Part shown: positions 1 to 39,616 of the stretch, piece after piece
Position numbering within the stretch: position 1 is the first letter of the stretch
How the letters are laid out: each line of letters starts with the position of its first letter
DNA from: a virus
Direction: 5' to 3' (one strand)
DNA length: 39,616 bases
IMG/VR virus record: IMGVR_UViG_3300033553_000140
Location: 1 to 39,616 of that record
Translations under genes and position numbers: made by a program
The notes under the pieces: model-generated
The model's input: the letters and a program-made list of their open reading frames with translations, nothing else
Told to the model about the DNA's origin: nothing
Database searches by the model: none

Positions 1-141
1 AGATTGTTTAGACGAAATCACTCATTGAAGTGTCTGACTTATTTTCATATCCTTTAACTTCTTTAAATCCTCTTAAGTAATTATCTACTAAATAAATAGG
101 CACAATTCTATCCTCTCTACCCACTCTATAAACCTCTACTA
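1..141. repeat. Terminal direct repeat, left copy (assembly overlap)
   Basis: Bases 1-141 are identical to 39476-39616. The exact length of 141 equals the largest default k-mer of the MEGAHIT assembler, so this is best read as the overlap of a circular contig and not a biological terminal repeat. It holds the 3' ends of two tail-to-tail genes: the helicase on the minus strand and a small zinc-finger gene on the plus strand. Confidence 0.95.
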
Positions 142-1537
142 ACTTCTCTCCAGAGTCAGGGTCAACATAGGTCCTAAGGAAATCTATTACTTTATTCTTC
201 TTGGGGTAGACTCCCGAGTCCTTATGTTTTATTTCATTGTAACTTCTTAAGTCAGCATAGGTTAAAAAGTTATTTCCTTTAAGTCGAGAATCTACAGACT
301 TCTCATCTAAGATGAAATTAACCGTGTTATCTTGCCACATCCTCAGTGAACTCAGAACTATTTGATTAAATTTCTCACCTTTGTAAGGCTCTTGTTTACC
401 TATCTTGTCACTCTTACCATATTCTAAAATCCACTTACCAAACTCGGCTACTAAAGGAGACTCATCGGCTAAGTCGTCCGTGTGTTGATTGAACTCATCA
501 AACCAGTTAGCATCGAATACTTTAGTTAAGTTAATATCTGTAAGTTCTAAAGGTGAGAAACGTCTATCATCTAGTTCAATGTAATTGTCAGCTAATTCAT
601 TATTTGAAAGGACTATAGAGCAATGGATATGAGTACTCTTAGTAGCGTCTATTCCCTTTTTCTCTATCGAGACAATGTCGTTTAACATCCTCTTCATATT
701 GTTTACGTCGGGTTTATCGTAATGGATTTCGTCAAACCAAACTACTCTGGAGTCTTGTAACTGAGAGTTAAATTGACCTCCAATGGTCCCACGCTTACCC
801 TCTACGAAGTTATTAGCTCCGTGTAATGCCCTAATTAACTTCTGTAATTGACCTTTACCAATACCTTTTTGTCCGCATAGCACCAGAAAGGTGTAAGCCC
901 TGTCTGTAAGGCTTTTATAAAGCCAGTCATAGAAATAGACCTTAGCCTCCTCAGTGACTATCAAATGGTCTATTAGACCCTTAAAAAGGGTAGGTATTTG
1001 GGGTTTAGCCTCAGTATTAAACCAATAAGGCGTTAAATATGAGTTTATAGCCATACAGGCTCTACCGTCTACTTCGGTAGGGTAGTGAGAGTCTGCCATT
1101 CTAGGGTTATAAACTGGGTCAATGTAAATAGCCTCATCGAATATATCTTTAGACTTCTTTCCTGTAGCAATGGCATAAAACTCTATATCAATCCTAGACC
1201 GCTCATAGGTTTCCGCGTTAACTAGAAATCTATGGTTTACATCTGTTACAGATATGGCGGGTCTTAACCCAGCTACTAGGTCGGATACTGGGTTAGATTG
1301 GTCCGAGCTAGTGGTCTCTCTAAACCCACTTTCAAATTTATAGATAACCTCCATACACTCTTCATCTGAATACCTAAACCTAACCTTTAAGAATTTAACT
1401 ATCAACTTCCTAGTTGCAGATATTCTAGGTCTCTCACCAGACTCAAATTTGTACCTATCACTCTGAATGGTTACTAACTTAGAAAAATATGTTTCTTGTA
1501 GATAGGACGAAATCTCTGATACGACTTGGCTAGTCAT
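8..1537 (-). CDS. Superfamily-3 (D5/DUF5906-like) replicative helicase
   Basis: This 509-residue protein probably unwinds DNA during phage replication. Residues about 222-229 are a Walker A loop (GQKGIGKG). Residues about 265-270 are a Walker B (VVWFDE). A polar sensor segment follows (SNNEL, near residue 315), then an arginine pair in DDRRF. This order is that of phage and plasmid SF3 AAA+ helicases of the D5/DUF5906 type. The N-terminal 200 residues show no primase motif that I can recognise. On the minus strand the start is preceded by a strong AAGGGAGTG Shine-Dalgarno. It is the only minus-strand gene left of the terminase operon. In circular coordinates its last bases overlap, tail to tail, the plus-strand zinc-finger gene at 39378-39503. 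The helicase call is firm at family level; helicase versus helicase-primase is open. Confidence 0.85.
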   Translation of the reverse strand: MTSQVVSEISSYLQETYFSKLVTIQSDRYKFESGERPRISATRKLIVKFLKVRFRYSDEECMEVIYKFESGFRETTSSDQSNPVSDLVAGLRPAISVTDVNHRFLVNAETYERSRIDIEFYAIATGKKSKDIFDEAIYIDPVYNPRMADSHYPTEVDGRACMAINSYLTPYWFNTEAKPQIPTLFKGLIDHLIVTEEAKVYFYDWLYKSLTDRAYTFLVLCGQKGIGKGQLQKLIRALHGANNFVEGKRGTIGGQFNSQLQDSRVVWFDEIHYDKPDVNNMKRMLNDIVSIEKKGIDATKSTHIHCSIVLSNNELADNYIELDDRRFSPLELTDINLTKVFDANWFDEFNQHTDDLADESPLVAEFGKWILEYGKSDKIGKQEPYKGEKFNQIVLSSLRMWQDNTVNFILDEKSVDSRLKGNNFLTYADLRSYNEIKHKDSGVYPKKNKVIDFLRTYVDPDSGEKLVEVYRVGREDRIVPIYLVDNYLRGFKEVKGYENKSDTSMSDFV

Positions 1538-1700
1538 TTTTACTCACTCCCTTAATATGTAAACTTCCCTTCAGGGACAGTAAAAAAAATGGAGTGAATT
1601 GTAAACGTATTTTGAGATATTTTTGTCGGGGATTTTAGTGGGAATTTATTAAACTTCGTAGATTATTACTATGTAACACTTTTTCAAAGTAGTAATTCTT

Positions 1701-1728
1701 ACCTCCCCACTCTTGGGTTTGGGGAGGT
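1701..1728. other. Hairpin with 9-bp stem, 10-base loop
   Basis: ACCTCCCCA (1701-1709) pairs perfectly with TGGGGAGGT (1720-1728). No T-run follows on either strand, so it does not look like an intrinsic terminator. It lies just before the GGGTACGAA repeats, so it could be part of an origin or a protein-binding site. Confidence 0.6.
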
Positions 1729-1730
1729 GT

Positions 1731-1793
1731 GGGTACGAAACTGAAATTGAAGTTGTTGATTTTATAGTAATTGGGTACGAACTTTTTGGGTAC
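1731..1793. repeat. Short direct repeats GGGTACGAA (iteron-like)
   Basis: GGGTACGAA occurs at 1731-1739 and 1773-1781, and GGGTAC again at 1788-1793. Three copies within about 60 bases of non-coding DNA beside the helicase gene suggest iteron-like protein sites. The copies are too few and too short to be sure. Confidence 0.35.
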
Positions 1794-1815
1794 ATGATAA
1801 TTTTGTCTCACAAGT

Positions 1816-1909
1816 TTAAAAAGACTCAGTGGGTAAACTGGGAAGTTTAAACATTTTGGAATAAGTCTTTTTAAGGATTAAATTCTTTAATGTTCTCCCA
1901 CTTGAGTCT
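1816..1909 (+). promoter_or_regulatory. Two mutually exclusive inverted repeats sharing one arm
   Basis: TTAAAAAGACT (1816-1826) is perfectly complementary to AGTCTTTTTAA (1864-1874). The overlapping AGACTCAGTGGG (1822-1833) can instead pair with CCCACTTGAGTCT (1897-1909) with one bulged T. Both pairings use 1822-1826, so only one can form at a time. This is the geometry of an attenuator or switch, but no ligand domain or T-run is recognised, and the likely promoter at 1931 lies downstream. Confidence 0.4.
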
Positions 1910-1930
1910 ATAAAATTTAATTCATTGCCA

Positions 1931-1960
1931 TTGGTTAGTCAATATTTTACTCTTTATATA
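1931..1960 (+). promoter_or_regulatory. Candidate sigma70-like promoter for the late operon
   Basis: TTGGTT (1931-1936) and TATATA (1955-1960) are separated by 18 bases. An alternative -10, TTTATA, lies at 1953. It sits 55-60 bases before the first terminase gene and is the best-placed promoter for the long plus-strand operon. The match to consensus is only moderate. Confidence 0.35.
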
Positions 1961-2020
1961 GTAAGTGAATACTACAAAACTCTTAGTTGAATAACTGAGT
2001 GTTAAAATCAAGGAATGAAT

Positions 2021-2473
2021 ATGTCTAAAGGTGTTAAGTCTAATGCTAAACCTATCCACTATATTAAAGAAGAAATGATTGTGTCCGAGCAAATCGGTAC
2101 CGTAGTACTTATGGGTCGTCCCACTAAATACAAACTAGAATACTGCCAGATGTTAATTGACCACATGACTAGCGGTTATTCCTTTGAGTCATTTGCTGGT
2201 GTTATAAGTGTTAATCGTGATACATTGTATCATTGGGAAAAACTATTCAAAGATTTTTCCGATAGTAAAGGTATTGCTAGACAAAAACAATTACTTCATG
2301 ATGAGAAATTACTTAAAGAATTAACTCTCGGAGTACACGGTAGATCGGCTAACGCTATCTCTCATATCTACAAAATGAAATGCTCACATCAAGGCTGGAT
2401 TGAAAAACAGGTAGTCGAACAAACTAATAAAAATATTCAAATTAACATTGATAGCGACGACTCTAAACTGTGA
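2021..2473 (+). CDS. terS: Terminase small subunit (putative)
   Basis: This protein of about 150 residues is the likely DNA-recognition subunit of the packaging terminase. A helix-turn-helix-like segment lies around 'SFAG...SVNRDTLYHWEK', followed by a helical region rich in Lys and Leu. This matches the size and plan of phage small terminases. It lies two genes upstream of the large subunit. The start is set by AAGGA at 2010-2014: it is adjacent to the ATG at 2015 but correctly spaced (6 bases) from the ATG at 2021, so 2021 is preferred. Its stop overlaps the next start (GTGA). The family call rests on context plus the HTH pattern. Confidence 0.7.
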   Translation: MSKGVKSNAKPIHYIKEEMIVSEQIGTVVLMGRPTKYKLEYCQMLIDHMTSGYSFESFAGVISVNRDTLYHWEKLFKDFSDSKGIARQKQLLHDEKLLKELTLGVHGRSANAISHIYKMKCSHQGWIEKQVVEQTNKNIQINIDSDDSKL

Positions 2474-2682
2474 TTAAAATATCGGTCGATATGTTAACGC
2501 TAAAACGTAACCAATTATCTGGAGACGTATTGTTACATGAGCCTCCGATAGTTATCTGGGACAATGATAAAGAAATTAAAAGATTATTCAGGTACGACAT
2601 TAGTGAAGAGTCTGAGATTGTTTACCGTCCAGAGAGCCCATTACCAAGTGGGTCTACTACTTACATTGTGATTTATGAATGA
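2470..2682 (+). CDS. Hypothetical protein between terminase subunits
   Basis: This 70-residue acidic protein is not recognised. It begins with GTG overlapping the terS stop (GTGA) and ends overlapping the large-terminase start (ATGA), so it is translationally coupled on both sides. The sequence is mixed beta-like with a Pro-rich turn (EPPIVIW) and ends in a beta-like YIVIYE. It has no membrane segment and no Cys cluster. Its place inside the terminase pair suggests a packaging accessory, but this is inference from position only. Confidence 0.7.
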   Translation: MIKISVDMLTLKRNQLSGDVLLHEPPIVIWDNDKEIKRLFRYDISEESEIVYRPESPLPSGSTTYIVIYE

Positions 2683-3944
2683 GTGTCGACGTATTTAAAA
2701 AGACACCTATTCAATGTAGAGCTATTAAAGACGTACTCTCCTCTAAATCTACTCACTGTATGCTTTACGGGGGTAGTCGAAGTGGAAAAACTTTTATCGC
2801 TATTTACTCTCTTATTGTTAGAGCCTGTAAATTTAAGTCGAGGCACGTTGTACTCAGGTTAAACTTTAACCATTGTAAAACATCTATCTGGCTTGACACT
2901 CTCCCCAAAGTTTTAAAGATTGCCTTTCCTGATTTAGAAGTTAAGTGGAATAAGACTGACTATTATGTTGAGTTTCCCAATGGCTCAGAGATATGGATAG
3001 GCGGTCTTGATGATGAGGCACGAGTAGAAAAGATTCTGGGTAAAGAATATTCTACTATGTACTTTAACGAGTGTTCACAGATACCCTATACTTCAATTCA
3101 AATAGCTCTTACCCGTTTAGCTGAGAAGTCTGGACTAAAGAATAAAGCCTATTACGATGAAAACCCCCCGACTAAAAGACATTGGTCCTATTGGATATTT
3201 ATTAAAAAGGTAGAGCCGTTAGAGTCTAAAGCTATTAAAGCTGAAAACTATAGCTCCCTGTTAATGAATCCTAAAGATAATATGGAGAATATTAATGATG
3301 AGTACCTTGAGCTACTGGACTCATTAGACGATAGACAAAAAGCTAGATTTCTACTCGGAGAGTTCATAGATGGTGACGAGGGTAATGTTTACTACGCATT
3401 TGATAGGGATAAAAACGTAAAAGAAATCGATAAGGGTTATCACATAGGTCAAATAAGAATCGGAATGGACTTTAACGTTAACCCAATGACTTCTATTGTA
3501 GGTTATTTCGTTAACGGAGTGTTCTATGTTACCGATGAGGTTTACTTGAATAACTCCGACACCTACAAGATGAGTCACGAATTAATTAAACGCGGGTATA
3601 AAGGGACAATTTACCCTGATAGTACTGGCGCTAATCGTAAAACATCTGGACGCTCGGACCATGAAATACTAAGAGAGGACGGATTTTATATCGAGTCCAC
3701 TCGTAACCCATTTGTTACCGACCGAGTGAATAACATTAATCGTCTGCTAAAAGACGGTAAAATAGTTATATCTCCCAAGTGTAAAATGCTCATTAACGAT
3801 TTAGAGAAAGTAGTCTGGAAAGGTAAAGACCTTGACGAGGGGAAAGATAAGTCTTTAACCCATATATCAGACGCTTTAGGTTATGTACTATGGGGTCTAA
3901 ATCCTATTGGGTTAAAATCTCCTAGTAAAATGCAAATGTTTTAA
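2679..3944 (+). CDS. terL: Terminase large subunit
   Basis: This 421-residue motor and nuclease cuts concatemeric DNA and pumps it into the prohead. Walker A is at residues 31-38 (GGSRSGKT). Walker B is near residues 125-132 (MYFNE, with the catalytic Glu). The C-terminal RNase H-like nuclease begins around IGMDFNVNP, with further acidic residues in YPDSTG and HISDALG, giving the three-metal-ligand pattern. The length is normal for the family. The start overlaps the preceding stop (ATGA). It is followed 30 bases later by the portal gene, which is the usual head-module order. Confidence 0.95.
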   Translation: MSVDVFKKTPIQCRAIKDVLSSKSTHCMLYGGSRSGKTFIAIYSLIVRACKFKSRHVVLRLNFNHCKTSIWLDTLPKVLKIAFPDLEVKWNKTDYYVEFPNGSEIWIGGLDDEARVEKILGKEYSTMYFNECSQIPYTSIQIALTRLAEKSGLKNKAYYDENPPTKRHWSYWIFIKKVEPLESKAIKAENYSSLLMNPKDNMENINDEYLELLDSLDDRQKARFLLGEFIDGDEGNVYYAFDRDKNVKEIDKGYHIGQIRIGMDFNVNPMTSIVGYFVNGVFYVTDEVYLNNSDTYKMSHELIKRGYKGTIYPDSTGANRKTSGRSDHEILREDGFYIESTRNPFVTDRVNNINRLLKDGKIVISPKCKMLINDLEKVVWKGKDLDEGKDKSLTHISDALGYVLWGLNPIGLKSPSKMQMF

Positions 3945-3974
3945 TTACTATTTTATATAAACGGAGAATTAAAT

Positions 3975-5459
3975 ATGGATATGAATACTCAACTAACTGT
4001 GGACTACGTTAAAGGTATTGTACTAGAGATTGAAGGGGTACAGAATCAGACTAGAAAAAGAGACTGCTATAAATCTTACGAGATTAGTGGTGGGCTATTA
4101 AGTAAATATGTTAAAGAAAGAATTATGGAAATGTTTCCCCTTACAGGGAGTTTCTACTCTATAGCCGACTATTCCCTTACTAAAAAGATCACTGAGAAAA
4201 AAGCTAAATCTTATAAAGACTCTCCAATCAGAAAGTTAAGCGGACCCGATGCTGATACTACTGAATATCAAGCTATGGTTAAAGATAGTGGACTCAATAC
4301 TCAATTAAAAGAAATTGATAAACTATTTAACGAGCATAAATACTGTGCATTGGCAGTATTCCCATACCTAGAGATGAGTGAAGTAAGAGCTAAACGTAAA
4401 GTATCTTACCGATTTATTCCATTGGCACCTTACGAATATGATTTAGTAAAAAATCAACATGGTGACACTGAGGTGGTAGTACTGTCTTATCCTTCACTCA
4501 ATATCACTAAAGGTATTGGAGAGAATGAACAAATAGCCGAGTCAGGCAGTGCAGACGAGGGAGAAATTAGGGCTTATGTATTCTGGACAAACTCAGAACA
4601 CAGGCTTTTTAAAGTTAGAGGTAGTGGTGAGAAGTTAACAGTCTGGGAGGAAATCATCGAAGGAAATCCAAACGGTGTAAACCCCTACGGTGTTATTCCT
4701 GTTATTGATATGCCTTGGTCTTACGACCCTAATTATCCACTACCAAGTCCGCTACCGAGACAGACCGTAGAGATTAACGCTCTATTATCTATTTACCTTC
4801 AATCTGCATCAATGCAGGTAGGTCAATTAGTTTTAAAATATCCACAGGGTCAAGAATTAGAGACTGTCACTCAGGGAGTTTTCACGGGGATTAAATTGCC
4901 TCAGAGTAAAAACCCAGATGATAGCGAAACAAGTGCAGACTACATTAACCCCAGTCCAGATTTAGCAGGGCATAAAGAGTCTATCCTTACTTATATGAGT
5001 ATGGTTTTAGATGAGCAGGGGATTAACTCTAATCAGGTAGTCAACCCAAGCGAGAAGTTCACATCTGGATTAGACAGACTTCTTTCAAGTGCAGACGTAC
5101 AAAATATTATTGAGGACAATCAAGAAAAATTCTTAGTCTTAGAGGACGAGATATTTAAGATTGTAAAACAATGTAACGATGTACTTGGTGGGCACAAATA
5201 TAACTCCGAGGAAATGTCGGTTATATACCTAAAACCAAAAATGATGATTTCGGACAGTGAAGAATTAGACAATCTTAAAAAGAAAAAAGACTTAGGTATA
5301 TTCGAGGACTGGGAGTTACTACAAGACTATAACCCCAACTTGTCAGAAGAGGACGCTAAGAAAAAGATTAAAGATTTAAAAGCTACAAGAATGGATACAA
5401 TGGTAACTAATGTTACTCCTAAAGTACCAGTACAAGGCGCTCCTATTGGCAATAAATAA
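3975..5459 (+). CDS. Portal protein
   Basis: This 494-residue protein is the probable dodecameric portal through which DNA enters the head and to which the tail attaches. Size, position directly after the large terminase, and the helical C-terminal part with a Pro-rich loop (YPLPSPLPRQTVEINALL) fit SPP1/HK97-type portals. The tail of the protein is highly charged (Lys/Glu/Asp), as in many portals. GGAGAA at 3963-3968 is well spaced from the ATG. The end overlaps the next gene. Confidence 0.8.
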   Translation: MDMNTQLTVDYVKGIVLEIEGVQNQTRKRDCYKSYEISGGLLSKYVKERIMEMFPLTGSFYSIADYSLTKKITEKKAKSYKDSPIRKLSGPDADTTEYQAMVKDSGLNTQLKEIDKLFNEHKYCALAVFPYLEMSEVRAKRKVSYRFIPLAPYEYDLVKNQHGDTEVVVLSYPSLNITKGIGENEQIAESGSADEGEIRAYVFWTNSEHRLFKVRGSGEKLTVWEEIIEGNPNGVNPYGVIPVIDMPWSYDPNYPLPSPLPRQTVEINALLSIYLQSASMQVGQLVLKYPQGQELETVTQGVFTGIKLPQSKNPDDSETSADYINPSPDLAGHKESILTYMSMVLDEQGINSNQVVNPSEKFTSGLDRLLSSADVQNIIEDNQEKFLVLEDEIFKIVKQCNDVLGGHKYNSEEMSVIYLKPKMMISDSEELDNLKKKKDLGIFEDWELLQDYNPNLSEEDAKKKIKDLKATRMDTMVTNVTPKVPVQGAPIGNK

Positions 5460-5937
5460 AAAAGAAACCAGCTTTACACTCTCTTTAGATATACCTAAAG
5501 AGATTAAAGGTGAGTCCAGGACTGAATTATTAGACAACATAAGTGAGTTTTTACTTACCGAGGTACTGTCTGAGGTTTCAGTGGGTAAATCCCCAGTCTC
5601 AGGACAAAAAAACTTTAAGCCATTGAGTAAAGCCTACGCTAATTCTAAGAAAAATGGTGACAAGATTTCTAATCTTGAATTGCACGGGGATATGTTAAAC
5701 GATTTAACTGCGGACGCAGTTAGTAGAAATAAAATAAAGCTAAGTATTAAAGGCGCACAGGCTGTAAAGAGTTATGCTCATAATACTGGTTACAAAGGAC
5801 ACCCCAAACTAGCCAATAAAAACCTAAGACGACCTTTTATTCCAGATATGTCGAAAGACGAAGTTTTTAATAAGACAATTACTAAAGGTATTGACGAATT
5901 AATAGCGGAGAAACTATCGGAGGTTAAAGATGGCTAA
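5446..5937 (+). CDS. Virion morphogenesis / neck-type protein (Mu gpG-like, putative)
   Basis: This protein of about 163 residues has a conserved-looking core: LHGDMLNDL, then an Ala/His segment YAHNTGYKG, then RRPFIPDMS. It resembles the 'TGxLxxSL ... YAxxHxxG ... RPFL' pattern of phage virion-morphogenesis (gpG/HK97 gp10-like) proteins that help join head and tail. The reading frame is open from an ATG at 5410, but only the TTG at 5446 has a spaced Shine-Dalgarno (AAGG at 5434-5437), so TTG is preferred. It overlaps the portal stop and is followed by a gene of similar plan. Confidence 0.6.
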   Translation: MAINKKETSFTLSLDIPKEIKGESRTELLDNISEFLLTEVLSEVSVGKSPVSGQKNFKPLSKAYANSKKNGDKISNLELHGDMLNDLTADAVSRNKIKLSIKGAQAVKSYAHNTGYKGHPKLANKNLRRPFIPDMSKDEVFNKTITKGIDELIAEKLSEVKDG

Positions 5938-6544
5938 GAAACTTAGGTATTTCGACGGCAACGTAGTAGCAAAAATAGAAAAAGAATCATTCTTAGAGTT
6001 TTACTCCGTACTAGCTGGAGGCGACTACCTCATTTTAGCAGTTAAAGCGCTAATCCTAGCTGGGATTTCTCCAGTAGCTAAAGTAGGTCGTAGGTTTCAG
6101 AAATATAGTGCGTCTTATCTAGCTTTTTTAAAGGGAGAAGTTAGGTTTTATACCTCTAGAGGTAGAGTCCGAGCCTATTCAATAACCAGTAAAAATAAAA
6201 GCGGTAAAAGTAAAAAGGGTAAATTCCCTAAACCTTTCCCCAATAAAAAATTAACCCCAGTAAATCTCTATGCTACCGGTGAAATGATGGATTCATTACA
6301 AATGAGAGCCGTTAGAAACACCGCATATATTGGGTTTACAGATGAAAAAGCAAAGTATCACGATAAATTAGGGGCGGGTAAATCTAGGGTTATTCGTAGG
6401 CTATTACCAACTAGACAAGGTGAGAAGTTTGTCTCTAACATAGACAGAGATGTTAAAGCCCTAGCTAAAGCGTCCATTACTAAAGTCCTACAGAATAATA
6501 GATTAGGACTAAAAATAAATTTTGTACTTAGTACTAAGCGATAA
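5930..6544 (+). CDS. Second morphogenesis-like head-tail protein (putative)
   Basis: This 204-residue, very basic protein shows a pattern like its upstream neighbour: YATGEMMDSLQ, then IGFTDEKAKYHDKLGAGKS, then RRLLPTRQGE. This is again reminiscent of gp10/gpG-type head-tail joining proteins ('TGEMxDSL ... YHxxG ... R.LP'). A Lys-rich loop (KNKSGKSKKGKFPKPFPNKK) precedes the motif. GGAGG at about 5920 lies inside the preceding gene, and the two genes overlap by 8 bases. The function is inferred from motif spacing and location in the head module. Confidence 0.55.
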   Translation: MAKKLRYFDGNVVAKIEKESFLEFYSVLAGGDYLILAVKALILAGISPVAKVGRRFQKYSASYLAFLKGEVRFYTSRGRVRAYSITSKNKSGKSKKGKFPKPFPNKKLTPVNLYATGEMMDSLQMRAVRNTAYIGFTDEKAKYHDKLGAGKSRVIRRLLPTRQGEKFVSNIDRDVKALAKASITKVLQNNRLGLKINFVLSTKR

Positions 6545-6548
6545 ATAC

Positions 6549-6579
6549 CTTGACACTATGTCAAGTGTAAAAATAAAAT
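6549..6579 (+). promoter_or_regulatory. Promoter with overlapping dyad before scaffold and capsid genes
   Basis: A perfect -35 (TTGACA, 6550-6555) is followed after 18 bases by TAAAAT (6574-6579). The -35 is one arm of the 7-bp inverted repeat CTTGACA-CTA-TGTCAAG (6549-6565), which could be an operator or a coincidental dyad. AGGAG (6580-6584) then serves the scaffold start at 6592. Together with the terminator after the capsid gene this defines a separate capsid transcription unit. Confidence 0.55.
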
Positions 6580-6591
6580 AGGAGTAGCAGA

Positions 6592-7209
6592 ATGTCTGAG
6601 AAATCTACCGTGAGTGAACACTCACAATCTGAGAGTGAACACTCTACAGAGTCTAATCAAGTAAATGTCAATGAAGTACTAGAGCGTCTTAAAGCATTAG
6701 AGTCTACTAATGCCAGATTGTTAGATGAGTCGAAAAAGACTAAGTCTAAATATCAAGAGGCACTATCTCAGTATGAGTCAGTGGATAAAGAACGATTAGA
6801 AAAAGAAGGTAACTTTCAAGCGTTATTAGAAAAAGAAATGGGTAGATCAAATAATTTAGTTAGTGAAATGAACGAAATGAAAAAGAAAGTGCTCTCGTCT
6901 AATATTAGATCAGTAGTACAGAAGTATGGATCAGACGTTTACGACATTGACGATTTACTTAATCAGCCTAGATTTTCACATATTCTAAAAGACGGGATTG
7001 ACGATACCACACTGTCAATAGATGAAGAGAAGGTTAAGGAATACATTAACGAGGTAATTAAAGCTAAGCCGTATATGAAACGGAATAACTCTATACCTAC
7101 TACTGTCGACACTAAACCCTCTTTCCAAAATATAGACGGTAAAGCTAAGTCACTAGACGAAATGTCTGCACAAGAATTAGAAAAGTTAATCGCATCAAGA
7201 TTTCAATAA
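6592..7209 (+). CDS. Capsid scaffolding protein
   Basis: This 205-residue protein is predicted to be almost wholly helical and highly charged. A coiled coil runs over residues about 25-110 (heptad-like Leu spacing, e.g. NEVLERLKALE), with a Ser/Glu-rich N-terminus. This is the usual composition of siphovirus scaffolds (DUF4355-like) that guide capsid assembly and then leave. It lies immediately before the major capsid gene, behind its own promoter. No protease motif is seen here, and no separate head protease gene is visible in the window. Confidence 0.75.
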   Translation: MSEKSTVSEHSQSESEHSTESNQVNVNEVLERLKALESTNARLLDESKKTKSKYQEALSQYESVDKERLEKEGNFQALLEKEMGRSNNLVSEMNEMKKKVLSSNIRSVVQKYGSDVYDIDDLLNQPRFSHILKDGIDDTTLSIDEEKVKEYINEVIKAKPYMKRNNSIPTTVDTKPSFQNIDGKAKSLDEMSAQELEKLIASRFQ

Positions 7210-7236
7210 TAGAAAATATCCAAGGGAGGATACACA

Positions 7237-8058
7237 ATGGCAGCAATTAATCCAAGTACAGCTACTAAAAACGACATGATTGTCGCTCTAGTACAAAAAG
7301 AACTACTATTCAACGCAATGTTAGCTCCACTAGTAACTAACGTTTCTCAATTTGCTGTAAAGGGGAATAAATCAGTAGAATTCCCTAAGTTAACTTCATT
7401 CACAGCTGGTTTACGTGCATTTGGTACGGCTGGTGTTGAGTCGGTTATTTCAGAAAGTACAGACGTTTTAAATTTAGACCAAAATTTATACATCGCTTAC
7501 ATTATCGATACAAGTTCAGCTATCCAGTCTTCAATTAATTGGGAAATGGAAACGGCTAAACGTGCGTCTAGTGCAATCGCTAGAGCAATCGACACTAAAC
7601 TAGTAGCTACTCTTGAGTCAGTAGGTACACCAGTAGGTGTAGTTGGAGACGTTACCAAAGCTATCGTTATCGAAATGAGACGTAAACTTATGGTAGCTAA
7701 CGCTGATATGAACGCAGTAGTTTTCCTAGCATCTCCAGACCAAGAGGCTAAACTTTTAAACATTGACGAATTTACAAGAAACGATGTTTATGGTCAACCA
7801 GTAAACATGACTGGTATGATCGGTCGTCTTTACGGTGTACCGGTTATCATTTCTAACTCTCTAGCGTCTGGCTCATTCTATATGTTTGATAAAGCCGGTA
7901 TCGCTATGGCTTTCCAACGCTCACCTGCATACGGTGAGGCTCCAGCTATTGAATACGGTGTTTCATCGGTTAAGAGAGCTATCGACACTCTATGGGGTGT
8001 ATGTGGACTTCAATTAACTGCGGGTGTTTCACCTCTAGTAGTTAAGCACGGAGTTTAA
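7237..8058 (+). CDS. Major capsid protein
   Basis: This 273-residue protein is the likely HK97-fold capsid subunit. It has the expected traits: an N-terminal Ala-rich helix, a FPKLTSFTAGLRAFGT beta segment, a long helix (NWEMETAKRASSAIARAID), and the typical GMIGRLYGVPVIISNSLASG strand near residue 190, seen in many P22/HK97-type coat proteins. It is preceded by a very strong Shine-Dalgarno (AGGGAGG) and followed by a strong terminator, consistent with high expression. Codon choice (CGT, GGT, AAC, ATC) is noticeably more polished than in its neighbours. Confidence 0.85.
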   Translation: MAAINPSTATKNDMIVALVQKELLFNAMLAPLVTNVSQFAVKGNKSVEFPKLTSFTAGLRAFGTAGVESVISESTDVLNLDQNLYIAYIIDTSSAIQSSINWEMETAKRASSAIARAIDTKLVATLESVGTPVGVVGDVTKAIVIEMRRKLMVANADMNAVVFLASPDQEAKLLNIDEFTRNDVYGQPVNMTGMIGRLYGVPVIISNSLASGSFYMFDKAGIAMAFQRSPAYGEAPAIEYGVSSVKRAIDTLWGVCGLQLTAGVSPLVVKHGV

Positions 8059-8076
8059 TACTTAATTAGTTTTATC

Positions 8077-8104
8077 GCCCACACCTAATACGTGTGGGCT
8101 TTTT
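8077..8104 (+). terminator. Rho-independent terminator after major capsid gene
   Basis: GCCCACAC (8077-8084) and GTGTGGGC (8092-8099) form a perfect GC-rich 8-bp stem with a 7-base loop, followed by five T's. It is placed 18 bases after the capsid stop. Genes downstream are probably reached by read-through. Confidence 0.9.
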
Positions 8105-8120
8105 AATAATTGGGGATTAA

Positions 8121-8318
8121 ATGAGAGTTTCAGCATCACTAGTACCGACATATATAAAAGCCTCATCTCCAGATGAGTTAAGACTTTTTATCGTTAGATT
8201 AAACGCTATCACTGGCACCTACCGCGAGTATAACGTGATTAAAGACGGTAAAGTCTGGTACGCATGGTTTTACTGGGACGCTTTAGAAGAGTTACCCAAT
8301 TTAGGGGGTGACGCTTGA
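8121..8318 (+). CDS. Small hypothetical protein after capsid
   Basis: This 65-residue protein is not recognised. It begins at an ATG preceded by GGGGA. It contains an aromatic, beta-like centre (GTYREYNVIKDGKVWYAWFY), suggesting a compact beta fold. It has no membrane segment. The stop codon overlaps the TTG start of the next gene (TTGA). Position directly after the capsid suggests a structural or decoration role, without direct support. Confidence 0.7.
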   Translation: MRVSASLVPTYIKASSPDELRLFIVRLNAITGTYREYNVIKDGKVWYAWFYWDALEELPNLGGDA

Positions 8319-8767
8319 GTATGTCCCCAAACATTGACGATAGAGAATTAGTTAAGTTTAGAGACGCTACAGGTACTTTATCTAAAGTAGCCGTAGTAGT
8401 TGAACAAGACCCATCTAATCCTATCCCAGTAATACAATCAAACGGTACACCTTTCTTTTTTTCTAATGAAGAGGACACAGTACCGGCTACAAATGTTAAT
8501 TTAATTTCTAATCTTTACATCGGACCACTTGAGAGAAGAGTTATTTCCTTCGGAGTCTCTTGCCACATTGAGGGGATTGCATCTCTTTATGTAGACGGGG
8601 TCTTTAAGTATTCGGTGCGTACTAATCCTAGCACTTCAAATGCAGAGTTTTACTTTACACCTTACTTAGTAGTTACGGGTTTAATTGAAGTAGATTTTAA
8701 GGCTAGAGATAATTCTGCAGTAACTACAGTTTCAGCATTTATTCAAGGTACAGACATAACAATTTAA
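8315..8767 (+). CDS. Putative structural / capsid decoration protein
   Basis: This protein of about 150 residues is beta-rich (GPLERRVISFGVSCHIEG ... LYVDGVF ... FTPYLVVTG ... VDFKARD). Alternating hydrophobic strands like these resemble small phage surface or decoration proteins. The TTG at 8315 overlaps the previous stop, and AGGGGGTG at about 8302-8309 is correctly spaced for it. The ATG at 8321 is a possible alternative. The exact family is not recognised; location suggests a head-surface component. Confidence 0.65.
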   Translation: MSMSPNIDDRELVKFRDATGTLSKVAVVVEQDPSNPIPVIQSNGTPFFFSNEEDTVPATNVNLISNLYIGPLERRVISFGVSCHIEGIASLYVDGVFKYSVRTNPSTSNAEFYFTPYLVVTGLIEVDFKARDNSAVTTVSAFIQGTDITI

Positions 8768-8780
8768 ACGGAGTTAAATT

Positions 8781-9329
8781 ATGGCACACGTTAGAGAATC
8801 ATTTCCAGTTTTAGAGGACGCTATCACTAAAGAGGGGGTCGCATTACACTCATCTCAAAATGGGGACGCGAGCGCTGGTAAAGTCGGTCTTACGGCTTGG
8901 ACTTTTAAAGACAGTACAGGAAACCTAGTACACCCTACATTAACTACTGAGGGTAAAATTCAAGTAACTTCTGAGGGTGCCGGAATTCCTAAAGGAGCTA
9001 CGTCAAACGGAGAAGTAGTTGGGGCTTTAACTCTAACTAATATTTGTGAAGTGGCTCTTACAACCTCTAAAACTATGGGGAGAATTACAGTTTCAGGCTC
9101 ATGTTTTCGTGAGGCAATTTTCTATCTAATTCAAGTGAACGATACTACTGAAACAATTATTCACGCTTTTATTGTAGGCGCGGGAGCATATTCCCACACA
9201 GCCTCAAAGGGCGAGTATGAAATTGTATCGGGCTCTACAGGTACACAAAAATTAATTCTTAAGGCTAAAAATCTTAATAAAGCATCTGACTTTTTAGGGT
9301 CTTTCTCCGCTTTAGAATTTGCAGTTTAA
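8781..9329 (+). CDS. Putative structural protein
   Basis: This 182-residue Gly/Thr/Ser-rich beta protein is not assigned to a family. The N-terminus (VRESFPVLEDAITKEGVALH) is followed by repeated short strands. The C-terminus (LILKAKNLNKASDFLGSF) is typical of beta-sandwich virion proteins. The start is preceded by CGGAG. It lies in a run of five small beta-rich genes between capsid and connector genes, probably head decorations or head fibres. Confidence 0.65.
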   Translation: MAHVRESFPVLEDAITKEGVALHSSQNGDASAGKVGLTAWTFKDSTGNLVHPTLTTEGKIQVTSEGAGIPKGATSNGEVVGALTLTNICEVALTTSKTMGRITVSGSCFREAIFYLIQVNDTTETIIHAFIVGAGAYSHTASKGEYEIVSGSTGTQKLILKAKNLNKASDFLGSFSALEFAV

Positions 9330-9348
9330 TTAATATAGGTAGGTAAGT

Positions 9349-9681
9349 ATGTCCCACACAGCTCCCGAAATGGACACCCGAGACACACTCGGTAAAACAA
9401 TCCACTACGCTGGTAGTGTGGGACTTACTTCTGCTTTAGTGCCTCCGACTATCGGGGATAAATTGGGTAGTGTTATCGTTAGAAATCCCAATACAAACAA
9501 CATTAATACAACATTAAAAGTGGCATTTGATGGGGGTACTACATACATCACTCTTTCTAGAGGGGAGTTTGTAGCTTGGTACCCAAAAAATAATGCGAGC
9601 AATACTCCAATAACTCAGATTAGGATTTTAGGTAGCGTAGACGTAACCTATTACGAAATAATTATGGACTTTGAAGTATGA
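9349..9681 (+). CDS. Small structural protein
   Basis: This 110-residue beta-rich protein (VIVRNPNTNNINTTLKVAFD, then TYITLSRGEFVAWYPKN) looks like a small virion surface protein. It is preceded by GGTAGGTAAG. Its stop overlaps the next ATG (ATGA). The exact family is not recognised; the virion role is inferred from position and fold-like composition. Confidence 0.65.
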   Translation: MSHTAPEMDTRDTLGKTIHYAGSVGLTSALVPPTIGDKLGSVIVRNPNTNNINTTLKVAFDGGTTYITLSRGEFVAWYPKNNASNTPITQIRILGSVDVTYYEIIMDFEV

Positions 9682-10187
9682 CAATTTTATTCGGTAGAAC
9701 ACAACAGGCAATAGATACACCTTTCGAGCCGAATCGTAACCCCCAATGGAATGGAAACGTAGGACCCTCTGGACTAACATCTATTGAGTCCCAGTCTGCT
9801 ATTGAAGAGGCTTACTTTAGAGCTATAGCTAACGATAGATTTTTAGTCCTAGCTAGTTACGGAGGTAATGCCAATACTGGACGATATTTAGAATTTTTTC
9901 CCACCTCAGCCTCAGATATTTCACCTATTTTCTTATTATCCTCATCTAATATTTTACTTGTGACTTTCCAAACAAGTTCGGCTAATGCCACGGCTACATT
10001 AGGTCTTTTTGACTTAAACATTAGTTCGGTTACTCCAGTTTATTCTCTAGCCATAAATGGTAAGAGAGTGAGTGCTGTAGGAAACCCGCTAGCCACATTT
10101 TTATCTAATGCCCAGATAGCTATTCGAGTTACATCTGGCTCTATTAACACCCCAACTTTACAATTAACTTTAAGTGCTAATACATAG
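9678..10187 (+). CDS. Putative head-fibre or decoration protein
   Basis: This 169-residue protein contains the segment SIESQSAIEEAYFR, like the 'xxQSAIxEA' trimerisation-type motif often found in phage fibre or head-fibre proteins. A beta domain follows (SYGGNANTGRYLEFF, then YSLAINGKRVSAVG). It is coupled to the preceding gene (ATGA). Assignment as a fibre-like surface protein is moderate. Confidence 0.6.
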   Translation: MTILFGRTQQAIDTPFEPNRNPQWNGNVGPSGLTSIESQSAIEEAYFRAIANDRFLVLASYGGNANTGRYLEFFPTSASDISPIFLLSSSNILLVTFQTSSANATATLGLFDLNISSVTPVYSLAINGKRVSAVGNPLATFLSNAQIAIRVTSGSINTPTLQLTLSANT

Positions 10188-10194
10188 GTAGTTT

Positions 10195-10842
10195 ATGAAT
10201 AAAAGAATTAAGAATATAGACACTGTAGCTCACTCATGGGGCGGGGTATATTTAGAGCCGAATACATTTTACGACTGTCAAACTCAGACAGAAGTAAACA
10301 TGTTTTTCTCTAGTGATAGTTTTCTAACTGCACTTACTGAAGGTAAAGCACAAGTTTTTGTTTCAGAGAGTTTAATCGCAGGTGTAGCCAATTCAATTAA
10401 AGCCTTAAGCACTACTGCTAATTTAGATGGGGACGGAAATACTTTAGTTAAAAATATACCCTTCTCATCTAAGACACTAAACGGTAAAGCTATTTTTAAA
10501 AGAATACACGGAGTACAAAATCAAAATACAATAGGATTAAATACTATTGAGTTTTTAATACCCTACCTATTTTGCAAAATAACTGGGGTAGAAGTAGTCG
10601 GGGGGTTTGTCGGGGATATAGTAGATTTTGAAGTTTACGATACACCTACAGGGGCAATCTCAGGCTACCCAAATGTAAAACTTAATCAATTCGGTTTCTC
10701 GGTATGTATTGCTAAAGACTTTTATTCCCATACTTCTGAGTATGAGAGTGACTTACCTCAAAATATAAAGCTAGTTGTTAAATATACAGCTACTACAGCT
10801 AATTTAGCGGGTATTAACTTTATTCTCAATGAGGTTAAATAA
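10195..10842 (+). CDS. Hypothetical structural protein
   Basis: This 215-residue protein is not recognised. The N-terminal part (NIDTVAHSWGGVYLEPNTFY) resembles a short carbohydrate- or head-surface beta module. The rest is strand-rich with Asn/Gly turns. GGTAG precedes the start, and the stop overlaps the next start (TAATG). It is probably a further virion surface protein. Confidence 0.6.
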   Translation: MNKRIKNIDTVAHSWGGVYLEPNTFYDCQTQTEVNMFFSSDSFLTALTEGKAQVFVSESLIAGVANSIKALSTTANLDGDGNTLVKNIPFSSKTLNGKAIFKRIHGVQNQNTIGLNTIEFLIPYLFCKITGVEVVGGFVGDIVDFEVYDTPTGAISGYPNVKLNQFGFSVCIAKDFYSHTSEYESDLPQNIKLVVKYTATTANLAGINFILNEVK

Positions 10843-11291
10843 TGGTCATTATAGCTACCAGTAAGCCAAACAAATGGAAAATAGGCTCCTACTTGATAAT
10901 GGTATATCAGAAAACTAACTTCTCTCACGTTTTAATTGTAAAAGAGGGTGTGGTTTACGAGGCATCTCATGGTGACACTCATTCAATCCCATTTGAGTTA
11001 TGGAAAATAAATAACGAGGTAGTAAACCTCTATCTTATCCCTGATTCTAAAGTCGATTTAGATTACGTTGAGGCAATGGTTACTGAGGATATTAGTTATG
11101 GGTTTATGCAAATAATTAGAATAGCCATAAAGTATTTTTTCGGTTTAACTATTAATAAGAATAACGGGAATGCTAGACTAATTTGCTCAGAATATATTGG
11201 TAGAGCACTTAGGTTAGACTGGGTTAATGATTATACAAGCCCTAAAGAAATAGACGACTATTTAAAAAATTTAAGGTTAACAGATGAATAA
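10842..11291 (+). CDS. Permuted papain-like (YiiX/NlpC-P60 type) amidase, virion-associated
   Basis: This 149-residue enzyme candidate probably hydrolyses peptide or amide bonds, possibly in peptidoglycan. A His lies at position 29 in FSHVLIV, followed by YEASHGDTHSIP. A Cys lies at 115 in LICSEYIGRA. His before Cys is the permuted order of YiiX-like papain-fold amidases ('ICSE' around the nucleophile), the reverse of classic NlpC/P60. It is embedded between head and connector genes and coupled on both sides, so it could be packaged in the virion and act during DNA entry. The catalytic role is inferred from motif order. Confidence 0.65.
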   Translation: MVIIATSKPNKWKIGSYLIMVYQKTNFSHVLIVKEGVVYEASHGDTHSIPFELWKINNEVVNLYLIPDSKVDLDYVEAMVTEDISYGFMQIIRIAIKYFFGLTINKNNGNARLICSEYIGRALRLDWVNDYTSPKEIDDYLKNLRLTDE

Positions 11292-12093
11292 ATTAAAAGT
11301 CCTCTACAATTTAACAGACATTACAAACGAAGTAGAAAACTACTTAGTAGACACCTATCCTCTAACTCTCCTAGCTGGAGATGAAATTAATGTAGGATAT
11401 TATAAACCTATTAATTCTTTATTTTTAGAATTGAATACGGCTAATACTAATACATCTAATACTAAGGTGTATTATTATAACGGTACATCTTATGTAACGA
11501 CTGTTATCTCAGATGAAACAAGAGGGTTAATTAGAAGTGGTTTCATTTCTTGGGATAGAAACTTAACTAACGACTCAGAAAGTATAATTGGTACTGAAAC
11601 AATGTACTGGTATAAAATAAAAGTAGACGCTGACACCTCTGCAATGGTTTTAGCGGGACTAAATTTAGTATTTAGCTCGGACTCAGACTTAACAGAAGAG
11701 TACCCGTCAATTATGGAAATGTTACCAGAAGGTAAACAATCATTCATCGGGTTTCAAGTCGCTAGTAGAAAGGATATTATCAGCTATTTTAAAGCACAGG
11801 GTAAGTTAATTTCCTCAGGTAAAGCAGAGCTATCTACTAAACTTGTAGACCAATTCGACCTATTAAATTATGAAGAGGTTAGAGATGCATCTAGATTTTT
11901 AACCCTATCTAAAATATTTTATTGGTTATCTGATAGCGTAGACGATAAGTGGCAACAAAAAGCTAAGATGTTTGAGTCTAAATATGGTGACAAGATTTCC
12001 CTTGTTAATTTATCACTAGATAAAAATGATGATGGTAAAGCAGAAAACAATGAGGTCAATGCTATCCAATTTGTAACAATAGTAAGGCAATAA
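11284..12093 (+). CDS. Putative head-tail connector protein
   Basis: This 269-residue protein appears to have two parts. The N-terminal beta-rich part (residues 1-140) resembles a virion surface domain. The helical C-terminal part (from about residue 170, including RFLTLSKIFYWLSDSVDD, then KAKMFESKYGDK) resembles gp6-like adaptor proteins that form the head-tail connector ring. It overlaps the amidase gene by 8 bases. The connector function is inferred from this helical region and the position just before the tail-terminator-like gene. Confidence 0.5.
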   Translation: MNKLKVLYNLTDITNEVENYLVDTYPLTLLAGDEINVGYYKPINSLFLELNTANTNTSNTKVYYYNGTSYVTTVISDETRGLIRSGFISWDRNLTNDSESIIGTETMYWYKIKVDADTSAMVLAGLNLVFSSDSDLTEEYPSIMEMLPEGKQSFIGFQVASRKDIISYFKAQGKLISSGKAELSTKLVDQFDLLNYEEVRDASRFLTLSKIFYWLSDSVDDKWQQKAKMFESKYGDKISLVNLSLDKNDDGKAENNEVNAIQFVTIVRQ

Positions 12094-12546
12094 ATGGCTA
12101 TAGTTTCAGAAATATTAACGGCAATGGACGCTAAAATAGTAGCGACTATTCCAACATATACTAAGTCTAAGTTTAATTACTTTTTAGAAAAAAATAATAG
12201 ATTAACGTCAAGAAAGATTTATGCTCTAAGACCTAATACGGGAAAGAGTGTAGTAGGTACAACTTTAAGTGCCACGTTTGACCAAGATTTTGAAGTCGTC
12301 TTATCTGACATTTATATAGATAAAAATGATAGTGATAAAGACCTAGGAGAGAGAATTATTTCTCTCCATACAGACGTTGAAACTCTCTACTTAGAACTTT
12401 TTCAGAAGAGATTAAACCTCACATCTGCTCAGGTTTTATTGGTTAGTTTAGTAGATTTATCTAATCCAGAAATAGATACCGACAATAGTACTGTGAGCAT
12501 CACAGCTACATTTAGCATCAAATATAGAAGTCAAATAACGATTTAG
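12094..12546 (+). CDS. Putative tail terminator / minor tail protein
   Basis: This 150-residue protein starts directly after the preceding stop. It has an N-terminal helix (VSEILTAMDAKIVATIP), a central beta region and a C-terminal strand (VSITATFSIKYRSQI). That is the size and alpha/beta order of gpU-like tail terminators, which cap the tail tube before it joins the head. It lies immediately before the tail tube gene, where such genes usually lie. The sequence itself is not diagnostic. Confidence 0.55.
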   Translation: MAIVSEILTAMDAKIVATIPTYTKSKFNYFLEKNNRLTSRKIYALRPNTGKSVVGTTLSATFDQDFEVVLSDIYIDKNDSDKDLGERIISLHTDVETLYLELFQKRLNLTSAQVLLVSLVDLSNPEIDTDNSTVSITATFSIKYRSQITI

Positions 12547-12556
12547 GAGGATACTT

Positions 12557-13723
12557 ATGAGTATTGGTTTAATTAAAGGTAATTCAAGCGTATTTATTAA
12601 AGAAGAAATTACAGAGGGTATTTTCGTAGCTCCAGCGAGTGTTAATGATGCTCTACAAGTTCTTTCAGACGGTGTAGGGTTCGAGTACACGCGCGCAGAA
12701 ATCGAAAGAAATATTCTTAGCTCAACTATTGAAGTTGAAGCGTCTCGTGTAGGTTTGCCCAGTATCTCGGGTACAATCCCCACTGAACTTACAGCATCTA
12801 GTATCGCGGGTAATGCACCTAAGACAGATGTACTTTATAAATCTCTATTGGGCGGGAAACATCAATTAACTTCACAAGTAATTACGGGTGCGGGTCACAC
12901 TACTACTAGAATCTTTATGGTTAGCTCAGGCGAATTACTATTTAAAAAAGGAATGGTAGTTAAGTTTTTAATCGCTGGTGCTCATGTAATGAGACCCGTA
13001 GGAGCTATTGGCTCAGGGTATATTGATTTAGCTATCGCTTTAGCATCTGCTCCAGCGGATAACGTAGTAATTGAAAAAGCTACTACATATTTCCAACAAG
13101 ACGGTGCACCTACTTTCTCGGCTACTCACTACATGGGTGGACAAATTGAAGAACAAGTAGCAGGGTTAAGAGCTATCTCTTGTTCACTAGAGGGCTGGGA
13201 GACAGCATCTACAGCATCTACAAGTTTTACAGTAGAGGGTTTATCCCTAGAAAGATCGGTAGGTGCTCCAGCATTTACACCTAACTTCTCAGGTGACGCT
13301 CTACCACCAGTATTACTCGGAGCCTGTATTTTCTTAAACGGTGTTTCAGTACCATACTCAACATTTTCCCTATCTATGGAAAATAAAAAATCAGAAATTC
13401 TATCGATATGTGCAGACCAAGGTAAACTGGGCTCTAGATTTACTCAATTTGCCGTAACGGGTGAGATTAATCCATATATGTCTGACTCAGACGTAGCTAA
13501 GTTTGACTTGTTCAATCTTAACGATGATATGTCGGTTTTCGGGTACGCATATAACCCTACGGCTGTAGCTGGAGAGTTTAAAGAGGCTGTAGCTTTCTAC
13601 TTACCTCAAACTAAAATCACAGCTATCCCAAGTGGGGACCAAGACGATGTATTGACCGACAATGTCGCTTTCAAGTCTTATCGTAAAGACGGTGGGGACT
13701 CTGTATTCTTGTCGTTCATCTAA
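12557..13723 (+). CDS. Major tail (tube) protein
   Basis: This 388-residue protein is the likely tail tube subunit. It starts with a short strand and a conserved-looking loop (GIFVAPASVNDALQVL), as in siphovirus tube proteins. A Gly/Thr-rich beta region follows, with an Ig-like or second beta domain in the C-terminal half (about residues 230-388). The start has an optimal AGGAGG. The gene is immediately followed by two hairpins, one with a T-run, as expected for an abundant product. It lies before the chaperone pair and tape measure, the standard order. Confidence 0.8.
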   Translation: MSIGLIKGNSSVFIKEEITEGIFVAPASVNDALQVLSDGVGFEYTRAEIERNILSSTIEVEASRVGLPSISGTIPTELTASSIAGNAPKTDVLYKSLLGGKHQLTSQVITGAGHTTTRIFMVSSGELLFKKGMVVKFLIAGAHVMRPVGAIGSGYIDLAIALASAPADNVVIEKATTYFQQDGAPTFSATHYMGGQIEEQVAGLRAISCSLEGWETASTASTSFTVEGLSLERSVGAPAFTPNFSGDALPPVLLGACIFLNGVSVPYSTFSLSMENKKSEILSICADQGKLGSRFTQFAVTGEINPYMSDSDVAKFDLFNLNDDMSVFGYAYNPTAVAGEFKEAVAFYLPQTKITAIPSGDQDDVLTDNVAFKSYRKDGGDSVFLSFI

Positions 13724-13726
13724 TCT

Positions 13727-13750
13727 AGGCTAACGAAGGATTGTTAGCCT
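13727..13750 (+). other. Hairpin (8-bp stem) after tail tube gene
   Basis: AGGCTAAC (13727-13734) pairs with GTTAGCCT (13743-13750) over an 8-base loop. It is followed by a mixed pyrimidine stretch and not a clean T-run. It could aid termination together with the next hairpin or protect the 3' end of the tail tube message. Confidence 0.6.
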
Positions 13751-13770
13751 TGTCTCTTCTCCTAGAGATT

Positions 13771-13801
13771 GAAAAGCCTCATTAATTTGGGGCTTTTCTT
13801 T
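13771..13801 (+). terminator. Rho-independent terminator after tail tube gene
   Basis: GAAAAGCC (13771-13778) pairs with GGCTTTTC (13791-13798), extended inward by CC/GG-type pairs, and is followed by T-rich sequence. It separates the head and tail-tube genes from the chaperone and tape-measure genes. Confidence 0.8.
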
Positions 13802-13849
13802 ATGATAACTTTTACCTTAGAATAATATAAAAAATCTAGGAGGGTTTAA

Positions 13850-14230
13850 ATGAAAGTATTAAGAGTAACAGATAGAATTTCAGTAAAAGAAAACGGAGTA
13901 GAGTTTATCGTTAGCCCACTTACTCACGGGCAAAAAATGGAAATCTCGGACTGTTTGAAAGTTAAAGCGGGTCAAGAGACCGTAGACTACCAAAAAACGG
14001 CTATGCTTACTTTAAAGTTCACTATTAAAGAAGTTCACGGGCTAACTAACTACGATGAAACGCCCTACCAATTGGAATTTAAAGATGACTACCTTACAGA
14101 TAATTGTGTAAGTGAGTTAATGGGGGCATTGGCTCAGACTCAACTATTTCCAGCGGTAAATCTAGCCCTAGCTAATCAATTTGAAACTGGTTTAGAGGGA
14201 GTAGAGATCGGGGTAGTAGCAAAAAAGTAG
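13850..14230 (+). CDS. Tail assembly chaperone, short form (lambda gpG analogue)
   Basis: This 126-residue protein is the product of normal termination at the TAG at 14228. It is the likely abundant chaperone that coats the tape measure during tail assembly. It begins after AGGAGGG. Residues 1-40 are strand-rich (RISVKENGVEFIVSPLTHG) and the rest helical. The last codons are GCA AAA AAG, an in-frame slippery heptamer immediately before the stop. Size, place between tail tube and tape measure, and the slip site all match the G/GT system. Confidence 0.85.
   Translation: MKVLRVTDRISVKENGVEFIVSPLTHGQKMEISDCLKVKAGQETVDYQKTAMLTLKFTIKEVHGLTNYDETPYQLEFKDDYLTDNCVSELMGALAQTQLFPAVNLALANQFETGLEGVEIGVVAKK
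14221..14227 (+). other. Programmed -1 ribosomal frameshift site A-AAA-AAG
   Basis: The heptamer is in the right register: zero-frame codons are GCA AAA AAG TAG. After a -1 slip the next codon is GTA at 14227, and that frame stays open to 14664. A GAGGGAG (14195-14201) and a GGGG (14210-14213) upstream could act as internal Shine-Dalgarno stimulators. No strong downstream hairpin is obvious. Confidence 0.85.
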
Positions 14231-14664
14231 ATTCCTTTCTTGAATTACTATTACATCGAATAGATGAAATTAGTTCACTACAGGCAATTGACCAAGTCGA
14301 CATATTAGCTACATTTAACGTGCTACACGATGCCACTTACCAATGTAACCAATGTACTAAGAGATTGCCTAAAGTAGACCGTGATTTAAGAAAGGGCTGT
14401 AGTAAATCTCTAGATAAACCTTTTTCTTCGTGGAGAGATTTAATCAAGTTTAGAAAGTGTCCAGCTAACTTTTTTAGTCCCTATTGGGCATCTACTATTG
14501 ATAATTTTCGACAATACCAGAACGGCTTGTTACCATTTAAAGGTAGTTTACTTGATCAGCCGAATAAAGTCATTGAGGCTTACAGCTTTATAGAGACTCT
14601 AAAAGTTGAATATGAGAATGAAGTTCATGCTAAACAAATGAAAGCAATGAAAAGGAAGAAATAA
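14227..14664 (+). CDS. Tail assembly chaperone T extension, made by -1 frameshift (lambda gpT analogue)
   Basis: This frame is open from the slip point to 14664 and adds 145 residues to the 126 of the short form, giving a 271-residue fusion. A GTG at 14320 exists inside but has no clear Shine-Dalgarno, so the frameshift is the better explanation for expression and fills the otherwise empty 89 bases after the G stop. The extension carries a Cys-rich segment (CNQCTKRL, then KGCSK and RKCPAN) and a Lys-rich C-terminus. In lambda the GT form links the chaperone complex to the tail tube. The stop is followed directly by the tape measure ATG. Confidence 0.8.
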   Translation, partial: VDSFLELLLHRIDEISSLQAIDQVDILATFNVLHDATYQCNQCTKRLPKVDRDLRKGCSKSLDKPFSSWRDLIKFRKCPANFFSPYWASTIDNFRQYQNGLLPFKGSLLDQPNKVIEAYSFIETLKVEYENEVHAKQMKAMKRKK

Positions 14665-17061
14665 ATGGCTAATGAAGTAGAAGTACCAATATCGTTAGAC
14701 ACCAAGGCTCTACTTGACTCTCTTTCCAAGATTGAAAAAAACATGGACGAATTTTCTAAGTCTATGCAAAAAAGTTTTGAGTCCTCAACTAAGTCAGTAA
14801 CAAACTCATTTGAAAAATTAGGTAAAAGCATTGCTACTAGTTTTACAATCGGTAACATTGCGGGAAACCTAGCCAATAAAGCTATAGCCTTTTTGGGTGA
14901 CACTATTCGAGGTGCTGTAGCTGAGACAATTAATTTTAACCGTGCACTGGTTGAAATTGAAACAATTCTACCTAAGAATACTAAACTAACTAAAGACCTA
15001 GTAGCTCAGCTAGAAAGCCTATCAATACAATACGGGACTACTCCTACCTCACAAGCTAAAGCATACTACCAAGTAATTTCGGCTGGGGTTACTGATACTA
15101 AAGACGCTACAGACTTACTAATCCAAGCTAACCAGTTAGCTACTGGAGGTTTAGCGGATATTGGCGGGGTAATTGATACCCTTACTACTGTATATAACGT
15201 ATATGGTAGAGAAATTGGTAATGCTACCGACGCATCGGACTCTTTATTTAAAACGGTACAGCTAGGTAAAACAACTATGTCAGAGTTACAGTCTGACATT
15301 GGTAGAGTGCTCCCAATTGCTAAAACATTTGGGCTTAGTTTAGATGAGGTAGGTAGTTCACTAGTATTACTAACTAATTCGGGTCTTAAAACTCGTGAGG
15401 CGGTCTCATATTTAACCGCCCTATTAGTCGGGTTTTCTAGAAACGGTAAAGAACTAGGTGCCACAATGAATTCTACGGCTATCCAAACGGATGGTTTCGG
15501 TACAGTTATTGGTAGACTATTAGATAAGACTAAAGGCTCAAACGATGCACTAATTAAATTAATTGGTACCTCAGAAGGGGTTAGAGCTATTCAAGCCCTA
15601 AACGCTCAGGGTCTAGGAAAATATAATTCTACTTTAGCCGAGTACTCAAATAAGGCTGGGGTAGCTAGTGAGGCATCTAAAAAAATTATTGAAGGTGACG
15701 TAAGTAAACAGTGGGATATTTTTACCCAGAAAGTCGGAGCCTCAGCTAGAGGACTAGTTAACCTTTTTATTCCTGCGGTAAATGCTACTCTTGTAGCTTT
15801 TAATAGTTTCTCTTCTGTAGCCGATGATTTAGCCAATAAAATTTCTATTGAAACTAAATTAGAAGTAGTCAGAAAGAAAATAGCTCAGATGAACAAGGAA
15901 ATGGAAACAGGCGTAGTACCTGTAGGGTTTTATAGAAACACCATTGCCAATTTAACACTCGAATTAGAGAAACTGGCTAATACAGCACCTACGGCTACTA
16001 ATCCACTAATTACTCAAGTAGCGGGGTTAGAAGTAGTAGCTAAAAACCTGAACAATCAAATTTCTACTTTAAGACTTGGACTAGACGGGGTTAAAGCAAT
16101 CGGACCTATTGAGGCTAGTTTAAAAGCAGGCGCATTAGAAGAGAAATTAAAAGGGGTTAATGCCCAAATAGCTACCTTAAAAGCTGTAGCTACTGCTCCA
16201 GTGACCACGGCTAAAGCAGAATTAACACCTCAGGAAATAACTAATCAAAAAATATTAGCAGATACACAATCCTTAAACGCTCAATTGTTAGCAGAACAAG
16301 ACAACTATAACTCTCAGTCCGCAATATTAGGAATAGAAAACTCGTTTGCCCGTAAAGAGGCTGAGGTATTGGCTACCTATGATTTAGAATTTGCAAAGCT
16401 AGAGGCTACTCAAAATGCTGAATTAGCTAAGTCAGCATTTATAAAGAGTGAAGAGGAAAAAAGATTAGCCCAGACAAAAATAAATACGGATTTTGCTTTA
16501 AAGGCTCAAACTTTAGCTAATAAAACATCTATAGATATTCAGAAAAATACTACTGCACAGAAAAAGGCAGTAGATCAAGGGTATTTTGATGCCTCAGCTA
16601 ATTTATTAAGTGCGGGATTAGTACTCTCTAAAGAGGGGTCCGCAGTTCAACAAGGGCTATTAATAGCCCAAGCTACTATGAATACCTACGCTGGAGCTAC
16701 CAAGGCATTTGCTGAGGTACCCTCACCTGCCAATTTTGCAGTTTCAGCCTCTATCGTAGCACTTGGTTTAGCCAATGTAGCCAAGATAGCAGGGGCTAAG
16801 TTTGAACAGGGAGGGATTGTCGGAGGAAATTCTTTTACTGGGGATAATATACCAGTAAGAGTTAACTCAGCCGAAATGATTTTAAATAAATCTCAACAAG
16901 CTGAACTATTCCAACTAGCCAATGGAGGCGGTGGGAATAGTTCGGACGTAAAGCAAATGATTGCTGAAATGAGAAACACTCCGATAGTGGTGGAGATTTC
17001 TGGTAGAGAGATAGCTAGGGTAGTTCGTGAACAATCTCGTAGCGGTTTCGCATACGCATAG
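14665..17061 (+). CDS. Tail tape measure protein
   Basis: This 798-residue protein sets tail length and probably helps DNA entry. An N-terminal helical segment (DTKALLDSLSKIEKNMDEFS) is followed by a TP901/PhageMin-type core at about residues 85-300 (DLVAQLESLSIQYGTT; SAGVTDTKDATDLL; TTMSELQSDIGRVLP). A long coiled coil runs over residues 400-650. A Gly-rich C-terminal motif is FEQGGIVGGNSFTGDNIPVR. A hydrophobic Ala-rich stretch near residue 690 could insert in membrane. At the usual 0.15 nm per residue this predicts a tail near 110-120 nm. Confidence 0.9.
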   Translation: MANEVEVPISLDTKALLDSLSKIEKNMDEFSKSMQKSFESSTKSVTNSFEKLGKSIATSFTIGNIAGNLANKAIAFLGDTIRGAVAETINFNRALVEIETILPKNTKLTKDLVAQLESLSIQYGTTPTSQAKAYYQVISAGVTDTKDATDLLIQANQLATGGLADIGGVIDTLTTVYNVYGREIGNATDASDSLFKTVQLGKTTMSELQSDIGRVLPIAKTFGLSLDEVGSSLVLLTNSGLKTREAVSYLTALLVGFSRNGKELGATMNSTAIQTDGFGTVIGRLLDKTKGSNDALIKLIGTSEGVRAIQALNAQGLGKYNSTLAEYSNKAGVASEASKKIIEGDVSKQWDIFTQKVGASARGLVNLFIPAVNATLVAFNSFSSVADDLANKISIETKLEVVRKKIAQMNKEMETGVVPVGFYRNTIANLTLELEKLANTAPTATNPLITQVAGLEVVAKNLNNQISTLRLGLDGVKAIGPIEASLKAGALEEKLKGVNAQIATLKAVATAPVTTAKAELTPQEITNQKILADTQSLNAQLLAEQDNYNSQSAILGIENSFARKEAEVLATYDLEFAKLEATQNAELAKSAFIKSEEEKRLAQTKINTDFALKAQTLANKTSIDIQKNTTAQKKAVDQGYFDASANLLSAGLVLSKEGSAVQQGLLIAQATMNTYAGATKAFAEVPSPANFAVSASIVALGLANVAKIAGAKFEQGGIVGGNSFTGDNIPVRVNSAEMILNKSQQAELFQLANGGGGNSSDVKQMIAEMRNTPIVVEISGREIARVVREQSRSGFAYA

Positions 17062-17069
17062 GGTAAAAT

Positions 17070-17831
17070 ATGACAATAAGATTTTATGTATATAATGAAT
17101 TTGATAATGGTGTACTATCTTCCAGTACCGAAAACGCCTCGTTTCCATTGGAGAATTTAAAAGATGTTAGGCGTACTAAAGTCTATAGAAGTAATACTAA
17201 TTCTGATACCGCTATTTTGGATATGGGGGGATTTAAACCTATAGACAGCTTCGTAATGGTAGACCATACCTTTAACGGGTTTAATCTTTCATCGTTAACA
17301 TTAGAATTTAACTCTACAAATGTTTGGACTAGTCCGGCTTTAACAGTACCTATTACAATAGACTATGTTAACGGGATAGCTTTACATGAATTTTTAACTC
17401 CAATTACCTATAGATATTGTCGTTTAGTTATGAATTCTACTAGTGGTTTTTGTGAGCTATCTCAAGTATTTTTAGGTCTAAGGTCCACTTACGACTATGT
17501 TGATTTTAGTTACCCCTTAGCATTTCAAGTTAACAATTTAGCTGTGACCACTAAAAATAGATACGGTCAAAGGTTTATAGACGAGATCGGTACTCAAAGG
17601 GTTATTAGGGCTAAAATTGACTACATACCTAGAGACAGTATTGACGACTTTATGGACTGGTTAAATGTTGTCAGTAATACAAGACCGTTTTTTATAAATT
17701 TTGATAACGGACAATTAGCACAAAATACTAACAGATTTAACGGCTACTATTATTTAACTTCTGAGCCTACTTTAAACCTCACAAGTGGAAATTTCTGGAG
17801 TGTAGATTTAACACTAGAAGAGGCTAATTAA
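17070..17831 (+). CDS. Putative distal tail protein
   Basis: This 253-residue protein follows the tape measure, the usual position of the distal tail protein. An N-terminal beta domain carries ASFPLENLKDVRRTKVYRS, a segment type common in phage tail-tip proteins. Next is a galactose-binding-like stretch ending in YCRLVMNSTSG. The C-terminal half contains an aromatic FFINFDNGQ and a final strand. It is coupled to the next gene by a one-base overlap region. Confidence 0.65.
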   Translation: MTIRFYVYNEFDNGVLSSSTENASFPLENLKDVRRTKVYRSNTNSDTAILDMGGFKPIDSFVMVDHTFNGFNLSSLTLEFNSTNVWTSPALTVPITIDYVNGIALHEFLTPITYRYCRLVMNSTSGFCELSQVFLGLRSTYDYVDFSYPLAFQVNNLAVTTKNRYGQRFIDEIGTQRVIRAKIDYIPRDSIDDFMDWLNVVSNTRPFFINFDNGQLAQNTNRFNGYYYLTSEPTLNLTSGNFWSVDLTLEEAN

Positions 17832-18280
17832 TGTCGACTTTAGTTTACGATACACTAGAAACTGAATTAACCCAGACAATACAAATAGCTAATCAATTAG
17901 GTCTATACAATCCCATAGTAAAGCCTTGGTTATTTTTTGTTAATAACCCCGTGGGTACTTTTACAATGAGTATCTATAAAGACGCTCAATTTATTACGTC
18001 AAGAAACTTCACAGTATCAGATTTAAATACTCAACTAAACTCTACGGGGCTTAGTGGACACTTATTTTATAATATTAAGTTTAATGGGGTACATTTACCG
18101 TTTGGGTTTTACGATCTTAAATTGACGAGTACGGGTTATACTTTTTCTAAACAGTCTTGTTTGGCGTGGTGTAAAGAGTGGGGCTTAGTATTCGATAAAA
18201 ACCCCGACATTGAGTCAGTAGAGTGGACTCAACGTCCCTTAGCAGTTAGAATTATTTCATTGACGACTAGAGAGGTATAG
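17831..18280 (+). CDS. Tail-tip associated protein (hypothetical)
   Basis: This 149-residue beta-rich protein (KPWLFFVNNPVGTFTMSIYK, then HLFYNIKFNGVHLPFGFYDL) reads like a carbohydrate-binding or beta-sandwich tail component. The family name is not recognised. It starts at the ATG that overlaps the preceding stop. It ends just before a TTG-started gene. Confidence 0.6.
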   Translation: MSTLVYDTLETELTQTIQIANQLGLYNPIVKPWLFFVNNPVGTFTMSIYKDAQFITSRNFTVSDLNTQLNSTGLSGHLFYNIKFNGVHLPFGFYDLKLTSTGYTFSKQSCLAWCKEWGLVFDKNPDIESVEWTQRPLAVRIISLTTREV

Positions 18281-18281
18281 A

Positions 18282-18578
18282 TTGACACTTTATAAAAGTA
18301 ATTTTCCAGACGGTTTTAGCTCTAACAATACCCCAGCCGTTATTTCAATCGTAGCCATTGTAGTAGAACAATTTACGTTAACGGGTACAAATATTACTAA
18401 CGGATACATTACTGTAGCAGTTATTCCGGAGCAGGCAGTAACGGTACAAGTAGACTGGAATGGAATTTGCCAATATAGCCCCGTGGACTATACGGTTTCG
18501 GGTGCAAATATTGTATTTAATAACTCACTTCTAGCTTTAATGGTCGCTGGGGATTTAGTAAAAGTTTCTTATCAATAA
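18282..18578 (+). CDS. Small tail protein (hypothetical)
   Basis: This 98-residue beta-rich protein starts with TTG at 18282, with GAGAGG about 6 bases upstream and no better start nearby. The central segment TNGYITVAVIPEQAVTVQVD and the C-terminal AGDLVKVSYQ suggest an Ig-like or short fibre-attachment module. It is probably part of the tail tip or fibre set. Confidence 0.6.
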   Translation: MTLYKSNFPDGFSSNNTPAVISIVAIVVEQFTLTGTNITNGYITVAVIPEQAVTVQVDWNGICQYSPVDYTVSGANIVFNNSLLALMVAGDLVKVSYQ

Positions 18579-18588
18579 GAGGTAGATA

Positions 18589-19140
18589 GTGACTCAAATT
18601 AAAAAGAGTGGAATAAAAAATGATGCCATAGACGGCACTAAAATAAAGTTAGCCAATAACGAATCGGTTAGGTCTAGAAATAATGCTAACTCTGCCGACC
18701 TACCAATTTTAAAAGTTAATACAAGTGACTTGGTAGAGTTTGGTACTAAACCACAATCTACATTTACCCCTACTTTAGATAATGATTTAGCTACAGTTAA
18801 ATCGGCTAGAGACTATGCGGACACTAAGCAGGCATTAAGCCAGAAAGGTCAACCGAATGGTTATGCACCACTAGACGGTGCGGGTTTAATTGCCTCTGCA
18901 TTTTTACCTTCGTATGTGGACGATGTTTTAGAGTATGCTAGTTTTTCAGTACTACCGGCAATAGGCGAGGCAGGTAAAATCTATGTCACTCTGGACACTA
19001 ATTTAACTTATCGCTGGACTGGCTCGACTTATATTAAAGTTGGTCAAGAGGTGACTCAAGTAGACCTGACTAACTCGGCTAATTCTACTTTAGCTACGGC
19101 TAATCTTAATTCAATAATTAACGCTCTAATATTCGGGTAG
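18589..19140 (+). CDS. Tail fibre / short fibre protein
   Basis: This 183-residue protein starts with GTG after AGAGGTAG. It contains the widespread phage fibre pattern 'QKGQPNGYAPLDGAGLIAS', then LPSYVDDVLEYASFS, then IYVTLDTNLTYRWTG, typical of trimeric fibre shafts and adhesion modules. The N-terminal KNDAIDGTKIKLANNESVR is another common fibre repeat. Together with its neighbours it forms the adhesion part of the tail. Confidence 0.7.
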   Translation: MTQIKKSGIKNDAIDGTKIKLANNESVRSRNNANSADLPILKVNTSDLVEFGTKPQSTFTPTLDNDLATVKSARDYADTKQALSQKGQPNGYAPLDGAGLIASAFLPSYVDDVLEYASFSVLPAIGEAGKIYVTLDTNLTYRWTGSTYIKVGQEVTQVDLTNSANSTLATANLNSIINALIFG

Positions 19141-19147
19141 GTACAAT

Positions 19148-19750
19148 ATGAAATCTTTTATAGCTCCAGCGTATACGTTTACTACAGGTGCCTCGGGTGT
19201 GGGGACTGTAAACCTAAGCGGTATTTCTGGTTTCAACATTAAATATCTGGTATCAATAATTAACCAAACTAAGGGACAAATTATTTATGTAACGGGTACT
19301 ACTGCATATAAATATACAAACGTAACTGGTACGACGGTAACTTTATTTTACGATACCACTTCAATGTCTAGTGGGGATATTTTACAAGTTATTTATGAGG
19401 ACTTAAGCCCCATCTCAGTAACTCTGACAGGGTCTACAAATAAGTATCCTCGACATATTGTAGTAAACGATTCGGCAATTAATAATATCCCGTCAAGTGC
19501 ATCTTTACCCCTGCAAATTGTAGCCTCTACATCTACTGCTATTTCAGAAATTCAGTGGACCGATGAAATCGGAGAAATTATCGGAGTGTATACAGGTGCC
19601 TCGGGAGTAGAAACTTTAATAGGATTATTTGCTTTCGGAGGTGGGACACCACTGGCTGTAAATATCCCAGCATCTACAAGAGTATCAATTAGAAACATGA
19701 AATCAGTAGCCATTACTAGCGGAAACGCTACTATCCAATTAATTGGATAA
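19148..19750 (+). CDS. Tail/fibre-associated protein
   Basis: This 200-residue beta-rich protein begins with a YTFTTGASGVGTVNLSGISG segment and ends with VAITSGNATIQLIG. The pattern of short strands with Ser/Thr/Gly turns fits a fibre or tip protein. No catalytic motif is seen. It is preceded by GTAGG and followed 15 bases later by the large fibre gene. Confidence 0.6.
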   Translation: MKSFIAPAYTFTTGASGVGTVNLSGISGFNIKYLVSIINQTKGQIIYVTGTTAYKYTNVTGTTVTLFYDTTSMSSGDILQVIYEDLSPISVTLTGSTNKYPRHIVVNDSAINNIPSSASLPLQIVASTSTAISEIQWTDEIGEIIGVYTGASGVETLIGLFAFGGGTPLAVNIPASTRVSIRNMKSVAITSGNATIQLIG

Positions 19751-19765
19751 TAAGGGAGTTAATAT

Positions 19766-22700
19766 ATGTCAGTAGCAATTTTCAACGGTCCGTATGCAAA
19801 AATATTAGCCAGTGCAGGGATAAAACTTAAAGACGATACATTAATCTTACATGGTGTCGGAGTGCCTGCGGTGACAGCGCCTAACGGTTCAGTATTTCTT
19901 TCTACTCTAGGGTTATACTCAAGAGTAAATGGGGCGTGGACCAAACTAGATGCACCAGAGTTAGACATAGCATATCTAGACGTTGAAACGTGGACTAAGA
20001 CAGCATTAACAGATACTAGCATTACTAACATTGGCTGTACTTTAGACGGTACATCACAGGTTAATGGCAGTAACTCAGTTAGAGCAATTCACCAAGCGGC
20101 TACAACTTACTCGGTTAAAAAAACAATCTCAGTAAGCCCTAAGTTTAGGGGTAGAAATATCACTTTATCTTTATGGGGTAAAAGTACAGCATTGAGTGGA
20201 AACGTAACAATCCTTTTTAGAGATGAGACCAATGCTACAGATATTGGAGTTTCTCAACAAGTAAGTCTAGACTCTTCAATTAGTAATAAAGTTTTCTCTT
20301 TTAATATTCCAGCAAATTGTAGCAATTTAAGTTATAAAATTTCTTTCCTACAAGAGGCTGGGTCTCCTAATACTTATGTGGATGATATTCTTTTATCACT
20401 TACACAATTTGCAAAAACTAGCACAAGTATTTCTCAAACAACTTTCAACGCCACAGCTTGGGCACCATATACTCCAGTATTTACAGGATTTGGAACAGCT
20501 ACAAGTATTGAATTTGAATATCGACAAATTGCCGAAAATTATGAAATTCGTGGAAAGTTTGTAGCAGGCACAACTACTGCTGTAGAAGCTAGAGTTTCTT
20601 TACCTCTTTCAGCTATTTCTGCAGGCACAGGATCAATTCCAAGTATTTCTGATGTTGGTCACTATGTTGCATCTTCTTCTAATGGATTTAGTGGAGCAAT
20701 TTTAATTGAACCAACTACTGCATACATAACATTAGGACAACCCGCAGCGGGAGGAACTTTTGCTGCTTTAACCAAAGTTTTAGCAAATGCATTATTAAGT
20801 TCAGGAACGGCAATTTCATTCTTCGCTTCAATTCCTATCGCAGGACTCACAACTTCAACAACAACTTCAACGACTATCCCATTAACTACATCGGTACTAG
20901 TTCAACAACCTGATAGTGTATTAGTTATTACTGCTCAAAAACAAATGGCAACAACTAATACAAAAGTTCTTTGTTATGAACCAACTGCTATTTTACAAAA
21001 TTTAGGCAGTGCGATTAAATATGAATCAGACACAGTTTTAGGAGATAGATTCACCGCTTTAGTTGCTGGAACATATAATATATCTGCAAGCATAGCTTAT
21101 ATTAATACTTCATCTGGAATAATGATTACTCTTAATCAAACAGACTTTACTTCAGATACCAACAGTTTAAATAAAAATCAATTTATTGCAGAAGCTTATT
21201 CAAGTGTATCAACCACTAATTTTGACACAACTGCCTCAGCCACAGTATTTTTAAATGTCGGTGATGTAATTCGTGTAGCACAACCTTTTGGTCCATTTGC
21301 AATTATAGCAGGTGCAGCTAGAGCTAAATTTTCAATGTCTTTAGTTGGATCAATTAAAATTTTAAATCCCTCATCAGATCAAAAAATAGATATTCCTACT
21401 CACTCGCTACGTTTCGAAGGTGCTTCTACTAGAGGTTCTACAGATACAGCAATTGTTAAGTTCGACACTCAAGCAATTACTCAAGGTGATGCTTGGGACG
21501 TAGTTAATACTGCTGCTAACGGTACTGTGATTACGATGAAAAAAGCTGGTAAATTAAGCGTAAGCACTAGCTTACGCCCTTCAGATGCAGGCTCTAGTAT
21601 TCAGATTACAAAAAACCAACAAACGAAAACTGCAATCAGCGCAGTTGCTTCTGAAATAATGGCAAACTCTTATATTGGGATTGCAGCAAGACCTCATGCA
21701 TCTAGCACTTTTGACGTAAACATTGGAGATGTAATTAGAGTAACTGCTGAATCTTCTCCAACTGCTAACGTCGGAAACATGGTCAACCTCTCACTCACAG
21801 AAAACAACATCCCTGCTAACTTTTCAAACGTGTTACCGCAATGGTCGCAGAGTGATAGCAGTATTAGGTTGAATACTGTTAATGGTTACGGATCTACTAA
21901 TACTGTTATTAGAAGATTTAGTAATACAGTAGATAATTTAGGAACTGCGATTACATACACGGATTCCGCATCACTTGGTGCAAGCTTTATTGCAAATGAA
22001 TCCGGAATATACACTGTAACCTATGCAGATGTTTTTAACAGTGGGTCTTATTTTGGACTATCTAAAAACTCTTCACAGTTAATGACCGATATAAGAAGTA
22101 TAAACGTAGCTGATAGACTGGAAATCGCTACCTCATCGGCATCTGATTTTGTGCAAACAGTTTCATGGTCGGGATATTTATTAAAAGGTGACATTGTTAG
22201 ACCTCACACTCAAGGTAGTGCATCCGGTACAAATCCAGACAGAGCACAATTCACAATCTCAAAAGTCGGAAAACCGAACCTTTCAAGTGTTGATGTAACA
22301 TCATTTGTTAATATGAAAATTACTGATACTCAATATTTTGAACACCTAGCTACGACTTCAACTTTTGGATCTACTCTTACAAATAATGCTATTCTTTCTA
22401 CTCCTTCTAAAAATACTAACACTGGTATATTTAGAGTATCAACTGATTCTGTAAATGGTACTCAATTCACTATTCTTAAAAAATGTTTACTGACTATGAG
22501 GGCAGACGCTCTTTACAATCAGTCAAACCAAGGTTTAAATTTTTATAGAAACACTACAATTTCTTTAACTAACATTTTTACAAATCAAGCTGTAACCGCA
22601 AGGATGAACTCATCTATAAATGTGGAAGCAGAAGTTGGTGAAGTTTATTCTTTAGGTAGAGGCGGTGTAAATGCTTTAGACTTATACAATGTACAGGTAA

Positions 22701-23734
22701 CAGCTACCGCAGACAACAACGCCACAGCTTCACCAACTCAGCAAGTAAGCTCAGACACGATGAGCTTTGCTTTTAAAGCTACTGCAATAGATCCTGCTGT
22801 AGATGCTGTAGGGACGTTTAATACTTATACTTACGCTGCTAGTACGAATACTGCTACGATTTCAGCAAGTGCTCCTACGCAATCTACAAGCTCTATGAAT
22901 GCTAACGGAGTTCAAGTTTTTGCTAGAGCTTATAATGCCGCTTCTACAGCAGCTTCTCCAGCAAGAGTTGATGTATTTATTGGGAAGGGATTGAAGAGTA
23001 AGCAAGTTGATGCATTTGAATCATTAGCAAAAGTATCCCCAGCAACTTTTGATTTAATTTCACTTACAGCAGCATTAACTGTATTAGCAGGAACTCAGTA
23101 TTCTTACAGCGAATTAACTGGAATTTTAACAATCACAGCAGGTCTAGACGGTTCCGGTGTTAGTACGACTAGGTATATTGGTACTTCTACGTCAACTGCC
23201 TCTGGTCCAACTTCAGGTTACTTCGTTTTCAACGCTTCAAAATCTCCAAGCTTAGTAACGATTCCGAATTTAGCTCCGAGAATTGCTTATTTGAGCGATG
23301 TTAAGGCTAGTGGTACTACAGCAGGTTCCCTAACAACAGGAATCTGGAACACAAGAGTATTGAATACTATAACAGATGATACAGGGATTATAGGTTCATT
23401 ATCAGCTAATACATTTACACTAAAAGCTGGCACGTATGACATCTTTGCAAGTGCGCCTGCATACCAAGTAGAGAGATGTAAATTAAGATTATATAACATA
23501 GCGGATGGTTCTATATCTCTGATGGGACAAGTGGGGTACATATCTGGATCAAGTGGATATTCTCAAACCTCTCCGACAATTATAGGTAGTATAACTATCA
23601 CTTCTGATAAATCTTTTAGATTAGAACACTATATCGCATCTGCAACGGATGCTCTTAATGCTGGTGGGGTGTCTACCAATGTTGCAGAAAATAACGAAGT
23701 ATACTCACAAGTTAAAATCACAAAAATTAAATAA
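19766..23734 (+). CDS. Large tail fibre with tandem C1q-like modules
   Basis: This 1322-residue protein is the probable receptor-binding fibre. Residues 1-75 are an attachment region (ILASAGIKLKDDTLILHG). Residues 80-215 are a carbohydrate-binding-like beta domain. From about residue 365 there are four modules of about 150-155 residues, each ending in a related motif at residues 499 (GDVIRVAQ), 654 (GDVIRVTA), 808 (GDIVRPHT) and 958 (GEVYSLGR), the plan of C1q/TNF-like heads. The C-terminus has another such head (AGTYDIFASAPAYQVERCKL). From about 20230 onwards the base and codon use (GGA Gly, GCA Ala, CTT Leu, more GATC) differs from the rest of the genome, which suggests the fibre body was exchanged. 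Confidence 0.8.
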   Translation: MSVAIFNGPYAKILASAGIKLKDDTLILHGVGVPAVTAPNGSVFLSTLGLYSRVNGAWTKLDAPELDIAYLDVETWTKTALTDTSITNIGCTLDGTSQVNGSNSVRAIHQAATTYSVKKTISVSPKFRGRNITLSLWGKSTALSGNVTILFRDETNATDIGVSQQVSLDSSISNKVFSFNIPANCSNLSYKISFLQEAGSPNTYVDDILLSLTQFAKTSTSISQTTFNATAWAPYTPVFTGFGTATSIEFEYRQIAENYEIRGKFVAGTTTAVEARVSLPLSAISAGTGSIPSISDVGHYVASSSNGFSGAILIEPTTAYITLGQPAAGGTFAALTKVLANALLSSGTAISFFASIPIAGLTTSTTTSTTIPLTTSVLVQQPDSVLVITAQKQMATTNTKVLCYEPTAILQNLGSAIKYESDTVLGDRFTALVAGTYNISASIAYINTSSGIMITLNQTDFTSDTNSLNKNQFIAEAYSSVSTTNFDTTASATVFLNVGDVIRVAQPFGPFAIIAGAARAKFSMSLVGSIKILNPSSDQKIDIPTHSLRFEGASTRGSTDTAIVKFDTQAITQGDAWDVVNTAANGTVITMKKAGKLSVSTSLRPSDAGSSIQITKNQQTKTAISAVASEIMANSYIGIAARPHASSTFDVNIGDVIRVTAESSPTANVGNMVNLSLTENNIPANFSNVLPQWSQSDSSIRLNTVNGYGSTNTVIRRFSNTVDNLGTAITYTDSASLGASFIANESGIYTVTYADVFNSGSYFGLSKNSSQLMTDIRSINVADRLEIATSSASDFVQTVSWSGYLLKGDIVRPHTQGSASGTNPDRAQFTISKVGKPNLSSVDVTSFVNMKITDTQYFEHLATTSTFGSTLTNNAILSTPSKNTNTGIFRVSTDSVNGTQFTILKKCLLTMRADALYNQSNQGLNFYRNTTISLTNIFTNQAVTARMNSSINVEAEVGEVYSLGRGGVNALDLYNVQVTATADNNATASPTQQVSSDTMSFAFKATAIDPAVDAVGTFNTYTYAASTNTATISASAPTQSTSSMNANGVQVFARAYNAASTAASPARVDVFIGKGLKSKQVDAFESLAKVSPATFDLISLTAALTVLAGTQYSYSELTGILTITAGLDGSGVSTTRYIGTSTSTASGPTSGYFVFNASKSPSLVTIPNLAPRIAYLSDVKASGTTAGSLTTGIWNTRVLNTITDDTGIIGSLSANTFTLKAGTYDIFASAPAYQVERCKLRLYNIADGSISLMGQVGYISGSSGYSQTSPTIIGSITITSDKSFRLEHYIASATDALNAGGVSTNVAENNEVYSQVKITKIK

Positions 23735-23742
23735 GGAATTAT

Positions 23743-24474
23743 ATGAACTATAAAAAAGTATTAGAGTATTTAGGGTTTATCGAGGGTGTAGATTTCGAGT
23801 TAACTGAAATCGGTTTTAATATGCTACCTAAAACTCGTGAGGCTATCGAAGTAATTCACCATGATGAGGTATTAGAGGTATTGGATAATAATGGAAATGT
23901 TATCACTCCCTACACTCCAGCATTTAATGAAAACATACCCTATCAAGAGGTTTATACTCCAGACTCTCCTACAGAGGAGACTTTACAAGACGCTCAAAAT
24001 AACATCTTAGTAAACGAGTCAGACATAGCACTGCTTTTAGAAAAGTATTTAAAAGATAAGTCTGAGTTTAGAGATCAAGAAAACGACTCAATTAATATCG
24101 TAGAAAATAGAATACACTCATGGACATTTGCCAATATACCTCAGCCTACTATAGCAGAATTAGCTATACTGGCTCCGATTGTTAAATTAAAAAAAGAAGA
24201 GACAAGTAGAAAGGACTCTCTACTACATAAAGGTAAAAAAGCCCGTCAAGCCTGCCTAGATTGTCTAGACTTAATCGCTGGTTTCAATCTCGATAGAGCG
24301 CTAACGGCTACTCAAATTACAGAAATGCAAAATACATTTGCACAAGTTCAAATGGCATTGATGACTTCTAGACCCAGCTCCGCTAAAGCGCTTATCTCAA
24401 GTATTGCAGTAGACGATATTTTATTAACTGAGCAAATGAAGAGTGACGTTTTAGGTATTTTAGCAGAGTATTAA
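23743..24474 (+). CDS. Tail fibre assembly-like protein
   Basis: This 243-residue protein follows the fibre gene directly. Its N-terminal part (YLGFIEGVDFELTEIG) and acidic middle resemble fibre-assembly or baseplate accessory proteins. The helical C-terminus (GKKARQACLDCLDLIAGFN, then IAVDDILLTEQMKSDVLGIL) is of a type often found at the end of phage fibre-linked proteins. Base composition is back to the phage-core style, unlike the fibre body next to it. Function is inferred from position and the C-terminal pattern. Confidence 0.55.
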   Translation: MNYKKVLEYLGFIEGVDFELTEIGFNMLPKTREAIEVIHHDEVLEVLDNNGNVITPYTPAFNENIPYQEVYTPDSPTEETLQDAQNNILVNESDIALLLEKYLKDKSEFRDQENDSINIVENRIHSWTFANIPQPTIAELAILAPIVKLKKEETSRKDSLLHKGKKARQACLDCLDLIAGFNLDRALTATQITEMQNTFAQVQMALMTSRPSSAKALISSIAVDDILLTEQMKSDVLGILAEY

Positions 24475-24476
24475 TT

Positions 24477-27008
24477 ATGAGTACTTTTAAAGAAATGGTA
24501 GCTAAAACAGGTACGAGAAAAATATCTCTTGTTAGAATTAACTCTTCTAAACGTCTTAGGTTTTTTACTTCTTTAGGTAGTGATACCTATAGTAAGGTCG
24601 TAGATTTTTTTGTAGAGTCTTTAGCAATTGACGGGGTTAATTATTCAAACTTAGAAACCTTAGTAGATAACTCTTTTAACTACGACATAAAAACTAAGAC
24701 ACTCACATTTAAAACAAATGGAATAGACCCCAACACGGTCTACGTCGTGCCAACATTTGCCCACTTTTTCTCTAATTACCCTGTAATTTTACCTCATGAT
24801 TTAAATGCTGGGGAGCTAATAGAATACGAGCCGAGATTAAAAGACTTAGGCAGTGTAAAATTAGAACTAGACTATGAGAATACCGGTATAGCCGTCGAGT
24901 CGGATAGCTCTATCACTCTGGAAAATACCGACCGATATTTCGATAACCTATTTGACACCCTAATATTTGAAAACAAGACGGTACTTTACCACTACTGGTA
25001 CGAAAACCTACCACCAAGTCAGGCTAAATTATCTTATAAGGGATTAATTCAAGACAAGGCTTTTAACTCTAAGACGATTAAATTTAACATTAAAGATAAA
25101 TTCTTAACCCTCCGAGATAACCTAAAGCTAAATCTATTTGATGAAGGTGACGGTAGTTACGATGATAGTTTATTCTTAAAACCTAAAAAGAGAATTTACG
25201 GAGAAGTCAGTAAATTACAAGTTGTAGGGGTAGATAAATTAAAAGGCTCATTTACTGGAGTGGGTACAATCTCTGGAGTACAGACTACAAATACTGTCAC
25301 TGGATTGGGCACAACATTTTTAAAGGACCTATCAGTAGGGGATAAATTAAAGTATACAACTATCCGAGGTATTACTGGAGAGTTTGGAGTACAGGAAATT
25401 TTATCTGATTTAAGTATAGTAATAAGTGAGCAGGTTTCTTCGTCTTTCATAGGTGCGACTTATGTAGTGAGTACTGATACCTATTCTAACCATTTTAATC
25501 GTAGATTTAACATTGCCGGACATAAACTAGTAGAACTATCTCAGGCAATTACTGAGGTAGTGAGTACTTCAATTTTCAGAGTAGCATCAATAGATGGTTA
25601 TGAAGTTGGTAGTCTTGTAGAAATTAATAGTAAAAGATTTACTATTAAACGTGCCTACGGGGACCTAATTATAGTTAATCAAAATGTAAGCCCGTATCCA
25701 ATTCTAGGTAACTTAATTAATAGAGTCCCATGTTTTAAAGCCTACCACGGGATAAAAGAATTAACCTATAAGACAGATTTCGAGATTGAAAACCTAACTT
25801 CAAATTGTACTTTAGTCCTTTATCCTAATGCCGAGGAAAATGTAACTGTACCCACTATTACACCGTTAAACTTTAACTTTACCAATGGCTCTAGAGTAGT
25901 TACCTGTACCGCTGGAGACGACTTAACTTTACTGTTTGAGTCGAGACAATTAATAAAACCAGATGATATTACCTATTCAAATTATTTTGAAGTATTAATG
26001 GTAACTCCTACTGAGATTAGACTTAGGACACCTTTTACAGGAATAACTACAACTAATAATATCCTACAGAAGAAAGTAGAATATGTTGAGGACGACTCAA
26101 TAGTAGCAGTAGATTGTATTGGATTAGCTAATTCTAGTGGGGCTTGGATTAGGTTTCCAAGTGAAATAGTTGAACATATCCTAGATAAAGACGCTGGACA
26201 GTCTATCAATACAGCCTCTTTTTTAGAGTCTCGTTCTAGTGCAGAGTTTAAAGTTTCTTGTTATTTCCCTGAGCTAATTGGAGATGAGACACCTCAGATT
26301 AGAGAGTCAATTAGTCGTATTAATAAATCAGTATTTGGCTCCCTTTACTATGATGATAACTACGACTTTAAATACTCTATCCTAAACGCTAATAAGCCTG
26401 AGGGTATGAAAGTATTATTTGAGGACGATGTAATAAGTTACGATGTTATTACTAAAAATAGAATTATAAACTCAGCTAAAATTAACTATAAACCTCACCT
26501 AGATTTAACGACTGGTGAGATTGTCTATGATGCTCTTACTAAAGGCTCGGAGTTTGTAGATCGGCTAATAGGCTACTCTCAAGATAGGATATTAGACACA
26601 ATACTATTTAATGAGAGGGATGCTCAAATTATCCTTAACCGCTACCTATTTTTTAACTCTTTAACAAATAGTTTAGTCAAGATTAGGACCAAACTAAATA
26701 CCGTAGAGTATAATTTAAACGAGCCAGTTAAATTAAAGTTCGATAGAATTTATAAAAGGTATGCAGGTACGGATAATAGTAAAATAGGTATCGTTAACTA
26801 CATTGAAAAAGATGAGGATACCTGTAGTCTACAGATAAACGACTTAGGTGGGATATTTAACAGGGTCCCAGCGATAGCACCTAATACAATGGTAGACCTA
26901 AATAGTTCGTCACTTGATGAGATTGCCAGACACGGATTTATTGTGGACAATATAAATGAGACACCCGATAATACTGAGAAGTATTTAGGTAGTAACTTAA
27001 TAGGTTAA
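24477..27008 (+). CDS. Tail hub / central tip protein
   Basis: This 843-residue beta-rich protein is the likely hub or tip of the tail. The first 240 residues look like a baseplate-hub fold (VKLELDYENTGIAVESDSS, then KAFNSKTIKFNIKDKFLTL). Residues about 260-330 contain an inserted module with the pattern GVGTISGVQTTNTVTGLGTT and FLKDLSVGDKLKY, a small beta domain common in phage tip proteins, and a second copy-like segment lies near residue 470. The C-terminal 250 residues have mixed alpha/beta character (YSQDRILDTILFNERDAQII). No lytic motif is visible. Confidence 0.65.
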   Translation: MSTFKEMVAKTGTRKISLVRINSSKRLRFFTSLGSDTYSKVVDFFVESLAIDGVNYSNLETLVDNSFNYDIKTKTLTFKTNGIDPNTVYVVPTFAHFFSNYPVILPHDLNAGELIEYEPRLKDLGSVKLELDYENTGIAVESDSSITLENTDRYFDNLFDTLIFENKTVLYHYWYENLPPSQAKLSYKGLIQDKAFNSKTIKFNIKDKFLTLRDNLKLNLFDEGDGSYDDSLFLKPKKRIYGEVSKLQVVGVDKLKGSFTGVGTISGVQTTNTVTGLGTTFLKDLSVGDKLKYTTIRGITGEFGVQEILSDLSIVISEQVSSSFIGATYVVSTDTYSNHFNRRFNIAGHKLVELSQAITEVVSTSIFRVASIDGYEVGSLVEINSKRFTIKRAYGDLIIVNQNVSPYPILGNLINRVPCFKAYHGIKELTYKTDFEIENLTSNCTLVLYPNAEENVTVPTITPLNFNFTNGSRVVTCTAGDDLTLLFESRQLIKPDDITYSNYFEVLMVTPTEIRLRTPFTGITTTNNILQKKVEYVEDDSIVAVDCIGLANSSGAWIRFPSEIVEHILDKDAGQSINTASFLESRSSAEFKVSCYFPELIGDETPQIRESISRINKSVFGSLYYDDNYDFKYSILNANKPEGMKVLFEDDVISYDVITKNRIINSAKINYKPHLDLTTGEIVYDALTKGSEFVDRLIGYSQDRILDTILFNERDAQIILNRYLFFNSLTNSLVKIRTKLNTVEYNLNEPVKLKFDRIYKRYAGTDNSKIGIVNYIEKDEDTCSLQINDLGGIFNRVPAIAPNTMVDLNSSSLDEIARHGFIVDNINETPDNTEKYLGSNLIG

Positions 27009-27010
27009 AA

Positions 27011-27517
27011 ATGACATATACAGCTTTTACATCTACAGAAATCGAAGTCTCTAAGGCTATTCGACAAGAATTATTTCAGAAAGTGAAAGATAACTTCGAG
27101 GACCATGAGGCTAGATTAGTACTTATTAGTCAGAATGCTACCAAGATCGAAGTATTTAATGCAGACGTTAGAATGGGCTCTTATGCTAGTAGTGTGACAG
27201 GTATTCTATACCACGAGGCGTTACAAGATATGAACTTAATCGAGTGTGCAATTCAGATATTCGATTTAAATGGTATTTCCTCAGGAATACTATCTATAGA
27301 TGTTAAAAAGAACTCTACTCCCGATAATACGGGTATGGTTTCGGTCTTTACTACAGCACCGTCAATCAATTTTGCCACGGCTTTGAACTACCAGAGAGAT
27401 ACCGCTACTTTCAATACTAACCAAGCCATTTTTAAAGGCGAAATATTAAGGCTAGATATTACCTCACTACCTGTAGGTCTTGGTAAATTTAGACTATTAA
27501 TGATCGGAGAAGTTTAA
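27011..27517 (+). CDS. Tail-associated structural protein
   Basis: This 168-residue protein has an N-terminal helix (SKAIRQELFQKVKDNFEDHE) followed by a beta sandwich (MNLIECAIQIFDLNGISSG; GMVSVFTTAPSINFATALNY; LRLDITSLPVGLGKFRLLMI). The pattern is familiar from siphovirus tail-tip or upper-fibre genes, although I cannot name the family. It starts three bases after the hub gene stop and overlaps the next ATG. Confidence 0.6.
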   Translation: MTYTAFTSTEIEVSKAIRQELFQKVKDNFEDHEARLVLISQNATKIEVFNADVRMGSYASSVTGILYHEALQDMNLIECAIQIFDLNGISSGILSIDVKKNSTPDNTGMVSVFTTAPSINFATALNYQRDTATFNTNQAIFKGEILRLDITSLPVGLGKFRLLMIGEV

Positions 27518-27978
27518 TGTCTGCAATAATTAGTATCCCATTTAATCATCAACCTGTTAATACTGGGGCTGGCTCAGGTACTTACACTGTACCCGCTGGA
27601 AAGTATGCACGTTTAACTTTTAACTGTGTGGCAGAGGCTTATTTAACCTTGTCTAATTCTACTGGGTTAAACCTTACGAATGGAAATTCTGCGGAGTCTA
27701 ATGTTTCTAACGGTACGGTATATCTAAAATCTGGAGATATTATATCAACGTCTACCTCTGGAGCCTCAGGGTCTTATACTCGAACTACAGCGGGTACAGA
27801 ACCCGCAAACGCTGTAGGAATAAGTCAGGGGGCTATCCTACTAAATGGTACGGTATTTAATAGGGTCTATGCTAGGGTGTCTAGTATGTTCACGGCTCAG
27901 AGTAGCCAGCCCACGGTCACGGCTAACGGGTCGGCGTCGGTTTCATACTTCTATGAAGAGTTTACAAATATCTCATGA
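27517..27978 (+). CDS. Tail/fibre protein
   Basis: This 153-residue Ser/Gly/Thr-rich beta protein begins with a short strand (SAIISIPFNHQPVNTG) and a GTYTVPAGKYARLTFNCVAE jelly-roll-like segment, as in phage receptor-binding or collar proteins. The end overlaps the next gene's ATGA. It is probably the last virion gene before the lysis region. Confidence 0.6.
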   Translation: MSAIISIPFNHQPVNTGAGSGTYTVPAGKYARLTFNCVAEAYLTLSNSTGLNLTNGNSAESNVSNGTVYLKSGDIISTSTSGASGSYTRTTAGTEPANAVGISQGAILLNGTVFNRVYARVSSMFTAQSSQPTVTANGSASVSYFYEEFTNIS

Positions 27979-28172
27979 GAAAATTACAGCTAGGGGCTGA
28001 GGCGATACTAACTATTGTCCTTTTACCTTTTTTATTGTGGGTGGTGACTTCAATTTTCAGCCTACAATCTAGCTCTGCTCTGGACAATTTTAAAGTAGAA
28101 CAAATTAAAGAAATGTTAGAGAAACAAGATAAAAAACTAGACTCTATAACAGAGTTATTAATTAATAAATAA
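27975..28172 (+). CDS. Small membrane protein, holin-like candidate
   Basis: This 65-residue protein has one strong transmembrane segment at residues about 8-27 (LGAEAILTIVLLPFLLWVVT), a short Ser-rich link and a charged coiled coil (FKVEQIKEMLEKQDKKLDSI). Single-span proteins with a cytoplasmic or periplasmic coiled coil occur among holins and lysis accessories. It opens a group of tiny genes after the virion genes, the usual place for lysis. A holin role is inference. Confidence 0.55.
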   Translation: MRKLQLGAEAILTIVLLPFLLWVVTSIFSLQSSSALDNFKVEQIKEMLEKQDKKLDSITELLINK

Positions 28173-28184
28173 TGGGAGTTTTAA

Positions 28185-28403
28185 ATGGATTTAAAAGACG
28201 CTGGTAAATTAGTTTTAAAGTCAGTAGATGAAAAAGCACTAGTAGCTGGAGTATTAGAACTATTACTAGAGCCAGCACTAAAGAAGTTCGTAGCTGATAC
28301 TGCTAATCCTTATGATGATATGCTAGTGGCTACAGCTTACCCTAAGCTAAAAGAATTTATTCTTGCTGAACTAGAAAAAGCCGTAGCTAAGTTAGAGGCA
28401 TAA
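28185..28403 (+). CDS. Small helical protein of the lysis region
   Basis: This 72-residue acidic, helix-forming protein (GVLELLLEPALKKFVADTAN, then YPKLKEFILAELEKAVAKLE) has no membrane segment and no known motif that I recognise. It starts after GGGAG. Its 3' end carries the AGAGG that appears to serve the next, ATT-started ORF. Proteins of this size often sit next to holins, but no function can be given. Confidence 0.65.
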   Translation: MDLKDAGKLVLKSVDEKALVAGVLELLLEPALKKFVADTANPYDDMLVATAYPKLKEFILAELEKAVAKLEA

Positions 28404-28404
28404 A

Positions 28405-28659
28405 ATTAAATTTGTAGAAATTTGTAATTATATTTATGATTTCGTAGTTAAAACTGTACTGGGGAGTATTGTAAAAAGTGCTTTCCTAGTATGGTTAACT
28501 AAAAAAGTAGTTGATTACTTAGCCAAACCTGTCTACGACTGGGCTACTAGAAAGGGCTATATGGCAGTTAAAGAAGTTCAAGCTAAAAAAGCTGAGACCA
28601 ATTTAGAAAATGCTCAAACTAAAGAAGAAAGAAGAAAGGCTATTGATGAAATACCTTAG
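28405..28659 (+). CDS. Small protein with apparent ATT start, spanin/holin-region
   Basis: A 84-codon frame runs from 28405 to the TAG at 28657 without an ATG, GTG or TTG until the ATG at 28561. ATT at 28405 has AGAGG (28394-28398) at a 6-base spacing, directly after the preceding TAA, so ATT initiation is the simplest reading. The product has a hydrophobic stretch (FVVKTVLGSIVKSAFLVWL), then a Trp/Lys-rich part and a charged helix (KKAETNLENAQTKEERRKAI). Its last 14 bases overlap a lipoprotein gene, a layout like Rz/Rz1. Starting at 28561 would leave only 32 residues. Confidence 0.55.
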   Translation: MKFVEICNYIYDFVVKTVLGSIVKSAFLVWLTKKVVDYLAKPVYDWATRKGYMAVKEVQAKKAETNLENAQTKEERRKAIDEIP

Positions 28660-28960
28660 TGTAACCCTACTACTATTTTTATACTCTTGTAATGGCATTA
28701 CTCCAGCTACCCACATAGACGTTGAAAGATGTTTCACTTCACTAGAAAGAGAAGTAATTATTGGAGAAACTAAACTCTACGCTGGTACTTGTATTTGTCA
28801 CACCTACAGGGTCGGTGACGTTATAGGACGTATTACCGAGTCAGAAGAAAAACCTCTGCTCTACTGCGATAAAATTGGCGGGATAAAGAACTATGCGACT
28901 ACACTCTATCTTTATCTTGAAGAATGGAGAATTTATTTACTACAACAAAAAACAAAATAG
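28646..28960 (+). CDS. Phage lipoprotein, o-spanin candidate
   Basis: This 104-residue protein has a signal peptide (MKYLSVTLLLFLYSC) and a lipobox L12-Y13-S14-C15, so signal peptidase II should cut before C15 and lipidate it. Residue +2 is Asn, not Asp, which in Gram-negatives favours sorting to the outer membrane. The mature part has four further Cys residues (CF, TCIC, YC) that could form disulfides. It is preceded by AAAGG and overlaps the previous ORF by 14 bases. Rz1-type outer-membrane spanin is the first guess; a superinfection-exclusion lipoprotein is an alternative. Confidence 0.6.
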   Translation: MKYLSVTLLLFLYSCNGITPATHIDVERCFTSLEREVIIGETKLYAGTCICHTYRVGDVIGRITESEEKPLLYCDKIGGIKNYATTLYLYLEEWRIYLLQQKTK

Positions 28961-29041
28961 TCAAACTTAAATAACTATTCACTCGGCAAAATTTACCCCA
29001 AACTATTAGTATAAGAATTAACCTTTTTTCACGGAAGAAAA

Positions 29042-29743
29042 ATGATTAACGACTGTATCTTAGTTATTCCAGATATTCATTACCCCTATTCACACCCTGA
29101 TGTAATACCCTTCTTAACTGCAATTAAGAAAAAATATAAACCCACTAGAATAATAAACCTAGGAGATGAGGTAGACGGACACGCAATTTCTATGCACGAT
29201 AGTGACCCTGATTTAGATAGTGCTGGGGTAGAATTATCCAAGTCTATTTTAATGATTGAGGAGCTAGGAAATTTATTCCCTATTATGGACCTAATGGAGA
29301 GTAACCACGGCTCATTAGTTTTTAGACGTGCTAAGAAATATGGAATACCCAAGCATGTTATAAAGTCCTATTCTGAAATGTTACAGGCGTCTCTAGGGTG
29401 GAAATGGCATAATAGGTTAGTGGTTACGTTGCCAAATAAGCAGAAGTGCCTATTTGTCCATTCTCTAGGTGCTAATGTCCTACAAGTAGCTCAGTCACTA
29501 GGTATGAGTGTAGTAGAGGGGCATCACCACTCACAGTTTGAAATACGATACTATGATAATGGAGAGTCTTTAATTTTTGGATTAGTGTCCGCTTGTCTCA
29601 TTGACGACGAATCGTTAGCTTATTCTTATAATAAACTCTCTGTTAAACGCCCTATAATGGGTGCCTCTCTTATCATCAATTCCCTACCAATTTTAGTACC
29701 CATGAGACTCAATAAAAATAGACGCTGGACTGGAGAGCTATAG
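29042..29743 (+). CDS. Calcineurin-like metallophosphoesterase
   Basis: This 233-residue protein has the full metallophosphoesterase motif set in order: D11-x-H13 (IPDIHY), GDEVDG (GDxxD), SNHG (Asn-His), FVHS, and GHHH near the end. It therefore probably binds two metals and hydrolyses phosphodiesters or phosphomonoesters, for example of DNA ends, cyclic nucleotides or nucleotides. A Shine-Dalgarno (CGGAAG) is well spaced. The next gene starts at GTG within its stop codon, so the pair is co-translated. Substrate unknown. Confidence 0.8.
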   Translation: MINDCILVIPDIHYPYSHPDVIPFLTAIKKKYKPTRIINLGDEVDGHAISMHDSDPDLDSAGVELSKSILMIEELGNLFPIMDLMESNHGSLVFRRAKKYGIPKHVIKSYSEMLQASLGWKWHNRLVVTLPNKQKCLFVHSLGANVLQVAQSLGMSVVEGHHHSQFEIRYYDNGESLIFGLVSACLIDDESLAYSYNKLSVKRPIMGASLIINSLPILVPMRLNKNRRWTGEL

Positions 29744-30039
29744 TGTTAAAGCTACCTAAGTTTTTTAATATTTTTGGGATAAGAGTTAAATTAAAGTACG
29801 ACTCTAAAATGCCTACCAATGTAGCAGGGTATTACTACCCCGATAAAGAGTTAATAACCTTAAACCCATTACAAGATGATAAAGAGGCACTTCATAGCTT
29901 AATACATGAGGCGGGACATAGTTTGTTTTATAGGATTAGTATTAATCAGTCTATTAGCTACGAGGTACATGAATACATAGTTAATAATATGGCTACTATG
30001 CTTTTAGAAAATTTCGATATAAAATTTAAAAAGCCATAG
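29743..30039 (+). CDS. Small zinc metalloprotease-like protein (HEAGH)
   Basis: This 98-residue protein starts with GTG overlapping the phosphoesterase stop. It carries HEAGH at residues 55-59 inside a long helix (EALHSLIHEAGHSLFY) and acidic residues 15-20 positions later (YEVHEYIVNNM), the gluzincin or IrrE/ImmA-like arrangement of zinc ligands. It lacks an N-terminal DNA-binding domain. Possible roles are cleavage of a host repressor or a phage protein. The zinc-binding call is firmer than the protease call. Confidence 0.65.
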   Translation: MLKLPKFFNIFGIRVKLKYDSKMPTNVAGYYYPDKELITLNPLQDDKEALHSLIHEAGHSLFYRISINQSISYEVHEYIVNNMATMLLENFDIKFKKP

Positions 30040-30057
30040 GTCTAATCTGATTAGACC
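30039..30057 (+). other. Hairpin after the plus-strand operon
   Basis: GGTCTAAT (30039-30046) pairs with ATTAGACC (30050-30057) over a three-base loop, at the end of the last plus-strand gene. No T-run follows directly; it may stabilise the 3' end or add to the next terminator. Confidence 0.55.
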
Positions 30058-30058
30058 C

Positions 30059-30120
30059 GACTCACCCGTACCATTGGCTAGGTGCTTAAATAATAAATAA
30101 ATAAATGGGGGAGTCTTTTT
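30059..30120 (+). terminator. Terminator of the plus-strand operon
   Basis: GACTCACCC (30059-30067) pairs with GGGGGAGTC (30107-30115) with one mismatch across a long AT-rich loop, followed by five T's. It lies at the meeting point of the two convergent operons. Confidence 0.55.
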
Positions 30121-30174
30121 AAAAAACGTAGTGTGTGAATTGAGCACGAATTAAAACATAAATTAAGAATACAA

Positions 30175-30202
30175 CTACTAGGACAAATGATCGTCCTAGT
30201 AG
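30175..30202 (-). terminator. Terminator of the minus-strand replication operon
   Basis: CTACTAGGAC (30175-30184) and GTCCTAGTAG (30193-30202) form a perfect 10-bp stem with an 8-base loop. Read on the minus strand, it is followed by TTGTATTCTT. It sits 14 bases after the last minus-strand gene. Confidence 0.7.
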
Positions 30203-30215
30203 CCTATCAGAGAAA

Positions 30216-30344
30216 TTATTTCTTAGCTGGTTTCTTGACTGGCTTAGACTTAACTGGAGCCTTTTTAGCTGGAGCCTTTTTAGCCAGCTTTTTCGCTGGG
30301 GCTTTAGTGATAACTTTTTTAACTGTTTTTGATTCTGTAACCAT
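30216..30344 (-). CDS. Lys/Ala/Pro-rich basic peptide (histone H1-like)
   Basis: This 42-residue protein of extremely basic composition consists of imperfect KKAPA-type repeats (KAPAKKLAKKAPAKKAPVKS), like the tails of histone H1-like and other nucleic-acid-binding proteins. The start is chosen at 30344, where AGGAG is well spaced; the frame stays open upstream to 30524 but that part looks unrelated. It probably binds DNA or RNA non-specifically, possibly to compact phage or host DNA. It is the last gene of the minus operon, just before a strong terminator. Pentapeptide repeats are visible in the DNA as repeated tttttagctggagcc. Confidence 0.65.
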   Translation of the reverse strand: MVTESKTVKKVITKAPAKKLAKKAPAKKAPVKSKPVKKPAKK

Positions 30345-30492
30345 TCTTTTTCTCCTAGTCCTAACGACGTAAATGCCATTGGGTATAAATTTGTAAACTC
30401 TGATAAAATTAACGAGTCCGCTATTTTGAAATCTTTTTTTATTCTCATCTCTAAACCATATAATATTATTATTTAAAACGTAAAGTACATTA

Positions 30493-30876
30493 CTACATAG
30501 TGATAGCATTAAATTTTTCCTCAATGTTTTTTAGTCTAGCTATTTCCGTACTGCTATCTTTTAGTGCTTTCATAATTTGTAGGAAAGTACCACTATCTAA
30601 AATAGAAACCCATTCTTTTTTGCTTTTACGGTGAAAAATTACATACTGGGTACTTTTACAATCAGTTTTACATTGTTCGACGGCACTATAGAGACTAAAA
30701 GCCTCTACCCTTTTTACTTCGATGTGAAGGGGTAGGTCACTGACTACGTCTGGACTTTCATTTCCTCCAGAGAATTGTTGACCTCTACGAGCCTCGAATC
30801 CGTAAGACCGGATTAACTCCGCTACTTCTCTCTCTCCACATTTACCTTTAGAATTACTATTAATTTTTTTAGCCAT
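30493..30876 (-). CDS. PD-(D/E)XK nuclease (Holliday-junction-resolvase-like)
   Basis: This 127-residue nuclease candidate starts at the ATG at 30876 (MAKKINSNSKGKCGEREVAE). The motif set is E in CGEREVAELIRSYGF, then D in SPDVV, then E-x-K in HIEVKR, which is the PD-(D/E)XK catalytic core. It is common in small phage resolvases and VRR-like nucleases that cut branched DNA. The frame is open further upstream to 31020, but that would run into the helicase gene (ends at 30927) and lacks conserved character. It is likely to resolve recombination intermediates or trim concatemers before packaging. Confidence 0.8.
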   Translation of the reverse strand: MAKKINSNSKGKCGEREVAELIRSYGFEARRGQQFSGGNESPDVVSDLPLHIEVKRVEAFSLYSAVEQCKTDCKSTQYVIFHRKSKKEWVSILDSGTFLQIMKALKDSSTEIARLKNIEEKFNAITM

Positions 30877-30926
30877 TTTTACCCCGTGTAAGTTAAGGCT
30901 AACTGAAGTTGAGGCAAAATGTCTAG

Positions 30927-32132
30927 CTACAGTACAGCACTTAGGGTTTTTTCTTTCGACCGAACTACCTTTAAAATTCTCTCGTCCACGGCTCCAGCAA
31001 TTATGTAGTAGTAGAGACAATCCTTATCTTGACCGATTCTATTGATTCTCTTTTTAGCTTGTTCTATGTCCGACCCGACCCACGGGAAAGAGTTAAATAC
31101 CATTACATGAGTATTCACTAAATTTAACCCCGTCGAACTCGTGCCTATTGTGGTCACTAAATACTGGGACTTTTTATTAATAAAGTCTTGGACAATAATA
31201 TCTCTATTCTCTAAGGATACTTCTCCCGTAATGGGACTTACACCGAGTATTTTAGCCAATACTTTAGTGCTATCAATATGGTCGCAGAAAACTACTATCT
31301 GCTCACATTGACCCTCACCTATTAACTCCTCACAGAATTTGGCGGTGTGTGGAGCTTTTAGTAGTGCATTTTTGGCTTTTAAACTAGCTAGAGCTGTACT
31401 GGGTTTATTAGTTTTAACAAACGACTCAAATAATTCGTCACTCGGTACCTCTTTTTCAATGTCTAGAAAAACCTCGATGTCTCTCATAGAGGGTAAGTCT
31501 ATATCCATTTTTAGCCGTCTTAAGTAACAAGTACTCATTATAGTTTTTAGTTCGTCTGTATTTCTATGTCCCGAGTACTTGGTTATCTTTCTACCATAGA
31601 TTATTTTAGACTCTGGGATAGAGAACTTGTTACAAAAAGCCCAGTAGTTATTATAGGGAGCCATTGCAATACGGGTTTGAATATTTCCATAAGAGCATAT
31701 CATTAGTAAGGAATAAAACTCAGGTATGCGGTTTTTTATAGGGGTCCCCGACAATAAATAAACATTGGTAGGTTTATATTTTTGAATATAAAAATGAATT
31801 GCCTTAGTCCTATTGGAGTCTATATTTTTAATATAGTGGCACTCATCAATGATAATATGTGAGCAATTTTCTAAGTATATTTCAGCCTTACCAGAGGCTA
31901 CATACTCATAAGAGCAGATGTTAAATAATTTATTAAATCCCCATTTGGAAATCTCTCTAATCCAGTTAGCTTTTAAGTAAGCGGGACACACTACAAGTAG
32001 CTTAGTACAATTTCTTGATGCCTCTATACTGCTACGCGTCTTACCTAGTCCCATATTATCCGCCAATATTACATACTGGTTTATCTCTAGGAAACCTTTA
32101 GCTACAGTTTGATGGGGTAACATTGGTAACAT
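30927..32132 (-). CDS. SNF2-type DEAD/H ATPase (helicase-like)
   Basis: This protein of about 401 residues has the SF2/SNF2 motifs in order: Walker A in ILADNMGLGKTRS, DECH in IIIDECHYIKN, SGTPIKN (motif III), and QAKKRINRIGQ (motif VI). It should translocate on double-stranded DNA and may remodel replication forks or remove proteins. GTG at 32138 is open, but AAGGAA (32140-32145) lies too close to it and at correct spacing from ATG 32132, so 32132 is preferred. It is shorter than typical cellular SNF2 proteins, as usual in phages. It is followed by the small nuclease. Confidence 0.85.
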   Translation of the reverse strand: MLPMLPHQTVAKGFLEINQYVILADNMGLGKTRSSIEASRNCTKLLVVCPAYLKANWIREISKWGFNKLFNICSYEYVASGKAEIYLENCSHIIIDECHYIKNIDSNRTKAIHFYIQKYKPTNVYLLSGTPIKNRIPEFYSLLMICSYGNIQTRIAMAPYNNYWAFCNKFSIPESKIIYGRKITKYSGHRNTDELKTIMSTCYLRRLKMDIDLPSMRDIEVFLDIEKEVPSDELFESFVKTNKPSTALASLKAKNALLKAPHTAKFCEELIGEGQCEQIVVFCDHIDSTKVLAKILGVSPITGEVSLENRDIIVQDFINKKSQYLVTTIGTSSTGLNLVNTHVMVFNSFPWVGSDIEQAKKRINRIGQDKDCLYYYIIAGAVDERILKVVRSKEKTLSAVL

Positions 32133-32164
32133 TGGCACGTTCCTTGAATATTAAATCCCAAATA

Positions 32165-32178
32165 GTGAAATAATTCAC
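32165..32178. promoter_or_regulatory. Dyad in divergent helicase/HTH intergenic region (operator candidate)
   Basis: GTGAA-ATAA-TTCAC lies between the minus-strand helicase start and the plus-strand HTH gene start at 32194. Short arms and central position suggest a binding site for the adjacent HTH protein. Confidence 0.35.
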
Positions 32179-32193
32179 GCTGGGAGAAGTATT

Positions 32194-32472
32194 ATGAGAA
32201 AGCCTATTAAAATGTCCGAGACACAATTAAAAACAATAAAAGAACTAACACAGTCTGGGGTTAACTCTTATCAAATTGCTAAACGTCTAGCTATTCCGAA
32301 CGCAGTAGCACGTTATCACGCTAATAAAGTATTGGGACGTAAAAGTATTCCCGAGGTAAAAACTACAGGTGACGTTACCCCAAATATCCTAGACGCATAC
32401 AACGAATATAAAAAACAAATGGAAATATTAAAAGTTAAATTCTTATCCGAGGTAGCTAATCAATTACATTAG
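32194..32472 (+). CDS. Small helix-turn-helix DNA-binding protein
   Basis: This 92-residue protein has an HTH at about residues 10-45 (MSETQLKTIKELTQSGVNSY, then QIAKRLAIPNAVARYHANKV), as in resolvase-type or homeodomain-like regulators, and a charged helical C-terminus (AYNEYKKQMEILKVKFLSEV). It is transcribed against the surrounding minus-strand operon. The start is set by GGGAGAAG. A 10-bp-stem terminator follows. It is likely a regulator or a DNA-binding accessory of replication. Confidence 0.75.
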   Translation: MRKPIKMSETQLKTIKELTQSGVNSYQIAKRLAIPNAVARYHANKVLGRKSIPEVKTTGDVTPNILDAYNEYKKQMEILKVKFLSEVANQLH

Positions 32473-32477
32473 TAAAA

Positions 32478-32508
32478 TTGGGAGAGTAAATAGTTCATAC
32501 TCTCCCAA
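32478..32508. terminator. Bidirectional terminator between HTH and endolysin genes
   Basis: TTGGGAGAGT (32478-32487) pairs with ACTCTCCCAA (32499-32508) over an 11-base loop. On the minus strand it is followed by TTTTACTAA; on the plus strand by AATTATTAA. It separates the plus-strand HTH gene from the minus-strand endolysin gene. Confidence 0.7.
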
Positions 32509-32512
32509 ATTA

Positions 32513-33142
32513 TTAACTTAAACTAATTACAATACAAGCTACCCCTAAGCGTTTGTCTACTTTAGTCGAGCTAAATTTACCATCTGAGGTATACAATCCC
32601 GAATGATACTTACTAGTAGACGCATAGACGTAGGGGCTGACTAGACCTTTGTGTCTATATCCAAGCCCGTTAAATTTTTCTGCGAAGTCCATTTGTCCCG
32701 CGAAGTCCCACTTAGCTGGAAACTTATTTTTCTCTAGAATAATAGCGTCGATAGCGGATTCGTGCCATGAGGTAAAGGGACCGCGACCCTTAGGTACATT
32801 TACCGTTTTTTTATTCCAAGGGTCCCCATTGTGTAAGCACCCTCGGAAATCTAGTGAACTTTCTCTATAGTGTATCCCAGCTACGAGTTTCCAAGGTACT
32901 CCAGTAGCGTCTTGTACTGCCATGTATCTTTCTTGGTTAGCTAAAATTATCTTAGTGACAGAGAGTATTTCTACCTTAGCCTCACCATTTACTACAATGT
33001 CTCCAAACTCATCGGGATAAATAACGGGGGTTTCTTTAGTTACTGGGGGCTTTACCTCTTCATACTTTTTATAGGTAATCTCTTTCTCTACATTCTTATT
33101 CAATAGATTTTTAAAAAATCTCTTAATCGCGTCCCATACCAT
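32513..33142 (-). CDS. Endolysin (lysozyme/transglycosylase-like)
   Basis: This 209-residue peptidoglycan hydrolase candidate has an N-terminal amphipathic region (residues 1-25) without a signal peptide. From residue 65 comes a lysozyme-like domain: GVPWKLVAGIHYRESS with Glu94 as likely catalytic acid, LHNGDPWNKKTVNVPKGRGP, SWHESAIDAI, NGLGYR and SPYVYASTSKYHSG. These motifs belong to a known phage lysozyme family. It lies in the minus-strand replication operon, far from the holin-like genes on the other strand. It is preceded by a zinc-ribbon gene that overlaps its start by 20 bases. Confidence 0.85.
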   Translation of the reverse strand: MVWDAIKRFFKNLLNKNVEKEITYKKYEEVKPPVTKETPVIYPDEFGDIVVNGEAKVEILSVTKIILANQERYMAVQDATGVPWKLVAGIHYRESSLDFRGCLHNGDPWNKKTVNVPKGRGPFTSWHESAIDAIILEKNKFPAKWDFAGQMDFAEKFNGLGYRHKGLVSPYVYASTSKYHSGLYTSDGKFSSTKVDKRLGVACIVISLS

Positions 33143-33350
33143 ATAATACTATCCCCTCTATTTTAGGCGTACACGCAGGACACACCCGTTTAAATTTATT
33201 TATCGCTTTAAATTCTAAATCGCACTTTAAACATTCTCTTTCTATAGTGGGTAATGGGTCTTTACAGGATTTACATATCCTTACCCCATTACCTAAAGTT
33301 AGAATTAAGTTATAATTATCGCAGTTAGGACATTGCTCTCTATTCTGCAC
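33123..33350 (-). CDS. Small double zinc-ribbon protein
   Basis: About 75 residues (from GTG at 33350). Two CxxC pairs occur twice: CPNC with CKSC, then CLKC with CPAC, giving two zinc ribbons. The frame is open up to 33434 with an ATG at 33392, but those residues lie inside the nuclease gene; the GTG at 33350 has GGAG about 10 bases upstream and is the more economical start. It overlaps the upstream nuclease stop and the downstream endolysin start. It could bind nucleic acid or a replication protein; no family name is assigned. Confidence 0.65.
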   Translation of the reverse strand: MQNREQCPNCDNYNLILTLGNGVRICKSCKDPLPTIERECLKCDLEFKAINKFKRVCPACTPKIEGIVLYGMGRD

Positions 33351-34272
33351 TAGACCATATCTCCATAGTAGCTTGTGAGTAGTTATGCCCATGACACTTA
33401 CTAAAATAAGGACATGGAGTAAAATAGTTCTCACATTGAGAGTAGTTTCTAACTGGCACTAGACCCTTTCTTAAATCATTAGTTCGGGCATGAAACGTAT
33501 TGAAGTCGTCTTTAACCCACTTAGTTTTTTCAGCGTCCATTGGTACGACATAAATTCTAGTCTCAATAACTTTCTCCAATCTATTAACGTAGGCAGATAG
33601 AGCCTCTTCTGATTTTCTCTTGGTCGTTGTTTTATTTGTTGCTATGTAAAGGGCACCCGAGAAGTCTTTTAAGTCTAAACCTAATTTCTCCGCGACTTGA
33701 TTAGCATACGAACTATACAAGTGTAGTTGAGCGTCCATACCCAATTTAGCTTTTAGAGTTTCAGACTGTCTAGCAGTAGTCTTTAAGTCTCCCAAGTACC
33801 ATTTTGGAGAGTCTAAATCTTTAAATACCACGTCGATAAACCCAATAAAGTTATCATCGGTTAACTGTAACTCGATAGCGATTGGAGTAAGACGGCTAAA
33901 TACTTTATGCGTCTCTTTAAAGTTCAAGTAAACCTTAACCATTGCCACGACTAGAGCCATTCTATCGCCTTCAATGTTAGCACCTGATTGAACATCTTTA
34001 ATTACCTGAGCTAAACCATTTGACGTGTGTTGAGTTAGTTCTAAAATTGTGTGAAAGGCTTTACCGAGTACTAATGAGTCTTTATTATCGTCGAAATCTA
34101 TATCCTGAGGGGTGTTATTAACCTTGTAATGCCAATATTTTTGTTCACAAGATTTAACCGTAGTGTACGAAGAGTAACTTAATCTAGTGTCTGACAATTC
34201 TCTTTTTTCATTCGGTGGAAATGGTAACTCTAACTGTATCTCTACCTTTGTTTTAGCTTTTTTCTTAGCCAT
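33340..34272 (-). CDS. Cas4/RecB-like PD-(D/E)XK exonuclease
   Basis: This 310-residue nuclease is likely involved in DNA end processing or recombination. The N-terminal RLSYSSYTTVKSCEQKYWHY (Cys in the first iron-sulfur position) resembles the start of Cas4/AddB-type enzymes. The catalytic core is GFIDVVFKDL, with D, and LGDLKTT, with D-x-K. Further on is QLHLYSSYA, and a C-terminal Cys cluster CENYFTPCPYFSKC, giving the four Cys expected for a 4Fe-4S cluster. It follows the SSB-like gene and precedes the zinc ribbon. Confidence 0.85.
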   Translation of the reverse strand: MAKKKAKTKVEIQLELPFPPNEKRELSDTRLSYSSYTTVKSCEQKYWHYKVNNTPQDIDFDDNKDSLVLGKAFHTILELTQHTSNGLAQVIKDVQSGANIEGDRMALVVAMVKVYLNFKETHKVFSRLTPIAIELQLTDDNFIGFIDVVFKDLDSPKWYLGDLKTTARQSETLKAKLGMDAQLHLYSSYANQVAEKLGLDLKDFSGALYIATNKTTTKRKSEEALSAYVNRLEKVIETRIYVVPMDAEKTKWVKDDFNTFHARTNDLRKGLVPVRNYSQCENYFTPCPYFSKCHGHNYSQATMEIWSSAE

Positions 34273-34291
34273 AAAATTCTCCAGTGTAAGA

Positions 34292-34309
34292 GGGGAGTAT
34301 TAACTCCCC
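34292..34309. other. Small hairpin between SSB-like and nuclease genes
   Basis: GGGGAGT (34292-34298) pairs with ACTCCCC (34303-34309) over ATTA. T-rich sequence follows only on the plus strand; on the minus strand, in the direction of the operon, it is followed by CTCTTAC. It may slow or process the message between the SSB-like gene and the nuclease. Confidence 0.5.
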
Positions 34310-34316
34310 CTTTAAA

Positions 34317-34709
34317 TTATGCTAAAAAGCTATCGTCTTCTGTAGCTGGGCTAGACTCTAATACTTCTTTCATAGCGACTTGAGTAGACGCTACTAAGAG
34401 TTTACAGTCGTGAAAGTCCTTACCTGCCATTTTACCCTTAGTAAGTTTTTGCTTACCATTGTAAACGACTCTACAAGTAGTTTTTGGCTCAATATCTTGT
34501 AACTTGTAATTGATTGACCCGAAACCGTTTAGGACTTTCTTCTCATTGCCCACCATAAACTCATGTTGTAAGCCGAATTTACCTTGGAAAGTTCTCATAA
34601 AAGTACCCTCTACGATAACATCTCCAGCCTTAAAAGCAGGTTTCCCGTTAGGTGCTACGTTAATGTAACTAACCGACCCGCCCACTTCGTTAAATTGCAT
34701 CTCTGACAT
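34317..34709 (-). CDS. ssb: Single-stranded DNA-binding-like protein
   Basis: This 130-residue protein has an OB-fold-like pattern of strands (VIVEGTFMRTFQGKFGLQHE, then TCRVVYNGKQKLTKGKMAGK, then FHDCKLLV) and an acidic C-terminal tail (ATEDDSFLA), as SSBs use to contact polymerases and helicases. The start is set by GGAG on the minus strand. Located between the DNA polymerase and the nuclease genes, it most likely coats single-stranded DNA at the phage fork. Confidence 0.7.
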   Translation of the reverse strand: MSEMQFNEVGGSVSYINVAPNGKPAFKAGDVIVEGTFMRTFQGKFGLQHEFMVGNEKKVLNGFGSINYKLQDIEPKTTCRVVYNGKQKLTKGKMAGKDFHDCKLLVASTQVAMKEVLESSPATEDDSFLA

Positions 34710-34762
34710 AAAAAAATCTCCAAATGATAGCCGAAATATTAATATTGAAAGGGTAGGCTACC

Positions 34763-36781
34763 TTACTCTTTCGTTAAGTATTTCTTAAATTGTTCAAACT
34801 CCGACTTAGCCCTACCGTCTACATAAATGGTCTGACTGTCTAACTTCATTCCTTTAGGTGTTACCATTACTCCGTTAGGATAGTCTGGACTCCAAGTCTT
34901 ACCGTCCAGTCTAATCATGTTAGCTGGAGTCTCCATAGTAGTACCCTTAAAGTAATGAATGAAAGCGTCTCTCATACATTGTTCTAAAGTGTCTACAGCG
35001 TTTAAATCTCCGCTATCGTATTCGATATAAAGTGCATCGTGAAGAGTAAATATTATTTTTAATCCTGCATCTTGAGCCAGTGCTACAGCCTTTCTCATTA
35101 TCGAACTACCAAACCCTTGGATAGGGAAATTTCCTACCGATCTAAAATTATTATTGTCTCCAAACATCGTCCAGCCACATGGTAGCTTTAACTTACCCTC
35201 TAACTGATATTTTAAAACTAATTCGTCACGACCCGAGACCATATCTGGAAAGGCATCATTGAACTTATTAATAAACTCTTGAGCATCGTCCTCAGTAACT
35301 ACCTTACCTGTATCTTGTGTTAACTTTCTGGCTAGTCCTACTTTACTCATCTGGTAACTTAATCCAAGTACAGTAGCTTTAAATAAGTCCCTTATTGCCT
35401 CGTTATCCGATCTTTTAGCGTCCATTGGTACCGCACCAGCTAATTTAGCAAAGAAAAAATAAACATCTCCAGAGGCATAAGCATCTAACATATTTTTATC
35501 TTTAAAAATAAGAGCACCTAATAAAAACTCTTGAGACGAGTAGTCTAGTCCAGCTATCGCTTTACCCGATTTAGGTTGTATTAAAGCCCGAAACCAAGCC
35601 GACTTTAACGGGATAAAGGAAACACTGCGGGGCTGTGAGCGTCCGCTCTGACTGCCATATATACCCATAAAAGCACGGGACCTTTCGTCTACTCCGACAC
35701 TATCAAAAAATGTATTCTGGTTTTTAGCGTGTGGACTAGGGGGTATAAACCCATTCATAGACTGCCTAGTTTTAAGTAGTCTAACCATTTGTTCACCGAA
35801 AGAAGTCTTAGAGTAGCTATGTCTCGTAGGGAAATAGTGAGAGAAAACGTCTACAGTTAAAGAGTATTTACCTGTAGCGGTCCTAGCCCAGTCGTACCCT
35901 AGACTATCTATCCAATTAAATATTTTCTTCTCTCTACGAGAGTATTTCTCTTGTACTTTATTCCATTCAAACGGGGCTATCTCTGGGAATAGATCGTTAA
36001 TCTCTCTCATAATATCGTCTAAAATATTCTGAGAATTATTAAAGAAGTTTTTACACCATTCTAAATTAATGGGATAGCCGACCCTTTCAACTACAGCACT
36101 ACGACTAGCATACTCTCCTCTAAGAATTATCTCTGACTGTAATAATGGTAGCTCAGACTTAGGTATTAGTATTTTCCAAGCCTTTCTAAAAGCGTCTAGT
36201 AACTCGGGTAATAACTCAATGTCCGACTCGTTATATTCTAATATTTCCTTTAACTCTGAATTAGTAAATGTTTCGGGAGAAGAAATTATCAAGTCTCTTA
36301 TTTTATCCTTTCTATCTGTATCAATTATTTTACCTAACATCTTGTAGCACCCTGAGGCTAGGTTATGCTGGGGTTTTTGATGGGACTCTAAATCGTCCTC
36401 AGTGTTAAAGTAGCCTCTGGGTGCCGAGGTATGTTTAACTTTACCGCCTATTAACTGTCTACCATACATAAACTCGTGACAGTGATTAGTTAACATTCTG
36501 TACTCTAAGTATAGGTCATACCATTTGAGAGGTATTGGATTAATACCTAGAGAATAAAAAGCACTAGCCTCAGCTAGGACATTCCAAGCTACGAATATAT
36601 AGTCCTCAGAAATTAATTTTTCTAAATCAGTTTTTAACCCTTCTTTAGACTCAAGGTTTTTGTGTAACCAATAGGTATATTTCTTAGTCCCAGTAGTAGA
36701 TAAAGAGACGCTACAGCTAACTAGGTTAAGTTTTTCTTGGTTAGTAGAGTTATACTCGAAGTCGATATATACATATTTCAT
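34763..36781 (-). CDS. Family A DNA polymerase with 3'-5' exonuclease
   Basis: This 672-residue protein is the phage replicative polymerase. Exonuclease motifs are intact: D7 and E9 in IDFEYN, and YNESDIELL (Exo III) near residue 190. Polymerase motif A is LDYSSQE near residue 412. Motif B is RDLFKATVLGLSYQ near residue 465. Motif C is LHDALYIEY near residue 580. Motif C reads HDA where Pol I has HDE, as in some phage polymerases. No 5' nuclease domain is present. It is the first gene of the minus operon, facing the divergent region at 36782-36878. Confidence 0.95.
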   Translation of the reverse strand: MKYVYIDFEYNSTNQEKLNLVSCSVSLSTTGTKKYTYWLHKNLESKEGLKTDLEKLISEDYIFVAWNVLAEASAFYSLGINPIPLKWYDLYLEYRMLTNHCHEFMYGRQLIGGKVKHTSAPRGYFNTEDDLESHQKPQHNLASGCYKMLGKIIDTDRKDKIRDLIISSPETFTNSELKEILEYNESDIELLPELLDAFRKAWKILIPKSELPLLQSEIILRGEYASRSAVVERVGYPINLEWCKNFFNNSQNILDDIMREINDLFPEIAPFEWNKVQEKYSRREKKIFNWIDSLGYDWARTATGKYSLTVDVFSHYFPTRHSYSKTSFGEQMVRLLKTRQSMNGFIPPSPHAKNQNTFFDSVGVDERSRAFMGIYGSQSGRSQPRSVSFIPLKSAWFRALIQPKSGKAIAGLDYSSQEFLLGALIFKDKNMLDAYASGDVYFFFAKLAGAVPMDAKRSDNEAIRDLFKATVLGLSYQMSKVGLARKLTQDTGKVVTEDDAQEFINKFNDAFPDMVSGRDELVLKYQLEGKLKLPCGWTMFGDNNNFRSVGNFPIQGFGSSIMRKAVALAQDAGLKIIFTLHDALYIEYDSGDLNAVDTLEQCMRDAFIHYFKGTTMETPANMIRLDGKTWSPDYPNGVMVTPKGMKLDSQTIYVDGRAKSEFEQFKKYLTKE

Positions 36782-36821
36782 ACCCAGAAACTTAAATCGG
36801 TTTAATTAAGAAGTAAACACT

Positions 36822-36850
36822 ATACTTATTTATTTATGTGGTATAAGTAT
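36822..36850. promoter_or_regulatory. Inverted repeat in divergent polymerase/RHH intergenic region
   Basis: ATACTTAT (36822-36829) and ATAAGTAT (36843-36850) are 8-bp arms separated by 13 bases, between the starts of the polymerase (minus) and the RHH gene (plus). Each arm also resembles a -10 element (TATACT, TATAAG). This is a natural operator for the ribbon-helix-helix protein encoded next door. Confidence 0.5.
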
Positions 36851-36878
36851 GCTACCTAATTAACATGGAGTTTGTTCA

Positions 36879-37034
36879 ATGGGACGTAAAAAACTAAAAG
36901 GAAAAGATAAGAAGGTTAAAATAAGTATAACCGTAGAAGAGTACCAGCTAGAGTTTCTATATGAAATGGGTCCTACGGTATCCGAGGCTATTAGAAAGAT
37001 GATAGACTATAAACTCAGAGGAGGTAAGAGATGA
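36879..37034 (+). CDS. Ribbon-helix-helix transcription regulator
   Basis: This 51-residue protein has a basic N-terminus (GRKKLKGKDKK), a beta strand (VKISITV), helix 1 (EEYQLEFLYEMG) and helix 2 (TVSEAIRKMIDYKL). This is the Arc/MetJ/CopG-type ribbon-helix-helix order; the strand inserts into the DNA major groove as a dimer. GGAG upstream of the ATG is well spaced. Its stop overlaps the next ATG (ATGA). It lies directly downstream of an inverted repeat in a divergent promoter region, so auto-repression and repression of the replication operon are plausible. Confidence 0.75.
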   Translation: MGRKKLKGKDKKVKISITVEEYQLEFLYEMGPTVSEAIRKMIDYKLRGGKR

Positions 37035-37303
37035 GTGCATTTTCTGAATTAGGAAAACTTACCATTATTGAAAATGAAGAATTAAAAAAAGAAATCGCAC
37101 AGCTAAAAGAGCAGTTAAAGCGTGAAATGGATTGTGTTGATTTTTATGCTAATACTGATTTTTATGGCAAGTCTGGATTATCCACAAAGGAGGTTTCTGT
37201 TTTTACCCATATGACAGAGGGAGATTTAGAATGGTTCCCTGAAGACAGTAGTCAGAGGTGTGGAAAACTAGCCCGCTTAACCCAACAAAATAGGAGTGAG
37301 TAG
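37031..37303 (+). CDS. Small coiled-coil protein of the accessory island
   Basis: This 90-residue protein has an N-terminal coiled coil (NEELKKEIAQLKEQLKREMD), then DFYANTDFYG and a C-terminal polar part. The coil-plus-'DFYAN' design is widespread in phage small genes of unknown function. It shares the KLKEQ-type coil with genes at 38578 and 39014. From here to about 39220 codon use and GATC frequency change relative to the core genome. It is preceded by AGGAGG and coupled to the RHH gene by ATGA. Confidence 0.65.
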   Translation: MSAFSELGKLTIIENEELKKEIAQLKEQLKREMDCVDFYANTDFYGKSGLSTKEVSVFTHMTEGDLEWFPEDSSQRCGKLARLTQQNRSE

Positions 37304-37423
37304 ATGAGTGAAGATATAAAATGGCTTCGAGCTATGTTTTTACTTAATTACTTAGATTGCACCACTGAACACATAAGAAGTTACAATGATTTTAAATATT
37401 CGGTTTGGGCAATGGAATATTAG
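37304..37423 (+). CDS. Tiny ORF, 39 residues
   Basis: ATG at 37304 follows a TAGGAGTG Shine-Dalgarno and the frame runs to the TAG at 37421. The product begins MSEDIKWLRAMFLLNYLD and ends FKYSVWAMEY. It has a hydrophobic helix-like start but no known domain. The start context is one of the repeated initiation modules of this island (ggagtgag...atgagt). Confidence 0.45.
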   Translation: MSEDIKWLRAMFLLNYLDCTTEHIRSYNDFKYSVWAMEY

Positions 37424-37438
37424 AAGAGGAGAAGTGAG

Positions 37439-37525
37439 ATGAGTTTAATGACTAAAGATGAGAGAAGTGGCGATTGCGATAAAGATAAAACAACAAAGGA
37501 AGTGAGAGATGAGTGCGACGAATAA
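37439..37525 (+). CDS. Tiny ORF, 28 residues
   Basis: ATG at 37439 follows GAGGAG at good spacing; the product is a highly charged 28-residue peptide (MSLMTKDERSGDCDKDKTTK and onward to the TAA at 37523). It carries near its end a copy of the aaaggaagtgagagatga initiation module, which in another frame starts a 7-codon ORF at 37509. It may be a decayed gene or a leader peptide. Confidence 0.35.
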   Translation: MSLMTKDERSGDCDKDKTTKEVRDECDE

Positions 37526-37559
37526 AAAATAACAGGCAATTAAGCCATAGGAGAATTAT

Positions 37560-37928
37560 ATGTCACAGGAAAAAATCGAAACTATTAAATTTAACGATGT
37601 TGAATACATAAGAAAAGATTCAATGAAACAAGATGTAGAGATCATGAAAAACATTGTCATGATCCGTACTTATTCAGCAGGGGTTCATTTCGGGGAACTT
37701 GTTAAAAGAGAAGGTAAAGAAGTTCACTTGAAAAATGCACATAGAGTTTTTTATTGGGTAAATGCTTGTTCATTATCTCAACTAGCAATGCAAGGGAGTC
37801 AGAATAAAAATGCCGATAATAAGATATCAATGGCTGTACCAGAGATTATTCTTACAGAGGTCATTGAAATTATTCCAATGACAAAAGAGGCATACATAAA
37901 CCTTACGGCTACTTTATGGGTGAAGTAA
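37560..37928 (+). CDS. DUF6948-like protein
   Basis: This 122-residue protein has the pattern KFNDVEYIRKDS, then MIRTYSAGVHFGELVKREGK, then NAHRVFYWVNACSLSQLAMQ, then PEIILTEVIEIIPMTKEA. This set (YSAGVHxG, a Lys/Arg-'NA.R', an Asn-containing helix, 'EIILTE.IEI') is recognised from DUF6948 proteins common in phages and prophages, whose function is unknown. TAGGAG precedes the start. Its last 13 bases overlap the start of the hexanucleotide-repeat gene. Confidence 0.7.
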   Translation: MSQEKIETIKFNDVEYIRKDSMKQDVEIMKNIVMIRTYSAGVHFGELVKREGKEVHLKNAHRVFYWVNACSLSQLAMQGSQNKNADNKISMAVPEIILTEVIEIIPMTKEAYINLTATLWVK

Positions 37929-38230
37929 TTAAAGATTTTTCTGGAGATGGATCTGGATATGGATCTGGATCTGGATCTGGATCTGGATATAGATCTGGAG
38001 ATGGAGATGGATCTGGATATGGAGATGGAGATGGATCTGGATATGGAGATGGATCTGGATCTGGATCTGGATCTGGATCTGGATATAGATCTGGAGATGG
38101 AGATGGATCTGGATATGGAGATGGATCTGGATCTGGATCTGGATATAGATCTGGAGATGGATATGGATCTGGAGATGGATATGGATATGGATCTGGATAT
38201 GGAGATGGATCTGGATATGGAGGAAGCTAA
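37916..38230 (+). CDS. Gly-Ser/Gly-Tyr/Gly-Asp repeat protein (hexanucleotide repeat gene)
   Basis: This 104-residue protein has a short start (MGEVIKDFS) followed by 46 dipeptide units (19 GS, 12 GY, 12 GD, 3 RS) and GGS at the end. Every unit is one of four hexamers, ggatct, ggatat, ggagat or agatct, linked by single-base changes. Units 5-14 recur as units 21-30. Start overlap with the DUF6948 gene and lack of a clear Shine-Dalgarno suggest translational coupling. Low-complexity G[SYD] proteins of this kind are seen in other phages without known function. A flexible, acidic, possibly phase-separating chain is one inference. Confidence 0.6.
   Translation: MGEVIKDFSGDGSGYGSGSGSGSGYRSGDGDGSGYGDGDGSGYGDGSGSGSGSGSGYRSGDGDGSGYGDGSGSGSGYRSGDGYGSGDGYGYGSGYGDGSGYGGS
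37943..38218 (+). repeat. Hexanucleotide tandem repeat, 46 units
   Basis: This is 276 bp of uninterrupted 6-bp units of four types. A higher-order period of 96 bp (16 units) is visible: units 5-14 (37967-38026) equal units 21-30 (38063-38122). The whole tract reads open in two forward frames. It contains 22 GATC sites, far more than any other stretch of this genome. Confidence 0.95.
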
Positions 38231-38262
38231 TACAAAAGATAACTAGTGCTCATGACAGTATT

Positions 38263-38577
38263 ATGCTCTTAAAGATAAGCGATACTCATTTCGAAGTGTG
38301 TAATCAGTCTGGAAATAATTATGGTACTGGGGTATTTAATGATCTATTGACTGCGCTTAATGCGTTTAACTTATATGATTGGCACAAAGAACCAACGCTT
38401 AAATTTATCGAGCGTAAAAAGGTTTATAAGGAAGTTGTGATGGAGTGTTTTGGTAATGCTTATATAGACAAAATTATAATAAAAAAAGATGAAGAGGAAA
38501 GCGTGAGAGATCAAGGTATTGATTGCCTCAACCGAACCAATAAAAAGATTAAGATAATTTATTATGTGGAGGAGTAG
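38263..38577 (+). CDS. Hypothetical protein of the island
   Basis: This 104-residue protein (LLKISDTHFEVCNQSGNNYG, then YDWHKEPTLKFIERKKVYKE) is not recognised. It reads as an alpha/beta protein with a conserved-looking Trp-His and an acidic C-terminus. The start lacks a clear Shine-Dalgarno, so the start is uncertain. It lies between the repeat gene and a set of coiled-coil genes. Confidence 0.5.
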   Translation: MLLKISDTHFEVCNQSGNNYGTGVFNDLLTALNAFNLYDWHKEPTLKFIERKKVYKEVVMECFGNAYIDKIIIKKDEEESVRDQGIDCLNRTNKKIKIIYYVEE

Positions 38578-38766
38578 ATGGGGATTGGTGGAAGTAGTAA
38601 CGATGATTGTAGTAGATGCTGTCATTTAGACATTGAGGGAATTGATAAAGAAATCGTAAAACTGAAAGAGCAGATTAAAGAACTCGAAAGGATAGTCGCT
38701 AACGAAGAACAATGGGAACGGTATGTACTGAAGGAAGTTGATGAATTAACAAAAGGAAGTGAGTGA
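38578..38766 (+). CDS. Small Cys-containing coiled-coil protein
   Basis: This 62-residue protein starts after GGAGGAG. The N-terminus carries CSRCCHLD, the rest is a coiled coil (IVKLKEQIKELERIVANEEQ). The same KLKEQ..LERI motif recurs in the genes at 37031 and 39014. It ends with the aaaggaagtgagtgatga module that supplies the Shine-Dalgarno of the next gene. Confidence 0.6.
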   Translation: MGIGGSSNDDCSRCCHLDIEGIDKEIVKLKEQIKELERIVANEEQWERYVLKEVDELTKGSE

Positions 38767-38990
38767 TGATCTGTGAATTATGTAGTGAAGAAATACCATT
38801 CAATCATGTTCAGCAGGGCGGATTGCATATCGACTGTTGCGAAAAGGAAATAGAGGTTTATAAAATATGCAATGATGGAACTTACTATTATTCAGAATAT
38901 TTACCAAGTGATTATAATGACTATGAAATAACCTTAGAAAAAATGATCGCCGGAAAGTTTTACAATTTAAAGGAATTTGAAGGATTTTAA
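38766..38990 (+). CDS. Small zinc-finger-like protein
   Basis: This protein of about 74 residues starts at the ATG at 38766, which overlaps the previous stop (TGATG). It begins CELCSEEIPFNHVQQGGLHI with a following DCCEK, a CxxC...H...C pattern like a short zinc finger. The C-terminal half is Tyr/Asp-rich (YYYSEYLPSDYNDYEITLEK). No name is given. Confidence 0.55.
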   Translation: MICELCSEEIPFNHVQQGGLHIDCCEKEIEVYKICNDGTYYYSEYLPSDYNDYEITLEKMIAGKFYNLKEFEGF

Positions 38991-39013
38991 CCCAGTAACA
39001 AAGGAAGTGAGTG

Positions 39014-39220
39014 ATGAGTTGGTGGTACGGAATGTCTGAGCAAGAATATGAAGACGATATGGAAAAACTAAAAGAGCAGAATGAAGCATTGGAAAGAATA
39101 ATAGTAGGAAAGAATTGTTTGATCGGTACACAGTTAGGGTACATGGAAACTCTTTTAGAGCAGATTAAACAACATCAAAAAGATATATCTAGATTGGTAC
39201 TTAACAAGTTGAGGAGTTAG
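39014..39220 (+). CDS. Small coiled-coil protein
   Basis: This protein of about 68 residues begins MSWWYGMSEQEYEDDMEKLK and continues as a coiled coil (LKEQNEALERIIVGKN; ETLLEQIKQHQKDISRL). The start lies in the 18-base module aaaggaagtgagtgatga, identical to that before the gene at 38766. It shares the KLKEQ..LERI coil with two other island genes and is the last gene of the compositionally distinct island. Confidence 0.6.
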   Translation: MSWWYGMSEQEYEDDMEKLKEQNEALERIIVGKNCLIGTQLGYMETLLEQIKQHQKDISRLVLNKLRS

Positions 39221-39223
39221 AAA

Positions 39224-39394
39224 GTGGAAACCTTGGAGAAAATAATAATTTCTATTTTATTGTTAGCGGTATTGGCTACGTTAGTATTCGTAGGCTACGA
39301 GTACCGAGGCATGGTAGATTGTAATAAACATACTGGGTACTCATACCAGTACAGCAAATGCGTTAAGGTTACAGAGTATGTCGAAAAAGAATGA
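39224..39394 (+). CDS. Small membrane protein
   Basis: This 56-residue protein starts with GTG, with GAGGAG (39211-39216) at 7-base spacing. A transmembrane segment occupies residues about 7-23 (IIISILLLAVLATLVFVGY), followed by a short polar tail with two Cys (DCNKHTGYSYQYSKCVKV). Base composition is again of phage-core type. Possible lysis or superinfection-exclusion role is only a guess. Confidence 0.55.
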   Translation: METLEKIIISILLLAVLATLVFVGYEYRGMVDCNKHTGYSYQYSKCVKVTEYVEKE

Positions 39395-39503
39395 AGAGAT
39401 TGAAATAGTAGAGCACCCTTTAGTGTGGTGCTCTTGTGGTAAGTGCCTTGGTTACGGTGACGATTTTATTTGTCTAGATTGTTTAGACGAAATCACTCAT
39501 TGA
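39378..39503 (+). CDS. Small zinc-finger protein across the contig join
   Basis: This 41-residue protein (SKKNEEIEIVEHPLVWCSCG, then KCLGYGDDFICLDCLDEITH) carries a C-x-C-x2-C and C-x2-C arrangement, probably one zinc site. The frame overlaps the previous gene by 17 bases. It runs into the terminal repeat: its end corresponds to base 28 of the left copy. There it overlaps, tail to tail, the helicase gene by 21 bases. Confidence 0.55.
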   Translation: MSKKNEEIEIVEHPLVWCSCGKCLGYGDDFICLDCLDEITH

Positions 39504-39616
39504 AGTGTCTGACTTATTTTCATATCCTTTAACTTCTTTAAATCCTCTTAAGTAATTATCTACTAAATAAATAGGCACAATTCTATCCTCTCTACCCACT
39601 CTATAAACCTCTACTA
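39476..39616. repeat. Terminal direct repeat, right copy (assembly overlap)
   Basis: This is identical to bases 1-141. It repeats the end of the zinc-finger gene and the 3' end of the minus-strand helicase gene, whose stop lies at 39483-39485 in this copy. It should be removed when the genome is circularised. Confidence 0.95.

Follow-up and report, generated by a model that had tools for sequence, protein, structure and literature searches.

Depletion of GATC and of several other Type II-like motifs points to restriction-site avoidance in the core of an uncultured phage genome

The window analyzed here, a DNA stretch of 39,616 bases, is the whole of record IMGVR_UViG_3300033553_000140, a stand-alone virus contig. 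The same 141-base direct repeat is found at each end of the record (1-141 and 39476-39616). Because of these identical ends, the sequence probably represents a complete phage genome of ~39.5 kb. GC content is low (0.37), and codon preferences are strong. Besides the tail-fibre, helicase, nuclease and polymerase genes listed in Table 1, genes for terminase subunits and a tail tape-measure-like protein were recognized. No DNA methyltransferase family was found among 20 phage proteins scanned with Pfam. A megablast search against phages gave no match to the window, and the searches with terminase, polymerase and portal returned distant matches only, or none, and do not identify the host. The nearest terminase matches in bacterial genomes are at 57% or less and cover part of the protein.

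Table 1. Organization of the window and motif content of its parts.
Feature	Coordinates	Strand	Remarks
Core part 1: primase/helicase-like gene, packaging, head and tail genes	1..19765		GATC, GGCC, CCNGG and RAGCTY depleted
Tail-fibre gene, 1322 aa	19766..23734	+	PHROG 24210 tail fibre; motif content differs from that of the core
Core part 2: tail, lysis-like and replication genes (SNF2-type helicase, PD-(D/E)XK nuclease, family A DNA polymerase)	23743..37030		
Small-gene island without GATC depletion	37031..39616	+	29 GATC
Hexanucleotide tandem array, ~46.7 copies of a GGATNT-type unit	37942..38221	+	Within ORF 37916-38230; 22 GATC

For counting, the core was taken as positions 1-20230 plus 23743-37030. 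These parts hold 12 and 8 GATC sites, respectively, exactly the numbers counted by hand in the initial annotation. The total of 20 compares with ~113 sites expected from base composition and 69-70 expected from an order-2 Markov model, an observed/expected ratio of 0.29 for the latter. The strong depletion claimed earlier for the core is therefore real, and codon-based null models agree with it. GATC has not disappeared altogether; of the 20 residual sites, 10 share the context AGATCG/CGATCT. Karlin tau*, a more conservative measure, is 0.58 for GATC in a near-identical core and 0.95 over the whole window, the latter because the GATC-rich array is included.

In an AT-rich genome with strong codon preferences, such a deficit might follow from base composition or from bias in codon usage or codon pairs. 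Synonymous codons were shuffled over 41 core ORFs, preserving the protein sequence and codon usage, which gave 19 GATC observed against 68.7 expected (z -7.2). A stricter shuffle, in which the base following each codon is also kept, halves the apparent effect, with 34.7 sites expected instead of 68.7, but the depletion is still significant (z -3.6). As this strict null is unable to change the GAT|C class, it absorbs part of the signal and understates the effect. The deficit is of similar size in the three reading frames (6, 7 and 6 observed against 29, 19 and 20 expected), is seen in both gene orientations and both halves of the core, and is absent from the island of the same genome. All 12 sites of the first half lie before position 18200, for a codon-null expectation of 41 in the coding sequence 1-19750, and the coding sequence of core part 2 has 7 sites instead of 28. 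Depletion in all frames and orientations is not explained by composition and codon usage, and the two codon-preserving nulls together with the frame analysis reject either as the full explanation. We regard an origin of this kind as extremely unlikely.

The sites would have been lost mainly through synonymous changes, and codon choice in the core shows where. Ahead of C, Asp is encoded by GAC 37 times and by GAT 6 times, whereas ahead of A the ratio is 59:139; for comparison, Asn codons ahead of C are balanced (AAC 50, AAT 49). Ile is encoded by ATC in 6 of 97 cases after G and in 70 of 278 after T. GGC preceding C (0/81) and GCC following G (0/136) are never used.

This last pattern reflects other depleted motifs, which the initial annotation had missed. 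GGCC is absent from the core (42 expected from the Markov model, 25 from the codon null), and CCNGG (52 and 18 expected) and RAGCTY (44 and 33 expected) occur once each. All three are more strongly depleted than GATC; under-representation beyond composition and codon usage is found for GATC, GGCC and RAGCTY. GAWTC, RGATCY, GAYRTC, YACGTR and CCGG are under-used in the core as well. When 1,472 motif patterns were screened against the codon nulls, RAGCTY, GGCC, CCNGG, GAYRTC, YACGTR and GAWTC ranked at the top; because they were picked out of so many tests, the weaker among them call for caution. Since these motifs are depleted along with GATC, the footprint spans several specificities.

The avoided motifs look like Type II sites, and their sister motifs are spared. 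GAATC|GATTC is low (19 against 44 expected) and GACTC|GAGTC is not (70 against 57). GGNCC, in contrast to CCNGG, is found at the expected level (24 against 21). Within the AGCT contexts, AAGCTC|GAGCTT (1 against 15) and AAGCTT (0 against 9) are missing, while AAGCTA|TAGCTT is unaffected (40 against 40.5). The absence of AAGCTC|GAGCTT rules out that the RAGCTY deficit is a combination of HindIII and SacI sites. A tendency for palindromes to be under-represented is general and may have causes unrelated to restriction (PMC4687349), and palindromic hexamers as a class stand at 0.64 here, with comparable or weaker deficits in the relatives. A general palindrome shortage accounts for the data only partially, as individual 4-mers vary widely. 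CTAG, GTAC, AGCT, CGCG and TTAA have ratios near or above 1 in the core, so that the equal depletion of palindromes that would have spoken against a GATC-specific effect is absent.

Avoidance of RAGCTY is the most unusual part of this footprint. No match to this specificity was found in the literature searched, which comprised one library, and it may still be known. A tentative possibility, which we consider doubtful, is that its near-absence is the trace of a degenerate 6-bp Type II specificity not yet described, and that the fibre gene derives from a phage that had not encountered this specificity.

The initial annotation explained the GATC deficit by hosts with restriction specific for GATC, or by Dam-linked targeting. 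The core data support selection against GATC, but that reading is too narrow, given that GGCC, CCNGG and RAGCTY are more depleted. The same applies to an explanation by mismatch repair. GATC is the MutH/Dam site, and the host MutH would nick unmethylated GATC in fast-replicating phage DNA, which would counter-select the motif. Such counter-selection was proposed for enterobacterial phages, a proposal credited to Deschavanne and Radman (1991) in PMC5014478 and PMC4687349. In phiX174, GATC is completely absent (PMC5014478). The present core resembles phiX174 in that GATC is strongly reduced relative to expectation, but the motif is not absent here and unrelated palindromes are more strongly lost. 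Further in favor of MutH, Proteobacteria phage MWH-Nonnen-W8red 1 (CP017838; host Silvanigrella aquatica), which provided the best match to the family A DNA polymerase in the phage collection, has no GATC where 72 are expected. The likeness between the two phages is limited to the polymerase, and GGCC, CCGG and RAGCTY are not eliminated in CP017838. As GATC is not the only depleted motif of the window, and MutH leaves the stronger losses unexplained, this explanation is improbable; it is a real alternative for the GATC motif only.

A methyl-dependent, DpnI-like Type IIM system, directed against GATC methylated by a Dam-type enzyme of the host, would act on the same motif. Among 46 phages from hosts with Type IIM enzymes for GATC, 45 under-represent the motif, at a ratio under 0.8 (PMC6286503). 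However, the authors of that study explain the avoidance of modification-dependent sites chiefly by orthodox Type II systems that recognize the same sequences, and the other depleted motifs would again be unexplained. We consider a Type IIM system very unlikely as the cause.

The tail-fibre gene and the island carry different motif records. The range given initially for the depletion, 1-37030, includes the fibre body (20231-23742), with 7 GATC against ~11 expected. For the fibre gene, the codon null expects 8.6 GATC, and 7 are present, together with 7 RAGCTY, 8 GCWGC and 9 GAWTC. GATC by itself separates fibre and core weakly (P 0.12, Markov); the contrast is clear for RAGCTY (7 in the fibre, 1 in the core; P about 1e-6) and for GCWGC (8 against 1, P 0.001). 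These two contrasts show a different history of the fibre gene and suggest, from motif content, that it may have been exchanged from another phage.

Outside the hexamer array, the island has 7 GATC for 7.8 expected (P 0.018 against the core). The other 22 lie within the 280 bases of the array. The current host is thus unlikely to restrict strongly at GATC, which argues against the earlier reading as far as the present host is concerned. Because both the fibre gene and the GATC-bearing array tolerate GATC, the pressure on this motif would now be weak or historical, and the core deficit may be mainly historical or host-dependent. The array ORF encodes a Gly-Asp/Gly-Ser/Gly-Tyr repeat, and its start overlaps the end of a DUF6948 gene (37560-37928).

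The closest relative (L002, 11 kb, TerL 88%) shares most of the signature. Observed against expected, it has 9/33 GATC, 0/8 GGCC, 0/11 CCGG, no CCNGG and 2/10 RAGCTY; unlike in the core of the window, GAWTC is normal (21/21). Among relatives at ~65% TerL identity, the deficits are patchy. GATC is mostly at 0.7-1.0, with 0.57 in L011 (67%); GGCC, CCGG and CCWGG are still low in L003 and L005, and other distant relatives vary. Such patchiness, seen also among the replication-module relatives described below, is more easily reconciled with restriction pressure that changes than with a constant mutational bias.

Taken together, it is likely that the core shows restriction-site avoidance and bears the footprint of several Type II-like specificities. 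The phage lineage would have spent many generations in hosts with several such systems, in which phages with fewer targets survived more often. The selecting agents would be restriction enzymes, Type II in kind, with GATC, GGCC, CCNGG, a degenerate RAGCTY and GAWTC as putative targets. Restriction-site avoidance in phages is a well-established general phenomenon. In dsDNA phages, as here, short palindromic Type II sites fall short of expectation or are almost lost throughout the genome (Rusinov et al. 2018, PMC6286503); avoidance concerns mainly the sites of orthodox Type II systems, and the under-representation is significant in roughly one in four viral genomes. Relative to the cut-offs of that study, the core ratio for GATC is below 0.8, and those for GGCC (0/42) and CCNGG (1/52) are below 0.1, the CCNGG ratio being obtained with a different estimator. 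A difference from that study is that several motifs are affected at once here. In an uncultured phage, motif deficits make it possible to read which restriction specificities the phage has met. The different records of the core, fibre gene and island hint at exchanged parts and could help in tracing the host.

Deficits of GATC also occur among relatives of the replication module. The polymerase relatives L173, L179 and L162 have 10/71, 2/64 and 0/72 of the expected GATC, respectively, and differ in their other motif deficits; in L173, GAWTC is low (6/40) and GGCC is not avoided. Motif signatures were likewise varied among the polymerase relatives found in viral contigs.

What the first reader, a model, noticed from the sequence alone, without database searches (positions are those of the whole stretch)
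37916..38230. A gene built almost wholly of 46 hexanucleotide units
The product is Gly-X with X = Ser, Tyr or Asp and occasional Arg-Ser. Only four hexamers are used, each one base from another, and a 96-bp segment is duplicated. Such tracts expand and contract by slippage in multiples of 6, so length could vary without loss of frame. It directly follows a DUF6948-like gene. I believe this pairing recurs in other phages, which would make it a functional pair of unknown role (for example a disordered partner or condensate-forming protein).
Basis: partly seen in the sequence, partly recalled or inferred. Interest (0 to 1): 0.75.

Follow-up and report, generated by a model that had tools for sequence, protein, structure and literature searches.

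The report
Hypervariable glycine-repeat partner of a phage protein
Hundreds of bacterial viruses carry the same two-gene pair, a small protein predicted to have the fold of RNA-binding Sm/Hfq proteins followed by a fast-changing chain of alternating glycine and serine, tyrosine or aspartate, and this apparently undescribed pairing offers a testable case of a disordered 'tail' made as a separate protein.

Summary
In detail: 37916-38230 is an intact 104-codon ORF with 46 consecutive hexamers of four kinds, encoding Gly-Ser/Tyr/Asp, overlapping by 13 nt a true DUF6948 gene (PF22253, E 7e-27). The suspected pairing is close to obligate. Of 80 viral loci found with DUF6948 alone, 79 have such a tract within 500 nt (controls 6/138); of 120 found with the repeat pattern alone, 93 have DUF6948 (93 of about 99 with enough upstream DNA). 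The tract is hypervariable: two Pectobacterium phages are identical for 1.75 kb and 4.1 kb on either side of it but differ by 18 nt and about 12 unit edits inside. Length changes are multiples of 6 nt in 33 of 34 comparisons, frame kept. New here: DUF6948 is predicted to have an Sm/LSm-like fold, and neighbours are recombination and replication genes (Erf, RecT, primase, exonuclease). Best explanation: an Sm-like nucleic-acid-binding protein whose acidic, aromatic, disordered tail is supplied in trans by a translationally coupled, rapidly shuffling repeat gene, much as the tails of Hfq and SSB tune binding or condense. Pairing, variability and coupling geometry are shown; nucleic-acid binding, physical interaction and condensation are inferred. 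No description was found in the searchable literature.

The parts
37560..37928 (+). DUF6948 gene (122 aa); predicted Sm/LSm-like small beta barrel, residues 28-110
   Evidence: Pfam PF22253 E 7e-27; AlphaFold2 mean pLDDT 89.6, pTM 0.75; listed PDB matches are Sm/LSm proteins or spliceosome/snRNP chains
37916..38230 (+). Gly-X repeat gene (104 aa), the separately encoded tail protein
   Evidence: ORF; same kind of gene follows DUF6948 in 79/80 viral loci
37916..37928 (+). 13-nt overlap of the repeat gene's start with the DUF6948 stop (presumed translational coupling)
   Evidence: Same 13-nt overlap in 96 of 176 complete pairs; 169 of 176 start between -40 and +10 nt of the stop
37946..38221 (+). 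Array of 46 hexanucleotide units (TCTGGA 22, GATGGA 12, TATGGA 9, TATAGA 3)
37960..38055 (+). First copy of a 96-nt tandem duplication inside the array
   Evidence: 91/96 identical to 38056-38151, exact core 70 nt
38056..38151 (+). Second copy of the 96-nt tandem duplication

Best explanation
The two genes form one phage module. DUF6948 is a small Sm/LSm-like (Hfq-superfamily-like) beta-barrel protein that most likely binds nucleic acid during early replication and recombination. The downstream gene makes its intrinsically disordered tail as a separate, translationally coupled protein: a flexible chain with glycine at every second residue, aromatic stickers (Tyr), polar spacers (Ser) and distributed negative charge (Asp). 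The tail probably acts as a multivalent partner that tunes or clears nucleic acid from the barrel, or concentrates it (with phage ssDNA-annealing proteins or SSB) into an assembly, as the acidic C-terminal tails of Hfq and the Gly-rich linker of SSB do in cis. Because composition matters rather than order, the DNA is free to expand, contract and shuffle in 6-nt steps by slippage or unequal recombination. Shown: the pair, the overlap geometry, the restricted residue grammar, the hypervariability, the gene context. Predicted: the fold. Inferred: nucleic-acid binding, translational coupling, physical interaction of the two proteins, tuning or condensation.
For: Near-obligate pairing found in both directions, in phages and in contigs binned to many bacterial and two archaeal lineages. 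Conserved 13-nt overlap, and one natural DUF6948-GX fusion, L014, which argues that the two act together. The Sm/LSm fold is predicted with high confidence and all listed PDB matches are Sm/LSm proteins or spliceosome/snRNP chains (Foldseek E 0.011-0.074; VIA Z up to 7.2, rmsd 1.9, 57 aligned). X residues are S 37%, Y 30%, D 24% over 6,676 slots in 207 tracts; tract net charge is negative in 180/185 (median -7) while DUF6948 is net positive in 132/185 (median +2). Families most often matched within 2.5 kb are Erf/RecT/Bet annealing proteins, primases, exonucleases, methylases; those over 6 kb away are mainly terminase, capsid and portal. In phage Ymer the pair follows exonuclease VIII, Erf and SSB on the same strand. 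Order is scrambled but grammar kept. Precedents: Hfq acidic tail (PMC5606850; PMC6561178), Gly-rich repeats in Acinetobacter Hfq (PMC11617691), SSB linker condensation (PMC12143593).
Against: No sequence-level support for Sm membership: no significant PDB hit, and a profile comparison with an archaeal Sm protein does not beat shuffles convincingly (8 of 150 reach it). Z under 8 can reflect only a common small-barrel arrangement. Charge of DUF6948 and charge or length of its tract do not covary (rho 0.04 and -0.02). Wobble bases of the tract are constrained beyond the protein sequence (GGY 94-97% against 51-62% background; Ser AGY 0.5-2.6% against 35%), which a pure protein explanation does not predict. 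Some relatives carry folded domains of unknown role after the tract.
Confidence: 0.42

Rival explanations
1. Anti-host or anti-defence effector: the Gly-X protein is a multivalent decoy or inhibitor of a host protein, DUF6948 its carrier or chaperone, and variation in the tract tracks host variants.
For: Early-region location among small genes; extreme variability between phages with identical flanks; extra C-terminal domains in some members.
Against: The grammar is the same across very different hosts, and order is close to shuffled even between near-identical phages, which fits composition-based function better than a specific interface; no PADLOC match.
Confidence: 0.17
2. Bifunctional or RNA-level element: the GGY-NN-Y hexamer RNA is itself bound by DUF6948, analogous to the GGY/NN repeat guide RNAs (vrRNA) of VIPR systems.
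For: Both wobble positions are held to pyrimidine well above background; hypervariable dinucleotides alternate with GGY; Sm-like proteins bind RNA; VIPR is a precedent for phage repeat RNAs of this look (PMC13142463).
Against: Period is 6, not 5; three dinucleotides make up about 92% of units, so little targeting information; the tract is translated through into in-frame domains in 43 proteins and has a conserved overlapping start; the window's own tract uses GGA/AGA throughout, so GGY is not required.
Confidence: 0.1
3. Structural or adhesive silk-like protein (virion, capsid or cell-surface material).
For: Alternating Gly-X with Ser and Tyr resembles silk-type repeats (general knowledge); codon choice differs strongly from background and could reflect high expression.
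Against: Neighbours are replication and recombination genes, not structural ones; in Pectobacterium phages the pair is on the strand opposite the adjacent tail genes.
Confidence: 0.08
4. Tolerated satellite DNA: a hexamer expansion hitch-hiking at the 3' end of DUF6948 with no function.
For: Order of units is nearly random and each tract is largely homogenised at DNA level (median share of the commonest Gly codon 1.0).
Against: 79/80 retention, intact frame, conserved overlap, X restricted to S/Y/D although transition neighbours (His, Cys, Asn, Phe, Pro) are one step away and rare, and domains fused after the tract.
Confidence: 0.04

Closest known systems
Hfq with its disordered acidic C-terminal tail (PMC5606850; Gly-rich GGFGGQ repeats in Acinetobacter Hfq, PMC11617691)
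   Same: Sm-like core (predicted here) plus a disordered Gly-rich or acidic tail
   Different: Tail is a separate gene here (one fusion found, L014), strictly Gly-X, hypervariable in unit order; ring formation and RNA binding of DUF6948 untested; no detectable sequence homology
Bacterial SSB with Gly-rich disordered linker that drives condensation (PMC12143593)
   Same: Nucleic-acid module plus Gly-rich linker with aromatic residues; here the pair is encoded beside ssDNA annealing proteins and, in some phages, SSB
   Different: Predicted Sm-like rather than OB fold; tail in trans; no conserved C-terminal tip seen
VIPR systems, GGY/NN tandem-repeat vrRNAs (PMC13142463)
   Same: Phage-encoded, conserved GGY alternating with hypervariable dinucleotides, one small protein
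   Different: VIPR repeats are pentanucleotides in a non-coding RNA with a RAMP protein; here hexanucleotides are a translated gene with three main dinucleotides and a predicted Sm-like partner
Pfam DUF6948 (PF22253) and DUF7666 (PF24703)
   Same: The upstream gene is a DUF6948 member; domain A after some tracts resembles DUF7666 weakly
   Different: No function in the Pfam one-line description; no paper in the searched library names either
Low-complexity Tyr/Gly/Ser condensate proteins such as FUS (general knowledge)
   Same: Tyr stickers with Gly/Ser spacers
   Different: Acidic, strictly alternating, no attached RNA-binding domain on the same chain in most members

Membership tests
Pfam DUF6948 (PF22253) | Profile score above the curated cut-off | tested here: met
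   93.8 bits against 27
Sm/LSm/Hfq superfamily (DUF6948) | Five-stranded Sm small-barrel fold | tested here: met
   Predicted structure only: pLDDT 89.6; the listed matches are Sm/LSm proteins or spliceosome/snRNP chains in Foldseek and VIA-align (Z 7.2, rmsd 1.9, 57 aligned). Z under 8, so a prediction, not proof
Sm/LSm/Hfq superfamily (DUF6948) | Sm1/Sm2 sequence motifs or significant sequence homology | tested here: inconclusive
   No PDB sequence hit; archaeal Sm aligns in the Sm1 register but 8/150 shuffles score as high
Sm/LSm/Hfq superfamily (DUF6948) | Ring oligomer that binds RNA | not testable with these tools
   Only monomer prediction available
Hfq-type protein with C-terminal tail | Tail on the same polypeptide | tested here: not met
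   Separate overlapping gene in the window; one fusion among relatives, L014
VIPR | Pentanucleotide YNNGG repeats, 9-16 units | tested here: not met
   Tract period is 6; no run of 5 or more YNNGG in the window on either strand
VIPR | Repeat RNA is non-coding with freely variable NN | tested here: not met
   Translated into downstream domains in relatives; TC/TA/GA account for about 92%
VIPR | Vipr protein with RAMP (RRM) fold | tested here: inconclusive
   DUF6948 matched Sm folds; RRM did not appear, but an unlisted fold is not excluded
Condensate-forming low-complexity protein | Phase separation or reversible assembly | not testable with these tools
   Composition only
Diversity-generating retroelement target | Reverse transcriptase and template repeat nearby | not tested
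   Homogenised units and 6-nt length steps already point to repeat slippage

The most novel reading that the evidence does not exclude
The repeat is read at both levels: besides encoding the tail, the GGY-NN-Y hexamer RNA is a ligand of the Sm-like DUF6948, for example one hexamer per ring turn, so that phages carry a fast-evolving repeat RNA-protein module that converged on the repeat logic of VIPR vrRNAs without a RAMP protein.
Probability: 0.08. Interest if true: 0.95.

Novelty: new variant of a known kind. Interest (0 to 1): 0.74.

Why it matters
A widespread two-gene phage module (IMG/VR hit limits were reached twice: 580 confirmed relatives in 600 stretches, and 120 pattern stretches) appears to be undescribed. 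It also gives DUF6948 a testable fold and context, and accounts for many phage contigs breaking at this point (16 of 80 end just after DUF6948, 2 just before it).

Tried and rejected
Function of the Gly-X protein by family search: PHROGs, NCBIfam and PADLOC give nothing; the sub-threshold Pfam TrAA12 hit (20.3 bits, cut-off 30.9) was taken as a low-complexity match. A docking motif in the N-terminal leader (Met-Glu-x-Ile/Leu/Val): rejected, because these residues are largely dictated by the overlapping Trp-Lys-x-stop end of DUF6948 (reasoning on the two frames). Charge or length covariation between the partners: none. Domain A (13 members): weak DUF7666 resemblance only, 5 of 13 members, best E 0.001. 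Domain B (33 hits): confident model (pLDDT 95.4) without a convincing PDB match; hints of dsRBD/uS5 at Z 3.4-5.0 and profile E 0.02 are leads only. Single-protein search of viral contigs with DUF6948 found nothing, presumably because the peptide patterns were too strict; the alignment search solved this. DNA similarity search with the tract found nothing, as low-complexity filtering would cause. VIPR was considered seriously and not accepted. Literature: no paper in the library with DUF6948 or DUF7666; the repeat strings occurred only in two unrelated papers.

Full report
OBSERVATION. The window is one IMG/VR virus record of 39,616 bases. ORF 37916-38230 is intact and 46 of its hexamers follow one another without interruption (37946-38221). 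Lag-6 identity is 0.82 against 0.29 in shuffles. A 96-nt segment is tandemly duplicated at 91/96 identity. The gene before it is DUF6948, and the two ORFs overlap by 13 nt.

PAIRING. tblastn of the DUF6948 protein hits 15 of 50,697 phage records. In eight first-checked loci from Iodobacter, Chlorobiaceae, Pectobacterium, Dickeya, Vibrio and faecal phages a Gly-X ORF follows directly; in L006 the Gly-X stretch is short and carries a C-terminal domain. Two blind tests were then made. A DNA pattern for alternating Gly and Asp/Tyr/Ser codons, which knows nothing of DUF6948, fetched 120 IMG/VR stretches: 93 have DUF6948; 98 of the 102 DUF6948-bearing loci of the whole set have it within about 200 nt upstream. 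Of the 27 without, 21 have under 120 nt upstream of the tract; the remaining six (L019, L031, L039, L048, L081, L109) include different proteins such as Pro- or Gly-rich linkers. One 'missing' case, L061, lies on the same contig as L249, where DUF6948 is at the other end: the contig was cut inside the tract. Conversely an alignment search with DUF6948, blind to the repeat, kept 80 viral loci: all 80 have a run of at least five Gly-X dipeptides downstream (4 of 132 control windows do), and 79 pass a strict test (6 of 138 controls). In prokaryotic genome contigs 50 of 63 have it, 7 are cut off within 90 nt, and several of the other six show short or degraded tracts. Contamination of metagenome bins by phage contigs is possible, so the host range shown by these contigs is tentative.

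OVERLAP. In 96 of 176 complete pairs the ATG lies at exactly the same place as in the window, 13 nt of overlap; 169 of 176 lie between -40 and +10 nt. Translational coupling is inferred from this. One ORF, in L014, fuses DUF6948 and the tract.

HYPERVARIABILITY. Eight Pectobacterium/Dickeya phages have the pair; Gly-X gene lengths are 258, 222, 222, 204, 270, 162, 222 and 252 nt, all differing by multiples of 6, with the first residues and the frame preserved. Ymer and Amona are 91-96% identical genome-wide, but share an exact 4,097-nt block on one side of the tract and 1,753 nt on the other; between them the tract differs by 18 nt and 12 unit edits, against 16.8 for shuffled order. Between other pairs the order is near the shuffled expectation. 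Each tract uses mostly a single Gly codon, yet different phages use different ones, as expected if units are homogenised by slippage or unequal exchange. One length difference of 3 nt was seen (L228/L229). Contigs end just downstream of DUF6948 in 16 of 80 cases and just upstream in 2 (p 0.001), as repeats or mixed populations would cause.

GRAMMAR. Over 207 tracts, 6,676 X slots are Ser 37.0, Tyr 30.5, Asp 24.0, Asn 2.3, Phe 2.0, all others under 1 per cent each. Non-Gly departures at Gly slots are 140 against 309 synonymous ones, where about 2:1 the other way would be expected without constraint (my estimate from the code). Equal neighbours are rarer than in shuffles (0.262 against 0.320). 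Wobble positions are pyrimidine far above background: GGY 94-97% against 51-62%; Ser TCY 94-98% of TCN against 45-51%; AGY 0.5-2.6% against 35%. The window is an exception, all GGA/AGA. Avoidance of Shine-Dalgarno-like or G-quadruplex motifs, tRNA supply, or an RNA role could cause this; it is left unexplained.

ARCHITECTURES. Most Gly-X proteins end with the tract or within a few residues of it; in some a folded domain follows in frame (29 of 155 proteins analysed have tails over 60 aa). Two domain types recur: A (13 proteins, weakly DUF7666-like) and B (33 hits in 32 loci, no confident fold match), 43 of these 46 hits preceded by a Gly-X tract in the same frame. L020 has five and L057 at least four tandem Gly-X genes with constant ends and variable middles. 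These indicate that the tract is translated and retained as protein.

FOLD AND CONTEXT. An alignment of 84 DUF6948 sequences gave a confident AlphaFold2 model; all listed PDB matches in two aligners are Sm/LSm proteins or spliceosome/snRNP chains, covering residues 28-110. The viral library returns other DUF6948 proteins and, lower down, a phage protein named Sm-like. Sequence evidence for Sm is not significant. The families most often matched by genes within 2.5 kb are Erf, RecT, Bet, primase, exonuclease, Gam, RusA and methyltransferase families; by genes over 6 kb away, terminase, head, portal and baseplate families. In Ymer the same-strand order is exonuclease VIII, Erf, SSB, regulator, then (after an opposite tail-fibre gene) DUF6948 and Gly-X.

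MECHANISM. The simplest reading is a nucleic-acid-binding small barrel with a tail in trans. Hfq's acidic tail competes with RNA for the basic rim (PMC5606850) and Gly-rich repeat number matters in Acinetobacter Hfq (PMC11617691); the SSB linker's glycine-rich and aromatic features set condensation (PMC12143593). A tail whose effect depends on composition would tolerate shuffling, as seen. Steps shown, predicted and inferred are marked in the best explanation. The RNA-level alternative was examined because of VIPR (PMC13142463), whose vrRNAs also alternate GGY with variable dinucleotides; period, coding status and the three-dinucleotide alphabet do not fit, and the window lacks GGY.

VERDICT. 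Real, recurrent and close to obligate; the function is unproven.

Noticed in passing
Gly-X tracts of 176-199 loci; window 37946-38221 as exception: Gly codons in the tracts are GGC/GGT and Ser codons TCC/TCT far beyond background, even in AT-rich phages; the window, L203 and L254 use GGA instead. Cause unknown.
   Followed up: partly
L020:1660-2968 and L057:11140-12399: Tandem arrays of five and at least four Gly-X genes with constant N- and C-terminal ends and variable repeat middles, downstream of one DUF6948 gene.
   Followed up: no
L036, L042, L090, L049, L165 and others (domain B); L085, L097, L106 and others (domain A): Two domains fused after Gly-X tracts: B has a confident predicted model without convincing PDB match, A is weakly DUF7666-like.
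   Followed up: partly
L121:6916-7647: A Gly-X/domain B gene that appears frameshifted, a rare broken copy or assembly error.
   Followed up: no
L061 and L249 (contig IMGVR_UViG_3300000574_000007): The contig begins and ends inside Gly-X sequence, so the assembly was cut at the tract; 16 of 80 contigs end there.
   Followed up: partly
L001:1161-1406 (Iodobacter phage PhiPLPE): The Gly-X ORF is not annotated in the GenBank record, so annotation-based surveys may miss this family.
   Followed up: no
L130 vs L133 (Pectobacterium phages Ymer and Koroua): All 23 differences in 1.7 kb upstream of the tract fall inside DUF6948 (7 amino-acid changes), suggesting cassette exchange or diversifying change of the pair.
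   Followed up: no
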